Source: an uncultured Lachnospiraceae bacterium (GTDB taxonomy: Bacteria; Bacillota; Clostridia; Lachnospirales; Lachnospiraceae). From it: a stretch of 64,000 bases of DNA. Numbering within the stretch: position 1 is the first letter of the stretch; each line of letters starts with the position of its first letter. The notes below the pieces were generated by a model that worked only from the letters and a program-made list of their open reading frames with translations, was not told where the DNA came from and ran no database searches. Shown here in pieces: positions 1 through 64,000 of this stretch. The DNA lies in assembly GCA_947565425.1 (NCBI GenBank), contig CANOFW010000016.1, forward strand, positions 1 to 64,000, written 5' to 3'. Both the position numbers and the translations under genes were made by a program.

Positions 1-1
1 G

Positions 2-67
2 GCAAAAGCGGCGCAGAAGTCAAAACAGCGTGATAAACGCTTTAAAAACAACAAAAAGAAAAGGTAG
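2..67 (+). CDS. C-terminal fragment of an unrecognised protein
   Basis: A reading frame open from the window edge ends at the TAG at 65-67. It encodes 21 residues of a very basic tail rich in Lys, Arg and Gln (ending NNKKKR). Nothing in it identifies a family. It sits only 8 bases before a tnpV remnant, so it may be the end of a mobilisation or transposon protein; that is inference from position only. Confidence 0.35.
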   Translation, partial: AKAAQKSKQRDKRFKNNKKKR

Positions 68-75
68 GAAACACT

Positions 76-337
76 ATGGAAAAACAGGATTTATGACGAA
101 AGTAACGGTCTTTTGTATGCAAAGAAAGGCGAATATTATCTCCCAGAGCTTGCATTACCTCCCGAAGAAGAAAAGCCGATTGGTATATGGGGGTGAGCGA
201 GTACCAGTGGCACTCACGCTGCGAACCGACCGAGCCGGCAGGCGAGAAAAAGGCATTTACGGTATCTCAAAGAGCATATGCAGTTCGTGGAATTGAAAAA
301 TCTTATGAATTCATGTATACTAAGAAAAAGAAATTAG
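76..337 (+). pseudogene. tnpV: Decayed tnpV (transposon-encoded protein) remnant
   Basis: The sequence after the ATG at 76 reads like a TnpV protein once a one-base frameshift near base 90 is allowed. The segment GEYYLPELALPPEEEKPIG followed by IWG (ending at the TGA at about 196-198) matches the YLPxLxLPEEE..PIGxWG signature of TnpV. A later segment, YLKEH, in a third frame near 263 fits the family's next conserved block before a TAG at 335-337. The gene therefore carries at least two frame disruptions and an early stop. TnpV proteins accompany Clostridia transposons and mobilisable elements, so this is a scar of a former element. Family recognition is from memory of the motif. Confidence 0.6.
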
Positions 338-372
338 ACTGTGAAATCGGAATTTTGAAGGAGGAATGAAGT

Positions 373-468
373 ATGGTTAGTGATTTTTTAGGAGCAGCAT
401 TTCCGTGGATTTTAATTGGTTTATTTGTAGCTATCAGTTGTTCTCTTATGAGCAAAAAAGAGAAATAA
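373..468 (+). CDS. Small 31-residue single-span membrane protein
   Basis: A 31-codon ORF starts at ATG 373 behind a strong ribosome-binding site (GGAGG at 360-364, 8 bases upstream). It encodes a short acidic start (MVSDFLGAAFPW), one hydrophobic helix (ILIGLFVAISCSL) and a basic tail ending KKEK, so the likely topology is N-out, C-in. Similar tiny proteins with a FLGAAxPWIxxG start are common and uncharacterised in Clostridia. It follows the tnpV scar and precedes an unrelated gene by 50 bases. The function is unknown. The strong ribosome-binding site and membrane-helix composition argue that it is real. Confidence 0.6.
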   Translation: MVSDFLGAAFPWILIGLFVAISCSLMSKKEK

Positions 469-518
469 ATTTCGTTTTTTCATACTGAAAAATCGGAATT
501 CGTGGAGGATTTATTATA

Positions 519-1040
519 ATGAATCATTATAAGTCATGGGCTGGCTTGAATAAACAATTATCAGGTTTCTTGTGTGACGAATGCAAAGGACGCCTGTCAT
601 ATTTTTTGACCCGCTATCATGAGGTTCATAATTCTTATGGCAGGGCAGCCATTCGCCTGGATAATAGGGAAATGGTTTGCTTTTCGTGGATTGAGATGTA
701 CCATCAGGAACATGATTTGAATGAGATTTGGAAAGAAACAGGCGTATGGGATGATAATGATTTGGGCTTAAGGAAAAAATGGGATGCGAATGCAACTTAT
801 TATGATATGGACTTTTTGTCATCGGCCACATCATTTTTGCAAATGCCAATCATGGATGCCTTATATAGCGATAACTATATTTTACAAATTTTTGCTATAC
901 TGGATAGAAGAATTGGAAAAAGAACACTCCGCAAAATACAAGAGGAGGGCGCTTATCAAAGTTATCCTTTTTGGGTAAAACAATTTTATGAACTGAGATT
1001 ATTTATTTCAGGGGGCACGGATATGGTTTGCCGGTTGTAA
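519..1040 (+). CDS. SF0329-family-like conserved protein
   Basis: This 173-residue soluble protein has no signal peptide or membrane helix. The N-terminal block FLCDECKGRLSYFLTRYHE, a following His and GRAAIRLDNREM resemble the opening of the SF0329 family, in which a small-protein core is written FLCDSLKGRVxYxxTxYR..H...GR..I..DGKE. That family has no assigned function. A GGAGG site lies 11 bases upstream of the ATG. The gene is 55 bases upstream of the nucleotidyltransferase on the same strand, so the two may share a transcript. Both look like accessory genes next to the tnpV scar. The family assignment rests on motif memory only. Confidence 0.5.
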   Translation: MNHYKSWAGLNKQLSGFLCDECKGRLSYFLTRYHEVHNSYGRAAIRLDNREMVCFSWIEMYHQEHDLNEIWKETGVWDDNDLGLRKKWDANATYYDMDFLSSATSFLQMPIMDALYSDNYILQIFAILDRRIGKRTLRKIQEEGAYQSYPFWVKQFYELRLFISGGTDMVCRL

Positions 1041-1095
1041 TGTGAGAAAGAGGGTATGCAACCTGTAAAGACGCAGCAATAGAAAGCAGGTATCA

Positions 1096-1878
1096 ATGAG
1101 GGACATTAGAAAGGAAATTCAAGAAAAATTACAAGAAATAGAGGCACGGGAAAACGTACAGATCATACTGGCAGTGGAGTCTGGTAGCCGTGCCTGGGGA
1201 TTTGCGTCTCCAGACAGTGATTACGATGTGCGTTTTATTTATGTGAGAAGTAGGGAAGATTACCTGAAATTAAATCCATACAAGGATGTAATTGAGTGGC
1301 AGTTAGATGAAGTTCTTGATATTAATGGCTGGGATTTGAAAAAAGCGCTTGAGCAGTTTCACCGTAGCAATACGACTTTGTTTGAATGGAGTAATTCGCC
1401 GCTTGTCTATAAGAAGACGGTTTTGTGGGAGGAAATATATGAGAGGGCCATGATATATTTTGCTGAGAAACCGGCAATATATCATTACTACGGTACGGCA
1501 AAAAGCACATATGAAGGCTATCTCTGCGGGGAACAGGTAAAGTATAAGAAATATTTTTATGCATTAAGGCCGCTTCTTGCCTGCAAATATATTGAGCAGT
1601 ATCATAACATACCGCCGGTGTTGTTTGAGGAATTATTGCATTTGGATCTTGAGGAGGAATTGCGTCGGCAGATTAACAAGTTGTTGGAAGTGAAAAAGGC
1701 GACGCAAGAAAAAGATTTGAGACCTCATATACCAGGGATCATGGCATTTATCCGTTCTGAGTTGGAAAGACAAAAACAGATTGTTGCCGGGATGAAAGAT
1801 GATCGTCGGATAGAATGGGATACGTTAAATGAAATATTCCTGGATGTGTTGTCGAGACAAAAAGCAAGAATATTATAG
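1096..1878 (+). CDS. Nucleotidyltransferase of the RlaP / COG3541 type
   Basis: This 260-residue protein begins with a helix and then the polymerase-beta-fold nucleotidyltransferase signature: GSR at residues 30-32, a following WGF, and DSDYDV at 40-45. Asp42 and Asp44 are the likely metal ligands. This GSRAWGFxSxDSDYDVR form is characteristic of the YcgL/RlaP group (COG3541), predicted nucleotidyltransferases linked in some genomes to RNA repair. The substrate is unknown. The rest is alpha-helical with a conserved HYYGTAKSTYEGYL-type segment (residues 130-145) that is usual in this group. Length is normal for the family. The ribosome-binding site is weak (AGCAGG), and it may be co-transcribed with the preceding gene. 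Confidence 0.8.
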   Translation: MRDIRKEIQEKLQEIEARENVQIILAVESGSRAWGFASPDSDYDVRFIYVRSREDYLKLNPYKDVIEWQLDEVLDINGWDLKKALEQFHRSNTTLFEWSNSPLVYKKTVLWEEIYERAMIYFAEKPAIYHYYGTAKSTYEGYLCGEQVKYKKYFYALRPLLACKYIEQYHNIPPVLFEELLHLDLEEELRRQINKLLEVKKATQEKDLRPHIPGIMAFIRSELERQKQIVAGMKDDRRIEWDTLNEIFLDVLSRQKARIL

Positions 1879-1905
1879 AAGCAGATTTTATGTATGAATT
1901 TTAAC

Positions 1906-2012
1906 GGGGATGTCGCATTAACATAAATTACAAGCTATGATTCGTTCAAAAGGTTTTGCCACATAAGCGGCAAGACCTTTTGAACGAGTAAATAGATTCG
2001 TGCGACAGCCCC
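1906..2012. repeat. Palindromic MITE-like element, copy 1
   Basis: This 107-bp element has GGGGATGTCGCA at one end and TGCGACAGCCCC at the other, an imperfect terminal inverted repeat. An inner inverted repeat has 19-bp arms, TCGTTCAAAAGGTTTTGCC at 1942-1960 and its near-perfect complement at 1969-1987 (one mismatch). Two other copies lie at 2839-2899 and 14415-14602. It encodes no protein. It sits between two genes reading away from each other's stops and could act as a bidirectional terminator. Confidence 0.75.
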
Positions 2013-2027
2013 GCCTTTAAGGGGGTG

Positions 2028-2450
2028 TTATCCTTCAATTGCAATATATCGTTTTTCATCAACCTGTTTTGCCGGTTCTTTTTTGGGAATTTGCAGCGTG
2101 AGCATTCCGTTTTCAAACTTTGCTTTTATCTCATCCTGGGTTAAATTTTCGCCCACGAAGAAGCTGCGGTTAAAAGTCCCGTAATAACGTTCACGGCGAA
2201 TATATTTTCCTTCCGCGTCTTTCTCGTCGTTGTTCTGTCTGGTTGTTGCGGTGATGGTCAGGTATCCATCTTTTAATTCTGCTTTCAGGTCTTCCTTTTT
2301 CACGCCGGGCAGATCCATGGAAAGCTCATATCCTTGTCCTGATTCCTTCACATCTGTCCTCATCAGAGCCTGATTGCGGTCATAACCATGATAGCGGGGT
2401 TCAAAGAAATCATCAAATAAATCTTTTGTAAATATACTTGGCATTAACAT
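2028..2450 (-). CDS. hsp20: Small heat-shock protein, Hsp20/alpha-crystallin family
   Basis: This 140-residue ATP-independent holdase chaperone binds unfolding proteins in the cytoplasm. The alpha-crystallin domain spans about residues 30-130. It includes the SMDLPGVKKEDLKAEL strand region and the family hallmark GMLTLQIPKKEP near the C-terminus (A-x-x-x-n-GvL motif: FENGMLTLQIPK). The C-terminal IAI-like extension (YIAIEG) fits the usual I-x-I/V anchor. The start is the ATG at 2448-2450, preceded by GGAGCG. The gene is monocistronic and faces away from carB. An HrcA-type CIRCE operator overlaps its promoter, so it should be heat-induced. Confidence 0.95.
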   Translation of the reverse strand: MLMPSIFTKDLFDDFFEPRYHGYDRNQALMRTDVKESGQGYELSMDLPGVKKEDLKAELKDGYLTITATTRQNNDEKDAEGKYIRRERYYGTFNRSFFVGENLTQDEIKAKFENGMLTLQIPKKEPAKQVDEKRYIAIEG

Positions 2451-2528
2451 AAATCATCGCTCCTTTTTATAGATAATTTTGTTGGTATAAAAGGTCTGGA
2501 TGGTGTTTCCGTTCCTTTTGTTATGATT

Positions 2529-2557
2529 GTTATAACACGGATTGTTAGCACTGTCAA
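2529..2557 (-). promoter_or_regulatory. Sigma-A promoter of hsp20
   Basis: On the minus strand, TTGACA (2552-2557) is followed by a 17-base spacer and TATAAC (2529-2534). This is a near-consensus housekeeping promoter 80 bases before the hsp20 start, and the CIRCE operator covers its -35 box. Confidence 0.8.
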
Positions 2558-2571
2558 TAGGTGAGTGCTAA
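2545..2571. promoter_or_regulatory. CIRCE operator (HrcA site)
   Basis: TTAGCACTG, nine bases, then GAGTGCTAA matches the CIRCE consensus TTAGCACTC-N9-GAGTGCTAA with one mismatch. CIRCE is bound by the HrcA repressor, which releases on heat stress. Here it overlaps the -35 box of hsp20, placing that gene in the HrcA regulon along with groE and dnaK. Confidence 0.92.
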
Positions 2572-2676
2572 AATTGTGTGAAAATTTTGTGAAGTGTCAG
2601 GTTATATAGAACCGAAAATGTTCATAATCTGTGTTTTTGATAGTATATCCAACCATAGATATTTTATGTTCAGTAT

Positions 2677-2705
2677 TTGTAAAACAGGTCACGGTGTGAT
2701 ATAAT
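2677..2705 (+). promoter_or_regulatory. Extended -10 promoter for carB leader
   Basis: TTGTAA (2677-2682), a 17-base spacer and TATAAT (2700-2705) with an upstream TG (2697-2698) make a good extended -10 sigma-A promoter. Transcription would begin near 2712, giving carB a leader of about 270 bases that contains two tandem hairpin repeats and a palindromic element. Confidence 0.65.
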
Positions 2706-2707
2706 AT

Positions 2708-2840
2708 GCCCTAAGGAGGGACCCAAGGAAGTTGGGAGGATGCCTTAGGGCTTGTATCGGGGAGAAAATAGTAAAGGCCCTAAGGAGTGACCTGAGGAAG
2801 TTGGGAGGATGCTTTAGGGCTTATATCGGGGAGAAAATGG
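2708..2840 (+). repeat. Two tandem 69-bp structured hairpin repeats in the carB leader
   Basis: Two units start at 2708 and 2777, exactly 69 bases apart. Each has an outer stem GCCCTAAGG paired with CCTTAGGGC (second copy CTTTAGGGC, kept by a wobble), a 5' internal loop AGGGA/AGTGA, an inner stem CCCAA/TTGGG (second copy CCTGA/TTGGG, paired through wobbles), a GGAAG loop and a 3' internal loop AGGATG. Substitutions between the copies preserve pairing. The same plan with other stem bases occurs twice at 47400-47532. The predicted transcription start falls just inside the first outer stem. Confidence 0.7.
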
Positions 2841-2899
2841 GGAGCTCGCACGATTATATTTATTCGTTCAAAAGGTTTTGCCGCTTATGCGACAGCCCC
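2839..2899. repeat. Palindromic MITE-like element, copy 2 (shortened)
   Basis: A 61-bp relative of the element at 1906-2012. It has a GGGGAGCTCGCA left end, the internal TTCGTTCAAAAGGTTTTGCC, and a TGCGACAGCCCC right end. The right inner arm is missing, so this is a deletion derivative. It lies in the carB leader, directly after the tandem hairpins. Downstream, a direct repeat CATAGACTACCAT occurs at about 2910 and 2953. Confidence 0.65.
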
Positions 2900-2983
2900 A
2901 TGAAGTGCGCATAGACTACCATGCCATTGCAAAGCAATTCATGGTTTTGTACATAGACTACCATACCAACAGGAGGATATTAT

Positions 2984-5900
2984 ATGTCACAGAGAACAGA
3001 CATTCATAAAGTATTGATTATAGGCTCGGGGCCTATTATTATTGGACAGGCCTGTGAGTTTGATTATTCCGGCACACAGGCATGTAAGGCTTTGAAAAAG
3101 CTGGGGTACGAGATTGTATTGGTGAATTCCAATCCCGCCACGATTATGACAGACCCGGAAATGGCCGATGTCACTTATATTGAGCCGTTGAATAAGGAGC
3201 GTTTGGAACAGATTATTGCTAAGGAACGTCCCGATGCGCTGTTACCTAATCTCGGCGGGCAGTCCGGGCTCAATCTTTGTGCGGAGCTTGCGAGTGCGGG
3301 AATCCTGGACAAGTATCAAGTAAAGGTAATTGGCGTACAGGTAGATGCCATTGAGCGTGGCGAAGACCGTATTGAATTTAAGAAGGCCATGGACGCGCTG
3401 GGCATTGAGATGGCGCGCAGCGAGGTGGCGTATTCAGTGGAAGAGGCATTGCAGATTGCCGATACGCTGGGGTATCCAGTTGTGCTTCGCCCTGCTTATA
3501 CCATGGGCGGCGCCGGCGGTGGACTGGTATACAATAAGGATGAGCTGCGTCTTGTCTGTGCAAGAGGCTTGCAGGCAAGTCTCGTAGGGCAGGTTTTGGT
3601 AGAGGAATCCATTTTAGGCTGGGAAGAGCTGGAGCTTGAAGTGGTGCGTGACGCAGAAGGAAATATGATTACTGTCTGCTTTATTGAGAATATTGATCCT
3701 TTGGGCGTGCATACCGGCGATTCTTTTTGTGCAGCGCCTATGCTGACAATTTCCGAGGACTTACAGAAGCGGCTGCAAGAACAAGCGTATCGTATTGTGG
3801 AGTCTGTACAGGTTATTGGTGGAACGAATGTGCAGTTTGCCCATGATCCGGTGAGCGACCGCATTATTGTAATAGAAATTAACCCCAGGACGTCTCGGTC
3901 CTCTGCGCTTGCTTCCAAGGCGACGGGCTTTCCAATTGCTCTAGTCAGCGCGATGCTGGCGTCCGGGCTGACCTTGAAAGATATTCCCTGCGGCAAGTAT
4001 GGTACTTTGGATAAATATGTGCCGGATGGCGATTATGTAGTGATTAAGTTTGCTCGCTGGGCATTTGAGAAGTTTAAAGGCGTAGAAGACAAGCTGGGCA
4101 CGCAGATGCGCGCCGTAGGCGAGGTCATGAGTATTGGCAAGAATTATAAGGAAGCGTTTCAGAAAGCTATCCGCTCGCTAGAGACGGGGCGCTACGGCTT
4201 AGGGCAGGTGCCAAAGCTGGAGGAGAAATCGAAAGAACAGCTTTTGCAGATGCTTTTAACACCGTCCAGTGAACGTCACTTTGCCATGTATGAGGCGTTG
4301 AAAAAGGGCGCAACGATCGAAGAATTACATGAGATTACCCATGTGAAGACATGGTTTATTGAGCAGATGAAAGAATTAGTAGAAGAGGAGCAGGAAATTC
4401 TTGCATCAAAAGGCAGCCTTCCCAATGACCAGTTGCTGATTAAGGCAAAGAAGGATGGATTTTCTGACAAGTATCTGAGTATTTTGCTGGATATTTCGGA
4501 ACAAGAGATTCGTGAGCAGCGTATGAAATTAGGCGTGGAGGAAGCCTGGGAGGGCGTGCATGTGAGCGGCACCGAGGACAGCGCTTATTATTACTCCACT
4601 TACAATGCGCCGGACAGCAACCCTGTCCGCGCCGATAAGCCTAAGATTATGATTCTGGGTGGAGGCCCGAACCGTATTGGACAGGGTATTGAGTTTGATT
4701 ATTGTTGTGTGCATGCTTCGCTTGCCTTGAAGAAGATGGGATTTGAGACGATTATTGTCAACTGTAACCCAGAGACGGTTTCTACGGACTATGATACTTC
4801 GGACAAGTTGTATTTTGAGCCGTTGACGCTGGAAGATGTGCTGAGTATCTATAAAAAAGAGCAGCCGGTAGGTGTGATTGCTCAGTTTGGCGGTCAGACG
4901 CCTTTGAATTTGGCGGCAGATTTGGAGAAAAACGGTGTGAAGATTCTTGGCACGGCGCCGTCTGTGATAGATTTGGCGGAAGATAGAGACTTGTTCCGCG
5001 CTATGATGGATAAGCTGGAAATCCCCATGCCGGAATCCGGTATGGCAGTTACTGTGGAAGAGGCTTTGGAGATTGCCCATAAGATTGGTTATCCGGTGAT
5101 GGTGCGTCCCTCCTATGTATTGGGCGGACGCGGTATGGAGGTTGTGTACAATGACGTGAATCTTACCTCGTATATGGAAGCGGCAATCGGTGTGACGCCG
5201 GACCGCCCGATTCTGATTGACCGTTTTCTCAACCATGCGCTTGAGTGTGAGGCGGACGCTATCAGCGATGGTACGCACGCCTTTGTGCCTGCGGTTATGG
5301 AGCATATTGAGCTTGCGGGGGTTCACTCCGGCGACTCTGCCTGCATCATCCCCTCGAAACATATCTCTGAGGAGAATGTGGCGACGATCAAGGAGTATAC
5401 CAGGAAGATTGCCGAGGAGATGCATGTGCGCGGGTTGATGAACATGCAGTATGCGATTGAGAATGATAAGGTGTATGTATTAGAGGCGAACCCCAGAGCG
5501 TCCAGAACGGTGCCTTTGGTATCAAAAGTATGCAATATTCGTATGGTTCCGCTGGCGACAGAGATTATTACTTCTGAAATTACCGGAAAACCTTCACCGG
5601 TGCCCGGTTTGAAAGAGCAGGATATTCCTTACTATGGCGTGAAAGAAGCGGTATTTCCCTTCAATATGTTCCAGGAGGTTGATCCCGTCCTTGGGCCGGA
5701 AATGCGTTCTACCGGAGAAGTGTTGGGACTTGCAGAATCGGCAGGCGAAGCGTTTTTTAAGGCGCAGGAGGCGACCCAGACCAGGCTGCCGCTTAGCGGT
5801 ACAGTCTTAATCAGCGTCAACCGTAAGGATAAGGCTGAGGTCGTTGAAGTAGGTAAGGACTTCCAGAAAGCAGGGTTTAAGATTCTTGCTACGGGAAATA

Positions 5901-6208
5901 CCTGCAAATTATTACAGGAGGCAGGGATAGAAGCAGAACTTGTGAAGAAGCTTCATGAGGGCAGACCGAATTTGCTGGATCTGATTACGAATGGAGATAT
6001 TGATTTGATTATCAATTCTCCGGTAGGGGAAGACAGCAAGCATGATGACAGCTATCTGCGTAAAGCTGCGATTAAGGCTAAGGTGCCTTATATGACAACG
6101 ATTGCGGCAGCCAAGGCGACTGCCGAGGGCATCCTGCAAGTGCAGAAGAAAGGCAATGGAGAAGTACACGCAGTGCAGACGCTTCATGCGCGGATTCAGC
6201 CTAAATAA
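2984..6208 (+). CDS. carB: Carbamoyl-phosphate synthase large subunit
   Basis: This 1074-residue enzyme makes carbamoyl phosphate from bicarbonate, ammonia (channelled from glutamine by CarA) and two ATP, for pyrimidine and arginine synthesis. Two homologous ATP-grasp halves are visible. The first opens IGSGPIIIGQACEFDYSGTQ near residue 13, and the second opens ILGGGPNRIGQGIEFDYCCV near residue 560. A C-terminal MGS-like allosteric domain spans about 940-1074 (ATGNTCKLLQEAGIEAELV). Length is normal. The ATG follows AGGAGG at 8 bases. No carA lies next to it in this window, so the small subunit must be elsewhere. It stands alone behind a long structured leader and appears to end at a hairpin inside the convergent LacI gene. 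Confidence 0.97.
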   Translation: MSQRTDIHKVLIIGSGPIIIGQACEFDYSGTQACKALKKLGYEIVLVNSNPATIMTDPEMADVTYIEPLNKERLEQIIAKERPDALLPNLGGQSGLNLCAELASAGILDKYQVKVIGVQVDAIERGEDRIEFKKAMDALGIEMARSEVAYSVEEALQIADTLGYPVVLRPAYTMGGAGGGLVYNKDELRLVCARGLQASLVGQVLVEESILGWEELELEVVRDAEGNMITVCFIENIDPLGVHTGDSFCAAPMLTISEDLQKRLQEQAYRIVESVQVIGGTNVQFAHDPVSDRIIVIEINPRTSRSSALASKATGFPIALVSAMLASGLTLKDIPCGKYGTLDKYVPDGDYVVIKFARWAFEKFKGVEDKLGTQMRAVGEVMSIGKNYKEAFQKAIRSLETGRYGLGQVPKLEEKSKEQLLQMLLTPSSERHFAMYEALKKGATIEELHEITHVKTWFIEQMKELVEEEQEILASKGSLPNDQLLIKAKKDGFSDKYLSILLDISEQEIREQRMKLGVEEAWEGVHVSGTEDSAYYYSTYNAPDSNPVRADKPKIMILGGGPNRIGQGIEFDYCCVHASLALKKMGFETIIVNCNPETVSTDYDTSDKLYFEPLTLEDVLSIYKKEQPVGVIAQFGGQTPLNLAADLEKNGVKILGTAPSVIDLAEDRDLFRAMMDKLEIPMPESGMAVTVEEALEIAHKIGYPVMVRPSYVLGGRGMEVVYNDVNLTSYMEAAIGVTPDRPILIDRFLNHALECEADAISDGTHAFVPAVMEHIELAGVHSGDSACIIPSKHISEENVATIKEYTRKIAEEMHVRGLMNMQYAIENDKVYVLEANPRASRTVPLVSKVCNIRMVPLATEIITSEITGKPSPVPGLKEQDIPYYGVKEAVFPFNMFQEVDPVLGPEMRSTGEVLGLAESAGEAFFKAQEATQTRLPLSGTVLISVNRKDKAEVVEVGKDFQKAGFKILATGNTCKLLQEAGIEAELVKKLHEGRPNLLDLITNGDIDLIINSPVGEDSKHDDSYLRKAAIKAKVPYMTTIAAAKATAEGILQVQKKGNGEVHAVQTLHARIQPK

Positions 6209-6229
6209 TATGCAAGCAACATAATATCA

Positions 6230-7252
6230 TTAATCTGTGGTATCGCGTCGGATTAAGATAGGCGTGATTTGTCGATGAATGGGTTCCCTTAATGGTTTGG
6301 GAACCCTTTTTTTCATTTCTTCCATTTGTAATATCAGAAGTTCCATGGCATTTTGCACCATCTTTTCAATTTGCTGTCCGACTGTGGTAATGGGGTAGAT
6401 GGCTTCGCTGGCGATGGGTGAATCGTCGAAGCCGACAATGCGGTAATTCGGGGGGAAACTGCCGTATTGTCGGATTACGCTATTGACAAATATATTGGCG
6501 TAAGTATCATTTGCGAGAAAGACACCTTTTTTTTCACCGTCCATCTGCTCAATTTGTTGAAAAATTTGGTCTATTTGTGTTACTGTGCTGGCATAAGAAT
6601 CACCGAAATCAGCAGTGATGATTTCATAGGGAATATTATTTGTCTTGCAGGTATCTTCAAAGCCTTTGATTCTGCTGTAAGCCGGGATGTATTCCGGCGT
6701 ATTGGAATTGATATGGATGAGTTTGGAACAGTGATTCTTGATAAGCAGACTGGTAGCCTGGACGCCCCCCATGTAATTGTCTGTACTTACGCCGCAGACA
6801 TGCTCGGATTCCCGTTCAATGGTGACGATAGGCACACGGTAAGCAGCCAGTTCTTTGGAAGTCATTGTGTGGCTCAGTACAATGAGCCCTTCTATTTTAT
6901 AGGCGAGCAGTTCGTTAATATAATTTTGTTCTGTTTCTTTGTCGTTGTCGCTGACGAATACCAGGAATTTGTAATGATGCTGTCTGTAGGTGGACAAAAT
7001 CTGGTTGAGCATTTCTGCATAATAATGGAGATATAAGTTGGGAACGATAATGCCGATAAATTCGCTTTTGCCGTTTGCAAGAACTTTCGCCAATTTATTT
7101 TCCTGATAGCCAAGTTCCTCTAATGCGTTGGCTATTTTTTGCTGATTTTCTATCGTGAGGGAATCTGGGTTGTTAAAATATCTGGAAATGGTAGTTTTTG
7201 AAAAATTCGTATATGCTGCGATGTCCGCAAATGTCACTTTTTTTGAATTCAT
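6230..7252 (-). CDS. LacI-family transcriptional regulator of the sucrose/fructoside operon
   Basis: This 340-residue repressor has an N-terminal LacI helix-turn-helix (VTFADIAAYTNFSKTTISRY, residues 5-24), the hinge helix region (QENKLAKVLANGKS) and a periplasmic-binding-protein-like effector core opening IGIIVPNLYLHYYAEML. It should bind a sugar or sugar phosphate and release operators when substrate is present. The start ATG at 7250-7252 follows CGGAG. It is transcribed away from the sugar ABC operon that begins 276 bases further on, the usual arrangement for a local repressor. Candidate operators, palindromes of the TAACCAGTTA type, lie next to the operon promoter. The effector is inferred from neighbours (GH32 hydrolase, fructokinase), not from the protein. 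Confidence 0.9.
   Translation of the reverse strand: MNSKKVTFADIAAYTNFSKTTISRYFNNPDSLTIENQQKIANALEELGYQENKLAKVLANGKSEFIGIIVPNLYLHYYAEMLNQILSTYRQHHYKFLVFVSDNDKETEQNYINELLAYKIEGLIVLSHTMTSKELAAYRVPIVTIERESEHVCGVSTDNYMGGVQATSLLIKNHCSKLIHINSNTPEYIPAYSRIKGFEDTCKTNNIPYEIITADFGDSYASTVTQIDQIFQQIEQMDGEKKGVFLANDTYANIFVNSVIRQYGSFPPNYRIVGFDDSPIASEAIYPITTVGQQIEKMVQNAMELLILQMEEMKKRVPKPLREPIHRQITPILIRRDTTD
6281..6314 (+). terminator. Probable carB terminator inside the 3' end of the LacI gene
   Basis: GGGTTCCC and GGGAACCC form an 8-bp stem with a 10-11-base loop, followed by seven T on the plus strand. It is oriented to end transcription coming from carB, whose stop is 75 bases upstream. It lies inside the last 30 codons of the convergent regulator gene and encodes part of its C-terminal tail. 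Confidence 0.65.
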
Positions 7253-7394
7253 AGTATACTCCGTTTTCTGAAATATTTTTCTTATCGGAATTCCAAAAAT
7301 AAATGGAATCCTTTTTTATTATAACAATGGAATGTGGGAAAATCAATCAAAATATAACTGGTAAAGGAACCGGTTCTTTTTTGTGAAAAACTTG

Positions 7395-7423
7395 TTGACA
7401 AAAATGATACCGGGGTGTATTAT
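7395..7423 (+). promoter_or_regulatory. Promoter of the sugar ABC / GH32 operon
   Basis: TTGACA (7395-7400), a 17-base spacer and TATTAT (7418-7423) make a strong sigma-A promoter about 105 bases before the first gene. ACCGGTT motifs flank it (near 7369 and 7436). Confidence 0.8.
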
Positions 7424-7445
7424 AATTACAAAGTTACCGGTTACT

Positions 7446-7467
7446 TAACCAGTTACATAACTGGTTA
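7446..7467. promoter_or_regulatory. Candidate LacI-family operator
   Basis: TAACCAGTTA and its exact reverse complement TAACTGGTTA are separated by two bases, just downstream of the -10 box where a bound repressor would block initiation. Related ACCGGTT half-sites near 7369 and 7436 suggest cooperative binding. The likely binder is the divergent regulator at 6230-7252. Confidence 0.6.
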
Positions 7468-7528
7468 TGTAGTGAAGCGAAGATGAAAATTGAAGGGTGA
7501 ATGTCATGTATCGAGAAAGGAGAGAGCT

Positions 7529-8857
7529 ATGAGGATGAAGCGAAAAGGTGTTTTATTCGTCGCCTCTTTATCAGCGGCGGCTGTGCTGGCAGGATGTGGG
7601 TCCAAGCAGCCTGCGCCGGGTGAGGTTGCAGGGTATGACGAAGGGGAACAATACCTGTCCATCTGGGTTCATTCTATTGAGGAGACGGAGGAAGGGCAAT
7701 GCTATAAGGAGGCAGTCGAATCATTTAATGAAGCATATGACGGTACGTATTTTGCAGATATTGAATTTATTCCCAGAAACGACAGCGGCGGCGGTTATTC
7801 TGATAAGATTAACGCTTCGGTTATGTCAGGCGGCCTGCCGGATGTATTGACCGTGGATGGACCGAATATTGCAGCGTATGCAGAGAACGGGATTATCAAG
7901 CCTTTGGCAGAATTGTCTGAGGAAGAGAAAAGCGTATATTTGGAATCTATTATTGAACAGGGAACGTATAACAATAAGTTGTATGCATTGGGGGCGATGG
8001 AATCCAGCGTGGGGTTGTATTACAATAAGGATATTTTAAAGGAAGCAGGCGTAGAGATACCGGACGCAGACCACCCATGGACGTGGACGGAATTTCTTAC
8101 AGTTCTTGAAAAGGTAAAAGCAGTGACAGACCAAAAGAATGGATACGCCATAGATATGACATTTCCCACAGGAGAGGCGACCATTTATTATTACGCCCCA
8201 TTCTTTTGGTCGAATGAAGGGGATTTTGTGGATGATAGCGGGCTGAATGTTAAGGGCGTCTTTGATTCTCAGGAAAACCTTGAGACATTAGATTATTTTA
8301 AAGAAATTTTAAACCGCGGTTATATGTCTCCGGTGCAGATTACAGACTTATTTGAGAGCGGCAGGGCAGCTTTTAAATTTGATGGGGCGTGGGAAGTAAA
8401 CACAATATATGCCAATTATCCAGAGGTAAATCTTGGTGTGGCGCCTTATGTTGTCTCTGATAAATGGAAGGGAGAACGGTATACACCGACAGGTTCGTGG
8501 GCGTTTGCGGCATCCTCAAAAACGGAACATATTGAGGGAGCGACCAAATTGGTACAGCATATGAGTGGTGTAGAGAGCGGAAAACGTCTCTGGGAAGAGA
8601 GCAGGAGTTTTCCTTCTACATACGAAGCATTTGAGAGCAGTCCGCTGTTTGAGGAGGATGAGAATTATAAAGCGCTGTATCATCAATTGAAAAGTTATGG
8701 GCATCCCAGGTCGAAGACGCCTGTATACCCACAGGTGAGCGCTTCTGTGCAGGAGGTATTAGAAAATGTAGTGCTGACAGGGAAAGAGCCACAGAAGGAA
8801 CTGGAGAAATCAATAGAAAGGATTGACGCGAAGTTAAAGCGTTATAAGGTGGAGTGA
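7529..8857 (+). CDS. Sugar ABC transporter substrate-binding lipoprotein
   Basis: This 442-residue extracellular solute-binding protein of the cluster 1 (MalE-like) type captures a sugar for the permease pair that follows. A basic start, hydrophobic stretch and lipobox LAGC place the lipidated Cys at residue 23. The mature protein opens with a YLSIWVHSIEE strand and carries family features such as GGLPDVLTVDG and LYYNKDILKEAGVEIP. The chosen ATG at 7529 follows AAAGGAGAG. An upstream in-frame TTG has no better site and would disturb the signal peptide. It is first in a six- or seven-gene operon. The substrate is probably sucrose or a short fructan, inferred from the GH32 enzyme. Confidence 0.9.
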   Translation: MRMKRKGVLFVASLSAAAVLAGCGSKQPAPGEVAGYDEGEQYLSIWVHSIEETEEGQCYKEAVESFNEAYDGTYFADIEFIPRNDSGGGYSDKINASVMSGGLPDVLTVDGPNIAAYAENGIIKPLAELSEEEKSVYLESIIEQGTYNNKLYALGAMESSVGLYYNKDILKEAGVEIPDADHPWTWTEFLTVLEKVKAVTDQKNGYAIDMTFPTGEATIYYYAPFFWSNEGDFVDDSGLNVKGVFDSQENLETLDYFKEILNRGYMSPVQITDLFESGRAAFKFDGAWEVNTIYANYPEVNLGVAPYVVSDKWKGERYTPTGSWAFAASSKTEHIEGATKLVQHMSGVESGKRLWEESRSFPSTYEAFESSPLFEEDENYKALYHQLKSYGHPRSKTPVYPQVSASVQEVLENVVLTGKEPQKELEKSIERIDAKLKRYKVE

Positions 8858-9759
8858 TGAAAAGAAGAAAATCAGAATCGCTTATGGGAATGGCTTTTTT
8901 TGGCCCGGCATTAGTGTTGCTTACGATCTTTTTGTTTTTGCCGATGGTATTGACGCTGGTGTTCAGTTTTACGGATTTCTTTGCACTGAACCCAAAGCTG
9001 ACCCATTTTACAGGACTGGAAAATTATATCCAGATATTTGAGGACGAAGATTTCAGGCAGGCATTTTTTAATACCGTGAAGTTCGTGATTATTATTGTTC
9101 CTTTACAGGGGCTTGGAGCATTAGGGCTTGCGCTGCTGATTGACAAGGTAAGCCATTGCAAAAAATACTTTAAAGTTGCATTTTTTGTGCCCGTTGTCAT
9201 GTCTCTTGCCGTAGTATCAACACTTTGGATTCAAATTTATAGCCCGGAAGGTATTTTGAATTCGGTGCTGGGCGTAATGGGAATTTCTGCACAGCCTTTT
9301 ATCAACAGCGCCAGCCAAGCGCTGCCGTCTATTGCGGTTATGAGCGCATGGCAAGGAGTGGGGTATCAGATGATTATTTTCCTCGGTGGCATCCAGGCAA
9401 TCAATCCTGCGCTTTATGAGGCGGCGGAAATGGATCACGCAACTCCCTGGCAGAAATTTCGGGATATTACGCTGCCGGAATTAAAGCCGCTTTGTATCTT
9501 TGTATTTATTACCATAACAATCGGGGCGTTCCGTATGCTTGTTCAACCAATGGTAATGACTGGAGGTGGGCCTTCCCATTCCACTTATACCGTCGTGTAC
9601 GATATTTATGAAACAGGTACGGTAAACTGGGAAATCGGCCTGGCGTCCACAATGGCGATTGCCTTTGCATTTTTTGTAATGATACTGACGGTTATTCAGA
9701 CCATCCTGACAAGGGATAAGGAGGAGAAAGATGGTAACAAGAAAACAAAAAAGAAATAA
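8857..9759 (+). CDS. Sugar ABC transporter permease (MalF/UgpA type)
   Basis: This 300-residue inner-membrane permease has about six helices, beginning GMAFFGPALVLLTIFLFLPMV. The EAA loop that docks the ATPase is visible as EAAEMDHATPWQKFRDITLPELKP, near residues 188-211. Its ATG overlaps the stop of the binding-protein gene (TGATG), which suggests translational coupling, and AAGGTGGAG lies just upstream. It pairs with the next permease. Confidence 0.92.
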   Translation: MKRRKSESLMGMAFFGPALVLLTIFLFLPMVLTLVFSFTDFFALNPKLTHFTGLENYIQIFEDEDFRQAFFNTVKFVIIIVPLQGLGALGLALLIDKVSHCKKYFKVAFFVPVVMSLAVVSTLWIQIYSPEGILNSVLGVMGISAQPFINSASQALPSIAVMSAWQGVGYQMIIFLGGIQAINPALYEAAEMDHATPWQKFRDITLPELKPLCIFVFITITIGAFRMLVQPMVMTGGGPSHSTYTVVYDIYETGTVNWEIGLASTMAIAFAFFVMILTVIQTILTRDKEEKDGNKKTKKK

Positions 9760-10582
9760 TTGGATATTGACAATTGTGCTGCTGATAGCTTCGCTGTTTT
9801 TTCTCTTTCCAGTGATATGGATGCTGGCAAATTCATTTAAACCAGACGCGGCAATCACAGCAGATATGAATTCTCTGCGGGCGTTTGTGCCGCCCATTCT
9901 TAATGGGAGCTTTTTAGAAAATTATATTACAGTATTGACAAATACCAATTTTATCAGATATATGTGCAATACGTTATTCTATGCAGCCGTCTTGATTGTC
10001 TTAGGAGTAGTTGTCAATGGGCTTGCCGGATATGCGCTGGCGAAAATCAAGTTTCCCTTCCGGGAACGCTGGCTGATGATTATTATGCTTTTAATGATTG
10101 TTCCTATGGAGACGATTATCACCATCCACTTCCTGATTGTAGCGAAACTGGGGCTTTTGAATACCGTGCTGGGCTACATATTGCCAATGATTGTAAATCC
10201 GTTCAATATCTTTTTGTTCCGGCAAGTATTTGTCAGCCTTCCGGACGATGTGTATGAAGCTGCGCAGCTTGACCGCTGCGGGCCATTAAAATATTTCTTT
10301 ACCATGGTGCTGCCGATGTCTAAAAGTGTAGTTGCTACAGTCAGCGTGTTTACATTTCTGAATGTGTGGAATGATTATCTGTGGCCGTCCCTGGTATTTA
10401 CCTCCGGTGATTTGCTGTCGGCGCAGATCGGATTAAATGCGATTACGTCAAATGACAATACGACGACAGGGCAGACGCTGGCAGTGATTACTATGGTTAC
10501 GATTCCGGTTATTATCATCTATTCATTCTTCTCCAAGCAGATTGTAGAAGGCGTTATCTCAACAGGTTCAAAGGAGGGCTAA
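9731..10582 (+). CDS. Sugar ABC transporter permease (MalG/UgpE type)
   Basis: This 283-residue membrane protein has about six helices and the second EAA loop (EAAQLDRCGPLKYFFTMVLP, about residues 177-196). The helix series starts WILTIVLLIASLFFLFPVIW. It overlaps the end of the first permease by 29 bases and has a strong AAGGAGG site, so the two subunits are likely made in step. Together with the solute-binding protein and the following ATPase it forms an importer. Confidence 0.93.
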   Translation: MVTRKQKRNNWILTIVLLIASLFFLFPVIWMLANSFKPDAAITADMNSLRAFVPPILNGSFLENYITVLTNTNFIRYMCNTLFYAAVLIVLGVVVNGLAGYALAKIKFPFRERWLMIIMLLMIVPMETIITIHFLIVAKLGLLNTVLGYILPMIVNPFNIFLFRQVFVSLPDDVYEAAQLDRCGPLKYFFTMVLPMSKSVVATVSVFTFLNVWNDYLWPSLVFTSGDLLSAQIGLNAITSNDNTTTGQTLAVITMVTIPVIIIYSFFSKQIVEGVISTGSKEG

Positions 10583-10585
10583 AGC

Positions 10586-11686
10586 ATGAGTTATGTAGAG
10601 TTGAAAAACATTTGTAAAAAATATAAGGGAAATGATAAAAATTCTGTGACGGATTTTAACTTGGAAATAGAAGAAAAGGAGTTTATTGCCTTTGTAGGAC
10701 CGTCCGGGTGTGGCAAATCGACTACGCTGCGAATGATTGCAGGATTTGAGGATATCACGTCGGGGGATCTGCTGATTGGCGGCAGCCGCATGAATGAGAC
10801 GGCTCCGGCAGACCGTGGGATTTCCATGGTATTCCAGAATTATGCCTTATATCCGCACATGACAGTGGAAAAGAACATTTCTTACGGTTTGAAGAATATG
10901 AAAGTTCCGTCCGCTGAGATTCAGAGGAAAGTAGATTGGGCGGTTGAAATTTTGGGACTTGAAGAGTACCGCTATAGAAAGCCCAAGAATCTCTCGGGCG
11001 GGCAGAGGCAAAGGGTCGCTCTCGGCAGGGCGATTGTCAAGAATCAGAAATTATTCCTGATGGATGAGCCGCTTTCCAATCTGGACACCAAGTTGAGGGT
11101 CAGTATGCGCAACGAGATCAGTAAACTTCACCGCAGCCTGGGAAGTACGACAATTTATGTCACCCATGACCAGGTGGAGGCGATGACGATGGCGGATCGT
11201 ATTGTCATTATGAAGGACGGCGTTGTTCAGCAGGTTGGCAAACCTATGGAATTATACGAACATCCCATCAATAAATTTGTGGCGGGATTTATCGGCTCTC
11301 CACAGATGAATTTCTATGATGTTAAGGTAGATGGGGAAGGTATTGTATTTTCCGATGGAAAGAAGATGAAGCTGCCGGATGCCGTGAAGGGAAAATTGCA
11401 AGGATATGACCATGTGGTTATGGGTATCCGCGGCGAGGATATTAAGCTAGATTCCTCGAACATGGAAGTTTATGCAGAATGCAGGCAGAAAGCCGTGATT
11501 GATAATACGGAAATTATGGGAAATGAAAATAATCTGTATTTTCAGTTCGGAGGCATTACGAGCGTTGCCAGGGTATCAAAATATGAGGTCAGCCAGGTTG
11601 GAGATGAAATTGATTTCGTGTTTATGCCTCATAAGATGCATTTCTTTGATGCAAAAACGGAACTGGCGATAACGGCAGATGTATAA
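10586..11686 (+). CDS. Sugar ABC transporter ATP-binding protein (MsmK/UgpC type)
   Basis: This 366-residue ATPase powers the importer. Walker A is GPSGCGKST (about residues 37-45), the signature is LSGGQRQR (about 136), Walker B is LFLMDEPLSNLD (about 155) and the switch histidine is in VTHDQ. A C-terminal TOBE/OB regulatory domain (about 240-366) is present, as in MsmK and UgpC. Many Firmicutes use a single shared MsmK for several importers. Here the gene is operonic with its own permeases, 3 bases after them and behind AGGAGG. Confidence 0.93.
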   Translation: MSYVELKNICKKYKGNDKNSVTDFNLEIEEKEFIAFVGPSGCGKSTTLRMIAGFEDITSGDLLIGGSRMNETAPADRGISMVFQNYALYPHMTVEKNISYGLKNMKVPSAEIQRKVDWAVEILGLEEYRYRKPKNLSGGQRQRVALGRAIVKNQKLFLMDEPLSNLDTKLRVSMRNEISKLHRSLGSTTIYVTHDQVEAMTMADRIVIMKDGVVQQVGKPMELYEHPINKFVAGFIGSPQMNFYDVKVDGEGIVFSDGKKMKLPDAVKGKLQGYDHVVMGIRGEDIKLDSSNMEVYAECRQKAVIDNTEIMGNENNLYFQFGGITSVARVSKYEVSQVGDEIDFVFMPHKMHFFDAKTELAITADV

Positions 11687-11708
11687 ATTAGGAAAGGCAG
11701 GATAAGAG

Positions 11709-13151
11709 ATGGATTTATTGGAAAAAGCAAGGCAATTTGAGGAGATAAACCGCGTTTCTGCGGAAGAAAAGCCTGTATTTCATGTGACGCCAATGGTCGG
11801 CTGGATGAATGACCCCAATGGTTTTTCGGTGTATGGGGGTAAGGTGCATCTATTTTACCAGTATTATCCCTACGATACGAAATGGGGGCCGATGCATTGG
11901 GGACATCAGGTGACGGAGGATATGGTTCACTGGCAGGAATGTAAGGCGGCTCTTGCGCCGGATGAGGAGTACGATAAGGAAGGATGTTTTTCAGGAAGCG
12001 CCCTGGAGACGGAAGAGGGGCATGTGCTGCTATATACAGGAGTTACCAAAGATAAGAAGAGCGGGCAGGAGCGTCAGAACCAGTGCATTGCAATCGGCGA
12101 TGGTTTAGAATACAAGAAAACGGCAGATTGTCCGGTGATTACAGGGGAAATGATGCCGCAAGGGTTTAGCCGCGTAGACTTCAGAGATCCCAAAGTCTGG
12201 AAGGAGGGGGATTGTTACTATCTATTGGCAGGCAATCGGGATGAATCCGGCAATGGACAGGTTGTACTGTTTTCCAGTATGGATTTATACAATTGGAAGT
12301 ATGAAGGCGTATTGGCTCATAATGGCGGTGTGATTGGCAGTATGTGGGAATGCCCGGATTTCTTTGCACTGGACGGTGCAGACGTCCTGATTTGTTCGCC
12401 GCAGGATATGAAAGCACAAGGCTATGAATTTCATAATGGCAACAATGCGGTGTATTTTCTTGGAAGCTATGATAAGGAACAGAAACTATTTACCAAAGAA
12501 AAACCTGTTTCCTTGGACTATGGATTAGATTTTTATGCACCGCAGACCACATGCCTGCCGGATGGAAGACGAATTTTAATTGCCTGGATGCATTCATGGG
12601 ATGATTCCTTTATCCCCAAAGGGCAGAGATGGAAAGGGATGATGACGCTTCCACGGGAGCTTTCCATCGTAGACGGCAGGCTGTTGCAAAGACCGGTGCG
12701 GGAGTTGGAACGTTATTGGAAAAACAACGTCTGTTATAAAAAAGCGCGGATAGAGGGAGAGAGGCAGTTTGAGGGCGTCTCTGGGAGAATTATAGATTTC
12801 ACGGTTAAAATTCTGTCAGGCAGTTTTCGTGAGTTTGTCGTTGATGTAGCAGGGAGTGATGAGTATTTTACCCGCTTTACATTGCAGAAAGAAAAAGGTA
12901 TCATGGAAGTTGACCGCACGTATTCCGGCGTAACAAAGGATATTGTTTGTATTCGGCGTGCAAAGATGGATGGTTCTGAGCCTGTAAAGCTGCGGTTTAT
13001 TATGGACAAAAATTCGGTAGAACTGTTTGTGAACGATGGGGAAATGGTGCTTAGCACAGTGATTTACACACCCTTAAAGGCGCAGGAAATACGGTTTATT
13101 TGTGATGGCAGCGCGCTGGTGGATATTGAGAAGTATGATATAGAGCATTGA
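11709..13151 (+). CDS. Sucrose-6-phosphate hydrolase / beta-fructosidase, GH32
   Basis: This 480-residue intracellular glycoside hydrolase cleaves terminal beta-fructosyl bonds (sucrose, sucrose 6-phosphate or short fructo-oligosaccharides). The three GH32 catalytic blocks are visible: WMNDPNG with nucleophile Asp35, FRDPKVW with the transition-state-stabilising Asp near 159, and WECPD with the acid/base Glu near 218. A C-terminal beta-sandwich follows (about 340-480). There is no signal peptide. Because the operon imports by ABC transporter rather than PTS, the substrate may be unphosphorylated sugar. The symbol scrB or sacA would be a guess. It lies 22 bases after the ATPase gene behind AGGAAAGGCAGG. 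Confidence 0.92.
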   Translation: MDLLEKARQFEEINRVSAEEKPVFHVTPMVGWMNDPNGFSVYGGKVHLFYQYYPYDTKWGPMHWGHQVTEDMVHWQECKAALAPDEEYDKEGCFSGSALETEEGHVLLYTGVTKDKKSGQERQNQCIAIGDGLEYKKTADCPVITGEMMPQGFSRVDFRDPKVWKEGDCYYLLAGNRDESGNGQVVLFSSMDLYNWKYEGVLAHNGGVIGSMWECPDFFALDGADVLICSPQDMKAQGYEFHNGNNAVYFLGSYDKEQKLFTKEKPVSLDYGLDFYAPQTTCLPDGRRILIAWMHSWDDSFIPKGQRWKGMMTLPRELSIVDGRLLQRPVRELERYWKNNVCYKKARIEGERQFEGVSGRIIDFTVKILSGSFREFVVDVAGSDEYFTRFTLQKEKGIMEVDRTYSGVTKDIVCIRRAKMDGSEPVKLRFIMDKNSVELFVNDGEMVLSTVIYTPLKAQEIRFICDGSALVDIEKYDIEH

Positions 13152-13162
13152 AAGGAGTATTT

Positions 13163-14119
13163 ATGGATGTCGTTGCATTAGGTGAATTGTTGATTGATTT
13201 TACAGATTATGGCGCCAGCGGCCAGGGGAATCCTGTATATGAAGCAAATCCGGGCGGGGCGCCCTGCAATGTGCTTTCCTGCCTACAGAAATTAAGCCAT
13301 TCCACGGCGTTTATCGGCAAGGTAGGCCAAGATTCATTCGGAAAATTGTTGGAGGATGCGGTTCGGGAACAGGGGATATGTACGGACGGTTTGCGGTTTG
13401 ACGCTCAAGTGCCGACGACGCTTGCCTTTGTGCACAACAAGCCGGATGGGGATAGAGATTTTTCCTTTTACCGTAATCCCGGTGCGGACATGATGTTGAG
13501 GAAAGAGGAAGTTTCCCGGGAGCTTATACAATCGGCGAAGATATTTCATTTTGGCAGTCTGTCCATGACTTCAGAAAGGGCGGAAGCGGCAACGAGGTAT
13601 GCGATTGAGACGGCCAAGGAAAATGGAAAACTGGTATCGTTCGACCCTAACTTGAGGCCGCCGTTGTGGAAGGATTTGCAGACAGCCAAAGAAAAAATAC
13701 AGTATGGCCTTTCTCAGTGTGACATTTTGAAAATATCGGATAATGAAGTGGAATTTCTGAGCGGACAAAAGGATATTGAAAAAGGCGTGCAGCAGCTACT
13801 TGAGCAATATCAGATTCCGCTTGTCTGCGCCACCATGGGAAAGGATGGCAGTAAGGCGTTTTACCGTGGCCATATTATCACAGGAGAACCGTTTCGTTCA
13901 AAGAGAACTATTGAGACTACGGGGGCGGGCGATACATTCTGCGGATGTATGTTGCATTTTGTTTTACAGTTTGGCTTTGATGGTTTTACACAAGAGGTTT
14001 TGCAGGAAATGCTCTCTTACGCCAATGCAGCAGCTTGCCTGGTGACAACAAGGAAGGGGGCTTTGCGGGTTATGCCCTCCATATCTGAGATAGAAGCTTT
14101 CCGAAGGGAGAATGGATGA
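13163..14119 (+). CDS. scrK: Fructokinase, PfkB/ribokinase family
   Basis: This 318-residue sugar kinase phosphorylates the fructose released by the upstream GH32 enzyme, feeding glycolysis. It shows the PfkB N-terminal signature region (NPGGAPCNVLSCLQKLSHS) and the C-terminal ATP-site motif TTGAGDTFCGC with the catalytic Asp near residue 256. The ATG at 13163 follows AAAGGAG. An in-frame TTG upstream overlaps the previous stop but lacks a site. It is coupled to the next gene by ATGATG overlap. Fructose is inferred as substrate from context; the family also phosphorylates other ketoses. Confidence 0.9.
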   Translation: MDVVALGELLIDFTDYGASGQGNPVYEANPGGAPCNVLSCLQKLSHSTAFIGKVGQDSFGKLLEDAVREQGICTDGLRFDAQVPTTLAFVHNKPDGDRDFSFYRNPGADMMLRKEEVSRELIQSAKIFHFGSLSMTSERAEAATRYAIETAKENGKLVSFDPNLRPPLWKDLQTAKEKIQYGLSQCDILKISDNEVEFLSGQKDIEKGVQQLLEQYQIPLVCATMGKDGSKAFYRGHIITGEPFRSKRTIETTGAGDTFCGCMLHFVLQFGFDGFTQEVLQEMLSYANAAACLVTTRKGALRVMPSISEIEAFRRENG

Positions 14120-14349
14120 TGCGGGAAATGAGAATTGAATTAGATACTATTGAGAAAGTGAAAAAATTTGTCAGCCTTATCTCCGTGTTTGAAGGAGATT
14201 TCGATATTCTGGCTGGAAGGTATATCATTGATGCAAAATCAATTCTGGGAATTTTCAGCGTGGATTTGTCAAAGCCTCTAACGCTTCGGATTGAACATGA
14301 AGATGATTGGGAAACGGTAAAGGAAACTTTGCAGGAGTTTGCAGTTTGA
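14116..14349 (+). CDS. HPr-like protein without the phosphoryl-accepting histidine
   Basis: This 77-residue protein has the HPr fold. It keeps the regulatory serine block IDAKSILGIFSVDLSKP (HPr site around Ser46), but where HPr has the active His15 (usually GLHARPA) it reads FEGDFDILAGRY. It therefore cannot carry phosphate for a PTS. Like Bacillus Crh, it could be a purely regulatory partner, for example phosphorylated at the serine by HPr kinase and acting with CcpA, but that is inference. Similar His-lacking HPr-like proteins are common in Lachnospiraceae. It overlaps the fructokinase stop codon (ATGA), making it the last gene of the sugar operon. Confidence 0.75.
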   Translation: MMREMRIELDTIEKVKKFVSLISVFEGDFDILAGRYIIDAKSILGIFSVDLSKPLTLRIEHEDDWETVKETLQEFAV

Positions 14350-14414
14350 CTAGAACTTGTAGAAGTACAAAAGACAGTAGTTGTTAGAATGCGTTACGAT
14401 AAAAAGAAACATGA

Positions 14415-14602
14415 GGCTGTTGCATTAATATATTTACTCGTTCAAAAGGTCTTGCCGCTTATGCGGCAAAGACAGAATGCACAATAATCACTCTGGGAAG
14501 CTAGCTTCCCAAGATGATTTTTGTGCATATTGTTTGCATTGCAAAGAAATGCAAACCTTTTGAACGAATCTAAATTTTGTAATTTATATTAATGCAACAG
14601 CC
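14415..14602. repeat. Palindromic MITE-like element, copy 3 (long form)
   Basis: This 188-bp element has perfect 18-bp terminal inverted repeats (GGCTGTTGCATTAATATA at 14415-14432 and its complement at 14585-14602). Inside lie the same CGTTCAAAAGG arm and its complement as in copies 1 and 2, now separated by three further small hairpins (TTGCCGC/GCGGCAA, GGGAAGCTAGCTTCCC, TTGCATTGCAAA region). It encodes no protein. It separates the HPr-like gene from a convergent membrane-protein gene. Confidence 0.8.
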
Positions 14603-14645
14603 CTATGTTTTATGTCTTATGAAACGTATTCTATTGTAATAAAAA

Positions 14646-14906
14646 TTATTCCGCACTGTCTGCCGTCGGCAAAGTGGCCAGATAATCATTCAGCGCGTCT
14701 AAATCAACTTCCGTTCGAGATGCAGTTGTCTGCTTATCTCCATTCTGGAAGTATCCGTAGGCGGAATATCCAATCCAGCACACCAGTACCAGACATACTA
14801 AAGTTCCGATAACGGAATACAAAGCGCGCATTGCCTTCTCTTTCTTTAGTGTTTTCTTACGGTTTGCTTTTTCTTCTTTATAACGGTCTACTTTCGCTTG
14901 GCTCAT
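14646..14906 (-). CDS. Small single-span membrane protein of unknown function
   Basis: This 86-residue protein has a very basic cytoplasmic N-terminus (about 25 residues rich in Lys/Arg/Glu, probably helical), one membrane helix (ALYSVIGTLVCLVLVCWIGY, residues 28-47) and a 35-residue acidic outside tail. A GGAGTG ribosome-binding site lies upstream of the ATG at 14904-14906. It stands alone, convergent with the sugar operon and divergent from thyA. No family recognised. Confidence 0.7.
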   Translation of the reverse strand: MSQAKVDRYKEEKANRKKTLKKEKAMRALYSVIGTLVCLVLVCWIGYSAYGYFQNGDKQTTASRTEVDLDALNDYLATLPTADSAE

Positions 14907-15040
14907 GATAACACTCCTTAGTTCTTAAATTTTAGTTCCGTAAACATCGTAATGAAAACTGGACTTTAACAATTTTCTGGTACAAGTATACACCATTTTT
15001 GTGAAAAAGTCTTGAATTTTTGAAAAAATTTTTTTTTCAA

Positions 15041-15068
15041 TTGAGATAGTGGGCGTTCTGTTATATAA
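15041..15068 (+). promoter_or_regulatory. Promoter of the thyA-folA operon
   Basis: TTGAGA (15041-15046), a 16-base spacer and TATAAT (15063-15068) lie 36 bases before thyA. An A/T-rich stretch upstream resembles an UP element. Confidence 0.7.
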
Positions 15069-15103
15069 TGGCGTAAGATTAATCGAAGAAAAAGGAGACA
15101 TAC

Positions 15104-15952
15104 ATGAGCTTAGCGGATAACATTTTTATAAGTATGTGCCGTGATATATTAGATAACGGTGTCAGTACCGAGGGTGAGAAGGTGCGTCCGCATTGGGCGG
15201 ACGGCAGCAGCGCCTATACGATAAAGAAATTTGGCGTGGTGAACCGTTATAACTTGGCGGAGGAATTTCCAGCGATTACGTTACGAAAGACGGCGATTAA
15301 GAGCTGTACGGATGAAGTGCTGTGGATTTGGCAGAAGAAATCCAACAATATTCACGACTTGCACAGCCATATCTGGGATGAGTGGGCGGACGAGTCGGGT
15401 TCTATCGGTAAGGCATACGGCTATCAGATGGGCGTGAAGCATAAGTACCGGGAAGGCATGATGGATCAGGTAGACAGAGTGATTTTTGACTTGCAGAACA
15501 ACCCTTTCAGCCGCCGGATTATGACGAATCTCTATGTCCATCAAGATTTGAGTGAGATGAACCTCTATCCATGCGCGTACAGCATGACGTTCAATGTTAC
15601 GCAAAAAATTGGGCAGGACAAGCTGACCTTAAATGCTGTATTGAACCAGCGTTCTCAGGATGTGCTGACGGCAAACAACTGGAATGTTTGTCAGTATGCG
15701 GTGCTTATGCATATGCTGGCGCAAGTTTGTGATATGGAGGTTGGAGAGCTTGTGCACGTAATTGCAGACGCCCACATTTACGACAGACATATTCCCTTGG
15801 TGGAGGAGTTGATTGCCAGGCAGACATACCCTGCGCCGAATTTTTGGCTGAATCCTGAAATAAAAGACTTTTATGCGTTTACCAGGGAGGATGTGAGGCT
15901 TGACAATTATGTGACGGGTCCGCAGATTCAGGATATCCCGGTGGCAATTTGA
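15104..15952 (+). CDS. thyA: Thymidylate synthase
   Basis: This 282-residue enzyme converts dUMP and methylene-tetrahydrofolate to dTMP and dihydrofolate. The nucleophile is Cys157 in LYPCAYSMTF, where most ThyA proteins read PPCH. The Ala-Tyr version resembles the divergent Bacillus/phage phi3T group. The nucleotide-binding block RSQDVLTANNWNVCQYAVL (about 184-202) and the C-terminal VHVIADAHIYDRH are intact. AAAGGAG lies 9 bases upstream. The dihydrofolate reductase gene follows 15 bases later, so the product dihydrofolate is recycled by its operon partner. Confidence 0.96.
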   Translation: MSLADNIFISMCRDILDNGVSTEGEKVRPHWADGSSAYTIKKFGVVNRYNLAEEFPAITLRKTAIKSCTDEVLWIWQKKSNNIHDLHSHIWDEWADESGSIGKAYGYQMGVKHKYREGMMDQVDRVIFDLQNNPFSRRIMTNLYVHQDLSEMNLYPCAYSMTFNVTQKIGQDKLTLNAVLNQRSQDVLTANNWNVCQYAVLMHMLAQVCDMEVGELVHVIADAHIYDRHIPLVEELIARQTYPAPNFWLNPEIKDFYAFTREDVRLDNYVTGPQIQDIPVAI

Positions 15953-15967
15953 CCTAAGGAGGGACTT

Positions 15968-16462
15968 ATGAATTTAATTGCAGCAGTCGATAAAAATTGG
16001 GCAATCGGCATGGATAATAAATTATTGGTGCGGATTCCTGACGATATGAAGCGTTTCCGGCAGATGACAGTGGGAAAAGTGGTTGTATTGGGGAGAAAGA
16101 CCTTAGAAACCTTTCCTGGCGGGCAGCCCTTGAAAGAACGCACTAATATTGTATTGAGTAAGAATAAAGATTATCAGGTGAAAGGCGCAGTCTGCGTGCA
16201 CAGCATGGAAGAATTATCTCAGGAATTGGGAAAATATAATAGTGAGGACGTCTATGTGATTGGTGGTGAGAGCGTATATAGACAAATGCTCGCGCAATGT
16301 GACACAGCATATATCACGAAACTGGACTATTCCTATCAGGCGGATGCGTGGTTCCCGAACCTGGATGAAGAGAAAGCATGGCAGATAACAGAGGAGAGCG
16401 AAGAACAGACGTATTTTGATCTGGAGTATTATTTTATAACATACAGTAAGAAACAGGATTGA
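15968..16462 (+). CDS. folA: Dihydrofolate reductase
   Basis: This 164-residue NADPH-dependent enzyme regenerates tetrahydrofolate from the dihydrofolate produced by ThyA. Motifs include the N-terminal LIAAVDKNWAIGMDN with the Met20-type loop, the acidic residue in IPDDMKRFRQMT, VVLGRKTLETFPG, and VYVIGGESVYRQML for cofactor binding. Length matches chromosomal FolA. AAGGAGGGAC gives an excellent ribosome-binding site in the 15-base gap after thyA. Trimethoprim would be expected to target it. Confidence 0.96.
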   Translation: MNLIAAVDKNWAIGMDNKLLVRIPDDMKRFRQMTVGKVVVLGRKTLETFPGGQPLKERTNIVLSKNKDYQVKGAVCVHSMEELSQELGKYNSEDVYVIGGESVYRQMLAQCDTAYITKLDYSYQADAWFPNLDEEKAWQITEESEEQTYFDLEYYFITYSKKQD

Positions 16463-16521
16463 TTTGCAGAACACTCAATCAGCGAGGTATCAGAAATGTG
16501 GCTCTCATCGGAGGGAGAACA

Positions 16522-17475
16522 ATGGATAACTTTATTTTCAGTATCAATGTTACGCTGCCGATTTTCCTGGTGATGGCATTGGGATGGGGATTGAAACAGA
16601 TCGGTATGCTTGACGACAATTTTGTCAAGGTGGCGAATAAATTTAACTTTAATGTCACGTTGCCGTTTCTGTTGTTTCGAGATATCTCATCGGTGGATAT
16701 AAAAGCAGTATTTGATTTGCAGTATGTGTTGTTTTGTGCCTTGGCAAGTTCGGCATGTTTTTGGCTGATCTGGGGCGGTACGAAGTTATTTTTAAAAGAT
16801 AAGTACATGACAGGAGCGTTTGTGCAGGCTTCTTTTCGCAGCAGCGCGGCAGTGATGGGGCTTGCCTTTATCCAAAATCTTTATGGGCAGTCGGCAATGG
16901 GGCCTTTGATGATTATAGGGGCGGTTCCGCTTTACAATATTTACTCCGTAATTGTGCTTACGTTCGAGGGGCGGCAGGAAAAGGATGTGGACCGGGCAGG
17001 CAAAATCAAAGAGGCATGCGTCAATATCCTCAAAAACCCCATTATTATCACCATTTTTCTGGGGCTCGTTGTCTCGCTGTGCGGGCTGCGTTTTCCGGTG
17101 TTAGTGGATAAAACAGTGGGAAATATCGCGCAGATGGCGACGCCGCTCGCGTTGGTAACGCTGGGCGCGGGATTTGAGGGCAGGAAAGCTCTGGCAAAAA
17201 TAAAGCCGACCTTGGCGGCTTCTTTTATCAAGCTGGTATTGCAGCCAGCGCTGCTTGTGCCATTAGCAGCAGCCATGGGTTTTACTGGGGAGAAGATGAT
17301 TGGGATTTTGATTATGCTGGCGTCTCCGACTACGCCGAGCTGTTATATTATGGCAAAAAATATGAAGAACGATGGCACATTGACAGCAAGCATCGTGGTT
17401 GCGACCACGTTACTGGCGTCGTTTACGTTGACGGCATGGATTTTTGTGCTGAAAACGGTGGGCTGGATTTCGTGA
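16522..17475 (+). CDS. AEC family (auxin efflux carrier-like) transporter
   Basis: This 317-residue membrane protein has about ten helices in two inverted halves, beginning INVTLPIFLVMALGWGLKQIGML. The family hallmarks are NKFNFNVTLPFLLFRDIS in the first half and the C-terminal LASPTTPSCYIMAKNM with conserved Ser/Pro/Asn-like residues in the crossing region. Bacterial members export malate or other small organic acids; the substrate here is unknown. The ATG at 16522 follows GGAGGGAG. It lies 59 bases after folA and might be read through from it. Confidence 0.88.
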   Translation: MDNFIFSINVTLPIFLVMALGWGLKQIGMLDDNFVKVANKFNFNVTLPFLLFRDISSVDIKAVFDLQYVLFCALASSACFWLIWGGTKLFLKDKYMTGAFVQASFRSSAAVMGLAFIQNLYGQSAMGPLMIIGAVPLYNIYSVIVLTFEGRQEKDVDRAGKIKEACVNILKNPIIITIFLGLVVSLCGLRFPVLVDKTVGNIAQMATPLALVTLGAGFEGRKALAKIKPTLAASFIKLVLQPALLVPLAAAMGFTGEKMIGILIMLASPTTPSCYIMAKNMKNDGTLTASIVVATTLLASFTLTAWIFVLKTVGWIS

Positions 17476-17551
17476 TTAATTTAATTTGAGTTTTGTAATT
17501 TTATCTGTTACAATAACAGGAAAACCATTGAGTTGAGGTGAAATTAGAATT

Positions 17552-19276
17552 ATGGCAATGGACATCACAGGAAAGAAATTATTTGTGAAAGCGCTTTCGG
17601 AGGAAGGCGTAGATACGGTATTTGGCTATCCCGGCGGGATGGTGACCGATATTTTAGACGAGTTATACAAACATGAGGAGATTGAATTGGTATTGCCGCG
17701 CCATGAACAAGGGCTGATCCATGAGGCGGAAGGATATGCCCGCGCTACAGGGAAGGTCGGTGTCTGTCTCGTGACGAGCGGTCCGGGCGCGACAAATATC
17801 ATGACCGGGCTTGCCGATGCCCATTATGACAATATTCCGCTGGTTTGCATCACAGGCCAGGTGCCTCTGAATTTAATCGGCAATGACGCTTTTCAGGAAG
17901 TAGATATTGTGGGGATGACGCGAAGCATCACCAAGTATGGCGTGACTGTACGGGACAGGAAAGAATTAGGAAAAATCCTCAAGATGGCGTTTCATATTGC
18001 GCAAACTGGCAAGCCAGGTCCGGTACTGATTGATTTGCCCAAGGATATCCAGACGGCGATGGGGCCGGGAGAGTACCCGGAATCTGTCTCTATCCGTGGT
18101 TACAAGCCGAATGCGAGTGTACATATCGGCCAGTTGAAAAAGGGATATAAATTGCTGAAAGCAGCAGAAAAGCCCTTGATTTTGGCGGGCGGCGGTATCA
18201 ACATCGCAGGGGCGAACGATAAATTGTTAGCGCTGGTGGAAAAGACGAAGATTCCGGTAGTGACGACGATTATGGGAAAAGGAGCCATACCCACAGACCA
18301 TCCCTATTATATAGGAAACAGCGGTATGCACGGCCGTTATGCAGCTAATATGGCAGTCGGGGAATGCGACGTGCTGTTTTCCATTGGCACTCGTTTTAAC
18401 GACCGTATTACCGGGGATTTGAACGAATTTGCCCCTCATGCGCAGATTGTTCATGTGGACATCGACACGGCTTCCATTTCCAGGAATGTAGTGGTGGACG
18501 TGCCGATTGTGGCAGACGCTAATCTGGCGTTGGAGAAGCTGCTGGAGTGGGCGGCGCCTCAGGAGACGGAAAGCTGGCGAGAAAAGATCCGCGAGTGGGA
18601 TAAAGAAAATCCGTTGGAGATGCGCCGTGACAAAGGCATGACGCCGCAGATGATTATAGAAGAAATCAACAGACAGTTTGCAGAGGGTATTTTTGTTACA
18701 GATGTCGGACAGCATCAGATGTGGGCGACGCAGTATATGGAACTCAACGAGAAGAAGCAGTTTATTACGTCCGGCGGCTTAGGTACGATGGGCTTTGGCT
18801 TTCCGGCAGCTATTGGCGCGAAGATTGGCTGTCCAGACAAACCAGTCGTTTGTATCAGCGGCGACGGCGGTATGCAGATGAACATCCAGGAGCTTGCCAC
18901 GGCCATGGCTCAGGAGGCAAATGTTATTGTGTGCATTTTCAATAATTATTATCTGGGCATGGTGCGTCAAATGCAGCAGCTTTTCTATGGTAAACGTTAT
19001 GAGGCCACATGTTTAAGAAGGCGTAAAGGCTGTCCGGGCGACTGCAAAGGGCCGGGAGAGCAATGTCCCCCGTATGAGCCGGATTTCGTGAAGCTGGCAG
19101 AAAGTTACGGCGCCTGCGGCATTCGCGTTACGCAAGAGTCGCAGATTGCGCCGGCATTGGAGCAGGCAAAGCAGTGTAATACGCCGGTACTTATTGAGTT
19201 TATGATTGCTACGGAAGACATTGTGCTTCCCATGGTAAAGGGTGGAAATCCTATGACGGAAATGATTTTGAAGTAG
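17552..19276 (+). CDS. ilvB: Acetolactate synthase large (catalytic) subunit
   Basis: This 574-residue TPP-dependent enzyme condenses pyruvate with pyruvate or 2-oxobutyrate in branched-chain amino-acid synthesis. It has an N-terminal PYR domain with FGYPGG and the catalytic Glu in PRHEQGL, a central FAD-type domain (SIGTRFNDRITGD) and a C-terminal PP domain with the TPP/Mg motif GDGGMQMNIQELAT ending near FNN. A Cys-rich loop (CLRRRKGCPGDCKGPG, about residues 489-505) replaces the usual short segment. Comparable Cys-containing loops occur in Clostridia. The ribosome-binding site (GAGGTGA) is rather far from the ATG. It is followed 17 bases later by ilvN. Confidence 0.96.
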   Translation: MAMDITGKKLFVKALSEEGVDTVFGYPGGMVTDILDELYKHEEIELVLPRHEQGLIHEAEGYARATGKVGVCLVTSGPGATNIMTGLADAHYDNIPLVCITGQVPLNLIGNDAFQEVDIVGMTRSITKYGVTVRDRKELGKILKMAFHIAQTGKPGPVLIDLPKDIQTAMGPGEYPESVSIRGYKPNASVHIGQLKKGYKLLKAAEKPLILAGGGINIAGANDKLLALVEKTKIPVVTTIMGKGAIPTDHPYYIGNSGMHGRYAANMAVGECDVLFSIGTRFNDRITGDLNEFAPHAQIVHVDIDTASISRNVVVDVPIVADANLALEKLLEWAAPQETESWREKIREWDKENPLEMRRDKGMTPQMIIEEINRQFAEGIFVTDVGQHQMWATQYMELNEKKQFITSGGLGTMGFGFPAAIGAKIGCPDKPVVCISGDGGMQMNIQELATAMAQEANVIVCIFNNYYLGMVRQMQQLFYGKRYEATCLRRRKGCPGDCKGPGEQCPPYEPDFVKLAESYGACGIRVTQESQIAPALEQAKQCNTPVLIEFMIATEDIVLPMVKGGNPMTEMILK

Positions 19277-19293
19277 GGAAAGGAGACAGAAAC

Positions 19294-19824
19294 ATGACGA
19301 AAAACAGATGGATAGCATTGTATGTTGAGAACCAGGTGGGCGTCCTGGCGAAAGTCTCCGGTCTTTTTTCCGGCAAATCTTATAACTTGCAGAGTCTTAC
19401 GGTGGGAACGACAGAGGACGAGACGGTGTCTCGTATGACGATTTGCGTTACCAGCGACGATATAACATTTGAACAGATTAAAAAGCAGCTCAACCGTATG
19501 GTAGAGGTAATTAAGGTTATGGATTTTACAGATGTGCCGATCCATATGAAGGAAATTCTGTTTGCGAAGGTGAAAGAATGCTCAGTGGAGGACAAGGCGG
19601 AGCTGTTTCAAATTGCGCAGGTGTTCCATGTGGAGGTGTCGGATATCGGCACGGACAGTATACTCTTAGAATGCAAAGCGACAGAACGCCGCAACAATGA
19701 GCTGATTGATCTTCTGAAAAGTAAGTTTAAACAGATTGAGATTGTACGCGGCGGCGGGGTAGCGATTGAATCCATCAGCACTTCCTGCGCCGGCAGATCG
19801 GAATACTTCAGGAAACAAAACTAA
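19294..19824 (+). CDS. ilvN: Acetolactate synthase small (regulatory) subunit
   Basis: This 176-residue subunit has an N-terminal ACT domain (RWIALYVENQVGVLAKVSGLF through about residue 80) that senses valine. The C-terminal IlvN domain includes VSDIGTDSILLECKATERRNNE. It activates IlvB and gives feedback inhibition. Length is typical. AAAGGAG lies in the 17-base gap after ilvB, consistent with one transcript and near-equal expression. Confidence 0.95.
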   Translation: MTKNRWIALYVENQVGVLAKVSGLFSGKSYNLQSLTVGTTEDETVSRMTICVTSDDITFEQIKKQLNRMVEVIKVMDFTDVPIHMKEILFAKVKECSVEDKAELFQIAQVFHVEVSDIGTDSILLECKATERRNNELIDLLKSKFKQIEIVRGGGVAIESISTSCAGRSEYFRKQN

Positions 19825-19901
19825 AGGCTACGTTTAGTTGCTGCATATCGGAAAGAAACTGTAGGAATAAAATGTAGTTATTATAAATATGGGAGAAATA
19901 T

Positions 19902-20423
19902 ATGCGTAAAATTTTAGTTGTTGTGGACATGCAGAAAGATTTTATAGATGGAACCCTGGGAACCGCGGAGGCAAAGGCGATTGTGCAGCCTGTCATAGAG
20001 AAAATGAAATCTTACGATAAAAAGGACATTTATGTTACGAGAGATACGCATGGCGATAATTACCTGGAAACGGCGGAGGGCAGAAAACTTCCGGTTGTCC
20101 ATTGCGTGAAGGGTACAAAAGGGTGGCAGCTTCATCCTGAAGTAGAAGCGCAGGCAGACATGGCGCATATTATAGATAAGCCTTCTTTTGGCTCTATGCA
20201 ATTGATGGAACTTCTTTGTAAGGAAAATGAGAGAGAACCTCTGGAAATTGAATTGGCAGGTTTGTGCACGGACATCTGCGTAGTAAGCAACGCATTGTTG
20301 TTGAAAGCGGCTATGCCGGAGGCAACAATCCGGGTGGATAAAGGCTGCTGCGCCGGAGTTACGCCAAAGTCTCATAAAGCAGCGTTGCTTACGATGGAGA
20401 TGTGCCAGATTGAGATTGTATAA
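19902..20423 (+). CDS. pncA: Nicotinamidase (isochorismatase-like hydrolase)
   Basis: This 173-residue enzyme is predicted to deamidate nicotinamide to nicotinate for NAD salvage. The catalytic triad is visible: Asp9 in VVVDMQKDF, Lys93 in IIDKPSFGSM and Cys126 in LCTDICVVSNALL. Metal-site candidates follow in RDTHGDNY. The family has several substrate types; the length and the GLCTDIC block fit cysteine-hydrolase nicotinamidases best. It is convergent with the flavin reductase gene, 13 bases apart. Confidence 0.85.
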   Translation: MRKILVVVDMQKDFIDGTLGTAEAKAIVQPVIEKMKSYDKKDIYVTRDTHGDNYLETAEGRKLPVVHCVKGTKGWQLHPEVEAQADMAHIIDKPSFGSMQLMELLCKENEREPLEIELAGLCTDICVVSNALLLKAAMPEATIRVDKGCCAGVTPKSHKAALLTMEMCQIEIV

Positions 20424-20436
20424 GAAACTATATAGT

Positions 20437-20952
20437 TTATCTTGCTAAAACTTCCATGATCTCTCCAACATATAGTGTATGCAGGTTGCCGTCATCCTTG
20501 CCGGAGTACCATTTTTCCTTGATTTCAGGGTCAAGAAAATGCGCCTCAGTGATGGGGATGGCGGCCATTTTTTTGCAGAGGATGTGGAAGTTTGATTCAT
20601 CCACATAGGGGGCGTTGTCCCGAAATCCTACGGTGAGACCGGAAGCTTTGAATTTGTCTTCAATTCTGCCTGTGACAATTCCAAAATATTTCAAGTCGTT
20701 TCTATATTTTTCATCGAAGAAGTTACAGGAAAAATATCCTTCTCTGTCTATAAATTCTTTGGTGTACCTTTTCTCGCGGACAAAGATGAAGGCAACATTC
20801 TTTCCCCAGAGAACGCCTAAGCCTCCCCAGCTTGCAGTCATAGCATTGACCTTTTCCTGGTTGCCCGCCGCAATCAGCATCCATTCATCTGAGATCTTAA
20901 TGAAAGGGTTAATTTCCAATAAGTCAATTGGATAGGGTTGAAATTGATGCAT
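20437..20952 (-). CDS. Flavin reductase family protein
   Basis: This 171-residue FMN-binding split-barrel protein of the flavin reductase-like family has an N-terminal strand segment ending WMLIAAGNQEKVNAMTASWGG, a segment typical of the group (nAMTaSWG), and FIFVREKRYTKEFI. In anaerobes such proteins often act as NAD(P)H:FMN oxidoreductases or as partners of other redox enzymes; no partner is adjacent here. The start ATG at 20950-20952 follows GGAGAAA. It is divergent from ilvE with 180 bases between. Confidence 0.85.
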   Translation of the reverse strand: MHQFQPYPIDLLEINPFIKISDEWMLIAAGNQEKVNAMTASWGGLGVLWGKNVAFIFVREKRYTKEFIDREGYFSCNFFDEKYRNDLKYFGIVTGRIEDKFKASGLTVGFRDNAPYVDESNFHILCKKMAAIPITEAHFLDPEIKEKWYSGKDDGNLHTLYVGEIMEVLAR

Positions 20953-21132
20953 AATTATTTCTCCTTTGCTAATTTTTATTTATGTACAGTATACATCATT
21001 TTATGAAATTTGACTATTGGATTATGAAAAAAAGTTATGAGCAGTATAAGTGCGGAGAATAATCTTGACAGCTATGGAAAAAAGTATAATAATTGATAGA
21101 AACGAAGAGAAGAATAGGATGGAGGAGCGATT

Positions 21133-22197
21133 ATGGATATCAAGTTTGTAAAAAGAGACGTATTAAAAGAGAAACCAGACCAGAGTAATCTGGGATTTGG
21201 CAAGTACATGACAGATTATATGTTTGTGATGGATTGGGATAAAGGAATAGGCTGGCATGACGCTAGAATCGAGCCTTATGGGCCGGTAGAAATCAGTCCC
21301 TCCTGCGTAACGCTTCATTATGCTCAGGAGACGTTTGAGGGTTTAAAAGCTTACCGCACCAAAGAGGACAAGATACTGCTGTTCCGTCCGGAAATGAATG
21401 CAAGAAGAATGATTAATTCCAATGCGAGGCTTTGTATGCCGGGATTTCCGGAAGATATGTTCGTGGAAGCGGTGGAAGCGTTGGTGAAGACAGAGCGTGA
21501 CTGGATTCCTTCTGAGCCGGGAACATCTCTCTATATCCGTCCATTTGTGTTCGCGACAGAGTCGGCATTAGGCGTGCATATGGCGATTTCTTATAAATTT
21601 ATGGTAATCTGCTGCCCGGTAGGGGCATATTATCCCGAGGGTATCAATCCAGTGAAGATTCTGGTGGAGGATGAGCTGGTACGCGCAGTGAAGGGCGGCA
21701 CCGGAGATACCAAATGCGGCGGCAATTATGCAGCGTCTATTTTAGGGCAGGTAAGAGCTGAGGAAAAGGGCTGTACGCAGGTACTTTGGCTGGATGGCGT
21801 CAACCGCAAATATGTAGAAGAAGTAGGAACCATGAATATCATGTTTAAGATTAACGGCGAGATCTACACAGCTCCGACAGAAGGAACCGTGCTTCCCGGT
21901 GTCACCAGAGATTCCATTATCCATATTCTCAAGGATTGGGGCTATAAGGTAAATGAGACGCATTTGTCAGTAGATGATTTGATGAAAGCAGGGCATGACG
22001 GCAGCTTGGAAGAAGCTTTTGGAACCGGTACGGCGGCAGTTATCTCTCCGGTCGGAGAATTTATGTATAAGGATGATATCGTTACGGTTAATGATTTCAA
22101 GATTGGGGATCTGACACAGAAGTTGTACGATTATCTCACCGGAATCCAATGGGGGAACGAAGAAGATAAATATGGCTGGACCAGAGAAGTGAAATAG
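21133..22197 (+). CDS. ilvE: Branched-chain amino acid aminotransferase
   Basis: This 354-residue PLP enzyme of fold type IV performs the last step of Ile, Val and Leu synthesis. The PLP lysine lies in the VKGGTGDTKCGGNYAAS segment (about residues 187-203). The substrate-loop motif ETFEGLKAYR and the C-terminal EAFGTGTAAVISPVGEF are also present. Length matches the longer BCAT2-like bacterial form. A TTGACA box at 21065-21070 and TATAATAAT at 21085 suggest a promoter, although the spacing is short (14-16 bases). GGAGGAG precedes the ATG. Functionally it belongs with ilvBN 2 kb upstream but is transcribed separately. Confidence 0.95.
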   Translation: MDIKFVKRDVLKEKPDQSNLGFGKYMTDYMFVMDWDKGIGWHDARIEPYGPVEISPSCVTLHYAQETFEGLKAYRTKEDKILLFRPEMNARRMINSNARLCMPGFPEDMFVEAVEALVKTERDWIPSEPGTSLYIRPFVFATESALGVHMAISYKFMVICCPVGAYYPEGINPVKILVEDELVRAVKGGTGDTKCGGNYAASILGQVRAEEKGCTQVLWLDGVNRKYVEEVGTMNIMFKINGEIYTAPTEGTVLPGVTRDSIIHILKDWGYKVNETHLSVDDLMKAGHDGSLEEAFGTGTAAVISPVGEFMYKDDIVTVNDFKIGDLTQKLYDYLTGIQWGNEEDKYGWTREVK

Positions 22198-22228
22198 AAC
22201 ATAGATATTGTATCAGGAAACATCGTGT

Positions 22229-22258
22229 CTGGGTTACAGAAGAGATTTTGTAACCCAG
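22229..22258. terminator. Hairpin after ilvE
   Basis: CTGGGTTACA (22229-22238) pairs with TGTAACCCAG (22249-22258) around a 10-base loop. No clean T-run follows, so it may be a weak terminator or an RNA-stabilising 3' hairpin. Confidence 0.5.
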
Positions 22259-22313
22259 ATATGGTGTTTATTATTATTTTGGGCATAAGTGTGGGAATGT
22301 GAGGGACGAGAAC

Positions 22314-23198
22314 ATGCACTTCGTGAAGGCAAAAGGAATATTATCTGCGCAAAATGGAATGAACTTATATCGAGGCTGTTCTCATGGATGTATTTACTGT
22401 GACTCCAGGAGTAAATGCTATCATATGCTGCATGATTTTGAAGATATTGAAGTAAAAGAAAATGCGCTTGACTTGTTAGCGTATGCACTGAAGCATAAAC
22501 GGAAAAAATGTATGATAGGCACGGGTGCTATGACGGATCCCTATATACCGTTAGAACTGGAACTGGAAACTGTCAGAAAAGCGCTTCATTTGATCTATGA
22601 GTATGGATTTGGATTTACAGTGATTACCAAGTCAGACCGTATTTTACGGGATATCGACCTTTTGCAAAAGATAAATGAAAGAACCAAATGCGTTGTACAA
22701 ATGACGTTGACTACTTACGATGAGGATTTGTGTAGAAAAATTGAGCCTCATGTAAGTACCACAAGAGAACGATTCGAGGTATTGAAACGGCTGCGGGACG
22801 CAGGTATCCCTACCGTTGTCTGGCTCACACCGATTTTACCGTTTATCAACGATACAGAAGAAAATATTTCCGGTATCTTAGATATGTGCATAGAGGCGAA
22901 AGTTTATGGCGTGATTTGTTTTGGCATGGGTTTGACGCTGCGGGAAGGGAACCGAGAGTATTTTTATGAGCAGTTAGACCGCTTCTTTCCAAAGTTAAAG
23001 GAGAAATACATACGAACCTACGGAAATCAGTATATGATTGAAAGTCCAAATAATAATCACTTGCTGGAATTGTTTTATCAAAAATGTAAAATGAGCGGAA
23101 TTGTTCATGATAATGAGCAAATTTTTCAGTATTTACATACGTTTCCCGAAAAAGAAATTGCCAGGCAAATAAGCCTTTGGGATTTGGAACTGAAATAA
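22314..23198 (+). CDS. Radical SAM protein, SPL-like (COG1533)
   Basis: This 294-residue radical S-adenosylmethionine protein has its [4Fe-4S] cluster motif at CSHGCIYC (CxxxCxxC, about residues 22-29), followed by the TDPYIPLE segment typical of the spore-photoproduct-lyase-related group. A TIM-barrel-type body follows, with FTVITKSDRILRDIDLL. It is shorter than true SplB and lacks that enzyme's N-terminal region. The reaction is unknown. The ATG at 22314 follows GAGGGACG. An upstream in-frame GTG (22299) is possible. It stands alone before a repeat-rich gap. Confidence 0.85.
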   Translation: MHFVKAKGILSAQNGMNLYRGCSHGCIYCDSRSKCYHMLHDFEDIEVKENALDLLAYALKHKRKKCMIGTGAMTDPYIPLELELETVRKALHLIYEYGFGFTVITKSDRILRDIDLLQKINERTKCVVQMTLTTYDEDLCRKIEPHVSTTRERFEVLKRLRDAGIPTVVWLTPILPFINDTEENISGILDMCIEAKVYGVICFGMGLTLREGNREYFYEQLDRFFPKLKEKYIRTYGNQYMIESPNNNHLLELFYQKCKMSGIVHDNEQIFQYLHTFPEKEIARQISLWDLELK

Positions 23199-23201
23199 TG
23201 C

Positions 23202-23479
23202 AACTATTCAGCCTTATTTTTTTGTACAGCCCAATTCCATAGAACTTTTATATTATGGAATATGAGAATGCTTATGGGAACCATTTGTTTCCAACAGATA
23301 CCCCTCCATACTGCCACCAGGAAACGTGACTGGATTTTTAGCATCCCTAGCTCCGGGGATGGACGGATTCTATTAATTCCCTCCCATTCAAACATATTTC
23401 CCATAAGTATCTTTGCACAACAGTATAAAAAGTTCTATGGAATAAGGCTGTTATATAAAAATAAAGGCTGAAAAGTTAC
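23202..23479. repeat. Inverted-repeat element with two oppositely oriented copies of an ~85-100-bp sequence
   Basis: The minus-oriented copy spans 23202-23299 and the plus-oriented copy spans 23397-23479. Shared blocks are TTCCCATAAG, AGTTCTATGG, AATAAGGCTG or its complement, and a GGCTGAAWAGTTAC end. A third, plus-oriented copy lies at 54947-55046. The 97 bases between the two copies are unmatched. No coding capacity. The pair could fold into a long hairpin and fills most of the 404-base gap between two genes. Confidence 0.75.
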
Positions 23480-23602
23480 GAAACAATTTTGAAAAGTTAC
23501 ATATTTTCTTAATAAAATAATAGAATGGAATTAAAGATTTTTTCCAAAACTAATGATAGAATACGATTATCAGATTAGAAGAGGAAAAGGTGAGAGAAAA
23601 TA

Positions 23603-23788
23603 ATGTTTAAAAAGAGAGATAAATATGCAGATATCAATGGTACGAAAAACCGCAGCAACATGGTCGTATTTGCGATCGCTGTCTTGGCAGTATGCATCAG
23701 CGGCGTATTATGCGCTAGAAAATTACAATTAGAGCAAAGATACATCAGCTTGAATGAAGTGACCATGGTGGACTGTGCCGCTGTATGA
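23603..23788 (+). CDS. Small single-span membrane protein, resembling a truncated septum-formation initiator
   Basis: This 61-residue protein has a basic N-terminus, one helix (MVVFAIAVLAVCISGVLCA, about residues 20-38) and then ARKLQLEQRYISLNE. That layout, including the start of a coiled coil just outside the membrane, resembles the front of DivIC/FtsL-type septum initiators, which normally run on for another 40-60 residues. Here a stop ends the protein soon after. It may be a truncated copy or an unrelated small protein. AAAAGGTGAGAG lies upstream. It is convergent with the next gene. Confidence 0.5.
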   Translation: MFKKRDKYADINGTKNRSNMVVFAIAVLAVCISGVLCARKLQLEQRYISLNEVTMVDCAAV

Positions 23789-23816
23789 CGATGTCTGATG
23801 GACAAATGCTCCTGCT

Positions 23817-24359
23817 TTAATGTTTGTTTTCTGAAATGGATATTCGATATCCCACGACAGCAATGATGATATCTACGCAGAACAGGAAAGATGCCAGGGA
23901 ATAAAGTACCTGCATGTTTCCTGATATTTTTTGTTCCTGTTTCAAAGTGTAAAATGCACATGAAGCAAAGATACCGGTCATGCCAATACTAAAAATGTCA
24001 AGTACCAGTAGGACGAATGAGATACCTATGGTGAATATCATCATGCCACAGAGCAGTCCCACCACAAAAATAAATAAATATGCCGGAATCTGTATCAGTT
24101 TTACAATCATGTTCATCTTCGCAAGTTCTTGCGAATTCCATCCTCCATTTTTGGTCATCAGAAAAAACCCTATATTCATAAAATATAGGACAATTCCCAC
24201 TAATAAAATAAATCCAAGCGGGACGAAAACATTATTGAAAAAAAGATGTTCCCACACAAATGTAAGGACCTTGTTCTTGCCGGCGGTAAATAAAAGCACA
24301 GGGAGTAGTGCCGCCAGATAGAGGAAAATAATGTTTCCCAGGGCAATAGCTTTTTTCAT
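23817..24359 (-). CDS. Polytopic membrane protein of unknown function, paired with an XRE regulator
   Basis: This protein of about 180 residues has five or six hydrophobic helices (for example IIFLYLAALLPVLLFTAG and FIFVVGLLCGMMIFTIGISF). The loops have no charged catalytic motif and no family was recognised. It directly follows the XRE gene on the minus strand (21-base gap), so the two are probably one transcript. A membrane protein with a small cytoplasmic repressor is a common arrangement for immunity or stress modules, but no toxin or substrate can be named here. The start could be ATG 24359 or an in-frame GTG 9 bases upstream. Confidence 0.65.
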   Translation of the reverse strand: MKKAIALGNIIFLYLAALLPVLLFTAGKNKVLTFVWEHLFFNNVFVPLGFILLVGIVLYFMNIGFFLMTKNGGWNSQELAKMNMIVKLIQIPAYLFIFVVGLLCGMMIFTIGISFVLLVLDIFSIGMTGIFASCAFYTLKQEQKISGNMQVLYSLASFLFCVDIIIAVVGYRISISENKH

Positions 24360-24380
24360 AGTAATCACTCATTTCATTCT

Positions 24381-24692
24381 CTATATTTCGTCGATTCCCA
24401 GTAAAATAAGCACAGCTTTTTGCAAATCTTTTTTTTCTCGGTATGCCTGTATGATTTTTCGTTCCGTATCATCTAGTTCATCTTGAGATAATTTTACGCC
24501 TAACAGTGTGCTGGGAGAAACCTTTAAAGCATGGCAGAGCGCGGCCAGCATGTCAGCGTCTGGGCGGTTAATGCCCTGTTCCCAATTTGAGACGCGTCCG
24601 TTGCTTACACCAATCTGTGCAGCCAGTAGTTTTTGGCTGATTCCAAGTTCTTCTCTGTATTTGCGAATTCGTTTACCAATTTCGTATTTCAA
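24381..24692 (-). CDS. XRE-family transcriptional regulator
   Basis: This 103-residue DNA-binding protein has a helix-turn-helix at residues 1-60 (IRKYREELGISQKLLAAQIG, VSNGRVSNWEQG) and a short helical C-terminal part. The best start is the TTG at 24690-24692, because AGGTGG sits 8 bases before it; longer in-frame starts upstream lack a site. It is divergent from a second XRE gene. The 166-base gap holds two copies of an ATCAAGAATTTCT palindrome that probably serve as shared operators. Confidence 0.85.
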   Translation of the reverse strand: MKYEIGKRIRKYREELGISQKLLAAQIGVSNGRVSNWEQGINRPDADMLAALCHALKVSPSTLLGVKLSQDELDDTERKIIQAYREKKDLQKAVLILLGIDEI

Positions 24693-24764
24693 ATAATCAC
24701 CACCTTTTGATTTATTATACATTTATTGATTTACAAAGGCAATGAACAATGTTACGAAATGGAA

Positions 24765-24842
24765 ATCAAGAATTTCTGGAAATTTCATTGACTAAAACAG
24801 AAAAACTGTGATACTATAAATAAAAATCAAGAATTTCTTGAT
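24765..24842. promoter_or_regulatory. Pair of palindromic operators between divergent XRE genes
   Basis: The near-palindrome ATCAAGAATTTCTGGAA occurs at 24765-24781, and a perfect one, ATCAAGAA-T-TTCTTGAT, at 24826-24842. They are 61 bases apart and flank the promoter of the rightward gene, the second covering its early transcribed region. One or both adjacent regulators are the likely binders. Confidence 0.65.
24788..24817 (+). promoter_or_regulatory. Promoter of the rightward XRE / membrane-protein operon
   Basis: TTGACT (24788-24793), an 18-base spacer and TACTAT (24812-24817), placed between the two palindromic operators. Confidence 0.6.
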
Positions 24843-24858
24843 AGAAAGGAGTGAAAGT

Positions 24859-25095
24859 ATGCGAGTTTATGAAAAAATACGAGCGTACATAACTGCTAAT
24901 GGGTATAAACAGGTGACAATCGCAAAAAAAGCGGGAATACCGAATGCTACATTTTATTCCATTATGAATGGCAGGCGGACGTTGTATGCCGATGATTTAT
25001 GCGCGATCTGCATGGCATTAAATATTAGTCCGGAAATGTTTGTGGAAGTTGATAATTCATATGAAAACTTAGCAGCAGAAAAGAAGGAGGCTTAG
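24859..25095 (+). CDS. Small XRE-family regulator
   Basis: This 78-residue protein is little more than one helix-turn-helix (VTIAKKAGIPNATFYSIMNG) followed by a helix and an acidic tail. The ATG at 24859 follows AAAGGAGTG. Its stop overlaps the start of the membrane-protein gene (TAGTG), so the two are co-translated. It faces a second XRE gene across a shared operator region, a layout suited to mutual repression. Confidence 0.85.
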   Translation: MRVYEKIRAYITANGYKQVTIAKKAGIPNATFYSIMNGRRTLYADDLCAICMALNISPEMFVEVDNSYENLAAEKKEA

Positions 25096-26444
25096 TGCGA
25101 GAAATGAAATGGAAATCATATGATAAAAGCAGGCTCATAGATGTGATAATTGTGTTATCAGCATTTTTCGTTTATTTTTTTTGGGCGCTGCAACTTCCAG
25201 TACAGCAAGCGCCGGATGAAGCAATGAGATTCTATGTGCCGAAATACATTTTTGCCACCGGTAGTCTCCCAAGGGGGGATGATCCTCGGGTAATAGATGA
25301 TATTTGGGGGTTTTCTTATGCCTTTACACCTTATGGTTCTTCCTTACTTAGCGTTTGTTTTATGAAGATAACGTATTTGTTTTGCCAGAGTGGAACGGCG
25401 CTCTATATAGCGTCGCGGATGACAAGCGTGTTTTCGGGAGCGGGCACGCTTATATTCTGTCTGAAGACGGGGAGACTGGCGTTTAAAAAACCAATAACCA
25501 GGTGGACATACGCAATTCTCGTAGGTTTTTTGCCACAGTTTGTTTTTTTGTCCTCGTATCTCAACAACGATTCTTTTGCGGTCTTTACATCTTCCGCCAT
25601 CTTTTATTACTGGTTGAAAGGGCTTAAAGATGGTTGGAATGTCAGAAGCTGCGTGGGGCTTGGAATATGGCTGGGATTTTGCGCCTTGTCATATTACAAC
25701 GCTTATGGTTATATTTTGTGCAGTATGGTGGTATTTTTCTATTCTGTTTTACGACGTGAAAATGGAAAAAAGGAAAACTGGAAGTTTCTTATTACAAGAG
25801 GCGGCTTGATTTTTGCGATTGCTTTTGCCATCGCCGGGTGGTTCTTTATAAGGAATTTTATATTATATCAGGGAGATTTTTTGGGGATGGACGCAATGTA
25901 TGCCTGCGGGGAACTGCATGGCATGGAGCAATATCGTTTCTCTAACCGTATGACTTTTCAAAGGCAGTCCGTGAGCATTTTTTATATGTTACTGCACACG
26001 AATTGGGTTTCCAAGACTCTATTTAGTTTTTTTGCAGTATTTGGCTATGCAGACATTTACGTCGGCAAAATTTTCTATATTGTTTATACAGGGCTAACCG
26101 CAGTAGGCGTCTGCATGGGTATGCGAGCTGTATTTTTAGCAAAGAAAGAGAAGTATAACAAGCTAATTCTTGCAAACGGCTTACTTGCTATGATCATTCC
26201 GGTTGTGCTGAGTCTTTATTATTCCTATGCTTGTGATTATCAGGCGCAGGGGCGGTATATTATGCCAGGGCTTCCGGTAATTATGTTTTTCCTGACAATT
26301 GGGGTTGACAGGATGGAAAGGCGATTTAGCAAAAAATTTTTCAAAATCTATGGGATAACAGCCGTGCTGTGGCTGGCTTTATTTAGTTTCATATTCGTAA
26401 AATGCATTGTTCCACAGTGCATGGGCGGATGTTATGCGCCCTGA
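25095..26444 (+). CDS. Polytopic membrane protein, DUF2142 / GT39-like glycosyltransferase fold
   Basis: This 449-residue protein has about eleven to twelve membrane helices. The first extracellular loop holds QAPDEAMRFYVPKYIFATGSLP. An acidic DE pair after the first helix is typical of GT-C glycosyltransferases and DUF2142 proteins, which use lipid-linked sugar donors. Further family-like features are the NDSFAVFTSSAIFYYWLKG helix and a late ACDYQAQGRYIMPGLP loop, where Q-x-R-Y at the end of a loop is typical of DUF2142. The substrate is unknown. The GTG at 25095 has AAGGAGG 5 bases upstream; an ATG three codons later is the alternative. Confidence 0.7.
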   Translation: MREMKWKSYDKSRLIDVIIVLSAFFVYFFWALQLPVQQAPDEAMRFYVPKYIFATGSLPRGDDPRVIDDIWGFSYAFTPYGSSLLSVCFMKITYLFCQSGTALYIASRMTSVFSGAGTLIFCLKTGRLAFKKPITRWTYAILVGFLPQFVFLSSYLNNDSFAVFTSSAIFYYWLKGLKDGWNVRSCVGLGIWLGFCALSYYNAYGYILCSMVVFFYSVLRRENGKKENWKFLITRGGLIFAIAFAIAGWFFIRNFILYQGDFLGMDAMYACGELHGMEQYRFSNRMTFQRQSVSIFYMLLHTNWVSKTLFSFFAVFGYADIYVGKIFYIVYTGLTAVGVCMGMRAVFLAKKEKYNKLILANGLLAMIIPVVLSLYYSYACDYQAQGRYIMPGLPVIMFFLTIGVDRMERRFSKKFFKIYGITAVLWLALFSFIFVKCIVPQCMGGCYAP

Positions 26445-26517
26445 CCAGATCTGACTGCTGCACCTTTTGATGTCTAAAGCATAATTTATAAATAAGTGAA
26501 AAAATCATGAGGTGTTT

Positions 26518-27252
26518 ATGAGAAACAGCCGTTTGCGTGCAGCACAGGTAAATAATGTAGATAATGGAACAATGAAGATTCAGGTTACTTCTTCTGTGGG
26601 GCTGATTCCGGTACAGAATGCAAGCATCACAATTTCGTATTCAGGAGATCCGCAGAACACATTGGAACAGATTTCTACGAATGCGGAAGGGCAGTCGGAA
26701 GTTCTAACGTTAGCAGCGCCGCCGCTGGAATACAGTATGGAACCGGAACAGCCAGTCCAGCCTTATGCGGAATATAACTTGGTGGTGGAAGCGGAGGGCT
26801 ATCGCCCGGTGAGTATTGAAAATGTGGATGTGTTCTCAGGCGAATTGTCTCTGCAAGATGTGCGGATGGAGCCATTAGAAGTGTCCGAGGAAGAAAAAAA
26901 TATTGTTATTCCGGCAAATACCTTGTTTGGGAATTTTCCGCCTAAGATTGCAGAGGCAGAGATTAAGCCGGTGGATGAGAGTGGTGAAATTGTTCTCAGC
27001 CGCGTGGTGGTGCCGGAGTATGTAATTGTTCATGATGGAACGCCAGGGGACTCTACGGCCGGCGATTATTATGTGAGGTATAAGGATTATATTAAAAATG
27101 TGGCCTCCAGTGAGATTTATGCCACCTGGCCAGATAGTACGATTCGAGCAAATATCCTTGCAATTATGTCTTTTACCTTAAATCGAGTGTATACGGAGTG
27201 GTACCGGGATATACAGAAATTCTGGGTAGAATTGCAATCATGGAACATGTAG
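26518..27252 (+). pseudogene. sleC: 5' part of a SleC-type spore cortex-lytic gene, interrupted by a mobile element
   Basis: The first 230 codons (26518-27206) encode the N-terminal region of a SleC-type cortex-lytic protein: a beta-rich prodomain (VTSSVGLIPVQNASITISYS...), the VPEYVIVHDGTPGD segment and the block YIKNVASSEIYATWP ... FTLNRVYTEWYR. After the core GGTACCG the frame runs into element sequence for another 14 foreign residues (DIQKFWVELQSWNM) and stops at 27252. The 3' remainder lies at 41801-42387. SleC enzymes degrade spore cortex peptidoglycan during germination, so this interruption should abolish function unless the element excises. The ATG follows GAGG at 5 bases. Identification as SleC is from remembered family sequence. 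Confidence 0.8.
27200..27206 (+). other. attL core of the integrated element
   Basis: GGTACCG at the host-element boundary. Left of it is SleC coding sequence (GTGTATACGGAGT), right of it element sequence (GGATATACAGAAAT). It is identical to the core at 41801-41807. Confidence 0.8.
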
Positions 27253-27478
27253 TTCTGCCATACGTCAGCAGATGTAAAGGGATTGGATAAAGAATATAAA
27301 ATGGTATCAGGTATGGATGTCCTCTTTCTGGTGAGAAGCTGGAAGCAGGGCTTTTCTTTTTCCTGTTGTATTTCAGGCGATTGGGAGTTACAATAAATCT
27401 AAGAAAAGGCTGGAAATCCTTTGGAAACAGAGACATGATTTTGTATGGCAGGAGAAGAAAAGGAGTGATAAGTGGGAA

Positions 27479-28309
27479 ATGAGCGATAAGAAAAAATGGG
27501 AAGAATTAGGGATTGCCAATGATTTTCTGTTTGGGAAAATCATGAGGAATCCAGAACTATGCAAGGGGCTGCTGCAAAGGATTTTGCCGGATTTGGATAT
27601 TGACTATCTGGAATATCCGGAGACGCAGAAAAGCATACAAGAGGATATAGATGCCAGAAGCGTGCGTTTGGATGTTTATGTAAAAGATGGCAAAAATACA
27701 GTATATAATATAGAGATGCAGACGACAGACACAAGAGAACTGCCGAAAAGGACACGGTATTATCAGAGTATGATAGACTTACAGTTGATTGATAAAGGTG
27801 AAGCCTACAATAAACTCAGTAAAAGCTATATTATTTTTATCTGTCCGTTTGATGTGTTTGGCAAGGAGAGACATATTTACACATTTGAAAACAGGTGCAA
27901 AGAAGATACGAGCATTGTACTTGGGGACAATGCTATGAAGATTTTCTTAAATGCAAACGGTAAGATGAATGACGTCAACAAAGAACTAAAGGCGTTTCTG
28001 GACTATGTATCAGGGAAAAAACCAGATGATGCATTTGTAAAAGAGTTAGAAGAAGCTGTGAACGAAGCAAAGAAAAACAGAGAATGGAGACATGAATATA
28101 TGACGTTGTTAATGAGAGACCAGGAGAATCTGGAAAAGGGAATCGAGCAGGGAATCGAGCAGGGAATCGAGCAGGGAATAAAAAAGGGTATTCAAGGGCT
28201 GGTATCTGCCTTAAAAGATTTGAATATATCAGAGGAAGTAATAGTGCAGCAGCTGCAGGAAAAATTCATGCTTACAAAAGAAGAGGCAGAGAAATACCTA
28301 TATGGTTAA
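27479..28309 (+). CDS. Rpn-family PD-(D/E)xK nuclease / transposase-like protein
   Basis: This 276-residue protein belongs to the Rpn (recombination-promoting nuclease) / PDDEXK-transposase group. The N-terminus NDFLFGKIMRNPELCKGLLQ is the family opening. The nuclease core is RLDVYVKDGKNTVYNIEMQT, with Asp in LDVYV and the E-x-Q of NIEMQT as candidate metal ligands, followed by R.RYYQSMIDLQLI. The C-terminal part has a short repeat GIEQ-GIEQ-GIEQ-GIKKG (from a 12-base DNA tandem repeat), usual in this family and prone to slippage. These proteins cut DNA and are abundant, often multicopy, in gut Firmicutes. It is element cargo just inside the left end. Confidence 0.85.
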   Translation: MSDKKKWEELGIANDFLFGKIMRNPELCKGLLQRILPDLDIDYLEYPETQKSIQEDIDARSVRLDVYVKDGKNTVYNIEMQTTDTRELPKRTRYYQSMIDLQLIDKGEAYNKLSKSYIIFICPFDVFGKERHIYTFENRCKEDTSIVLGDNAMKIFLNANGKMNDVNKELKAFLDYVSGKKPDDAFVKELEEAVNEAKKNREWRHEYMTLLMRDQENLEKGIEQGIEQGIEQGIKKGIQGLVSALKDLNISEEVIVQQLQEKFMLTKEEAEKYLYG

Positions 28310-28602
28310 AATGAACGTCTTGCAGGAACAAAGTTTCGTACAGGCATGGTTTATGTAGGAAGCGGCACATCTGTTATTTATACACCAGCAAGACCAGATG
28401 TGATTGAGGGTATGATGGGAGAATGGTTTTCCTTTGCGGATACTTCTGCACTTAATGTATGGCTGACAGCAAGTAAGGACAATCAGCTTTCATTTTAAAT
28501 GTATCGCAACAAACTGCCGGGAGAATTTTGAATGAGCTGGTATCAATGGGATATTTGTCTAAGATTAAACGAGAACGAAAAAATATTTATATATTGTATT
28601 AA
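28310..28602 (+). pseudogene. Fic-family protein remnant
   Basis: The first reading frame gives LAGTKFRTGMVYVGSG followed by YTPARPDVIEGMMGEW, the N-terminal segment that precedes the Fic domain in Fic/DOC AMP-transferases. After a stop near 28496, a second frame gives VSQQTAGRILNELVSMGYLS and a basic tail, the winged-helix end of the same family. The whole Fic catalytic core (HxFx(D/E)GNGR) is missing. This is therefore an internally deleted relic directly downstream of the Rpn gene. Confidence 0.65.
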
Positions 28603-28632
28603 ATAAATGCTGCTGTGTATTAGAAGGCAGCG

Positions 28633-28672
28633 AAAACAGCCCTCTCCAGCGTTTGTACTGGAAGGGCTGTTT
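28633..28672. terminator. Bidirectional terminator hairpin
   Basis: AACAGCCCTCTCCAG (28635-28649) pairs, with one bulge, with CTGGAAGGGCTGTT (28658-28671). A-rich bases precede it and T-rich bases follow, so it can serve both the rightward Rpn/Fic transcript and the leftward methyltransferase gene that ends at 28698. Confidence 0.7.
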
Positions 28673-28697
28673 CAATGAGGGGGGATTTTAGTATTTA

Positions 28698-30053
28698 TCA
28701 ATATGCGGTAAAGTCCTTCAAATTGAGGTTTGTGGTGACTCTTTCAATAATGCCATGAGATTTATCGTATGTATAATCTAAGTAAAAGAAGCCTTTTCCA
28801 AGAAACAGTTCATCATATTTGCCCTGATAAATTTGATCACGAGGGGCGTAATCAATGCCAGCCTTTGTGTTTTGGCTTCGAGGCGCAGTAATGCGCCCGA
28901 AGTAGAAGAAAATCCCGCCTTTATCTGCATGTTTTTTCAGGAGCTTTGCCATTTGGATATGCTGTTCAAAAGAAAAGGCTTCATCATATTCAAGAGTGTC
29001 AAAATATGGAGGGTCGCAGATGAGGATGAGCTTAGGATTCCCTGCATGTGTTTTTAGTAGTTTTATTGCATCCATATTAGCAATTTCTATTTTTTTCAAG
29101 GCAGCAACTTCTTTTGCAATACAGTCAATTTTTTTGAAGAGACCAGTAGGATTTAAAGAATTGAGATTTTTACTGCCCGATTTATTTTGGGTTTTCCGCC
29201 TTTTTACTTCTTCAAGCATCAAAGAGATCCGTTCCTGTATATGTAGGCTGCCATCAGAGATTTCTGCAAAATCTTTAAGCTGTTTTTGGCTGGCCTTTAA
29301 TAAAACCTTATTTTGCTGAAGAAAAAACACCAGCGCACCAAGGAGCTTTGAAGCCTTATCAGGCTGCATAGCTTCCAGTGAGACAATGATGTTATTTTCT
29401 GATTTTTCCCTTTTTGCTTCTCCATCTGGGGAGGTAGCATAGTCCAGGTTTAATACGAGACATTTGAAGGTTACTGTATAATCCCGAATGGTCTGGAAAT
29501 AATCCAGATGGGTTGTGTCATAGTAGTTTGCGGTAATGCTTTTAAACAGGTTCAGGTCTGCAGTATTTTCCGAAAGGATGCCACTGCCCATGAATAGGTC
29601 TATGAAGTCGTTGTATTCGGGGAAGGTGTTTTTAATTTCCTGCATAAACTGGCAATGCCTGTCCAGATACCACTCCTTCCATCCCATATATGGAGAGGCA
29701 GGGATGATATATTCTGTCTGCTCTTGGCTGTAGTGTTCATCAAGATATTCCATTGCGCAAAGGGCAACAGTGACAGCCCGATTTAAGGAGCGTTCTCCTG
29801 TAAGGATTTTCAATGCCTGACGTTCAATCGGTGATAATCGGATGCTTCTCTTCTTACAGTCGAGGATTTCCCCGCCTTGTAATTGATGATACAGGGCGTT
29901 TTTAACTTTAAAGTTTTTTTCTCTCACGGAAAGACTTTTGCGCTGGACTGCTGTTGTAGCGATAAATCTCTTCAAAGTGTTCCGTAAGTTCTTTTTCTCA
30001 TGCCTTTCACTTAAGACAGTCGGTATTTTTACACAGGTTACATTTTTCTCCAT
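28698..30053 (-). CDS. Orphan DNA adenine-N6 methyltransferase (D12-like)
   Basis: This 451-residue protein has an N-terminal helical region of about 120 residues, then methyltransferase motifs in alpha-class order: a motif-X-like SPYMGWKEWYL (about 137-147), SAM-binding motif I FIDLFMGSG (about 166-174), a long variable region that would hold target recognition, and catalytic motif IV DPPYFD (about 350-355). DPPY indicates adenine-N6 methylation. No restriction endonuclease gene is adjacent. Such orphans in mobile elements can protect against host restriction or regulate the element. The ATG at 30051-30053 has GGAGG 8 bases upstream; a longer in-frame start lacks this. It reads opposite to most element genes. 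Confidence 0.75.
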   Translation of the reverse strand: MEKNVTCVKIPTVLSERHEKKNLRNTLKRFIATTAVQRKSLSVREKNFKVKNALYHQLQGGEILDCKKRSIRLSPIERQALKILTGERSLNRAVTVALCAMEYLDEHYSQEQTEYIIPASPYMGWKEWYLDRHCQFMQEIKNTFPEYNDFIDLFMGSGILSENTADLNLFKSITANYYDTTHLDYFQTIRDYTVTFKCLVLNLDYATSPDGEAKREKSENNIIVSLEAMQPDKASKLLGALVFFLQQNKVLLKASQKQLKDFAEISDGSLHIQERISLMLEEVKRRKTQNKSGSKNLNSLNPTGLFKKIDCIAKEVAALKKIEIANMDAIKLLKTHAGNPKLILICDPPYFDTLEYDEAFSFEQHIQMAKLLKKHADKGGIFFYFGRITAPRSQNTKAGIDYAPRDQIYQGKYDELFLGKGFFYLDYTYDKSHGIIERVTTNLNLKDFTAY

Positions 30054-30690
30054 TTTAATTACCTCCTGAGTTTTTGGAATAGTTTGAAATTCGCCCAAAA
30101 ATCAGATAAATGTAAAAGCTGATATTTTTGGCAAAAGTTCATAACTTCTATAAACTGCCTCAGTTGGAATCTTGAGAAATCATGTTACCTCAGACAATTT
30201 TTGGAAATCTTGCGCAGATTTTGTTATGTATAGATGTCGATTTTTATAAACGACAGAAGAACATATTTTGCATTAATGTGAAAAAATGAAACATCAAGTA
30301 AAAAGTTCTGCCTTGTGCCTGATTTTCTACACCACATATCTTAAGTTGTCATAAATGCAGGAATGAATTATCTGATATTTTATATAACATTCAGAAAATA
30401 AAACGTAGTATTTTTCGTGTGAAATAATGGGAAAAATGTAGTATTATTTTTGGAAGATAAATGGTACTGGAACTGTTGATTTGCAGTTGCCTGGTGGGGA
30501 AAGACAGGTTTATTTTGAAAGGCTTGCGGTAGGGATAGCATGGACTTTCATGAGGTATGCGGGCAGAACCTTATACGATACTGCCAGATGGGAATGGAAG
30601 GAAAAAGAAAAGGATAGAGTATGCAAGAAAAAAGATAATCGCAAGACTACAGCACAGGCAATTTATGAATAGAGAGGGATAAGGGTAATG
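30054..30690. other. A+T-rich gap with one doubtful ORF
   Basis: Between the methyltransferase start and the 91-bp tandem repeat lies mostly A+T-rich sequence. A frame ending at 30672 would encode about 63 residues (LQLPGGERQVYFERLAVGIA then a Lys-rich tail) but has no ribosome-binding site or ATG. It may be a decayed gene end. Nothing else recognised. Confidence 0.4.
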
Positions 30691-30696
30691 AAAATA

Positions 30697-30945
30697 GAGA
30701 AACACCAGCAAGAAATAAAATTTTAAAGATTCCCACAGAGGTAAAAAATAAGGAGAGAGAGGAATGGCTGATATAAAATCCCTTACAGAGAAGCGACAGC
30801 AAGAAGTGAAAATTACAAGATTCCCACAGAGATAAAAAATAAGGAGAGAGAGGAATGGCTGATATAAAATCCCTGATAGAGAAATACCAGCAAGAAATAA
30901 AATTTTAAAGATTCCCATAGAGATAAAATACATAGAGAGGGAGTA
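30697..30945 (+). repeat. 91-bp tandem repeat (about 2.7 copies) carrying repeated RBS-plus-start mini-ORFs
   Basis: Units start at about 30697, 30788 and 30879. Two units contain AAGGAGAGAGAGGA followed by ATG and MADIKSL: the first encodes MADIKSLTEKRQQEVKITRF plus three residues and stops, the second MADIKSLIEKYQQEIKF and stops. The block looks like a duplicated gene start (ribosome-binding site plus about 16 codons) without the rest of the gene. Confidence 0.7.
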
Positions 30946-31157
30946 GCAGTCAAAGGCAGATAAATCAGGAAATAAGTTTTATGGGGGTAGGGAGCAGTCT
31001 GTAATAGAGGGAATGTCTGTATAAAGGCAGTTTATTTCATCCGTAGGGGTGCTGCAGTTCCAGCAGTCAGGCAGACCCGCCCAATGCTGGCAGCAGCATA
31101 TCAGGTTACTTTTTTGGGTATGTTTGTCTGGAGCAATGGAAAGGGAGGAGTCTCCGC

Positions 31158-31331
31158 ATGGAAGATGGATTCTGCAATGGGGGTATCTACAGAGAAGAGG
31201 CTTACAGACCCGGAGACGCAGACCGAAAGAAACAGACAGGCATTAATATAAGGGAGGAACGGAATATTCCGGCAGACACGCCAGCCCAGACAGCCATAGC
31301 AGCCACAGTTATTTTACTGATTCTGTCCTGA
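31158..31331 (+). CDS. Small protein with C-terminal hydrophobic segment
   Basis: A 57-codon ORF begins at ATG 31158 with AGGGAGGAG seven bases upstream, a strong ribosome-binding site. The protein is hydrophilic (MEDGFCNGGIYREEAYRPGD...) until residue 45 and ends in AIAATVILLILS, a short hydrophobic tail that could anchor it in the membrane. No family recognised. It lies in the element between the tandem repeat and the next small gene. Its start overlaps one of the GGGGGTA motifs typical of this region. Confidence 0.4.
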   Translation: MEDGFCNGGIYREEAYRPGDADRKKQTGINIREERNIPADTPAQTAIAATVILLILS

Positions 31332-31687
31332 CGCCCCAACTCAAAAGGCAAGCCCCTTTCCCATCAATGCCATAAATCAGCAGGACAGGATTTTTCCATA
31401 TGAGAAAAGCCCTTTCATGCAGGAGATATGGCAAATCCAACCCATCCCAGAATTGGTTTTTAAAAGGTATCTGCCTGTGATTCTGTTATGGTTTGTGTCC
31501 GGCGGGTTCACCGCAATTTGACAGCCGCAGGGAACAAAGAAACTGCTGTAACTGTCAATGCACCGCCCAAAATAAACCAGACAGAAAAGTTCCTAAGGAT
31601 TTTTGCGAGTAGGTCTTGCCAGAAAAAAAGGCGGGAGTTATAATTGACAGCAACTTTAAAATTCCATGGAAGGGAAGGCGTTTGGTT

Positions 31688-31954
31688 ATGGATTTAAGCG
31701 GGGTACTGTCAGACAATGAATATTTGTATGTGCTGGCGGAAGTGAAGAGGCGTGAGGGCGGCAAGGCGGTTGACTTTGAGAGACTTCTGGCAAGCGGAAG
31801 TTATGAGATGGTAAGCAGGCTGGCGGCAGGTCATGAGGGCAGGGACACAATCATAATACCGCCATTTGGAAGCCATGATTTCCCACCTTATGAAGTGGCA
31901 CAGTTTTTCAGGAAGTATTACAAGGCGGGCGTTGGGTGTGGGGATGGCCTGTAA
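31688..31954 (+). CDS. Hypothetical element protein, 88 residues
   Basis: A soluble, mixed alpha/beta protein beginning MDLSGVLSDNEYLYVLAEVK and ending YYKAGVGCGDGL. There are no recognisable motifs, signal peptide or membrane helix. The ATG at 31688 follows GGAAGGGAAGG at 9 bases. An in-frame longer version from 31616 lacks a site. It precedes the DUF262 gene by about 250 bases on the same strand. Confidence 0.5.
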   Translation: MDLSGVLSDNEYLYVLAEVKRREGGKAVDFERLLASGSYEMVSRLAAGHEGRDTIIIPPFGSHDFPPYEVAQFFRKYYKAGVGCGDGL

Positions 31955-32148
31955 ACAGGGTAATGGGGGTAAAGATGATTTTTAAAACGCCGGAGGGAGG
32001 GGCTTTTGGGCGTGTATGGCGTTCAGGAGCCTTAATGGGGGTATTGCAAGCCCGCCGGGAGGCGGCATCCCGGCGCATAAAGAAAGCAGGGGTTTCCCAA
32101 GAAGAAAGGGAATTCCCTATTTTTTTCTGTGTTTTTTTGCAGAACCCC

Positions 32149-32179
32149 TTGACAAAACAGCCATCCAGAGTGATGAATA
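32149..32179 (+). promoter_or_regulatory. Possible promoter of the DUF262 gene
   Basis: A perfect TTGACA (32149-32154) is followed, after 17-19 bases, by a weak -10 (TGAATA, ending 32179), 30 bases before the DUF262 start. Confidence 0.45.
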
Positions 32180-32208
32180 GTGAAATTACCACAGATTGGA
32201 GGGCTGTT

Positions 32209-33375
32209 ATGCAAAAATCAACTTTACCGCAGGGGGTACGCAAGCTCAAAGCATGGGCAGAAAAAGGGGCATTGGCGTTTGACCTGCCGATACAGCGGGC
32301 TTCGGGGCAGTGGAGCCTGCTCCAGAAATCCCTGCTCATACATTCCATGCTGGCGGAGTACCCAATCCCGCCCCTGTATTTCATCAAGTGCAGGACGGAA
32401 GAAGGCGGGGCACAGTACCAGGCATTAGACGGAAAGCAGAGGTGCACCGGCATCTTTGAGTTCATTGACGGGGGGTATGCCTTACATGCCAGCACTCCGC
32501 CAGTCGCCATTGACGGTTTCACCTTTGACCTTGCGAACATGGGGTTTGAAGACCTGTCAGAAGAGTGCAGGGACGCAATCCTTGGCTTCCGCTTCACGAT
32601 TTATGCGCTGGAGGACGCCACAGACGGGGAAATTGAGGAAGCGTTCGCCCGCCTGAACGCCAGCACGCCCCTTACCCTGATACAGAAAGCGCGCACGGAG
32701 ATGGGCACGGAGCTTGCCGGGTGGACGAAGGAAATGACGCAGTACCCATTTTTTACTCAGGGGGTATCCCTGACGCTGGCGCAGGCAAGGCGCGAGAGCG
32801 AATTAGAAATCCTGCTCCAGAGCATGCTTTTAATGGACGCAAAGGACGAAGGCTACAATTATAAGGCAATCAGCATGGGCGAGGTCATGAAGTACTGCCG
32901 CGGCATACGGAATGGTTACACTGGCCAGAGGAAAAGCGTCATCCAATGCTGCGTGGAATACCTGTCAGACGCTTTCACGGAGAAGCACAGATTCCTTAAG
33001 AAATCCAATGCGCCGATGGCGTTCGTCATGGCGGACATGGCGATGGGGCAGGGGATACCGCCGGAAGGGTTCAGGGAATTCATAGATTACTTCGGGGAGC
33101 ATGTAAGCCCCGCCTATGAGGCGAACATGGGGAGCGGCAACATCAAGCGGGCAAAGACAGAAGGCAGGCTCCTTGCAATATATGATGGCATGAGGGAATA
33201 TTTCAATATCCCAGATGGGGCGGCTGGGTATCCAGTGTATGTCGGGGGACTGGCAGGGAGCCAGCCTGAGAAGGCGCAGGAAGCGGAAAAACAGGAAGAA
33301 AGCAACGTAGAAAGCGGCAGGGCGGAAGAAGGCAAACCAGAAGAAAGCCAGACAGCAGCGGAAAGGGATGGATAG
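32209..33375 (+). CDS. DUF262 (ParB/Srx-like) domain protein
   Basis: This 388-residue protein's N-terminal half is a DUF262 domain, the ParB/sulfiredoxin-like fold found in GmrS and other phage-defence proteins. Visible blocks are FDLPIQRASGQWSLLQKSLLI, then YPIPPLYFIK and the key QALDGKQR motif (about residues 67-74, DGxQR), which in related proteins forms a nucleotide- or nuclease-active site. The rest is helical. The last 50 residues are low-complexity Glu/Gln/Ala. It lacks the DUF1524 HNH nuclease half of a GmrSD-type enzyme. The ATG at 32209 follows GGAGGG; the frame stays open upstream without a better start. Possible jobs are defence, antirestriction or plasmid maintenance. Confidence 0.75.
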   Translation: MQKSTLPQGVRKLKAWAEKGALAFDLPIQRASGQWSLLQKSLLIHSMLAEYPIPPLYFIKCRTEEGGAQYQALDGKQRCTGIFEFIDGGYALHASTPPVAIDGFTFDLANMGFEDLSEECRDAILGFRFTIYALEDATDGEIEEAFARLNASTPLTLIQKARTEMGTELAGWTKEMTQYPFFTQGVSLTLAQARRESELEILLQSMLLMDAKDEGYNYKAISMGEVMKYCRGIRNGYTGQRKSVIQCCVEYLSDAFTEKHRFLKKSNAPMAFVMADMAMGQGIPPEGFREFIDYFGEHVSPAYEANMGSGNIKRAKTEGRLLAIYDGMREYFNIPDGAAGYPVYVGGLAGSQPEKAQEAEKQEESNVESGRAEEGKPEESQTAAERDG

Positions 33376-33511
33376 GCATGGGATTTGTTCCAATGCTGTA
33401 AGTGAGGGCAGGGCATGGCGGATATAGAAAACCAGGGGGAAGGAGCTGGCTGGTATGTGATGCATCTTCCCTGCCATGGGGGTATCAGGGCGGCTTCCCC
33501 GCCCAATGCCA

Positions 33512-33838
33512 TTACTGGCGCAGCCCGTCAATATAAGCGTCCAGCAGGGCTTGTTTCCTTTTGGAAAGGGTTCTGTACTTGTTGACCAGTTCATCTTCTT
33601 TTTCCGTCAGCCCGTCATTTTTCAGCGGGTACAGCTCAAAGTCAAAAAACTCCGGCAGTGTGATGTCCAGACCTTTGCAGATTTTCGCCAGAGTCCCCAC
33701 GGTGGGGCATGTCCTGCGGTGGATGATGTTGTTTAAGCTGGAATAAGGCAGTCCTGATTCTTTCGCCAGACGGTACATGGTATATTGCTTGGCATCGCAA
33801 AGACACTTAATGCGTTCAAAGACTTTATCCTCAATCAT
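33512..33838 (-). CDS. XRE-family regulator of the element
   Basis: This 108-residue protein has an N-terminal helix-turn-helix (YTMYRLAKESGLPYSSLNNI, then CPTVGTLAKICKGL at about residues 18-56). This Cro/C1 subtype reads TPxxxTLxKIcxgLxi in many Firmicute elements. A charged helical tail (TEKEDELVNKYRTLSKRKQ) probably dimerises. Its start at 33836-33838 has GAGGT upstream, and a TATAAT sequence lies in the gap. It converges with the DUF262 gene and is a candidate regulator of the element's plus-strand genes. Confidence 0.88.
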   Translation of the reverse strand: MIEDKVFERIKCLCDAKQYTMYRLAKESGLPYSSLNNIIHRRTCPTVGTLAKICKGLDITLPEFFDFELYPLKNDGLTEKEDELVNKYRTLSKRKQALLDAYIDGLRQ

Positions 33839-34128
33839 GAATATACCTCATTTCTGTCATATTGCTACCAGTATAATATGGATGAAAGGTAATTATTAGA
33901 TAATCAGTTGGGGCATAAACAAGAAATTAAATCATATATGAGTTACTTCGGCACACAAATTCCTTTACAAAGTGTAGGCGGCATGGTAAAATATGAGCGG
34001 AAGATTTTGAACACACAGACTGGTAAAAATCCAATAAATTCCGTAAAAAAGGGCATTGACGCCCATCCGAAAGAAGGACATAATCTTGAAGAGAAGAGAG
34101 CCAGTAGTATAGCATTTCCATGTAACAT

Positions 34129-34188
34129 AAAGCCCAGGCGGGCAAGGCAGAGTCTAAGGAAGCTGCCTTGCCTGTCTGGGCTTTTTTT
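34129..34188 (+). terminator. Strong intrinsic terminator in the element
   Basis: A 22-base arm beginning AAAGCCCAGGCGGGCAAGG (34129-34150) pairs almost perfectly with the arm ending CTGTCTGGGCTTT (34163-34184), and seven T follow. There is no clear plus-strand gene in the preceding 290 bases, so it may insulate the downstream surface-protein gene or end an unseen RNA. Confidence 0.75.
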
Positions 34189-34256
34189 GTTAAAAATTTC
34201 AGAGGAAGAAAGGGTGGAGGAACGTATGATAGTATATGATTTATTGTTGAGTTAAT

Positions 34257-34286
34257 TTGACAAATATAACTCAAAAGAGTTATAAT
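34257..34286 (+). promoter_or_regulatory. Promoter with embedded palindrome for the surface-protein gene
   Basis: TTGACA (34257-34262), an 18-base spacer and TATAAT (34281-34286) are followed by a 46-base leader. The spacer holds the perfect inverted repeat ATAACTC-AAAA-GAGTTAT, which overlaps the -10 and is a likely operator. Confidence 0.75.
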
Positions 34287-34332
34287 AAAAGCCATGAAAC
34301 TTATAACAAAAAGATAAGAAGGAGAATGTGGA

Positions 34333-36258
34333 ATGAGAGACAGGAAAAGGTGGAAAGGGCTTGTTGCATTGGCAATGAGTGCGGCAATGCTGTTTTCCCA
34401 GACAGTGGCATATGCCCAAGAGGGGCAGCCTGTGGAACAGATGGAGGATACGGAACAGGCAGAAATAGTAGAACAAGCGGAGAGTCCTTGTGTATTTTAC
34501 GATTTGTATGCCAGAACGGAAAGTGGAAAACCGATGGATGGCATACAAATCCTTGTGGATTATTATGATTATTCTGGATATGGCGATGGCATAGCAAGGG
34601 TATATTACTATTCAAAAGAAGGTAACTTTAATAATGGAAATTATGATGGGGTCGATCAATCTGCTGGGTCGACATGGGCTTTGACTGAAGATGGGTATGC
34701 CAAACTGGAGTGGGAAGGAACATTAACAGATGGCACTATCTATCAGGGTTTTCCAAATAACCATTTGGGAGGTAATGTCTATGGTATCGAAGGCTATCGA
34801 GTCGATGGCTCACTGGTATATAAAGCAACGGAGGACATTACGGACAAAGTAACAGTAATGGACGGTGATAAGAAGATAGGGGATGTTCAGTTTCAAATCA
34901 AGGCAGCGAATGATTTTATCGCCAGTCCATTGCAGACGTTTGAATATCAGGTACAGAATCTGGCAGATGGCTGGGATATTACGGTAATGCCATCCTTTAC
35001 AACGTCATTCGTGTGCAATCCAATAACAGGGGAAGTTATGGAAGGTAATGGCGTAAGAGGCGAGGGCGGGCTGATTAGCATTACCGCAACCAGAAAGTCC
35101 GACGCAAGGCTGATTCCAGTTTCCTATGAGTTTGACGGTACGCAGGATTTGGTATTTAAGTATGACAATACATTGGCAGATGATATAAAAGAGGTGAAAG
35201 AAGTTCGTTTCGCTGTGCAGGACAATGTACAGCCTGCTGGGCCGGATTGGTTATATACTTTTTTGATAGACAATTATGGGGCAAGCTATACATATGACTT
35301 GGAAAAAGGGGAGGTTGTTCTTAAAAAAGATGCTGTATCTGCACTGGTATCTGAACACCCTGCAGTTGGCAATACCTATATCGGGCAGATGACTTATATT
35401 GCAAAAGATGGGACAGAAAAGACAGTCAATGGGGACTGGTATATAAAGGTTCTGGAGAAAGGTTCTGTAACAACAAAGCCCATTTCTGACTGCCAGATTA
35501 CCTTGGGCAGTACCTCTGTTACCTACAACGGAGCTGCCAAGACGCCATCCGTTACTGTAAAAGATGGAACTGACACTTTAAAATCAGGGACAGACTATAC
35601 AGTCACCTATGCGAACAACACCAACGCAGGGACAGCCAGGGTTACCGTCACAGGCAGGGGCAATTACACAGGCACAGTGACAAAGAACTTTACCATCCAG
35701 AAAGCCGACCAGAAGTTCAACTATACCAAATCCTACTCCAAGGCATATGGGAGCAAAGCATTTACACTGAATGCGAAACTGAAGGCTGGCAACGGCAAGC
35801 TGACCTACGCAACTTCCAATAAAAAGGTTGCAACTGTAAAGAATGGGAAGGTTACGGTAACCGGGACAGGGGCTGCGACCATAACGGTGAAAGCGGCAGG
35901 GACTGCCAATTATAACGCCGCAAGCGTTACGGTTACCATAAAGGCAAGCCCGGCGAAGCAGACTTTGAAATCCTTAAAGGCTGTAAAGGGCAGGAAGCTG
36001 ACCGTGACATGGAAGAAGGATACAAAGGCGACAGGCTACCAGATCCAGTACAGCACGGATAAGAACTTCAAAAAGGGGGTAAAGACAGCAACCGTCAGCA
36101 AGTATAAAACGGTGTCAAAAACAATCACGAAGCTGACAAAGGGAAAGAGATATTATGTGAGGGTGCGTTCCTATAAGAGTGCGAAGGTAAGCGGGAAGAC
36201 CCAGAAATTATATGGCGCATGGAGCGGCGCAAAAAGAAGCGGGGGCATAAAGAAATAA
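34333..36258 (+). CDS. Secreted multidomain surface protein with Ig-like and FN3 domains
   Basis: This 641-residue exported protein has a signal peptide at residues 1-29 (basic MRDRKRWKG, hydrophobic core, AYA cleavage site), then an acidic linker and a unique region of about 330 residues with Tyr-rich stretches. It is followed by an Ig/MBG-like module around SVTYNGAAKTPSVTVKDGTD (about 395-455), a Big2-like module with TYATSNKKVATVKNGKVTV (about 475-535), and a fibronectin type III module (about 540-635: GRKLTVTWKKDTKATGYQIQ). No LPxTG or membrane anchor is seen; the Lys-rich C-terminal part may bind the wall. It is probably an adhesin or carbohydrate-binding surface protein carried as cargo. 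AGGAGAATG lies before the ATG. Confidence 0.85.
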   Translation: MRDRKRWKGLVALAMSAAMLFSQTVAYAQEGQPVEQMEDTEQAEIVEQAESPCVFYDLYARTESGKPMDGIQILVDYYDYSGYGDGIARVYYYSKEGNFNNGNYDGVDQSAGSTWALTEDGYAKLEWEGTLTDGTIYQGFPNNHLGGNVYGIEGYRVDGSLVYKATEDITDKVTVMDGDKKIGDVQFQIKAANDFIASPLQTFEYQVQNLADGWDITVMPSFTTSFVCNPITGEVMEGNGVRGEGGLISITATRKSDARLIPVSYEFDGTQDLVFKYDNTLADDIKEVKEVRFAVQDNVQPAGPDWLYTFLIDNYGASYTYDLEKGEVVLKKDAVSALVSEHPAVGNTYIGQMTYIAKDGTEKTVNGDWYIKVLEKGSVTTKPISDCQITLGSTSVTYNGAAKTPSVTVKDGTDTLKSGTDYTVTYANNTNAGTARVTVTGRGNYTGTVTKNFTIQKADQKFNYTKSYSKAYGSKAFTLNAKLKAGNGKLTYATSNKKVATVKNGKVTVTGTGAATITVKAAGTANYNAASVTVTIKASPAKQTLKSLKAVKGRKLTVTWKKDTKATGYQIQYSTDKNFKKGVKTATVSKYKTVSKTITKLTKGKRYYVRVRSYKSAKVSGKTQKLYGAWSGAKRSGGIKK

Positions 36259-36521
36259 AACAGGGGGCAGGGCGGCATTTCCATATGGGGACGCTGCCCT
36301 TTCCCATGGGGGTATGCCAGCCCTGCCATCACCCGCCTTTCCTGCCAGTTTTGCCTGTTTCCGGGGATACAGAACCGACAAACATCCCCCTGCTTTCCCC
36401 CTGTATTTTTTGTGACATACGCACAAACATTCCAGGAACTGCAGATTCCCGCTTGATTTTTCCCTGAACCTGAGTGATAGATAGGACGTCAAAAAATATT
36501 GGGGATTTGGAGGAAACCTGT

Positions 36522-37055
36522 ATGAAAGTGATTGATTTGATTTATGAAAAGAAGAAGATGGAACACATGCTGTCACAGGGGAGCTATTTCGTCATGGAAC
36601 AGCCCGACAAAGAGAAGGAAGCGAGACAGGCGGGGAAAGCCCGGCAGAGGTATGAGGGCGACCAGAGGCTCCTGAAGAAGCTGGACGAAATAAACAACGC
36701 CCTCTGCGCGTCAGACGCCGCTGCATACGTTGAGGTGGAAGGGTGCCGCCTGAGCGTAGCCACCGCAAGGCTGTACCTGAGGGAGATAAACGGGGGCATG
36801 CTGGATATTGATGACGTATTTGACGGGGAAGGCATGGGCTTCAACCATTACAGCGGAAACCTCAGGGATTTGTTCCTGCAAAGGTGCGCAGGTGGCGGGA
36901 AGTCGACGTTCCTGCCAGAACCGAGGCGCATTGACCCAGCAGGGCTTTGCGACAGGCAGGAGGAGTTTGAGGCAAAGAAGCTGGACTGGGAGATAGGCCT
37001 GAAGAAAGCCATTGCCTTGTCAGACGCCACGACGGACGTGGATTTTATCATTTGA
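36522..37055 (+). CDS. Hypothetical element protein with helical N-terminus
   Basis: This 177-residue soluble protein begins MKVIDLIYEKKKMEHMLSQG and has a long charged helix to about residue 75. Then comes VEVEGCRLSVATARLYLREI and a DIDDVFDGEGMGF acidic segment, with a helical C-terminus ending DFII. No family recognised. GGAGG is 8 bases upstream of ATG 36522. It precedes another small helical gene and then the origin-like region, so a replication or maintenance role is possible by position only. Confidence 0.65.
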   Translation: MKVIDLIYEKKKMEHMLSQGSYFVMEQPDKEKEARQAGKARQRYEGDQRLLKKLDEINNALCASDAAAYVEVEGCRLSVATARLYLREINGGMLDIDDVFDGEGMGFNHYSGNLRDLFLQRCAGGGKSTFLPEPRRIDPAGLCDRQEEFEAKKLDWEIGLKKAIALSDATTDVDFII

Positions 37056-37132
37056 AGGAAGGATGGCAGTGTATGGCAGCGCCAGCACTGGACGAGCCCC
37101 TGATTTGCAGAGTGGGCTTCAAAGGAGGGAAG

Positions 37133-37393
37133 ATGGCAAGGAAAGCGGACATAATCAAGGAGAAGAAGGCGCAGATGGAGCGCATGATATCCCTGCTGGA
37201 AGCCGCATATGGGTGTGACCGTAAAGAGATGAAAGCGGCGTTCCAGAAATATGCACTGCTGGAGGAACCGTTGGAAGACGCAATGAGGAAGAACAGGGAA
37301 CAGTTTGTGCGGCTTTTCACGCCTGCCCTTGTCAACCTTGCGGATTATGACTGGGGACTGCGCCAGATGCTGGAAGAAAGGATAATAAAATAA
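37133..37393 (+). CDS. Small helical hypothetical element protein
   Basis: This 86-residue protein is highly charged and helical (MARKADIIKEKKAQMERMIS..., ending MLEERIIK). The ATG at 37133 follows AGGAGGG. A longer in-frame start at 37052 overlaps the preceding gene but has a poorer site. No family recognised. It is probably in one transcript with the upstream gene, ended by the terminator at 37407-37439, just before the iteron-like array. Confidence 0.6.
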   Translation: MARKADIIKEKKAQMERMISLLEAAYGCDRKEMKAAFQKYALLEEPLEDAMRKNREQFVRLFTPALVNLADYDWGLRQMLEERIIK

Positions 37394-37406
37394 CGCATGG
37401 GGAATG

Positions 37407-37439
37407 GGAGCCGCCCGTCAGGGGCAGGCTCCTGTTTTT
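37407..37439 (+). terminator. Intrinsic terminator after the small helical gene
   Basis: GGAGCC (37407-37412) with adjoining GCCC pairs with GGGGC plus GGCTCC (37421-37432), followed by a T-run. It separates the coding block from the origin-like region. Confidence 0.75.
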
Positions 37440-37592
37440 TTGTATGCCAGCTATAAAAAGGGGAGGCAGACGGGCACATCCCTGTATTTAACCTGTAAAA
37501 GTGGCATTTATGCGGTTTTGAAGCTGTATTTTGGGGCAGAACCGAGGGGTATTTATGGGGCTATGGAGTTTTCTCTGGCTGGATGAGGTGTC

Positions 37593-38050
37593 CTGAAAAC
37601 GTTTTCTGTTTTCTTTGGCTGTTTTGAGTGTGCTGAAATCGTCTTGATTAATCCTGCAATCGTCTGTGTATCCCTTATGCTGTCTTGCTGTTGCAATCGT
37701 TTCTGTATTTCTTGCAATCGTCATGAGGCATTCCTGAAATCGTTTAGATGATTCCCATATTGCTTTGAGGTATTTCTGAAACCGTCATGGGCAATCTTAC
37801 ATTGTCTGGATGTGGGACGGAATCCGTCTGTGTTATTCCCAGCATTGAAAGCAGTTTGCTGAAATTGTCCTGAGCATTCTTTGGATGAAGGAAGTTTGCT
37901 GAAATTGTCCTGAATGTTTTTGTGTTGAAAGACGTTTGCTGAAATTGTCCTGAATGTTTTTATACGGAATCAGGTTTGCTGAAACCATTTTAAATATTTT
38001 AATGTTGAACAAAGTTTACTGCAGTTGTCAGTGTTTCGCTGAAATGGGGT
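37593..38050 (+). repeat. Iteron-like array, about 14 CTGAAATYGTC motifs at ~20- or ~40-bp spacing
   Basis: Motif starts read by eye are 37593, 37633, 37654, 37691, 37712, 37734, 37776, 37818, 37859, 37899, 37939, 37979, 38019 and 38039. Spacings are 40-42 or 20-22, with one of 37. From 37859 to 38019 the period is exactly 40. The core consensus is CTGAAATYGTC, and the flanking bases of the last full units are also alike (GTTTG before, CTGAATGTTTTT after). The region is non-coding, all motifs lie on one strand, and multiples of about two helical turns fit cooperative protein binding, as at plasmid iterons or partition sites. Confidence 0.75.
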
Positions 38051-38399
38051 GTCAGGGGTAACTTTGCAGTCTGGAGGGGGATTGGAATAGAAGGGCAGGA
38101 ATCAGGGCAGATGCGTGTGCGGGGGTATGCAGGAAAAAGCTGACACTGGCGTTTCACCTGTATATCCCCCAAGCTGCCCTGAACCCATGCCGGGGGCGGC
38201 AGTGGCGCAGAAGGCGGCAGAGACGCCATTCCTGACGGTGGAAAAATTAAGACGGTAAAAATTACTCCAAAACCAGACGGCTGCGGGTAAAAAATATGGA
38301 CAGCGCATTTATAAACGCCGGAATCATGGGCAGTCTCTGGCACTGCCGGAAAAAACAGGGCGTTGGGGGAAAGACGTGGGAAGACCTGCATTATAATTT

Positions 38400-38408
38400 T
38401 TATCCACA
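38400..38408 (+). other. Perfect DnaA box beside A+T-rich sequence
   Basis: TTATCCACA, the exact consensus DnaA box, directly follows the A+T-rich run TTATAATTTT in an otherwise G+C-rich, gene-free stretch 350 bases after the iteron-like array. Together these make a candidate replication origin. Confidence 0.55.
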
Positions 38409-38772
38409 GTGGGGGTAAAGGATGTTTTGGCGCAGGGACTGTCGTGCAGCCTTTGGCGGTGCAGGGGCGTAAGGCAGGGCTGCATCATACAAACCCGACA
38501 AACCCCCTGCCTTAAATTTGTGACATTTAGCCGCTTACCAGCCCGCATATCCAGAGTTAAGATACAGCAGACGTCCGTAAAAGCCGCAGAAACTGCGGAA
38601 AATCAGCGGCGGCTCTGTATTTGCCGATTTCAGCCCTTTTTTATGCTTTATGGGGAATTGTCTGGCTGGCACTGGAAAAAGCCGACACAGGGCGAATTAC
38701 AGCCCCATTTCCCCCCGGACTGCAAATATCAGGGCTTTGGATGGGGAATCTGGCTCCCTGAAGCTGGCATCC

Positions 38773-38890
38773 GGCACAGTCCGTAATCCTATACATTTAC
38801 GGACTGTGCCAAAAGCTACAGGAACTGCGTCCGTAATCGTGCCAGTTTGGATTTTCGGACGTTCGCGGCAGGCACATAGGATTTACGGAC
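38773..38890 (+). promoter_or_regulatory. Three-subsite res-like region of the adjacent serine resolvase
   Basis: Subsite I is a perfect inverted repeat, GGCACAGTCCGTAA (38773-38786) and its complement (38797-38810). Subsite II (38829-38860) opens GTCCGTAATC and closes ATTTTCGGAC. Subsite III (38861-38890) opens with a degenerate GTTCGCGGC and closes ATTTACGGAC. Three sites of 30-38 bp immediately before a resolvase gene match the layout of Tn3-type res. The resolvase start is 36 bases downstream, so binding would also repress its own promoter. Confidence 0.7.
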
Positions 38891-38926
38891 TATTTTATAT
38901 AGTAAAAACAGGAAGGAGCGGTTTGT

Positions 38927-39544
38927 ATGTCAAGTAAAATATTTGGGTATGCAAGGGTGTCCACTGCCCGCCAGAAAGAGGACAGGCAGGTGGAGGCCCT
39001 CTTGGGGTATGGCGTTGACGGGCGCAACATCATCATTGACAAAGAAAGCGGGAAGAGCATGGACAGGCAGGGTTACCAGACTTTGAAGCGTTCACTCTTA
39101 AGGAGCGGGGACGTCCTTGTGGTAAAGGAGCTTGACAGGCTGTCCAGAAGGAAGGAGGACATCAGGTCAGAGCTGGAAGAATTAAAACAAGCGGGAGTCC
39201 GTGTAAAAATACTGGACATCCCCACGACCCTCACAGATTTCCCTGACGGTCAGGAATGGGTGATTGAAATGGTGAACAACATACTGATAGAAGTCATGGG
39301 CAGCATTGCACAGGAGGAACGCAATAAAATCCGCCAGAGGCAGCGGGAGGGCATCGCTTCGGCAAGGTCAAATGGCGTTGCATTTGGCAGACCGCAGATT
39401 GTGAAGCCAGAAAACTGGAGTGAAGTCATAGGGCGGGTGGAAAATGGGGAGATAACTTCCGTACAGGCAATGGAAATCCTCGGCATGAAGAAAACTTCCT
39501 ATTATAAACTTCGTAAACTGGACATGGAGCAGAGCAATATATGA
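38927..39544 (+). CDS. Small serine recombinase (resolvase/invertase family)
   Basis: This 205-residue site-specific recombinase has catalytic Ser12 in YARVST, then KELDRLSRRKEDI (the conserved Arg-rich active-site helix, LDRLxR), the long dimerisation helix with IAQEERNKIRQRQREGI, and a C-terminal helix-turn-helix (VENGEITSVQAMEILGMKKT SYYKLRK region). Size and domain order fit Tn3/plasmid resolvases rather than transposases. It probably resolves multimers or cointegrates of the circular element at the res-like region just upstream. AGGAAGGAG precedes the ATG. A separate large serine recombinase handles integration. Confidence 0.93.
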   Translation: MSSKIFGYARVSTARQKEDRQVEALLGYGVDGRNIIIDKESGKSMDRQGYQTLKRSLLRSGDVLVVKELDRLSRRKEDIRSELEELKQAGVRVKILDIPTTLTDFPDGQEWVIEMVNNILIEVMGSIAQEERNKIRQRQREGIASARSNGVAFGRPQIVKPENWSEVIGRVENGEITSVQAMEILGMKKTSYYKLRKLDMEQSNI

Positions 39545-39569
39545 CGCAGGAAAGGAGACGGGCATATTT

Positions 39570-39680
39570 ATGGAATTGATGAAAGGGAAGCAGAGGAACC
39601 CAGAAAGGATAAAGCCGATGCTGGAAAAGTTGGAAGAAGCGTGGGCATTAATGTATGGTTTTGGCAGGCTGTGTATTTAG
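39570..39680 (+). CDS. Possible truncated small conserved protein
   Basis: A 36-codon frame encodes MELMKGKQRNPERIKPMLEK then LEEAWALMYGFGRLCI. The core RNPERIKPxLExLxxxW resembles small conserved proteins of the form RDPxRIxPxLxxLxxxWxxxPDLRxGQ, but here the C-terminal half is altered and short. The nearest GGAG is 14 bases from the ATG, so translation is uncertain. It may be a relic. Confidence 0.3.
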   Translation: MELMKGKQRNPERIKPMLEKLEEAWALMYGFGRLCI

Positions 39681-39867
39681 AATTGGGGGTATCGGCAGAG
39701 CCTGAAAAGGCGGTGTGCAAAAAAAGTGGGTACGTGTGCGGTGCATAACTGATGAGACAGCCCATTTCAGAGCAAAGGCAGAAATTTTTTGACGAGAACT
39801 GAAAATTACGAGATTTTTTCTGAGGCAGAGTATTGCCTTCAAATAATTTTGAAGGAGGGACTCTGCC

Positions 39868-40125
39868 ATGAAACAGAAATTTATGACAAAGGGCCAGGCT
39901 GGTGTGCATACCAATAGTAAGGAAGAAACAACAGAGGTTATTTCAGCGATGCCGGAAATTCCTTGCCAGCGGGCAGTATCAGCTACAAAAGGAAACATGA
40001 AAATCACAATTACATATCCAGAGAAGGGAGATGCCGGAGAAGCGGAACTTGTAAAAGAAGTGCAGATGATGATGGAAACAATTATTATGCAACAGATAAA
40101 AGAAAGTAAGGGTGATGTAAAATGA
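39868..40125 (+). CDS. Small protein translationally coupled to the integrase; candidate directionality factor
   Basis: This 85-residue protein begins MKQKFMTKGQAGVHTNSKEE, has a central strand segment (MKITITYPEKG) and ends in a helix (EVQMMMETIIMQQIKESKG). GAAGGAGGGA gives a strong ribosome-binding site. Its stop overlaps the start of the large serine recombinase (ATGA). No family recognised. Small basic proteins coupled to large serine integrases are sometimes recombination directionality factors, so that role is possible here, but only position supports it. Confidence 0.65.
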   Translation: MKQKFMTKGQAGVHTNSKEETTEVISAMPEIPCQRAVSATKGNMKITITYPEKGDAGEAELVKEVQMMMETIIMQQIKESKGDVK

Positions 40126-41810
40126 GTAAAATGCAGAATGAATATATTGTCAGAATGTTATTAAGGGTTTCCACTAAGCAGCAGACAGATGCAGAAGGCG
40201 ACCTGCCGACTCAGCGGAATCTGGTGAGGGACTATATTGAAAAACAAGCAGGCTGGAAGTTAGATGAAGAGAAACCAGAGTATTTTGAAGGGGGTATCTC
40301 CGGGTTTAAGAACTCCGTGTCTGACCGTAAAGCGTTACAGGAAATATTAGAGGACGCCAAAAGTAGAGAATTCCATATTCTGGTGTGTTACAAGGATGAC
40401 AGGCTGGGCAGACGGGAAGATGAAATTCCGCAGTATATTAAGAAACTTGCGGAATATGGCGTGTTGGTATATACAGTAAAGGATGGTCGTATCACGCCGG
40501 AAACCCATGCGGACGATTTGCTGACTTATATCAGATACTGGCACGCCGAGGGAGCCAGCAGAGACACAGGCCTGCGGGTAAAGGATGCGGCGATAGAACT
40601 GGTAAAACAGGGAAGAAATCAAGGGGGTAATGCGCCTTTTGGCTATGAATTGGTTTATTCGGGAGAACTCAGCAAACACAAAAGGGCGTTAAAGAAGAAA
40701 GTAATTGTGCCACAGGCAGCAGAAGTTGTCCGCTTTATGTATGATTTGGCATTAAGCCATGGATACGGAGCCTATAAGATTACGAAACAACTGAACAAGG
40801 ATGAAGCGGTGCGCGCCATGTCTCCAAATGGAAAGGAATGGAAGGCTGTTACAGTCAGCGACATTTTGAAGAATCCCATATACACAGGGTATGAAGCATA
40901 TAACAGGCGCACCCATGAAGGGGAACATTATAAAAAACTGGACAGGGAACATTGGGTATTGTCTGAGGAACGTAAGGAAGAACTGGCAATTATCGACCTG
41001 GACACATGGGAAAAAGTGCAGAAAATACGGGAAAGCCGCAAAGAAAAGTATCAGGGGGAAAGAGAACAGGAAGAAAACGTGCCAACATGCACCACAGGCT
41101 CCCTTGCGCTACTGGACGTGGCATACTGCGGATGCTGTGGGCGCAAGTTGACCAACGGAAGCAAATATAATTACTGGCAAACTAAGGCAAAAGAAAAAAG
41201 AAGCAGCATTGTGCGATATTACCGCTGTCAGACAAAACATCAGGGAGGTTCCTGCACTGGAAAAGGTTCATACAGGGCAGACAGCGTAGAACCGATAGTT
41301 TTTGATTATATAAAAGACTATCTGGAATCCCTGGAGGATAATGGAACGGTTGTGGAAAAAATTAAGGAGACCGGCAAAAAGCAGAAACGCCAGAAAAAAG
41401 AGAAAATCCAGAAACTGGAACAGAGCCTGAAAGAAATCCAGAAGGATATTGACACGCTCAAAGGCAATCTGCCCAAAGTATTGAGAGGGGAAATGAAGCT
41501 CCCGCCAGAATTGTTCTATGAGCAGATTGAGGAAAAAGAACACAAAATGCAGCAGGCGCAGGAGGAACTAAAAGATTTAAAAGCGGTAAAAGAAAAGGAA
41601 AATCAGGAGGATTTAGAACTGGAGTATTTCCTTGCCCAGGTGCCAAAGTGGAGGGACGCTTTCGACCATGCGGAAGTCTCTGCAAAGAGAATGGTAATTG
41701 ATAAGCTGATAAGCAGGATTGACATAAAAGAAAATGAAATTTCCATTGAGTTCCGGGTAAATCTGGATGAATTTTTATCCCGAAAAACTATATACCAAAG
41801 GGTACCGTAA
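40122..41810 (+). CDS. Large serine recombinase (integrase) of the element
   Basis: This 562-residue protein has an N-terminal resolvase catalytic domain (Ser17 in MLLRVSTKQQTD; CYKDDRLGRREDEI), a recombinase domain (about 165-290: GNAPFGYELVYSG ... NPIYTGYEAYNRR), a zinc-ribbon (CGCCGRKL and YRCQTKHQGGSC, about 336-385) and a coiled-coil region (about 405-510). It should catalyse integration and excision at the GGTACCG core. Its stop codon TAA (41808-41810) lies in host DNA just past the core. In an excised circle the frame would continue 27 codons to a TAA at 27288-27290. The start overlaps the upstream small gene by 4 bases. Confidence 0.95.
   Translation: MSKMQNEYIVRMLLRVSTKQQTDAEGDLPTQRNLVRDYIEKQAGWKLDEEKPEYFEGGISGFKNSVSDRKALQEILEDAKSREFHILVCYKDDRLGRREDEIPQYIKKLAEYGVLVYTVKDGRITPETHADDLLTYIRYWHAEGASRDTGLRVKDAAIELVKQGRNQGGNAPFGYELVYSGELSKHKRALKKKVIVPQAAEVVRFMYDLALSHGYGAYKITKQLNKDEAVRAMSPNGKEWKAVTVSDILKNPIYTGYEAYNRRTHEGEHYKKLDREHWVLSEERKEELAIIDLDTWEKVQKIRESRKEKYQGEREQEENVPTCTTGSLALLDVAYCGCCGRKLTNGSKYNYWQTKAKEKRSSIVRYYRCQTKHQGGSCTGKGSYRADSVEPIVFDYIKDYLESLEDNGTVVEKIKETGKKQKRQKKEKIQKLEQSLKEIQKDIDTLKGNLPKVLRGEMKLPPELFYEQIEEKEHKMQQAQEELKDLKAVKEKENQEDLELEYFLAQVPKWRDAFDHAEVSAKRMVIDKLISRIDIKENEISIEFRVNLDEFLSRKTIYQRVP
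41801..41807 (+). other. attR core of the integrated element
   Basis: GGTACCG identical to the left core, lying at the very end of the recombinase reading frame. To its right is SleC coding sequence (TAACAAAGGCTATGATTTTAC). Confidence 0.8.
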
Positions 41811-42387
41811 CAAAGGCTATGATTTTACAATTACGTCTTCCACTGCGTACGACCATAAATGGGTTTATGGAAGAAATTATTTTAGCAGTATTTCTCGGGT
41901 CGTGGATGAGATGTTTACCAATTTCCTCTCAAGGCCAAACGTGCGCCAACCTATTCTCACGCAATATTGCGATGGGCAGCGGGTTACTTGCCCGAATTGG
42001 CTGAGCCAGTGGGGGTCCAAATATTTGGGAGATCAAAATTATTCGGCAATTCAGATACTGCGTTACTATTATGGAAGTGATATGTATATCAATGAGGCGG
42101 AGGAGATTTCTGGTATTCCTGCGTCTTGGCCGCGGGAAAATTTAACGATTGGCTCCAGCGGAGAGAAAGTACGGCAGATGCAGGAGCAGTTAAACCGAAT
42201 TGCAAGAGTATATACGTCCATTCCTCGAATCACTGCGGATGGTTCCTTTGGTCCGGCGACTGAGGAGGCGGTTCGTCAGTTCCAGTCTGTGTTCGGATTG
42301 CCTCAGACTGGGGTGGTCGATTATCCTACCTGGTATAAAATCTCAGAAATCTATGTGGGAGTGACCAGGATAGCAGAATTGAACTAA
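41801..42387 (+). pseudogene. sleC: 3' part of the interrupted SleC-type spore cortex-lytic gene
   Basis: From the core onward the sequence encodes YRNKGYDFTITSSTAYDHKW, then DQNYSAIQILRYYYG, and a C-terminal peptidoglycan-binding domain 1 (LTIGSSGEKVRQMQEQLNRI ... ADGSFGPATEEAVRQFQ ... TGVVDYPTWYKIS). It ends IAELN at 42387. In SleC-type enzymes this part holds the hydrolase core end and the wall-binding repeat. Joined at the core to codons 1-230 at 26518-27206 it makes a continuous 422-residue protein, close to the 440 or so of clostridial SleC. A terminator follows the stop. Confidence 0.82.
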
Positions 42388-42394
42388 TAGAGAG

Positions 42395-42427
42395 GCCTTT
42401 TCCGTTTTGGGCGGAAAGGGCTTTTTT
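42395..42427 (+). terminator. Terminator of the SleC-type gene
   Basis: GCCTTTTCCG (42395-42404) pairs with CGGAAAGGGC (42412-42421), followed by six T. It is placed 8 bases after the stop codon. Confidence 0.85.
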
Positions 42428-42746
42428 ATCTTATAGAAAAAATGTCGCGAAAGCGATTGTGTTCGGCGCAGCAAAGCAGCAAGGTCTACGCTTTGCTTCG
42501 GTCTGCGCTAAACGAACATCCACTGGATGTCCAGTGCTCTCATGAGTCTTTGGAATTCTCATACAATTTCCACAACCGGCAATAAAATCAAAAAAAATCA
42601 TAAAAAATACTCAAAAATATATTGAAAAACGTCCTTAAATTGTGTTTGTACAGCAAAATATTTCGCAAAAATACAATAAATAATCTGAAAATAATATTAA
42701 AACATATATAAAGTCTGGTTATCAGAAAATTAGAAGAAAAAAACAG
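42428..42746. other. Gene-free gap before gltB
   Basis: The first 110 bases contain small inverted repeats (GCAAAGC/GCTTTGC around 42473-42500, ACATCCACTGGATGT near 42518) of unknown role. From about 42580 the sequence is extremely A+T-rich. No ORF or RNA gene recognised. Confidence 0.4.
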
Positions 42747-42775
42747 TTTACAAGCAAGAAAAAAAGGTGTATAGT
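42747..42775 (+). promoter_or_regulatory. Promoter of gltB
   Basis: TTTACA (42747-42752), a 17-base spacer and TATAGT (42770-42775) at the end of an A+T-rich tract. It gives gltB a leader of about 100 bases containing a short CCAT/ATGG hairpin. Confidence 0.7.
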
Positions 42776-42880
42776 ATTTTTTAGAGCAACACTTTACCAT
42801 GGCAAAGCAACAATGGTGAGAATTACGATATCTATGATTCGAGGATTTCACTGTCAGAATAGAGCAGGGAGGATGAGAAG

Positions 42881-45800
42881 ATGCAGGAGACAAAACGGAC
42901 AGCAATGGGGATGTATGATCCCCGGTTTGAACATGATAACTGTGGAATTGGCGCGGTAGTGAATATCAAAGGCGTCAAGACGCATGGGACGGTAGAGAAT
43001 GCGTTGAAGATTGTAGAGAACTTGAAGCACAGAGCAGGAAAGGATGCAGAGGGGAAGACCGGAGACGGCGTAGGTATTCTTTTGCAGATTTCCCATAAGT
43101 TCTTCAAAAAGGCAGCGCAGCAGGCGGGAATTGCTTTGGGAGAAGAGAGAGATTATGGAATTGGTATGTTCTTTTTCTCTCAGGATGAACTAAAACGCAA
43201 TCAAGCCAAGAAGATGTTTGAGGTCATTGTGAAAAAGGAAGGCATGGAATTTCTGGGCTGGCGGCAGGTGCCGATTGCGCCTGACAAGCTGGGGCAGAAG
43301 GCGGTTGACTGTATGCCTTATATTATGCAGGGATTTGTAAAGCGCCCGGATCATGTGAAGAAAGGAATTGATTTTGACCGTAAATTATATGTGGCGCGCC
43401 GCGTGTTTGAACAGTCTAATGATGATACTTATGTTGTTTCTCTGTCTAGCAGGACGATTGTGTATAAAGGGATGTTTTTGGTGGAGCAGCTTCGGCAGTT
43501 CTTTGCGGATTTGCAGGATAAGGATTACGAGTCGGCGATTGCCACGGTGCATTCCAGATTTTCTACCAATACGAACCCAAGCTGGGAGCGGGCGCATCCC
43601 AACCGTTTTATTGTGCATAACGGGGAGATTAACACGATTCGCGGAAATGCGGATAAGATGCTGGCGCGTGAGGAGACGATGGAGTCTGAACATTTGCACG
43701 GGGAGCTGCAAAAAGTGCTTCCAGTTGTCAATGCGGAAGGTTCTGACTCGGCAAGACTTGACAATACCTTGGAATTTCTGGTGATGAGCGGCATGGACCT
43801 TCCGCTGGCCGTGATGATTACCATCCCGGAACCCTGGGCGAACAATGGGTTGATGAGCCAGAAAAAGAAGGATTTCTATCAATACTACGCAACCATGATG
43901 GAGCCTTGGGACGGCCCGGCGTCTATTCTGTTTAGTGATGGCGATATTTTAGGAGCGGTCCTTGACCGTAACGGCCTGCGCCCTTCACGCTATTATATTA
44001 CGGATGACGATTACCTGGTCCTTTCTTCTGAGGTTGGCGTGTTGGAGATTGAACCAACAAAAATTGTCGCGAAGGAACGTCTTCGTCCGGGAAAAATGCT
44101 TCTGGTAGACACGGTACAAGGCAGGGTCATCGACGATGATGAATTGAAGGAGAAATATGCCGGCAGGCAGCCGTACGGCGAGTGGCTTGACCGTAACCTG
44201 ATTAAACTCGCAGATTTAAAGATTCCCAACCAGCGCGTGCCGGAATATACGAAGGAAGAGCGCCAGAGGCTGCAAAAGACGTTCGGTTACACCTATGAAT
44301 CCTTAAAGGAGGCGATTCTCCCCATGGCAAAGAATGGCGGGGAGGCGACTTCAGCTATGGGCATTGATACGCCGCTGGCTGCATTGGCGGGCGACCACCA
44401 GCCGTTGTTTAATTATTTCAAACAGAAATTTGCCCAGGTGACGAATCCGCCAATTGACTCTATCCGCGAGGAGGTTGTCACCAGCACTACCGTATATATT
44501 GGGGAGGACGGCAACCTTTTGGAAGAGAAGCCCTTAAATTGCCAGGTATTGAAGGTGGATAATCCGATTCTCACCAATACGGATTTAATGAAAATCAAAT
44601 CCATGAAAGTAGAGGGATTCCATGTGGTGGAAATTCCCATTACCTACTATAAAAATACCAGTTTGGAAAAGGCGATTGACCGTCTGTTTGTGGAGGCGGA
44701 CCGTGCATACCGCGATGGCGCCAATATCTTAATCCTCTCCGACAGGAGCGTGGATGAGAACCATGTACCGATTCCCTCACTGCTGGCGGTGTCATCTTTA
44801 CAGCAGTATTTGATTAAGACGAAGAAGCGGACGGCGCTTGCGATGATTCTCGAATCCGGCGAGCCCAGGGAAGTGCATCATTTTGCAACTCTGCTCGGTT
44901 ACGGCGCCTGTGCCATCAACCCTTATCTGGCGCAGGATACGGTGAAGCAGTTGATTGACGAGCATATGTTGGATAAAGATTATTATGCGGCGGTGGCTGA
45001 CTATAACAACGCCATTCTCCATGGCATTGTCAAGATTGCGGCGAAGATGGGTATTTCCACAATCCAGTCTTATCAAGGGGCAAAGATTTTTGAGGCAATC
45101 GGTATCAGCGCCGATGTAATTAACAATTATTTTACCGATACGGTCAGTCGTATTGGCGGAATTACCTTGAAAGACATTGAGCAGGATGTAGATGCGCTTC
45201 ATTCCAGCGCATATGATCCGCTGGGGTTGGAGACAGATTTAACGCTTGAGAGCCGCGGACGTCATAAGATGCGCAGCGGTGCGGACAGCCATCTTTATAA
45301 TCCGCTGACAATCCATTTGTTGCAGGAATCTACGAAACGCGGCGATTATCAGCTATTCAAACAGTACACGGCGGCTGCGGATAAACAGGAAAGGGACGCC
45401 AATATTCGAGGGATGATGACGTTTAAGTTCCCCAAAAAGGGCGTACCGATTGAAGAAGTGGAGAGCGTGGATGCAATTGTGACGCGTTTTAAGACGGGGG
45501 CTATGTCTTATGGCTCCATTTCGCAGGAGGCGCACGAGACTTTGGCGATTGCCATGAATCGTCTGCATGGGAAATCCAACAGCGGCGAGGGCGGCGAGAG
45601 TCCGGAACGTCTCGTGACCGGCAGGGACGGCGTCAACCGCTGTTCCGCAATCAAGCAGGTGGCGTCTGGGCGGTTTGGCGTTACCAGCCAATATCTAGTG
45701 AGCGCCAAGGAGATTCAGATTAAGATGGCACAGGGCGCAAAGCCAGGAGAAGGCGGACATCTGCCGGGACAAAAAGTTTATCCCTGGATCGCCAAGACAA

Positions 45801-47455
45801 GACTATCGACGCCGGGCGTTTCCCTGATTTCACCGCCGCCGCACCATGATATTTATTCTATCGAAGACTTGGAGCAATTGATATATGATTTAAAGAATTC
45901 AAATAAACAGGCAAGAATTACAGTCAAACTGGTGTCGGAGGCAGGTGTGGGAACGGTTGCCGCAGGTGTGGCAAAGGCTGGCGCACAGGTAGTTTTGATT
46001 TCCGGTTATGACGGAGGCACCGGAGCCGCGCCTGCAAGTTCCATCCACAATGCCGGGCTTCCCTGGGAACTGGGGCTTTCGGAGACGCATCAGACCTTAA
46101 TTTTCAATGGTTTGCGCAATAAGGTACGCATTGAGACCGATGGAAAATTGATGACCGGGCGTGACGTGGCGGTAGCCGCCATGCTGGGAGCGGAGGAATT
46201 CGGCTTTGCTACTGCGCCGCTGGTAACGATGGGCTGTGTGATGATGCGCGTTTGCAATCTTGATACTTGTCCGGCAGGCATTGCCACCCAGAACCCAGAG
46301 CTGCGCAAACGCTTTGCAGGCAAACCGGAATATGTGATTAATTTTATGCGTTTTATCGCCGAAGAGCTGCGGGAATATATGGCCAAGCTGGGCGTCCGTA
46401 CTGTGGATGAGCTGGTAGGCCGCAGCGACTTGCTGAAAGTACGGGAAGATTTAAGCGAGAGGGAGAAAGAATTAGACTTATCGGGAATCCTTGACAATCC
46501 CTTTGCCGGACCGAAAGCCAAGGTTATCTTCGATCCGAAACAAGTTTATGATTTTGAATTAGAAAAGACAAAGGATGAAAAAATCCTTTTAAAACAGTTG
46601 AAAACAGCTTTGGAGAGCGAGCAGAGGCGCAGCCTTGATGTGGAGGTGACAAATACGGACCGTTCGTTTGGCACGATTTTTGGTTCAGAGATTACCAGGC
46701 GTTATGCGAACAGTCTTGCAGAAGATACGTTCCTTATTAAATGCAACGGCGCCGGCGGCCAGAGCTTTGGGGCTTTTATCCCCAAGGGCTTAACGCTTGA
46801 GCTCGTAGGAGACAGCAACGATTATTTTGGCAAAGGTTTGTCCGGCGGCAAGCTGGTGGTTTATCCTCCGGCCGGCGTCAGGTACAGGCAGGATGAGAAC
46901 ATTATCATCGGAAATGTTGCGCTCTATGGAGCGACCAGCGGAAAGGCATTTATCAACGGTGTTGCCGGAGAACGTTTCTGCGTGCGCAACTCAGGAGCCA
47001 ACGCAGTGGTGGAAGGCGTCGGCGATCACGGCTGCGAATATATGACGGGCGGCAGGGTGGTCGTTCTTGGAAAGACTGGGAAAAACTTTGCGGCGGGTAT
47101 GAGCGGCGGTATTGCATATGTGCTGGATGAGGATAATGATTTATATACCAGAATTAATAAGGAAATGGTATTTTCCCAGGAAATTACTTCTAAATATGAT
47201 GTGATGGAGCTGAAAGACATGATAAAAGAACATGTTGCGCTGACAAATTCGCAGAAAGGTAAGGAAATTCTTGAGGACTTTAGCCGTTATCTGCCGAAAT
47301 TCAAAAAAATTGTACCCTACGATTACAACCGCATGATGATGGCAATTGTGCAGATGGAAGAAAAGGGTTTGAGCTCCGAACAGGCGCAGATTGAGGCTTT
47401 TTATGGCATGAGGAGGGACCCGGCGGAGCCGGGAGGAGCCCTGATGCCTCGATGA
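42881..47455 (+). CDS. gltB: Glutamate synthase large (alpha) subunit
   Basis: This 1524-residue enzyme transfers the glutamine amide to 2-oxoglutarate to make glutamate. It starts with a 20-residue propeptide before the nucleophile Cys21 (HDNCGIGAV) of the class II amidotransferase domain. The central region is followed by the FMN-binding synthase domain (GEGGESPERLVTGRDG, KPGEGGHLPGQKV) with the 3Fe-4S cysteine cluster (CNLDTCPAGIATQ), then the C-terminal glutamate-synthase beta-helix (GXGXG) domain. The last 15 residues (MRRDPAEPGGALMPR) are encoded by the first copy of a duplicated 69-bp structured repeat, so the native end has been replaced. AGGATGAGAAG precedes the ATG. gltD follows. 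Confidence 0.96.
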   Translation: MQETKRTAMGMYDPRFEHDNCGIGAVVNIKGVKTHGTVENALKIVENLKHRAGKDAEGKTGDGVGILLQISHKFFKKAAQQAGIALGEERDYGIGMFFFSQDELKRNQAKKMFEVIVKKEGMEFLGWRQVPIAPDKLGQKAVDCMPYIMQGFVKRPDHVKKGIDFDRKLYVARRVFEQSNDDTYVVSLSSRTIVYKGMFLVEQLRQFFADLQDKDYESAIATVHSRFSTNTNPSWERAHPNRFIVHNGEINTIRGNADKMLAREETMESEHLHGELQKVLPVVNAEGSDSARLDNTLEFLVMSGMDLPLAVMITIPEPWANNGLMSQKKKDFYQYYATMMEPWDGPASILFSDGDILGAVLDRNGLRPSRYYITDDDYLVLSSEVGVLEIEPTKIVAKERLRPGKMLLVDTVQGRVIDDDELKEKYAGRQPYGEWLDRNLIKLADLKIPNQRVPEYTKEERQRLQKTFGYTYESLKEAILPMAKNGGEATSAMGIDTPLAALAGDHQPLFNYFKQKFAQVTNPPIDSIREEVVTSTTVYIGEDGNLLEEKPLNCQVLKVDNPILTNTDLMKIKSMKVEGFHVVEIPITYYKNTSLEKAIDRLFVEADRAYRDGANILILSDRSVDENHVPIPSLLAVSSLQQYLIKTKKRTALAMILESGEPREVHHFATLLGYGACAINPYLAQDTVKQLIDEHMLDKDYYAAVADYNNAILHGIVKIAAKMGISTIQSYQGAKIFEAIGISADVINNYFTDTVSRIGGITLKDIEQDVDALHSSAYDPLGLETDLTLESRGRHKMRSGADSHLYNPLTIHLLQESTKRGDYQLFKQYTAAADKQERDANIRGMMTFKFPKKGVPIEEVESVDAIVTRFKTGAMSYGSISQEAHETLAIAMNRLHGKSNSGEGGESPERLVTGRDGVNRCSAIKQVASGRFGVTSQYLVSAKEIQIKMAQGAKPGEGGHLPGQKVYPWIAKTRLSTPGVSLISPPPHHDIYSIEDLEQLIYDLKNSNKQARITVKLVSEAGVGTVAAGVAKAGAQVVLISGYDGGTGAAPASSIHNAGLPWELGLSETHQTLIFNGLRNKVRIETDGKLMTGRDVAVAAMLGAEEFGFATAPLVTMGCVMMRVCNLDTCPAGIATQNPELRKRFAGKPEYVINFMRFIAEELREYMAKLGVRTVDELVGRSDLLKVREDLSEREKELDLSGILDNPFAGPKAKVIFDPKQVYDFELEKTKDEKILLKQLKTALESEQRRSLDVEVTNTDRSFGTIFGSEITRRYANSLAEDTFLIKCNGAGGQSFGAFIPKGLTLELVGDSNDYFGKGLSGGKLVVYPPAGVRYRQDENIIIGNVALYGATSGKAFINGVAGERFCVRNSGANAVVEGVGDHGCEYMTGGRVVVLGKTGKNFAAGMSGGIAYVLDEDNDLYTRINKEMVFSQEITSKYDVMELKDMIKEHVALTNSQKGKEILEDFSRYLPKFKKIVPYDYNRMMMAIVQMEEKGLSSEQAQIEAFYGMRRDPAEPGGALMPR

Positions 47456-47532
47456 ACGGCCAATGAAGTTTATGGCATGAGGAGGGACCCGGCGGAGCCG
47501 GGAGGAGCCCTGATGCCTCGATGAACGGCCAA
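47400..47532 (+). repeat. Two identical tandem 69-bp structured repeats at the gltB end and gltB-gltD gap
   Basis: Copies begin at 47400 and 47469 and match base for base over about 64 bases. Each can fold into an outer stem GGCATGAGG with CCTGATGCC (one mismatch), a 5' internal loop AGGGA, an inner stem CCCGGC/GCCGGG, a GGA loop and a 3' internal loop beginning AGGA. The same order of stems and loops, and the same 69-base period, is seen at 2708-2840 before carB with different stem bases. Copy 1 contains the gltB stop codon; copy 2 is intergenic. Confidence 0.8.
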
Positions 47533-47575
47533 CGTTCAATAGCTGATTAAGTAAATATCTAGGGAGGAATTTGTC

Positions 47576-49066
47576 ATGGGAAAACCAACAGGATTTATAG
47601 ATTACAATAGACAGACGGCAGAGGCGGTTGCGCCGAAAGAGCGCATCCAGAATTTTAACGAGTTTCACACGCCTCTGTCGAAAGAAGAACAACAGAAACA
47701 GGGCGCGCGCTGTATGGCTTGCGGAGTTCCCTTCTGCCAATCAGGTATGGAGATTATGGGTATGACGTCCGGCTGCCCTTTGCACAACCTGGTGCCGGAG
47801 TGGAATGATCTGGTTTATACGGGGAATTGGGAGCAGGCGTACAGCCGCCTCAAAAAGACTAATAATTTCCCGGAGTTTACCGCCCGAGTGTGTCCGGCGC
47901 TCTGTGAGGCGGCATGTACTTGCGGCAATTATGGGGATGCCGTTTCTGTGAAGGAAAATGAATTTGGAATTATTGAAAATGCATATGAGCAGGGGTTTGC
48001 AAAAGCGCAGCCGCCGAAAGTGCGCACCGGCAAGAAGGTGGCGGTTATCGGTTCCGGCCCGGCGGGGTTGGCAGCGGCGGACCAGATCAACAAACGCGGC
48101 CACCAGGTGACTGTGTATGAGCGCGATGACCGTGTGGGCGGGCTTTTGATGTACGGAATTCCCAATATGAAATTGGAGAAGCATATCATCGAGCGCAAAG
48201 TAAAAATCATGGAGGAAGAGGGCGTAACGTTTCTCACAGGTGTTAATGTGGGCGTGGACGTCAAAGCAGCCAAGCTCTTAAAGGACTATGACAAAGTTAT
48301 CCTTGCCTGCGGCGCCAAAAATCCCAGGGATATCAAAGCGCCCGGCAGAGATGCAAAAGGCATTTATTTTGCGGTTGACTTTTTGGCGGCGACGACAAGA
48401 AGCCTGCTTGATTCCGAGCTGAAGGACAAGAAGTATATCTCGGCAAAGGGCAAACGTGTAGTGATTATCGGCGGCGGCGATACTGGAAACGATTGCGTAG
48501 GTACATCCATCCGCCATGGCGCAGTATCTGTGACTCAGCTTGAAATGATGCCGAAAGCGCCGGATGATCGCGCGGAAAACAACCCGTGGCCGGAGTGGCC
48601 CAAGGTTTGCAAGACAGACTACGGCCAGGAGGAGGCAATTGCTATGTTTGGGCATGATCCGCGAGTTTACCAGACTACGGTAAAGGAATTTCTCAAAGAC
48701 AAGAATGGCAATCTCAGCGGTCTTGTTACGGTTAAATTAGAGAGCAAAAAAGATGAAAAGACCGGACGTATGGCGATGGTGGAAGTAGCGGGCAGTGAGA
48801 AAAAGATGGAAGCAGACCTGGTTCTGATTGCAGCAGGATTTTTGGGTACAGAGAAATATCTCGCAGATGCGTTTGGTGTTTCTTTGAATGAGCGCACGAA
48901 TGTAAGCACAAAATCAGAGCGGTATGAGACGAATGTGAAAAATGTATTTACCGCTGGAGATATGCACAGAGGACAGTCGTTAGTTGTATGGGCAATCCGC
49001 GAAGGAAGAGAAGTTGCAAGGGAAGTCGACGAGAGCTTGATGGGGTATACAAATCTGCGTGCATAA
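47576..49066 (+). CDS. gltD: Glutamate synthase small (beta) subunit
   Basis: This 496-residue NADPH-dependent flavoprotein supplies electrons to GltB. The N-terminal Cys clusters for 4Fe-4S centres are CMACGVPFC, GCPLHN and CPALCEAACTC. A first dinucleotide fold follows for FAD (VAVIGSGPAGLAAADQI, about 149-165), then a second for NADPH (VVIIGGGDTGNDCVG, about 301-315), and a C-terminal FTAGDMHRGQSLVVWAI. Length and order are standard. AGGGAGGAA lies before the ATG. It is 120 bases after gltB, a gap filled by the structured repeat. Confidence 0.96.
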   Translation: MGKPTGFIDYNRQTAEAVAPKERIQNFNEFHTPLSKEEQQKQGARCMACGVPFCQSGMEIMGMTSGCPLHNLVPEWNDLVYTGNWEQAYSRLKKTNNFPEFTARVCPALCEAACTCGNYGDAVSVKENEFGIIENAYEQGFAKAQPPKVRTGKKVAVIGSGPAGLAAADQINKRGHQVTVYERDDRVGGLLMYGIPNMKLEKHIIERKVKIMEEEGVTFLTGVNVGVDVKAAKLLKDYDKVILACGAKNPRDIKAPGRDAKGIYFAVDFLAATTRSLLDSELKDKKYISAKGKRVVIIGGGDTGNDCVGTSIRHGAVSVTQLEMMPKAPDDRAENNPWPEWPKVCKTDYGQEEAIAMFGHDPRVYQTTVKEFLKDKNGNLSGLVTVKLESKKDEKTGRMAMVEVAGSEKKMEADLVLIAAGFLGTEKYLADAFGVSLNERTNVSTKSERYETNVKNVFTAGDMHRGQSLVVWAIREGREVAREVDESLMGYTNLRA

Positions 49067-49170
49067 ATTTTTTTTAAAAATTTTTAAATATTTGCAAGGA
49101 TTTCCTCCTGCCAATCGTGTTATAATTGAAACAGGAAAAAAGAGAAGAGATTTTAAGGAGGAGACAGAGT

Positions 49171-49791
49171 ATGAGAAGAGCAGCGATGTATGGAATGGTT
49201 GGCGCAATGACCTTGACGTTTGGGACGATTGTGATTCCGTCTGAGAATTTCGTCCGCCAGAATAACAGAGGCGTACAGGAGAGCGTAATTCCCGCAGTGT
49301 CTAAAGAGGTGGAAGCGCCGACAGTTGAAGATGTGACGCAAACAGAGGCGGTAGATGCCCAGAATGAAGCAGACAGCACGAATACCGTTAATGCCGCCGC
49401 TGGAAATGCAGCAGGGACATATGTTTGCCCACATACAGATGGCAACCATACGCCGGATTGTCCCTATTGGGATGGAAATTGCGGGCATACGGACGGCAAC
49501 CACCCGACAGACTGCCCGAACTGGGATGGAAATTGCGGACACGCGGACGGCAACCATCCGACAGACTGCCCGAATTGGGACGGAAGTTGTGGGCATACGG
49601 ACGGCAATCACCCGTCAGATTGTCCGAACTGGGATGGAAGTTGTGGGCATACGGACGGTAACCATCCGTCAAGTTGTCCGAACTGGACTGGAAGTCAGGG
49701 AAATTCTGGCGGCAGTGGAAATAGCGCATCCCAAAGTTCAGGGAATGGCGGGCATCATGGAGGAGGCCATCACGGAGGAGGCCATCACTGA
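49171..49791 (+). CDS. Secreted Cys/His-rich repeat protein, likely metal-binding
   Basis: This 206-residue exported protein has an N-terminal hydrophobic segment (AAMYGMVGAMTLTFGTIVI, residues 4-22) acting as signal or anchor, a 60-residue acidic/Thr-rich spacer, then five tandem 18-residue repeats of the type CGHTDGNHPTDCPNWDGN (about 86-175; 54-bp DNA period). A Gly/Ser linker and a GGHHGGGHHGGGHH tail follow. Each repeat offers two Cys and two His (C-x-H-x5-H-x3-C), a plausible Zn, Cu or Ni site. No family recognised. AAGGAGGAG lies upstream. It is first in an apparent operon with an ECF sigma factor and an RsgI-like anti-sigma protein. Confidence 0.85.
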   Translation: MRRAAMYGMVGAMTLTFGTIVIPSENFVRQNNRGVQESVIPAVSKEVEAPTVEDVTQTEAVDAQNEADSTNTVNAAAGNAAGTYVCPHTDGNHTPDCPYWDGNCGHTDGNHPTDCPNWDGNCGHADGNHPTDCPNWDGSCGHTDGNHPSDCPNWDGSCGHTDGNHPSSCPNWTGSQGNSGGSGNSASQSSGNGGHHGGGHHGGGHH

Positions 49792-49815
49792 TGAATAGGA
49801 GGGAGTGATATGTAA

Positions 49816-50301
49816 ATGCGCAGTGAGGCAGAAGTAAACCATGCAGTAGAAGAATACGCGGATATGGTACAGCGCATTTGCTTTTATCATCTGAAAAATC
49901 AAGCAGATACTGAAGATGTGTTTCAAAATGTTTTTTTGAAGTATATGACTTATGACCAGCCTTTCAAAGACAGTGAGCATGAGAAGGCATGGCTTCTTCG
50001 TGTTGCAATCAATGCCTGCAAGGATTATTTGAAAACTTTTTTTCGCCGGAATACGGTCTCCCTGGAGTCTCTGGGAGAGATGGAGGAACAAATTACAGAA
50101 GATTACCGGGAGGTTTTAGAGGCGGTGCTCTCACTCCCGGTAAAATATAAGGATGCCGTATATCTGCATTATTATGAGGGATATACGGCATCTGAAATTG
50201 GAAAAATTCTGGGAAAGAAGGAGAATTCGGTTTATTCCCTGCTTTCCAGGGGAAGAGGGATATTAAAAGAGAAGCTGGGAGGTGATTGGAGTGGAAAATA
50301 G
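49816..50301 (+). CDS. ECF-type RNA polymerase sigma factor
   Basis: This 161-residue sigma-70-family ECF protein has region 2 (YADMVQRICFYHLKNQADTEDVFQNVFLKY, about residues 14-43) and region 4 (LSLPVKYKDAVYLHYYEGYTASEIGKILGKKENSVYSLLSRGR, about 105-147). No region 3 is present. An ATG-TAA start-stop pair lies directly before the ATG at 49816, with AGGAGGG ideally spaced for the start-stop rather than for the gene. The gene ends overlapping the anti-sigma start, as is usual for sigma/anti-sigma pairs. Its regulon probably includes its own operon. Confidence 0.92.
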   Translation: MRSEAEVNHAVEEYADMVQRICFYHLKNQADTEDVFQNVFLKYMTYDQPFKDSEHEKAWLLRVAINACKDYLKTFFRRNTVSLESLGEMEEQITEDYREVLEAVLSLPVKYKDAVYLHYYEGYTASEIGKILGKKENSVYSLLSRGRGILKEKLGGDWSGK

Positions 50302-51217
50302 GATACAGGATGCATTTAGCTATGTAAAAGCAGACACAGCCTTAAAAGAATCAACAAAGGACTTCCTGGCGAAAAAGCGGGAGGAGCAGGCCTGTACCTA
50401 TAGAACCCGCGCCTATAGAACCCGGGCAGTTTACCGCACGCTTGCAGCAGTCTGTGCAATGCTGATTCTGGCGGTGGGGCTGGGGGGGTATCAGTGGGCG
50501 CAGACGCCGGTGTCTTATGTGAGTATTGACGTCAATCCCTCCATAGAGTTAGGCTTGAATCGCTTTGAGCGGGTGGTCACTGCAGAGGCGTATAATCCGG
50601 AAGGGGAAGAAATTTTGCAAGGGTTATCTTTAATTGGAAAAAAATATCAGGAGGCAATTGATTCTGTTGTGGAAAGCGAAGCGATGGAACGCTATCTGAC
50701 AAAAGAAGAAGAACTTGTTTTAACGGTAGCAGCAAAAGGCAGTAAGGAAAAAGCGATTGAGACGACAGTTGCAGATTATTCAAAAAGTGTTGGGAAGAAT
50801 TGTCATAGCGTTAGCGCGGACATTGAGACGGCAGCGTCAGCACATAACAATGGAATGTCAGTAGGGAAGTACAATGCCTATTTACAACTATTGCAGTATG
50901 ACAGTGAGGTGACGTTAGATGAGTGTAAACATATGAGCATGTCGCAGATACATGGATTGCTCAATGAACATAGGCATGGAGAAAAGGATCATGAAGAACA
51001 GCAGCAGAGGACAGAAGACGGAAGTTCCCATGGCGAACAGCATCAAAAGGCAGAAGATGAAAGCTCCCATGGAGCGAAGCAGCAGAAAACAGAAAATGGA
51101 AGTTCCCAAAACGAACAGCCAAAGAGTACGGATGGAGGAAAACATCAGGGAAAACAAGACCACTCATCGGACGACGGTGGAAAGGGTACTGGCGAGCATC
51201 ACCGCAGAAAACATTAG
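50291..51217 (+). CDS. RsgI-like membrane anti-sigma protein with His-rich extracellular tail
   Basis: This 308-residue protein has a cytoplasmic N-terminus (residues 1-45) that should bind the sigma factor, one membrane helix (LAAVCAMLILAVGLGGYQW, about 49-67) and then YVSIDVNPSIELGLNRFERV, the hallmark of the RsgI-type middle domain. A helical domain follows to about residue 230. The C-terminal 80 residues are low-complexity Glu/Gln/Ser with many His (HGEKDHEEQQQ ... GEHHRRKH). RsgI proteins sense extracellular ligands through variable C-terminal domains; here the tail suggests metals. The GTG at 50291 has GGAGGT 6 bases upstream and overlaps the sigma gene by 11 bases. Confidence 0.85.
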   Translation: MENRIQDAFSYVKADTALKESTKDFLAKKREEQACTYRTRAYRTRAVYRTLAAVCAMLILAVGLGGYQWAQTPVSYVSIDVNPSIELGLNRFERVVTAEAYNPEGEEILQGLSLIGKKYQEAIDSVVESEAMERYLTKEEELVLTVAAKGSKEKAIETTVADYSKSVGKNCHSVSADIETAASAHNNGMSVGKYNAYLQLLQYDSEVTLDECKHMSMSQIHGLLNEHRHGEKDHEEQQQRTEDGSSHGEQHQKAEDESSHGAKQQKTENGSSQNEQPKSTDGGKHQGKQDHSSDDGGKGTGEHHRRKH

Positions 51218-51290
51218 TGTGCAATTGTAAAAAGAATTTGTGCAGATTTCATGAAAAACAAGAAAATTTAGAAGAAAATTGCATATTTTG

Positions 51291-51318
51291 TTGAAATGCC
51301 AATGGAAAGTGATACAAT
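51291..51318 (+). promoter_or_regulatory. Promoter of the PAS-GGDEF-EAL gene
   Basis: TTGAAA (51291-51296), a 16-base spacer and TACAAT (51313-51318), 60 bases before the start codon. Confidence 0.6.
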
Positions 51319-51377
51319 AATATTATGGATAGGAGTGGATGCGGGATTTGAAGAAGGGAAGTTAGGAAAGGGTTCTT

Positions 51378-53066
51378 ATGGGAAAGACAAGATCGATTAA
51401 CCTGGTGGGAAAAGAAGAATTTGCAGATATCATGCGGGTATTTGCCAGATGTACAGATGACTATCTGTTTTTGTTTGATTTGGACAAAGACGAGTATAGT
51501 ATTTCAGAGCGGGTATTGGAGAAGTTTGATTTGCCGGGTAACTTTTTTTCAGATGCCAGCGCCGTGTTGGAGAAAATTATCTATCCGGAAGATATGCCGG
51601 CTCTTTTGCAAGACATTGCAAAGTTGAAGAGCGGGGAGAGTCAGGAGCATGACTTGGAATATCGCTGGGTGGACAAAAAAGGCAAGATTGTATGGATTAA
51701 CTGTCGCGGTGTGGTAATCCAGGACAGTACGAAGGAAGAAGAGACAAAACTTTTAATCGGCAGGATTACGGAGATTGGCAGTAAGCGCAAGGCAGACAAT
51801 GTGACAGGTCTTTTTGCGGAACGCCAGCTTCAGCTTGATTTTGAGCGTCTAAAAAAGGAAAATGCAAAGAAAAAGGGTATTCTTTTGCGTATCGGTGTAG
51901 ATAATTTTAAGGAGATCAATGAGCGCTATGGTATGAATACAGGTGATGTAGTGCTGAAAATGATTGCTGAATGTATGAAGCAGGTTGCAGAAGATGACCA
52001 CTGTTATCGCGTGGATGGCGATGAATTTGTGATGCTTGTGGATGCAGAGGATGAGCAGAAAGCGAGGAAGAAATATCACAAGACAAGAATTCTCATCGAA
52101 GAGAAGCGCAAAGAGCAGGGATATCAGAATTTCTACACGATCTCTGCCGGTGTGGTGGGATTTTTGTATGAAGAAATAGATTTTGAACGCTTGTGCACCT
52201 ATTCTGAATTTGCACTTGGTATTGCCAAGAAGAATGGCAAGAATTGTTCATATATTTTTACGGACGAGGATTATCAGGCGTATCTCAAGAATATTAAGAT
52301 TCAAGAGAAGCTTCGTTACAGTGTTAATCATGGATTTGAGGGATTTGAGGTTTATTATCAGCCGATTGTATCCGCGAAGACAGAGCAGGTTGTAGGGGCA
52401 GAGGCTTTGCTGCGTTTTTCTTCCAGAGAATATGGAATGCTTTCTCCAGGCTTATTTATCCCCATTTTGGAGGAGAGTGGCTTAATCATTCCAGTTGGAG
52501 AGTGGGTATATCGGACAGCAATGCGCCAGTCTATGGAGTGGCAGAAGCTGATGCCAAAGTTTCGGATTAATATTAATTTGTCTTTTATTCAGATTTGCAA
52601 ATCGGACGTGGTTACGGAAATTATGTCGTCCATCGAAGAGTTTGGCATTCAGCCGTCAACGGTGTTGTTTGAGTTTACAGAGAGCGGTATGATCTCTTAT
52701 GACGATTCCGTGCAGCGGCTTTTAGATGTACTAAACGAGAATGAAGTAAAGATTGCGCTGGACGATTTTGGGACAGGTTATTCCGCACTTGCTTATTTAC
52801 AGAATTTAAAGGTAAATTTGTTGAAATTAGACAGAGGATTCACGGCCAAAGCGGTTGTCAATGATTTTGATTATAACTTGATTGGACATATTGTAGATAT
52901 GGCGCATAGTATTGGTATGCAGGTCTGTTTTGAGGGAATTGAGACGGAGAAGGAACTGCATAAATTACAAAAGTTAGAGCCGGATTATATACAGGGATAT
53001 TATTATGGGCGTCCGGTAAGCCGTGAGATGTTTTATGAAGAGAATTTGAAGAAATTTGAAACATAA
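51378..53066 (+). CDS. PAS-GGDEF-EAL cyclic-di-GMP signalling protein
   Basis: This 562-residue soluble protein has a PAS-3-like sensor (about 15-135, with DLEYRWVDKKGKIVWINCRG), a GGDEF domain (about 150-300) and an EAL domain (about 310-560). The GGDEF signature reads YRVDGDEFVML, with Asp for the first Gly, so cyclase activity is doubtful and the domain may be regulatory. The EAL side keeps its catalytic residues: EALLRF, NINLSF, FEFTES, LDDFGTGYSAL, LKLDRGF and EGIETE. It is therefore probably a c-di-GMP phosphodiesterase. There is no membrane segment. Monocistronic, ended by the hairpin at 53120-53192. Confidence 0.9.
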   Translation: MGKTRSINLVGKEEFADIMRVFARCTDDYLFLFDLDKDEYSISERVLEKFDLPGNFFSDASAVLEKIIYPEDMPALLQDIAKLKSGESQEHDLEYRWVDKKGKIVWINCRGVVIQDSTKEEETKLLIGRITEIGSKRKADNVTGLFAERQLQLDFERLKKENAKKKGILLRIGVDNFKEINERYGMNTGDVVLKMIAECMKQVAEDDHCYRVDGDEFVMLVDAEDEQKARKKYHKTRILIEEKRKEQGYQNFYTISAGVVGFLYEEIDFERLCTYSEFALGIAKKNGKNCSYIFTDEDYQAYLKNIKIQEKLRYSVNHGFEGFEVYYQPIVSAKTEQVVGAEALLRFSSREYGMLSPGLFIPILEESGLIIPVGEWVYRTAMRQSMEWQKLMPKFRININLSFIQICKSDVVTEIMSSIEEFGIQPSTVLFEFTESGMISYDDSVQRLLDVLNENEVKIALDDFGTGYSALAYLQNLKVNLLKLDRGFTAKAVVNDFDYNLIGHIVDMAHSIGMQVCFEGIETEKELHKLQKLEPDYIQGYYYGRPVSREMFYEENLKKFET

Positions 53067-53119
53067 GAAGTTCGTTTGTGGTGTTGTACTGAATCTATGA
53101 TAAACGATATATAAATTTG

Positions 53120-53192
53120 GACTGCTGCAAAATATTGGAACACGCAGATAGATAACGACGCGTTATTGTGTATCCAAGTTTTTGCAGCAGTC
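53120..53192. terminator. Long bidirectional hairpin between convergent genes
   Basis: GACTGCTGCAAAA (53120-53132) pairs perfectly with TTTTGCAGCAGTC (53180-53192). The 47-base loop folds further (ATAACG/CGTTAT and TTGGA/TCCAA). T-rich sequence follows on the plus strand and A-rich precedes. It separates the convergent EAL and reductase genes. Confidence 0.75.
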
Positions 53193-53217
53193 TTATTTAT
53201 TTCCGCAAGAGGTAATT

Positions 53218-54753
53218 CTAAATATATTTTTTCACGATTTCCATAAACTTATCATGATGTTCGGAAATAAACGTTTCGTATGTCATGTTTAAAGAAGCGA
53301 TCTCTTTTCCAAGTTCCGCCAGGAATTCAGGAATTTCGGATTCCAGCATAACGCCTAAATCTTCGCCGAATGCTTCTTTGCCCTCAAACTCGCAGCCATT
53401 TTCAAATACAGCGAAGGCTGGTTTGGGTCCGTCTGGCGTTTGGCGTACACCGCCGCGGAACCCCAGGGGTGCAATTTGATGCGCAGAACAGGAAGAAGGA
53501 CAGCCGGAAATATGAATTTGGGGCAGCGTGCCGTCCGGGAAGTTTTCTTTGCGAATTCTCTCGACGCAGGCGTGCAGCAAGCTCTGGGAATCTCTTGCGC
53601 CAACTTGACAGATAGAAGCGCCAATGCAGGCGATAGAAGATTCAAATGTGTTGTTTGCACCGTCGGCTGTCAAGGAAAGTATTTTTTCAGCTTCGGAGGC
53701 GGTGAGGTTGATGATATACATACTTTCGTCCGGTGAGAGGCGTACCAGCACATCTTCCATAGACAGGATTGTATCATATAGTTTGCGCCAGAACTCAGGT
53801 TTTGGGCTGCCGCCAATGGGGTGATAGGAGACAGCATAGAGTCCGGCTTGCTTCTGTGGGATAGCTCTTGGGTCATCCAAAGTTTTGCCATCTCCCTGCT
53901 TAGTTATCTCGGAAAGTGTAAGGGATAAATCAAGATTCTCTTCAGCCAAGGCTTTTGTAAGCTTGTCCTGATAGGCTTTTATATATCCTTCTAATCCTAA
54001 GGTTTCCTGCATGAAACGCGTGCGTGCTTTTCCGCGGTTTTCGTAATTGCCGTACGTGGTAAAGGTATCGACCATTGCTTTGATATAATAGAGAATCTTA
54101 TCAGGAGCGATATCAGTGGCAACGAGCGCGCCCATGCGCGGTTCGCGCCCCAGACCGCCGGCGCTGTATACGTCAAAAGCGCCATTTTCTTTGGCGACAA
54201 AGCCCAGGTCGCGGAATGTTGCATGTGTGACGTTTTCTTTGCAGTTAGAAAAACAGACTTTTAACTTGCGGGGCAATTTCACGGTCTTAATAAAACCGAG
54301 AAGGTAATCGGCTGCTTCTTTTGCATAAGGGAGAACGTCAAAATATTCGCCCTGCTGTACGCCGGAGAGAGGAGAACACATCACATTGCGCGGAAAATCG
54401 CCGCCGCCCCCTCTGGTGATGATTCCATAATCGAAAGATTCCTGTATAAGCGCACAGACCTGTGCGGCAGACAGGTTGTGAAGCTGTAAGCTCTGGCAAG
54501 TTGTGATATGCGTGAGGGAAATATCGTATTTCTCTACGCTGTCTGCAATAAATTTTAAATCGTCTTTGGTAATTTCACCGCCGCTCAGACGTAGACGAAG
54601 CATACTTGCGGAACCGCCTCTTTGGGCATAACTGCCGAAACCACCGGAAAATCCTTTGTACTGTGCGACGTTAATTTCCTTGTTGTAAAACTTGTCCGTC
54701 ATCTCATCGAATTCTTTTAAATCTCCACGAAACTCTTCTACGTGATTTCTCAT
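53218..54753 (-). CDS. Nitrite/sulfite reductase, siroheme and 4Fe-4S type
   Basis: This 511-residue enzyme has two NIR_SIR ferredoxin-like half domains (GGFGSYAQRGGSASMLRLRL, about 35-54) and siroheme/4Fe-4S ligands at C-x4-C (CIGASIC) and CPSSC (SGCPSSCSAH). An earlier FSNCKENVTHA segment and a GGLGREPRMG segment match the family. It should reduce nitrite to ammonia or sulfite to sulfide with electrons from ferredoxin-like donors; the sequence alone cannot decide which. AGGAGG is 6 bases before the ATG at 54751-54753. No assimilation partners are adjacent. Confidence 0.9.
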   Translation of the reverse strand: MRNHVEEFRGDLKEFDEMTDKFYNKEINVAQYKGFSGGFGSYAQRGGSASMLRLRLSGGEITKDDLKFIADSVEKYDISLTHITTCQSLQLHNLSAAQVCALIQESFDYGIITRGGGGDFPRNVMCSPLSGVQQGEYFDVLPYAKEAADYLLGFIKTVKLPRKLKVCFSNCKENVTHATFRDLGFVAKENGAFDVYSAGGLGREPRMGALVATDIAPDKILYYIKAMVDTFTTYGNYENRGKARTRFMQETLGLEGYIKAYQDKLTKALAEENLDLSLTLSEITKQGDGKTLDDPRAIPQKQAGLYAVSYHPIGGSPKPEFWRKLYDTILSMEDVLVRLSPDESMYIINLTASEAEKILSLTADGANNTFESSIACIGASICQVGARDSQSLLHACVERIRKENFPDGTLPQIHISGCPSSCSAHQIAPLGFRGGVRQTPDGPKPAFAVFENGCEFEGKEAFGEDLGVMLESEIPEFLAELGKEIASLNMTYETFISEHHDKFMEIVKKYI

Positions 54754-54946
54754 GATAACCTCCTGATAAAATGCCTGTGGGTATTTTCATTCAGTATATA
54801 AGCTTCCCACAATTGTTATAAAATATTTATTAATGTTTGCATAATTCCCTGATATGCCGTTTCTGGCGTTACGCTGTAGGATTAAATCGTATGCCAGTCC
54901 TCAGGAAAAATTTTACCATATTTTACCTATTAAGAAAAGGAAAAAA

Positions 54947-55046
54947 TCTGTTGGAAACAAAGGGTTCCCATAAGTATTTTTGCACTACAGTATAGAAAGT
55001 TCTATGGTATAAGGCTGCAATTTAAAAATTAAGGCTGAATAGTTAC
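54947..55046 (+). repeat. Third copy of the TTCCCATAAG...GGCTGAATAGTTAC repeat
   Basis: About 100 bases match the two inverted copies at 23202-23479: TCTGTTGGAAACAAA, GTTCCCATAAG, GTATAGAAAGTTCTATGG, ATAAGGCTG and GGCTGAATAGTTAC in the same order. It is single here, without an inverted partner, in the 411-base gap between the reductase and HAD genes. The rest of that gap is A+T-rich promoter-like sequence with no ORF. Confidence 0.75.
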
Positions 55047-55164
55047 TTGGCAAGGAAATGTAAAAGGATAATGGTATGGAAGTTCCAGGAAAAATGTGCT
55101 ACAATGGGAAAGCATTTCGACAATTGTACAGGTCTATTACATATTAAAATGGAGATGAGATACT

Positions 55165-55956
55165 ATGAAAAAAGCATTGTTTTTCGATATTGACGGCACA
55201 ATTTGGGATGATGGTCACTGTATTCCAGATAGCACAAGGGAGGCATTTCGCCGAATGAAGGAGCAGGGGCATTATCTGTTTATCAGCAGCGGCAGAACAA
55301 GGGTGTTTATTCCAGATAAGGAGCTGATGCCGCTGGGATTTGACGGCATATTGGCAGGTTGCGGCACATATGGGGAGTTTCAAGGGGAAGTGAAATTTTA
55401 CCATCAAATTCCGCAGGAGGAAATCTGCCGTGTCAATGATTTTTTGCGCAGTGTGAACGCTGCTTATATCCTAGAGGGCAGATATTTCTTGTATCTGGAC
55501 GAAGAGCGTTTCCCCAAAGAGTCGGTGTTTCCTCAGAAATTGAGAAAAAGCATGGGGGAGAAACTTGTGCGGGTTACTGGAAATGAACAGAAACTTGAAG
55601 TCAGCAAATTTTGTGCAAATTATCTGCAAGAGAAAGAAAAGCAGAAGGAGTTAGAGCGCGTTTTGGAGTCGAATTACACGGTGATTCACCGGGGCGGGGA
55701 TTTTATGGAGATTGTGCCCAAGGGCTTTAACAAAGCGACCGGTATACAGGAAATTTGCAGGCTGCTGGGCATTGCCCATGAAGATACGTATTCATTTGGC
55801 GACAGTACAAATGACTTGGACATGCTTGCGTATACGGCGCATTCTGTAGCTATGGGCGATGGGATGCAAGAAGCAAAGGATGCGGCGGAATATGTGACCT
55901 CACCGCTTAAAGCGGACGGCATATACAGAGCATGTGAACATTACGGGTTGTTATGA
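55165..55956 (+). CDS. HAD-superfamily hydrolase, Cof type
   Basis: This 263-residue phosphatase has motif I FFDIDGTIWDD (Asp8 nucleophile, Asp10 acid/base), motif II in YLFISSGRTR, Lys in the KGFNKATGIQ segment (motif III) and motif IV GDSTNDLDML. The C2-type cap sits between motifs II and III, as in Cof/YidA proteins that dephosphorylate sugar phosphates or flavin intermediates. The substrate is not predictable. GGAGATGAG lies before the ATG. It is monocistronic. Confidence 0.92.
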   Translation: MKKALFFDIDGTIWDDGHCIPDSTREAFRRMKEQGHYLFISSGRTRVFIPDKELMPLGFDGILAGCGTYGEFQGEVKFYHQIPQEEICRVNDFLRSVNAAYILEGRYFLYLDEERFPKESVFPQKLRKSMGEKLVRVTGNEQKLEVSKFCANYLQEKEKQKELERVLESNYTVIHRGGDFMEIVPKGFNKATGIQEICRLLGIAHEDTYSFGDSTNDLDMLAYTAHSVAMGDGMQEAKDAAEYVTSPLKADGIYRACEHYGLL

Positions 55957-56096
55957 TGGTTGTTTTTGTATTATCGAATTTATGGGGAACGATTGCGCAG
56001 TTTATAGAAATTTTAGAATGTTTAAGATTTGCATTATTGACAAATACTGGTAAAAGGAATAGCATGAACGGAAAACGATAGAAGAGGGATGGATGC

Positions 56097-58253
56097 ATGG
56101 GAAAGATAATGAAATATTTGGGCGAACACAAAGCGGCAGTATTTATTATTTTTGTGCTATTAGTTGTGCAGGCGTACTGTGATTTGTCGCTTCCCCAATA
56201 TATGTCTGATATCGTGGATATCGGCATTCAACAAAGTGGTATTGAATATGCCGTGCCGGAGGAAATGCGGACGGAAACATTTGAAGGGCTTGAATTATTT
56301 TTGCCCAAAGAGGATGAGGCAAGGCTGCAAGATTCTTATGAGAAAGCGGATAATGGGAATTATAAGTTAAAGGTTCTGGATGCAGAGGAAATGAAGGAGA
56401 TGGAGGAGCTTCTTGGTATGCCCATGGTGGCAATGTCTTCCATGACGGAAGAGACGGGAATGACAATTGCTGATCTTAAATCTATGTTAGAGAGCGGGCA
56501 GATGACGAAGGAGCAGATTTTGCAGGCGCAGCAGGCAGCAAGAGAGAATATGGGCGATATGAGTGAATCCATTGTTTCCCAGCGTGCTCGGCTTATGGTG
56601 CGGGAAGAATATGAAGCTTTGGGTTATCATATGGTAGATTATCAGAACCGCTATATGCTGCGCACAGGCGGGAAAATGCTTGCTGTCTCTATTGTAATGA
56701 TGCTTGCTGCTATTGTGGTAGGTTTTTTTGCTTCGCGTACCTCTGCGAAGATTGGCATGTCGCTTAGGAGCAGGGTATTTCAAAAGGTGGTGCGGTTTTC
56801 AAACAGTGAAATCGAAACGTTTTCTACAGCTTCCCTGATTACCAGAAGTACCAATGATATCCAGCAAGTGCAGATGGTAGCGGTACTGTTACTGCGTATG
56901 ATCTTATATGCGCCCATTATCGGTATCGGCGGCGTGCTGAAAGTTATGAACACGAAGACCGGCATGGGTTGGATCATTGGCATTGCTGTGGGAAGTATTA
57001 TGCTGTTGGTAGGTGTCTTGATGTCCATCACCATGCCTAAGTTTAAGAAAATGCAGACCTTGGTAGACCGTTTGAATCTTGTTTCAAGGGAGATTTTGAC
57101 CGGTGTGCCGGTTATCCGTGCATTTTCGAGGGAGAGATTTGAGGAAAAAAGATTTGCAGGTGCGAATGAGGATTTGATGCGTACCCAGCTTTTTACCAGC
57201 CGGGTAATGTCCATGATGATGCCAGCAATGATGCTGATTATGAACTGTATTACCGTGATGATTGTCTGGTTTGGCGCCAAAGGCGTGGATTTGGGTAATC
57301 TTCAGGTTGGAGATATGATGGCGTTTATTACTTATACGATGCAGATTGTAATGGCGTTTTTGATGATTACGATGGTATCTGTCATGTTGCCGCGCGCGGG
57401 CGTTGCGGCTGACCGTATTGAGGAAGTAATTCATACAGAAGAGACCATTTTAGATATAGAGAATCCGGTAGATGCCAGCAGAGACAATTGGCGCGGTGAA
57501 GTGGCGTTTGAGGATGTTTCCTTCCGTTATCCGGGCGCGGATGAAGACGCCGTTTGCCATATTTCTTTCCGGGCAAAGCCGGGGCAGACGACCGCCATTA
57601 TTGGAAGTACTGGCTGTGGAAAATCTACGTTATTAAATTTGATTCCGCGGTTTTATGATGTGACCTCAGGGCGGGTTACGATGGATGGCGTGGATATTCG
57701 TCAGATGAGCCAGAAGAAGCTGCGCAGTCTTATCGGCTATGTGCCGCAAAAGGGCGTACTGTTTTCTGGAACGATTGCGTCTAACATCGGATTTACAGGT
57801 AACGTCTCAGAGGAGCAGATACAAGAGGCGGCAAGGATTGCGCAGGCGCAGGACTTTATTTTAGCGAAGGAAGAGCAGTATGATAGCCCCATTGCTCAAG
57901 GAGGCACGAATGTTTCTGGCGGTCAGAAGCAGAGGCTCTCCATTGCCAGGGCGATTGCGAAAAATCCCAAAGTATATTTATTTGATGACAGTTTTTCCGC
58001 GTTAGATTATAAGACGGATGTGGCATTGCGCAAAGCCTTGGCAGAGAAGACGAAAGAGGCAGCTGTTATTATTGTTGCACAGCGAATTAGTACAATCTTG
58101 CATGCAGATCAGATTATTGTCCTAGAGGAAGGCGAGGTTGCAGGTATAGGGACACATAGAGAGCTTATGGAGAAGTGTGAGACTTATCAGGAAATTGCCA
58201 AATCTCAGCTTTCAGAAGAAGAGCTTGTGAGTCAAGGAGGTGCAGGCAAATGA
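56097..58253 (+). CDS. ABC exporter half-transporter A (degenerate catalytic site)
   Basis: This 718-residue protein has six membrane helices plus an ATPase domain. Between helices 1 and 2 there is a large outside insert of about 140 residues rich in Glu and Met, usual in Lachnospiraceae exporters and absent from classic MsbA. The ATPase shows Walker A GSTGCGKST, signature VSGGQKQR and Walker B VYLFDDSFSALD, where Asp replaces the catalytic Glu. Its own site is therefore probably inactive, as in TM287-type subunits. It overlaps the next gene by ATGA, so the two form a heterodimer. Substrate unknown (drug, lipid or peptide). Confidence 0.93.
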   Translation: MGKIMKYLGEHKAAVFIIFVLLVVQAYCDLSLPQYMSDIVDIGIQQSGIEYAVPEEMRTETFEGLELFLPKEDEARLQDSYEKADNGNYKLKVLDAEEMKEMEELLGMPMVAMSSMTEETGMTIADLKSMLESGQMTKEQILQAQQAARENMGDMSESIVSQRARLMVREEYEALGYHMVDYQNRYMLRTGGKMLAVSIVMMLAAIVVGFFASRTSAKIGMSLRSRVFQKVVRFSNSEIETFSTASLITRSTNDIQQVQMVAVLLLRMILYAPIIGIGGVLKVMNTKTGMGWIIGIAVGSIMLLVGVLMSITMPKFKKMQTLVDRLNLVSREILTGVPVIRAFSRERFEEKRFAGANEDLMRTQLFTSRVMSMMMPAMMLIMNCITVMIVWFGAKGVDLGNLQVGDMMAFITYTMQIVMAFLMITMVSVMLPRAGVAADRIEEVIHTEETILDIENPVDASRDNWRGEVAFEDVSFRYPGADEDAVCHISFRAKPGQTTAIIGSTGCGKSTLLNLIPRFYDVTSGRVTMDGVDIRQMSQKKLRSLIGYVPQKGVLFSGTIASNIGFTGNVSEEQIQEAARIAQAQDFILAKEEQYDSPIAQGGTNVSGGQKQRLSIARAIAKNPKVYLFDDSFSALDYKTDVALRKALAEKTKEAAVIIVAQRISTILHADQIIVLEEGEVAGIGTHRELMEKCETYQEIAKSQLSEEELVSQGGAGK

Positions 58254-60091
58254 GTGAACACAAAAGACCAAGAAGAATGGGGCATGGTCCTGGACACGGT
58301 CCGGGAGGGATGATGCCGGGAGAGAAAGCAAAGAATTTTCGCGGAACAGCGAAAAAACTTTTGCAATATATGGGGCGTTATAAAATTGGTGTTTTTGCCG
58401 TACTTATTTTTGCGATAGCTTCCACAGTATTTGGCATTACCGGGCCTAAAATTTTAGGCAATGCGACGACGGAGCTTTTTCATGGATTGGTGGCGAAAGT
58501 GACGGGCGCAGGCGATATCAATTTTGGCAGAATCGGAGAGATTTTACTGTTTCTGCTGGCAATTTACTTGTTTAGTGCGCTCTGTTCTTTTATCCAGAGT
58601 TATATCATGACTGGCATCACACAGAAGATATGTTTCCGTTTCCGTGAAGATATTTCTAAAAAGATTAATCGTATGCCCATGAAATATTTTGAGTCACGGA
58701 CGGTAGGCGAAGTGCTCTCTAGGATTACCAATGATGTGGATACCTTGGGACAGGGGTTGAATCAGAGTATAACGCAGCTTATAACCTCTGTTACGATGTT
58801 AATGGGAATTCTTGTGATGATGCTCAGTATTAGTCCTCTCATGACTTTGATTGCCCTTGTAATCTTGCCGGTTTCAGGTATTTTAATTGCAGTTGTAGTA
58901 AAGTTTTCACAGAAATACTTTGTGGCACAGCAGGAGTATCTTGGCAAAATCAATGGTCAGGTGGAGGAAGTTTACAGCGGACATAATATTGTAAAAGCGT
59001 TCAATAAAGAAGACGATATGCTCAAAGAGTTTCATGAGACGAATGACGTTTTGTATCAGTCGGCATGGAAATCACAATTTTTATCCGGTATGATGCAGCC
59101 GATTATGAATTTCGTGGGAAATCTTGGCTATGTAGCAGTGGCGGTTGTGGGCGGTATACTTGCCATCCAGGGCACGATTGAGGTGGGTGAAATCCAGTCC
59201 TTTATTCAGTACGTGCGCCAATTTACGCAGCCAATCGCTCAGGTGGCACAGGTTTCCAATATGTTGCAGGCAACGGCGGCAGCAGCGGAGCGTGTCTTTG
59301 AATTTTTAGAAGAGGAAGAAGAGGCGCCGGTAGAACATCCAGTCGAGGCGGCAAAGATGCAGGGCAAGGTATCCTTTGCACATGTACAGTTTGGATATGA
59401 CAAAGAGAAAGTGATTATCCATGACTTTAACTGTGAAGTAGAACCTGGACAGATGGTGGCGATTGTCGGGCCTACGGGTGCAGGCAAAACGACGATGGTA
59501 AAACTTTTGATGCGGTTTTATGACGTGATGGGTGGAAGCATACGTGTGGACGACAGAGATATCAGAGAATTTGAACGCAGCAAACTCAGAGAGAATTTTG
59601 GTATGGTGTTACAGGACACATGGCTGTTTAAGGGCACCATCATGGAAAATATACGTTACGGCAGACTGAACGCTACAGATGAGGAAGTCATTGCAGCGGC
59701 TAAGGCGGCGCACGCGCACCGTTTTATTTCTACATTGCCCGGAGGTTATCAGATGGAATTAAATGAGGATGCAAGCAATGTCTCCCAGGGACAGAAACAG
59801 CTATTAACCATTGCCAGGGCAATTCTTGCCGATAATCCTATTTTGATTTTGGATGAGGCGACTTCCTCTGTGGATACGAGGACGGAGGAACGAATTCAGA
59901 AGGCAATGAATAACCTTATGAGAGGCAGAACGAGCTTTGTAATTGCACACCGTCTCTCCACAATCAAGGATGCAGACTTAATTCTGGTGATGAAAGATGG
60001 AGATATCATCGAACAGGGAAATCATAAAGAGTTGCTGGCAAAGGGTGGTTTCTATGCGGAATTATATAATTCACAGTTTGACGCGGCTTAG
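58250..60091 (+). CDS. ABC exporter half-transporter B (catalytic site intact)
   Basis: This 613-residue partner of the upstream protein has a Gly/His/Pro-rich cytoplasmic start (RMGHGPGHGPGGMMPGEKAK), six helices and an ATPase with Walker A GPTGAGKTT, signature VSQGQKQ and Walker B ILILDEATSSVD with the catalytic Glu in place. Signature VSQGQ rather than LSGGQ is typical for the B subunit of heterodimeric exporters. The ATGA overlap implies coupled translation. Stop at 60089-60091. Confidence 0.94.
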   Translation: MSEHKRPRRMGHGPGHGPGGMMPGEKAKNFRGTAKKLLQYMGRYKIGVFAVLIFAIASTVFGITGPKILGNATTELFHGLVAKVTGAGDINFGRIGEILLFLLAIYLFSALCSFIQSYIMTGITQKICFRFREDISKKINRMPMKYFESRTVGEVLSRITNDVDTLGQGLNQSITQLITSVTMLMGILVMMLSISPLMTLIALVILPVSGILIAVVVKFSQKYFVAQQEYLGKINGQVEEVYSGHNIVKAFNKEDDMLKEFHETNDVLYQSAWKSQFLSGMMQPIMNFVGNLGYVAVAVVGGILAIQGTIEVGEIQSFIQYVRQFTQPIAQVAQVSNMLQATAAAAERVFEFLEEEEEAPVEHPVEAAKMQGKVSFAHVQFGYDKEKVIIHDFNCEVEPGQMVAIVGPTGAGKTTMVKLLMRFYDVMGGSIRVDDRDIREFERSKLRENFGMVLQDTWLFKGTIMENIRYGRLNATDEEVIAAAKAAHAHRFISTLPGGYQMELNEDASNVSQGQKQLLTIARAILADNPILILDEATSSVDTRTEERIQKAMNNLMRGRTSFVIAHRLSTIKDADLILVMKDGDIIEQGNHKELLAKGGFYAELYNSQFDAA

Positions 60092-60185
60092 AAATTTATA
60101 GAAGAATTTGCCATAAGATTGTAGACAAAGAGCAAGATTGCTGATACCATACAATGAGATAATCTTTGTGGGGTGATGTCGGGTT

Positions 60186-63056
60186 ATGAATACGGTATTT
60201 TTAGGTCTTGGGATAATTGCTATCTGTATGATTGTGATTGCATTGCTGCTTCTGCTCAAGGTGGATGGCTCCAGTGACCAGAAGCTGATACAATATTTTC
60301 TGGTGGGGTCGTTGGTTCAGAATGCTGGTTATCTGTTAGAGTTGACGGCGTCCGGGATGGAGGCAGCGCTTGTGGCAGTCAAGGTGCAGTATTTGGGCTC
60401 TCTTGCAGTGCCAATTAGTTACTGCTATTTTATGTTTAGTTATTGTTACAAGAAGAAACCGGTCGTTATTTTAAATATTCTGAAAACAGTTGATGCATTT
60501 ATCCTGGGACTTGTGTTTACCTGTGATTTTCATAATCTTTATTACCGTCAGACAAGATGGCTGATGACTGAGGATGGACACGGTTATCTGAGCCTGGATT
60601 ACGGATGGGGGTATTGGATATTCCTGTTATGTGGGCTGGGCATTCCTTATGCGCTGTCAATTTATGCCTTGATCTTCGCCTGTGTGAAGCATCCGGAGTA
60701 TGCTGCGGAGCGTAAATACAGGCTAATTTTAGTACTTTCCTTTTTACCGGTGGTAGCGCTTACTTCTTATAGTTTAAAGATGACTTACATATATGATCCG
60801 ACGCCGTTTACACTGGGAATTATCTTGTCTATCGTAGTAATTCTCATCTGGAGCAGAAAAGTTTATGACTTCAGCGGTCTTGCCGCAGGAGTGTTGCTTA
60901 ACAGCATGAGTGACGGCGTGATTGCCTTGGATGAGCAGAGGAGAATTGTCAGTTATAATCCGGCTGCCGCAGATATTTTTTCTGATTTGAGTGGTCGCAT
61001 GATAGGGAAAGATATTGAAGCTTTGGCAGGTTTTCCTCATGATATGTTGGGCGAGGATGTGAAGCAGGAATTTTGTTTAAAAGGTTCTTTTTATCAAGGG
61101 CATGTGGAACAAATTCCAGACAGGTTTGGTAGAAATAAGGGTTATGTTGTTCTTATTTTGGATGTGACAGAGACAAGGAATTATATCGACGAGATTAAAC
61201 GCGTGCGGGAACAGGCAGAGCAGGCAAATATTGCGAAAAGTGCGTTTCTTGCCAATATGTCACATGAAATCCGAACACCTATGAATGCGATCGTAGGTTT
61301 AAGCGATATTATTATGGAGGAGAGCAGAGGCCGTAAGGTATACGGGTACGCGCGCGATATTAAGTCGTCCTCCCATAATCTCTTGATGTTGATTAATGAT
61401 ATTCTTGATTTGTCTAAGGTGGAAGCGGGCAAGATGGACCTTATAATGACAGAATATCATTTGAAAACGCTTGTCAATGAGGTTTTGAGTATGATGGATA
61501 TTATGGCATCACAGCATGGACTTAGACTGCAAAGCGAGTTTGATATGTCAATCCCCTGCCGTTATCGCGGTGATGATGGCAGAATCAAGCAGATATTGAT
61601 TAATATTTTAAATAATGCGCTCAAGTTTACGAAAGAAGGTCATGTAAAGATTTCTGTTGCAGGCGTGCCAGGGAATGCACAAAATGTCGAGCGTCTGTCT
61701 TTTCGCATAGAAGATACTGGCTGCGGCATTCGTGAAGAGGATCTTGCGGGCATATTTGAAAATTTCAGACAAGTGGATTCTAAGAGAAATCGCAGCGTGG
61801 AAGGAACGGGGCTTGGTCTGTCTATCACCAAACATTTGGTTGAACTGATGCAAGGAACGATTGAAGTGGAGAGCGTATACGGTGAAGGAACGGTCTTTAC
61901 TGTGGAAATTTTGCAAGAGATTATAGATGAGAGACCACTTTTACAAGTTCCGGAGGCAGACGTTCCCCGAGAAGAGAAGATAGATCCTTTTACGGTGGAA
62001 GGTTACAAAATATTAGTGGTAGACGATAATATGATTAACCGGAGAGTGGCGAGAACCTTTTTGCAATCTTATGGCTTTGAAATTGATGAGGCAGCAAATG
62101 GCAAAGAGGCAATAGCGCTTGTCGATAAAACGTGTTATGATATCATCTTTATGGATCATATGATGCCAGAGATGGATGGGATAGAAACCGTACAGATTAT
62201 AAGAAGCGAATGCGGGGAAAATGGCAGTAAACCAGTGATTATTGCGTTGACTGCCAACGCTATGGGCGGTGTGCGTGAAATGTTTTTGCGCAATGGATTT
62301 GAGGACTTTCTTGCCAAACCGCTAGACAGGAAGATGCTGCACGGAACGTTAAAGAAGTGGATTCCTGAGGAAAAGAGGACGGCGAGCCAGACGTGGATGG
62401 CGACGGCTCAGCAAGACAATGTCAGACATGTAGAATTTAAAGATATCTTTATTGAGGGGATTGACACGGATGAGCTTGTGGGGCGATACTCTGGCAGCGT
62501 TGAAGAATATCAGGAACTATTAGATCTCTACTGCCTCGATGGGAAACGTAAGCTTACGCTTTTGCGCGAACTTTGGGAAAAGGGAGATTATAAGACGTAT
62601 GGCATTGAGGTGCATGCGTTAAAGAGTGCATCGGCGAATGTGGGAGCCATGAAGCTTTCTGAGAGCGCCAGAGAGCAGGAAAGAGCGGTAGATAGAGGAG
62701 ACGAGACGTTTGTTGACAGCCATGTGATGCAGCTTTTGGCAGAATATGAAAGGCAGATAGAACAAATCAAGGGATTTCTGATAAGATGCAGGGAATCGGA
62801 GGGGGGAAAAGCGAGCAGAAGTGAGATAGATAAGTCAGAATTACTGAAAAAGTTGAAAGAGGCGCTTGAACGCTTGGAGAATTTCCGGGCAAAACAGTGC
62901 GCAGGAAAGTTGGAGGAAATTTTGCAGTATCGTCTTTCTGACGACGTAAATACAAAGCTTATGGAGATAAAGGAACAACTTAGGTTGTATGAGGATGATG
63001 CAGCGGAACAGTTATTGAGAGAATTAATCATACAAATGGAAAAGGAGGATTCATAA
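60186..63056 (+). CDS. Hybrid sensor histidine kinase (7TM-PAS-HisKA-HATPase-REC-HPt)
   Basis: This 956-residue membrane kinase has seven helices in the first 230 residues (7TM histidine-kinase N-terminal type), a PAS domain (about 240-330, VIALDEQRRIVSYNPAAADI) and a HisKA domain with phospho-His360 in MSHEIRTPMNAIVG. The HATPase domain (about 470-600) has NALKFTKEG, DTGCGI and GTGLGLSI. The receiver domain (about 610-735) has phospho-Asp657 in FMDHMMPEMDG, and a C-terminal HPt has His810 in VHALKSASANVGA. A helical Glu-rich tail follows. The full relay suggests a final response regulator, perhaps the single REC protein 4 bases downstream. The signal is unknown. Confidence 0.93.
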   Translation: MNTVFLGLGIIAICMIVIALLLLLKVDGSSDQKLIQYFLVGSLVQNAGYLLELTASGMEAALVAVKVQYLGSLAVPISYCYFMFSYCYKKKPVVILNILKTVDAFILGLVFTCDFHNLYYRQTRWLMTEDGHGYLSLDYGWGYWIFLLCGLGIPYALSIYALIFACVKHPEYAAERKYRLILVLSFLPVVALTSYSLKMTYIYDPTPFTLGIILSIVVILIWSRKVYDFSGLAAGVLLNSMSDGVIALDEQRRIVSYNPAAADIFSDLSGRMIGKDIEALAGFPHDMLGEDVKQEFCLKGSFYQGHVEQIPDRFGRNKGYVVLILDVTETRNYIDEIKRVREQAEQANIAKSAFLANMSHEIRTPMNAIVGLSDIIMEESRGRKVYGYARDIKSSSHNLLMLINDILDLSKVEAGKMDLIMTEYHLKTLVNEVLSMMDIMASQHGLRLQSEFDMSIPCRYRGDDGRIKQILINILNNALKFTKEGHVKISVAGVPGNAQNVERLSFRIEDTGCGIREEDLAGIFENFRQVDSKRNRSVEGTGLGLSITKHLVELMQGTIEVESVYGEGTVFTVEILQEIIDERPLLQVPEADVPREEKIDPFTVEGYKILVVDDNMINRRVARTFLQSYGFEIDEAANGKEAIALVDKTCYDIIFMDHMMPEMDGIETVQIIRSECGENGSKPVIIALTANAMGGVREMFLRNGFEDFLAKPLDRKMLHGTLKKWIPEEKRTASQTWMATAQQDNVRHVEFKDIFIEGIDTDELVGRYSGSVEEYQELLDLYCLDGKRKLTLLRELWEKGDYKTYGIEVHALKSASANVGAMKLSESAREQERAVDRGDETFVDSHVMQLLAEYERQIEQIKGFLIRCRESEGGKASRSEIDKSELLKKLKEALERLENFRAKQCAGKLEEILQYRLSDDVNTKLMEIKEQLRLYEDDAAEQLLRELIIQMEKEDS

Positions 63057-63059
63057 AAA

Positions 63060-63515
63060 ATGGGAGAGAAGCAGATGATTTTGGCTGTGGATGATAATAG
63101 TATCAGCCTTGCAACGATTGAGCAGGAATTAGAAGGAGAGTATGAGGTGATTCCGCTAAATTCTGGTATTCGAGCGTTGCAATTTCTAAAAAAGGAAGAA
63201 CGGAAACCAGATTTAATCCTTTTGGACATCCAGATGGCGATTAAGGATGGCATTGAGACGCTGAAAGATATCCGAGAAATGAAGGCGTGTCAGGATATTC
63301 CGGTAATTATGCTTACATCGAACGCAGATAAGAGTATGGTTCTCGAAAGTTCCAAGTTTAAGATTTATGACTATGTACTTAAACCATTTAAAAAGCGGGA
63401 ATTGTGTGAGAGGATTGATTCCGTTCTCAAAAAAGTTTCTGAAAAACAGCCTGCGAGTTCTATTATTAAGGAGTCACGCAGTCTTCTCGATCTGGAACAG
63501 GAGGCGAAAAAGTAG
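63060..63515 (+). CDS. Stand-alone response regulator receiver protein
   Basis: This 151-residue protein is a single CheY-like receiver. It has acidic residues AVDDNS (Asp11/Asp12), phospho-acceptor Asp56 in LLDIQMAIKDG, Thr/Ser in MLTSNAD and Lys in LKPFKK, followed by a short helical tail. The proline after DIQM is replaced (A), a mild departure. No output domain is present, so it must act by protein contact, for example with the upstream kinase. GGAGG precedes the ATG. Confidence 0.92.
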   Translation: MGEKQMILAVDDNSISLATIEQELEGEYEVIPLNSGIRALQFLKKEERKPDLILLDIQMAIKDGIETLKDIREMKACQDIPVIMLTSNADKSMVLESSKFKIYDYVLKPFKKRELCERIDSVLKKVSEKQPASSIIKESRSLLDLEQEAKK

Positions 63516-63574
63516 GCAGGACGCTATTTTTATTTATTGACTTTGTGGTGTAATCGTGTTAGGATATGATACAA

Positions 63575-63622
63575 GCACTATATATTGATGTTGCTGGCTG
63601 GTGTGAAAACTACATATAGTAT
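63575..63622. promoter_or_regulatory. Pair of NrdR boxes
   Basis: GCACTATATATTGATG (63575-63590) and AACTACATATAGTATG (63607-63622) both match the NrdR consensus ACACTATATATTGTGT closely. Their centres are 32 bases apart, about three helical turns, as is standard for paired NrdR sites. They lie 50-100 bases before a ribonucleotide reductase gene. Confidence 0.8.
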
Positions 63623-63672
63623 GTAAGCGAGGGATATGATACTTTTTCTACCAGCGTCAGCGCCAGCAGACA

Positions 63673-64000
63673 ATGAAGAAAAGAGGAGCAGGCGAAGTGA
63701 AAAAAGATTGCAAAGTCATTAAGAAGGATGGAACGAAGGAAGATTTTAACGTACAGAAAGTAATTGTTGCTGTGAATAAGTCAGCATACCGTGCACTTAT
63801 AAAGTTTACAGACGAAGAATTGAAGTTTATCTGCCAGTTTGTGGAGGAAAAGGTGGATTCCATGGGGCTCCATGAGGTTCAGATTGCCCAGATGCACAAT
63901 ATTGTGGAGGGGGCTTTGGAGAAAGTCAACCCGGTGGTGGCAAAGAGTTACCGTGATTACCGTAATTATAAGCAGGACTTTGTGCAGATGCTAGACGAGG
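63673..64000 (+). CDS. nrdD: Ribonucleotide reductase N-terminus with ATP-cone (probably anaerobic class III), cut by the window end
   Basis: The open frame encodes an ATP-cone allosteric domain: CKVIKKDGTKEDFNVQKVIV, then ELKFICQFVEEKV, VQIAQMHNIVEGALEKV and VAKSYRDYRNYKQDF. This domain opens many NrdD/NrdA-type reductases and senses dATP/ATP. The SYRDYRNYKxDFVxMLDE segment is familiar from the anaerobic enzymes of Clostridia. Class cannot be proven because the catalytic part lies outside the window. Start is either ATG 63673, without a good site, or GTG 63697 with AGGAG 8 bases upstream. The NrdR boxes support the identity. Confidence 0.8.
   Translation, partial: MKKRGAGEVKKDCKVIKKDGTKEDFNVQKVIVAVNKSAYRALIKFTDEELKFICQFVEEKVDSMGLHEVQIAQMHNIVEGALEKVNPVVAKSYRDYRNYKQDFVQMLDE

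Follow-up and report, generated by a model that had tools for sequence, protein, structure and literature searches.

Recombinase-bearing elements that split the spore cortex-lytic gene sleC in Lachnospiraceae and resemble skin and SPbeta in anatomy

A gene of the spore cortex-lytic SleC type is split in the window, the whole stretch of 64,000 nucleotides analysed here, by an element that carries a large serine recombinase (LSR). The locus raises the question of whether the gene has simply been inactivated by an integration or whether it is rebuilt during development by a skin-like switch, two readings between which the earlier note left the choice.

Structure of the split locus

The features of the locus are the following (coordinates, strand where one applies, description):

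26518..27203, plus strand: sleC 5' part up to the crossover TA; relatives are intact across the joint
27200..27206: attL core GGTACCG, with TA at 27202-27203
27204..41804: sleC-intervening element at site 1, 14,601 bp
27479..28309, plus strand: cargo, PD-(D/E)XK nuclease-family transposase (Pfam PF12784)
28698..30098, minus strand: cargo, D12-class DNA adenine methyltransferase-like (Pfam PF02086 barely above cut-off; PADLOC MTase_II weak)
31936..33375, plus strand: cargo, GmrSD_N-like protein (Pfam PF03235; PADLOC NsnA 2.8e-19)
34333..36258, plus strand: cargo, fibronectin-III-containing protein (Pfam fn3)
38927..39544, plus strand: cargo, small serine resolvase (Pfam Resolvase)
39868..40125, plus strand: small ORF overlapping the LSR start, candidate recombination directionality factor (RDF) from its position before the LSR
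40122..41810, plus strand: LSR (Pfam Resolvase, Recombinase, Zn_ribbon_recom)
41801..41807: attR core GGTACCG, with TA at 41803-41804
41803..42387, plus strand: sleC 3' part with the C-terminal peptidoglycan-binding domain
41995..42012, plus strand: second sleC attachment region (NWLSQW codons), uninterrupted in the window, occupied in relatives

The gene is cut between the codons TGG and TAC. The left half comprises 228 codons from the ATG at 26518 to TGG, its frame then reaching a stop at 27250-27252, and the right half 194 codons from the TAC at 41803. The GGTACCG repeat was found where the earlier note had placed it, and joining the halves at TA gave the open frame claimed there, 1269 bases encoding 422 residues and a stop. 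The proposed SleC identity was borne out by the intact sleC of genome G004 (L063), whose right half is 96% identical to that of the window and which matches the solved pre-pro-form of SleC (PDB 9h68, residues 12-421, E value 5.7e-127); in the Pfam scan PG_binding_1 scored above and SpoIID below the cut-off. A search for a second SleC gene returned only the one sleC match in the window's genome (G000, a 3.36-Mb, 93%-complete assembly), which also carries the sporulation marker SpoIVA and three matches to Hydrolase_2, a family that includes SleB/CwlJ. Uninterrupted orthologues with the same attB were found among relatives within the Lachnospiraceae: of 80 named sleC loci, 67 read through the joint without a stop, 12 are interrupted at it and one stays open up to a contig edge. 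The intact joint mostly reads WYRNKGY.

The Pfam domains of the LSR gene agree with the claim of a serine-recombinase element. In G000 this gene ends within the attachment site, its stop codon (41808-41810) being sleC sequence, and excision into a circle would lengthen its reading by 27 residues. Among seven G000 element proteins scanned, no phage structural family scored above the Pfam cut-off; the protein at 34333-36258 gave a sub-threshold match to T4 gp9/10. The GmrSD_N/NsnA-like protein (31936-33375) and the DNA methyltransferase (28698-30098) give the cargo a defence-like look.

TA lies at the identical host position on both sides in all 17 junction pairs read, and the stretch common to all junctions is GTA. 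TA is the likely central pair of the crossover, since GGTACC is a palindrome and elements occur in both orientations, those of G028, G015 and others being reversed. The attP arms of most elements share CCCGAAT / ATTC-like dyads. A natural empty site is provided by G017 (intact) and G028 (split), whose sleC halves show no differences and whose aligned flanks are 98.5-99.8% identical; because the two are nearly identical, one intact and one split, precise insertion or loss is seen directly. The points of likeness to skin present at the locus are thus a split germination gene, precise restoration of the frame and a recombinase encoded beside the attachment site.

No attP was found in G000's own assembly, and three attP patterns gave no match in viral contigs, where a first scan with the G000 LSR as the only query likewise returned no relative. 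In phage records, all of the 353 and of the 354 matching records were below 60% identity, the best among the matches listed being 30.5%.

Distribution, mobility and selection

The interrupted state, which the earlier note had suggested looking for in sister genomes, is present in many species. The window belongs to a genus of mouse-gut Lachnospiraceae that includes Petralouisia muris, Eubacterium sp. 14-2 and Lachnospiraceae bacterium A2. The sleC left half is present in all 29 genomes of this genus; the gene is split at the same codons in 14 and intact in 14 (G001, G002, G004, G005, G006, G009, G010, G012, G017, G020, G021, G022, G023 and G025), and G007, in which only a left piece is seen at a contig end, was dropped from the rows. 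The pieces flank an element of 4.1-14.6 kb on one contig in nine split genomes (G000, G003, G011, G013, G018, G024, G026, G027 and G028), four have the halves on two contigs running into element ends (G008, G014, G015 and G016), and G019, without a right half, was scored from its left end only. SpoIVA was found in 25 of the 29 genomes, including 13 of the 14 split ones.

The LSR (E up to 1e-60) was detected in 12 of the 29 genomes, in one place each and always at the sleC junction, and in none of the 14 intact ones; it was not found in G007, G008 and G019, all of which break at contig ends. The G018 LSR was recovered as two matches. In that genome (L145) the LSR has an internal extension and lacks its 3' end, and two further genes precede attR. 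In a sample of 397 Lachnospiraceae genomes, the LSR (E up to 1e-80) occurred in 12, each with a sleC piece nearby. The element is in reverse orientation at sleC in G255, G272 and G400, the piece lies about 1.1 kb from the LSR in G370, and G366 has an element of about 2.0 kb in a sleC relative whose identity to the two halves is 31% and 47%. Four of the 12 split loci among the 80 named ones lie outside the genus (L094, L097, L107 and L119); no LSR relative was found in the DNA examined at L094 and L119.

Elements at sleC vary in cargo as well as in orientation. The compared parts of the G000 and G014 elements (window 39868-41810 against L155 and L156 for the end alignment) aligned only at the LSR end (about 1.9 kb, 96%) and over the first 55 bp of the other end, as if the ends recombined around new cargo.

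With SpoIVA as the clock (gltB was set aside, being found in the stretch examined only for G000 of 12 genomes), the divergence of elements was compared with that of their hosts. The elements of G028 and G015 are 99.9-100% identical over the compared parts at a SpoIVA dS of 2.4, the LSR in the sleC of a third host (L228) is 100% identical to that of G015 over 562 residues, and the G000 and G014 LSR genes differ by a dS of 0.09 against 3.1 for SpoIVA. These values indicate that elements move horizontally and that the G000/G014 and G028/G015/L228 elements moved recently between species. On the sleC tree, the split and intact states need 10 changes (shuffled mean 9.7). Given this and the recent transfers, the split state appears labile in this genus, which argues against one ancestral switch there. 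Equal dS values (0.576 for the LSR; 0.58/0.57 for sleC) had suggested that the elements of G024 and G028 descend from one ancestor. This reading was dropped: G017 is intact although it equals G028 in sleC and in the SpoIVA stretch, and the elements of G028 and G015 are 99.9% identical.

Median dN/dS of the sleC left half was 0.049 in split pairs (13 usable) versus 0.042 in intact pairs (19), and that of the right half 0.023 (10 pairs) versus 0.020 (13 pairs), after pairs with dS outside 0.05-1.5 had been dropped and the G027 and G003 right halves left out. In eight trios, three of which (G018, G011 and G015) use an intact row other than a real sister, the non-synonymous and synonymous changed codons were 56/441 in split rows versus 44/414 in intact rows (p=0.46). 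Codon substitution thus indicates that selection on sleC is not relaxed in split genomes. Long decay is thereby excluded and recent silencing is not, as recent insertions could show no decay even with the gene off, the elements having moved recently.

Recombinase tail, small ORF and second attachment site

The LSRs at site 1 share 35-99% pairwise identity. The LSR reading frame of the commoner sub-family extends across attP: when the element ends are joined, it continues for about 32 more residues, a tail that shows the pattern R-LI-NELII---GK--Y--EY, so that integration also removes the LSR's own C-terminal tail. The tail is whole or nearly so in G011, G016, G008, G026, G028, G015 and G084, carries an insertion in G156, is partial in G013 and G018 and is degraded in G003, G027, G239 and G415; in G024 it is still encoded at the left end and the LSR now stops early. 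Synonymous changes in the tail outnumber amino-acid changes (pN 0.05 and pS 0.41 for G011-G016, most other pairs being near saturation). An LSR relative with an uninterrupted tail across an attP-like site, 63% identical to the G024 LSR and preceded by a small ORF, was found in IMG/VR on a phage-like contig (L231, a section of 145,752 bp in all that gave matches to tail-fibre, minor-tail, Dit and dUTPase). The G000/G014 LSR forms a second branch, 43% identical to the other and without the tail of about 32 residues. No serine-recombinase precedent for an attP inside the integrase gene was found in literature titles and abstract starts.

In each of the 17 elements compared, the LSR is preceded by a short ORF; these ORFs share the pattern ..NG-KV--EFP.....EVK-IL---L.., which is weak in G000, L107, L097 and G366. 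Three members scanned had no Pfam, NCBIfam or PHROGs match, and from its position and size the ORF is a candidate RDF. A candidate block resembling GAAT..GACAAGCT lies upstream of it in 10 of 14 commoner-type LSR loci, as counted with a loose pattern (up to 5 changes). The block reads TGTAACAAG in G003 and G027 and resembles the SpoIIID box, given as TGTAACAAT in an excerpt of PMC5025042; it falls inside coding sequence in some elements and is absent from G000. A search with sigma-E and sigma-K patterns gave one sigma-K-like match (G156) and none that was convincing, so that no sporulation promoter is established.

A second LSR family, 22-26% identical to the first, splits sleC about 68-70 codons beyond site 1, with elements of 2.05-2.6 kb in seven measured cases; the four measured at 2.4-2.6 kb hold one LSR and otherwise short ORFs. 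A sleC piece accompanies this LSR at 15 of 30 loci listed from 38 matching genomes (G357, G080, G076, G261, G109, G276, G279, G245, G216, G106, G304, G111, G307, G420 and G268), the other 15 having no piece within the flank. In 11 loci the piece has a sharp boundary at residues 66-71, and in four (G080, G261, G279 and G245) the boundary is less sharp. G049, from another family, provides a 3.6-kb case. The sleC genes of L228 and L229 are also cut at the second site. On the IMG/VR contig L229 an LSR at site 1 is followed by a sleC fragment and then, from site 2, by genes that look phage-like by eye, that is, two insertions in one gene.

In genus g84 six of nine species are affected and three intact. 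Small insertions with gaps of 2.05-2.4 kb occur in G420, G450, G451 and G452, G448 has only a right piece beside the LSR, and G111, with sleC pieces inside two contigs, is not a simple small insertion. Between G450 and G451, sleC has a dS of 0.94 and dN of 0.023 before the cut and a dS of 1.00 and dN of 0.036 after it (dN/dS about 0.02-0.04), and the LSR a dS of 0.94 and dN of 0.211. The equal dS agrees with an interrupted state that both species inherited from an ancestor, sleC remaining under selection; it could also be coincidence, and might mislead, because the similar G024-G028 match proved not to reflect common descent.

In G003 and G027 a further cut falls about 70 codons inside the sleC right half, and inverted arms are present at both ends. 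In these two genomes and in G111, chromosomal DNA stands between the pieces or the pieces are found within separate contigs (G003 and G111), so that simple excision would not mend the gene there. Over three pieces, the G003 and G027 genes differ by 5 non-synonymous and 67 synonymous changes (1 and 26 in the last piece). The DNA between two pieces in G027 (G027:C1:112950-174460; L150, L225, L226 and L151) measures 61.5 kb, and G003 is arranged likewise (L153 and L154), with att-like arms at both ends of the segment. A prophage reading of the G027 stretch was rejected: it is a chromosomal segment, since it holds gatB as well as gatC, gatA, a tRNA synthetase and clpX recognised by eye. gatB has one match per genome and lies about 39-49 kb upstream of sleC in G024, G028 and G013.

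Weighing the readings

The reading we favour, as probable but well short of certain, is a sleC-rebuilding system of the skin/SPbeta kind, with attB in sleC, integration by the LSR and excision in the mother cell at sporulation. sleC would be a dedicated chromosomal attB for a family of LSR elements, presumably phage-derived. The LSR would insert the element between the codons TGG and TAC by a crossover within GTA, probably at the TA pair, and this would account for elements in either orientation. Excision would restore sleC exactly; by analogy with skin, SPbeta, gin and yin, this most likely happens in the mother cell during sporulation, and the small element-encoded partner may act as the RDF that turns the LSR to excision. 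The elements, their sites, the strict association, the precise empty site, the mobility and the constraint on sleC are established here.

More tentatively, integration in the commoner sub-family could be a reciprocal swap that cuts both sleC and the LSR, a few host codons taking the place of the conserved tail of about 32 residues. With its tail, the LSR of the circle would act as an integrator; truncated and joined by the small partner, it would act as an excisor, and excision would mend sleC and the recombinase at once. The lineages that have lost the tail (G003, G027, G239 and G415) and the 2-kb second-site elements would then be domesticated developmental introns in sleC across Lachnospiraceae. 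In mycobacteriophage BPs, attP lies inside the repressor gene. Its integration-dependent immunity is alike in that an attachment site is tied to an element gene whose product is affected by integration (excerpt of PMC4557955); the gene affected there is the repressor and here the recombinase itself.

Plain gene-inactivating integration, in which sleC merely serves as attB for spread, excision happens seldom and without regulation, and lineages with the split gene lose SleC and give way to others, seems unlikely to us. It would account for the scattered, fast-changing distribution and the recent horizontal moves, for the distant pieces in G003, G027 and G111, and it could lean on the other cell-wall hydrolases of the genome (the three Hydrolase_2 matches). 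Half of the genus is split, however, as are six of nine g84 species, and the unrelaxed constraint on sleC, the G450-G451 dS match and the constraint kept on the G003 and G027 pieces speak against the reading. The skin-like switch offered by the earlier note is partly supported, its anatomy being borne out; against a conserved ancestral switch in this genus stand the 10 changes versus 9.7 and the recent transfers.

Excision and re-integration might instead be continuous and free of developmental control, some cells always having an intact sleC, enough for germination. The yin element of C. botulinum, excised and integrated at all times tested (excerpt of PMC10747680), lends weight to this, and the LSR tail, complete again only in the circle, points to an active cycle; we nevertheless hold such cycling to be unlikely, as no attP was found in the genome's own assembly and the C. 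difficile RDF restricts excision to the mother cell (excerpt of PMC5025042). An assembly artefact or chance repeat, for which one might point to the several metagenome assemblies, has practically no probability left. It is refuted because one and the same junction recurs across independent isolates and assemblies whose elements differ, G026 being a one-contig genome.

The favoured system has several relatives in the literature. The skin element in sigK (B. subtilis; skinCd in C. difficile) bears an LSR, splits a sporulation gene and restores it by precise excision, with an RDF, CD1234, separate from the LSR (excerpt of PMC5025042); its target is a sigma factor and that of the sleC element a germination enzyme. 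SPbeta in spsM is likewise a mobile, phage-related element in a spore-envelope gene (excerpt of PMC4191935), but it is an active prophage, whereas the site-1 sleC elements measured 2.0-14.6 kb. gin in gerE of B. cereus ATCC10987 resembles them as a non-phage element with several serine recombinases and restriction-modification cargo, and differs in its target gene, its size of 28.6 kb and the sporulation-specific excision shown there (excerpt of PMC5595907). yin interrupts yabG, a germination-linked gene whose C. difficile product processes pre-pro-SleC; it is described in the excerpt as unique to one strain (PMC10747680), unlike the sleC elements, which are widespread and use two LSR families. 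A search of open-access literature titles and abstract starts found no sleC-interrupting element.

Taken together, the sleC elements are a real, widespread and probably functional gene-intervening system with skin/SPbeta-like anatomy, whose developmental control is suggested by that likeness. If so, developmental gene rearrangement would extend to the enzyme chiefly responsible for germination in common gut anaerobes, and two families of recombinase would have converged on sleC. Natural replicas are numerous, ranging from 2.0 to 14.6 kb in both orientations and including very small forms, and would lend themselves to studying the origin of such switches. They also carry a warning, in that numerous sleC genes of gut bacteria will appear disrupted in their genomes while probably being functional.
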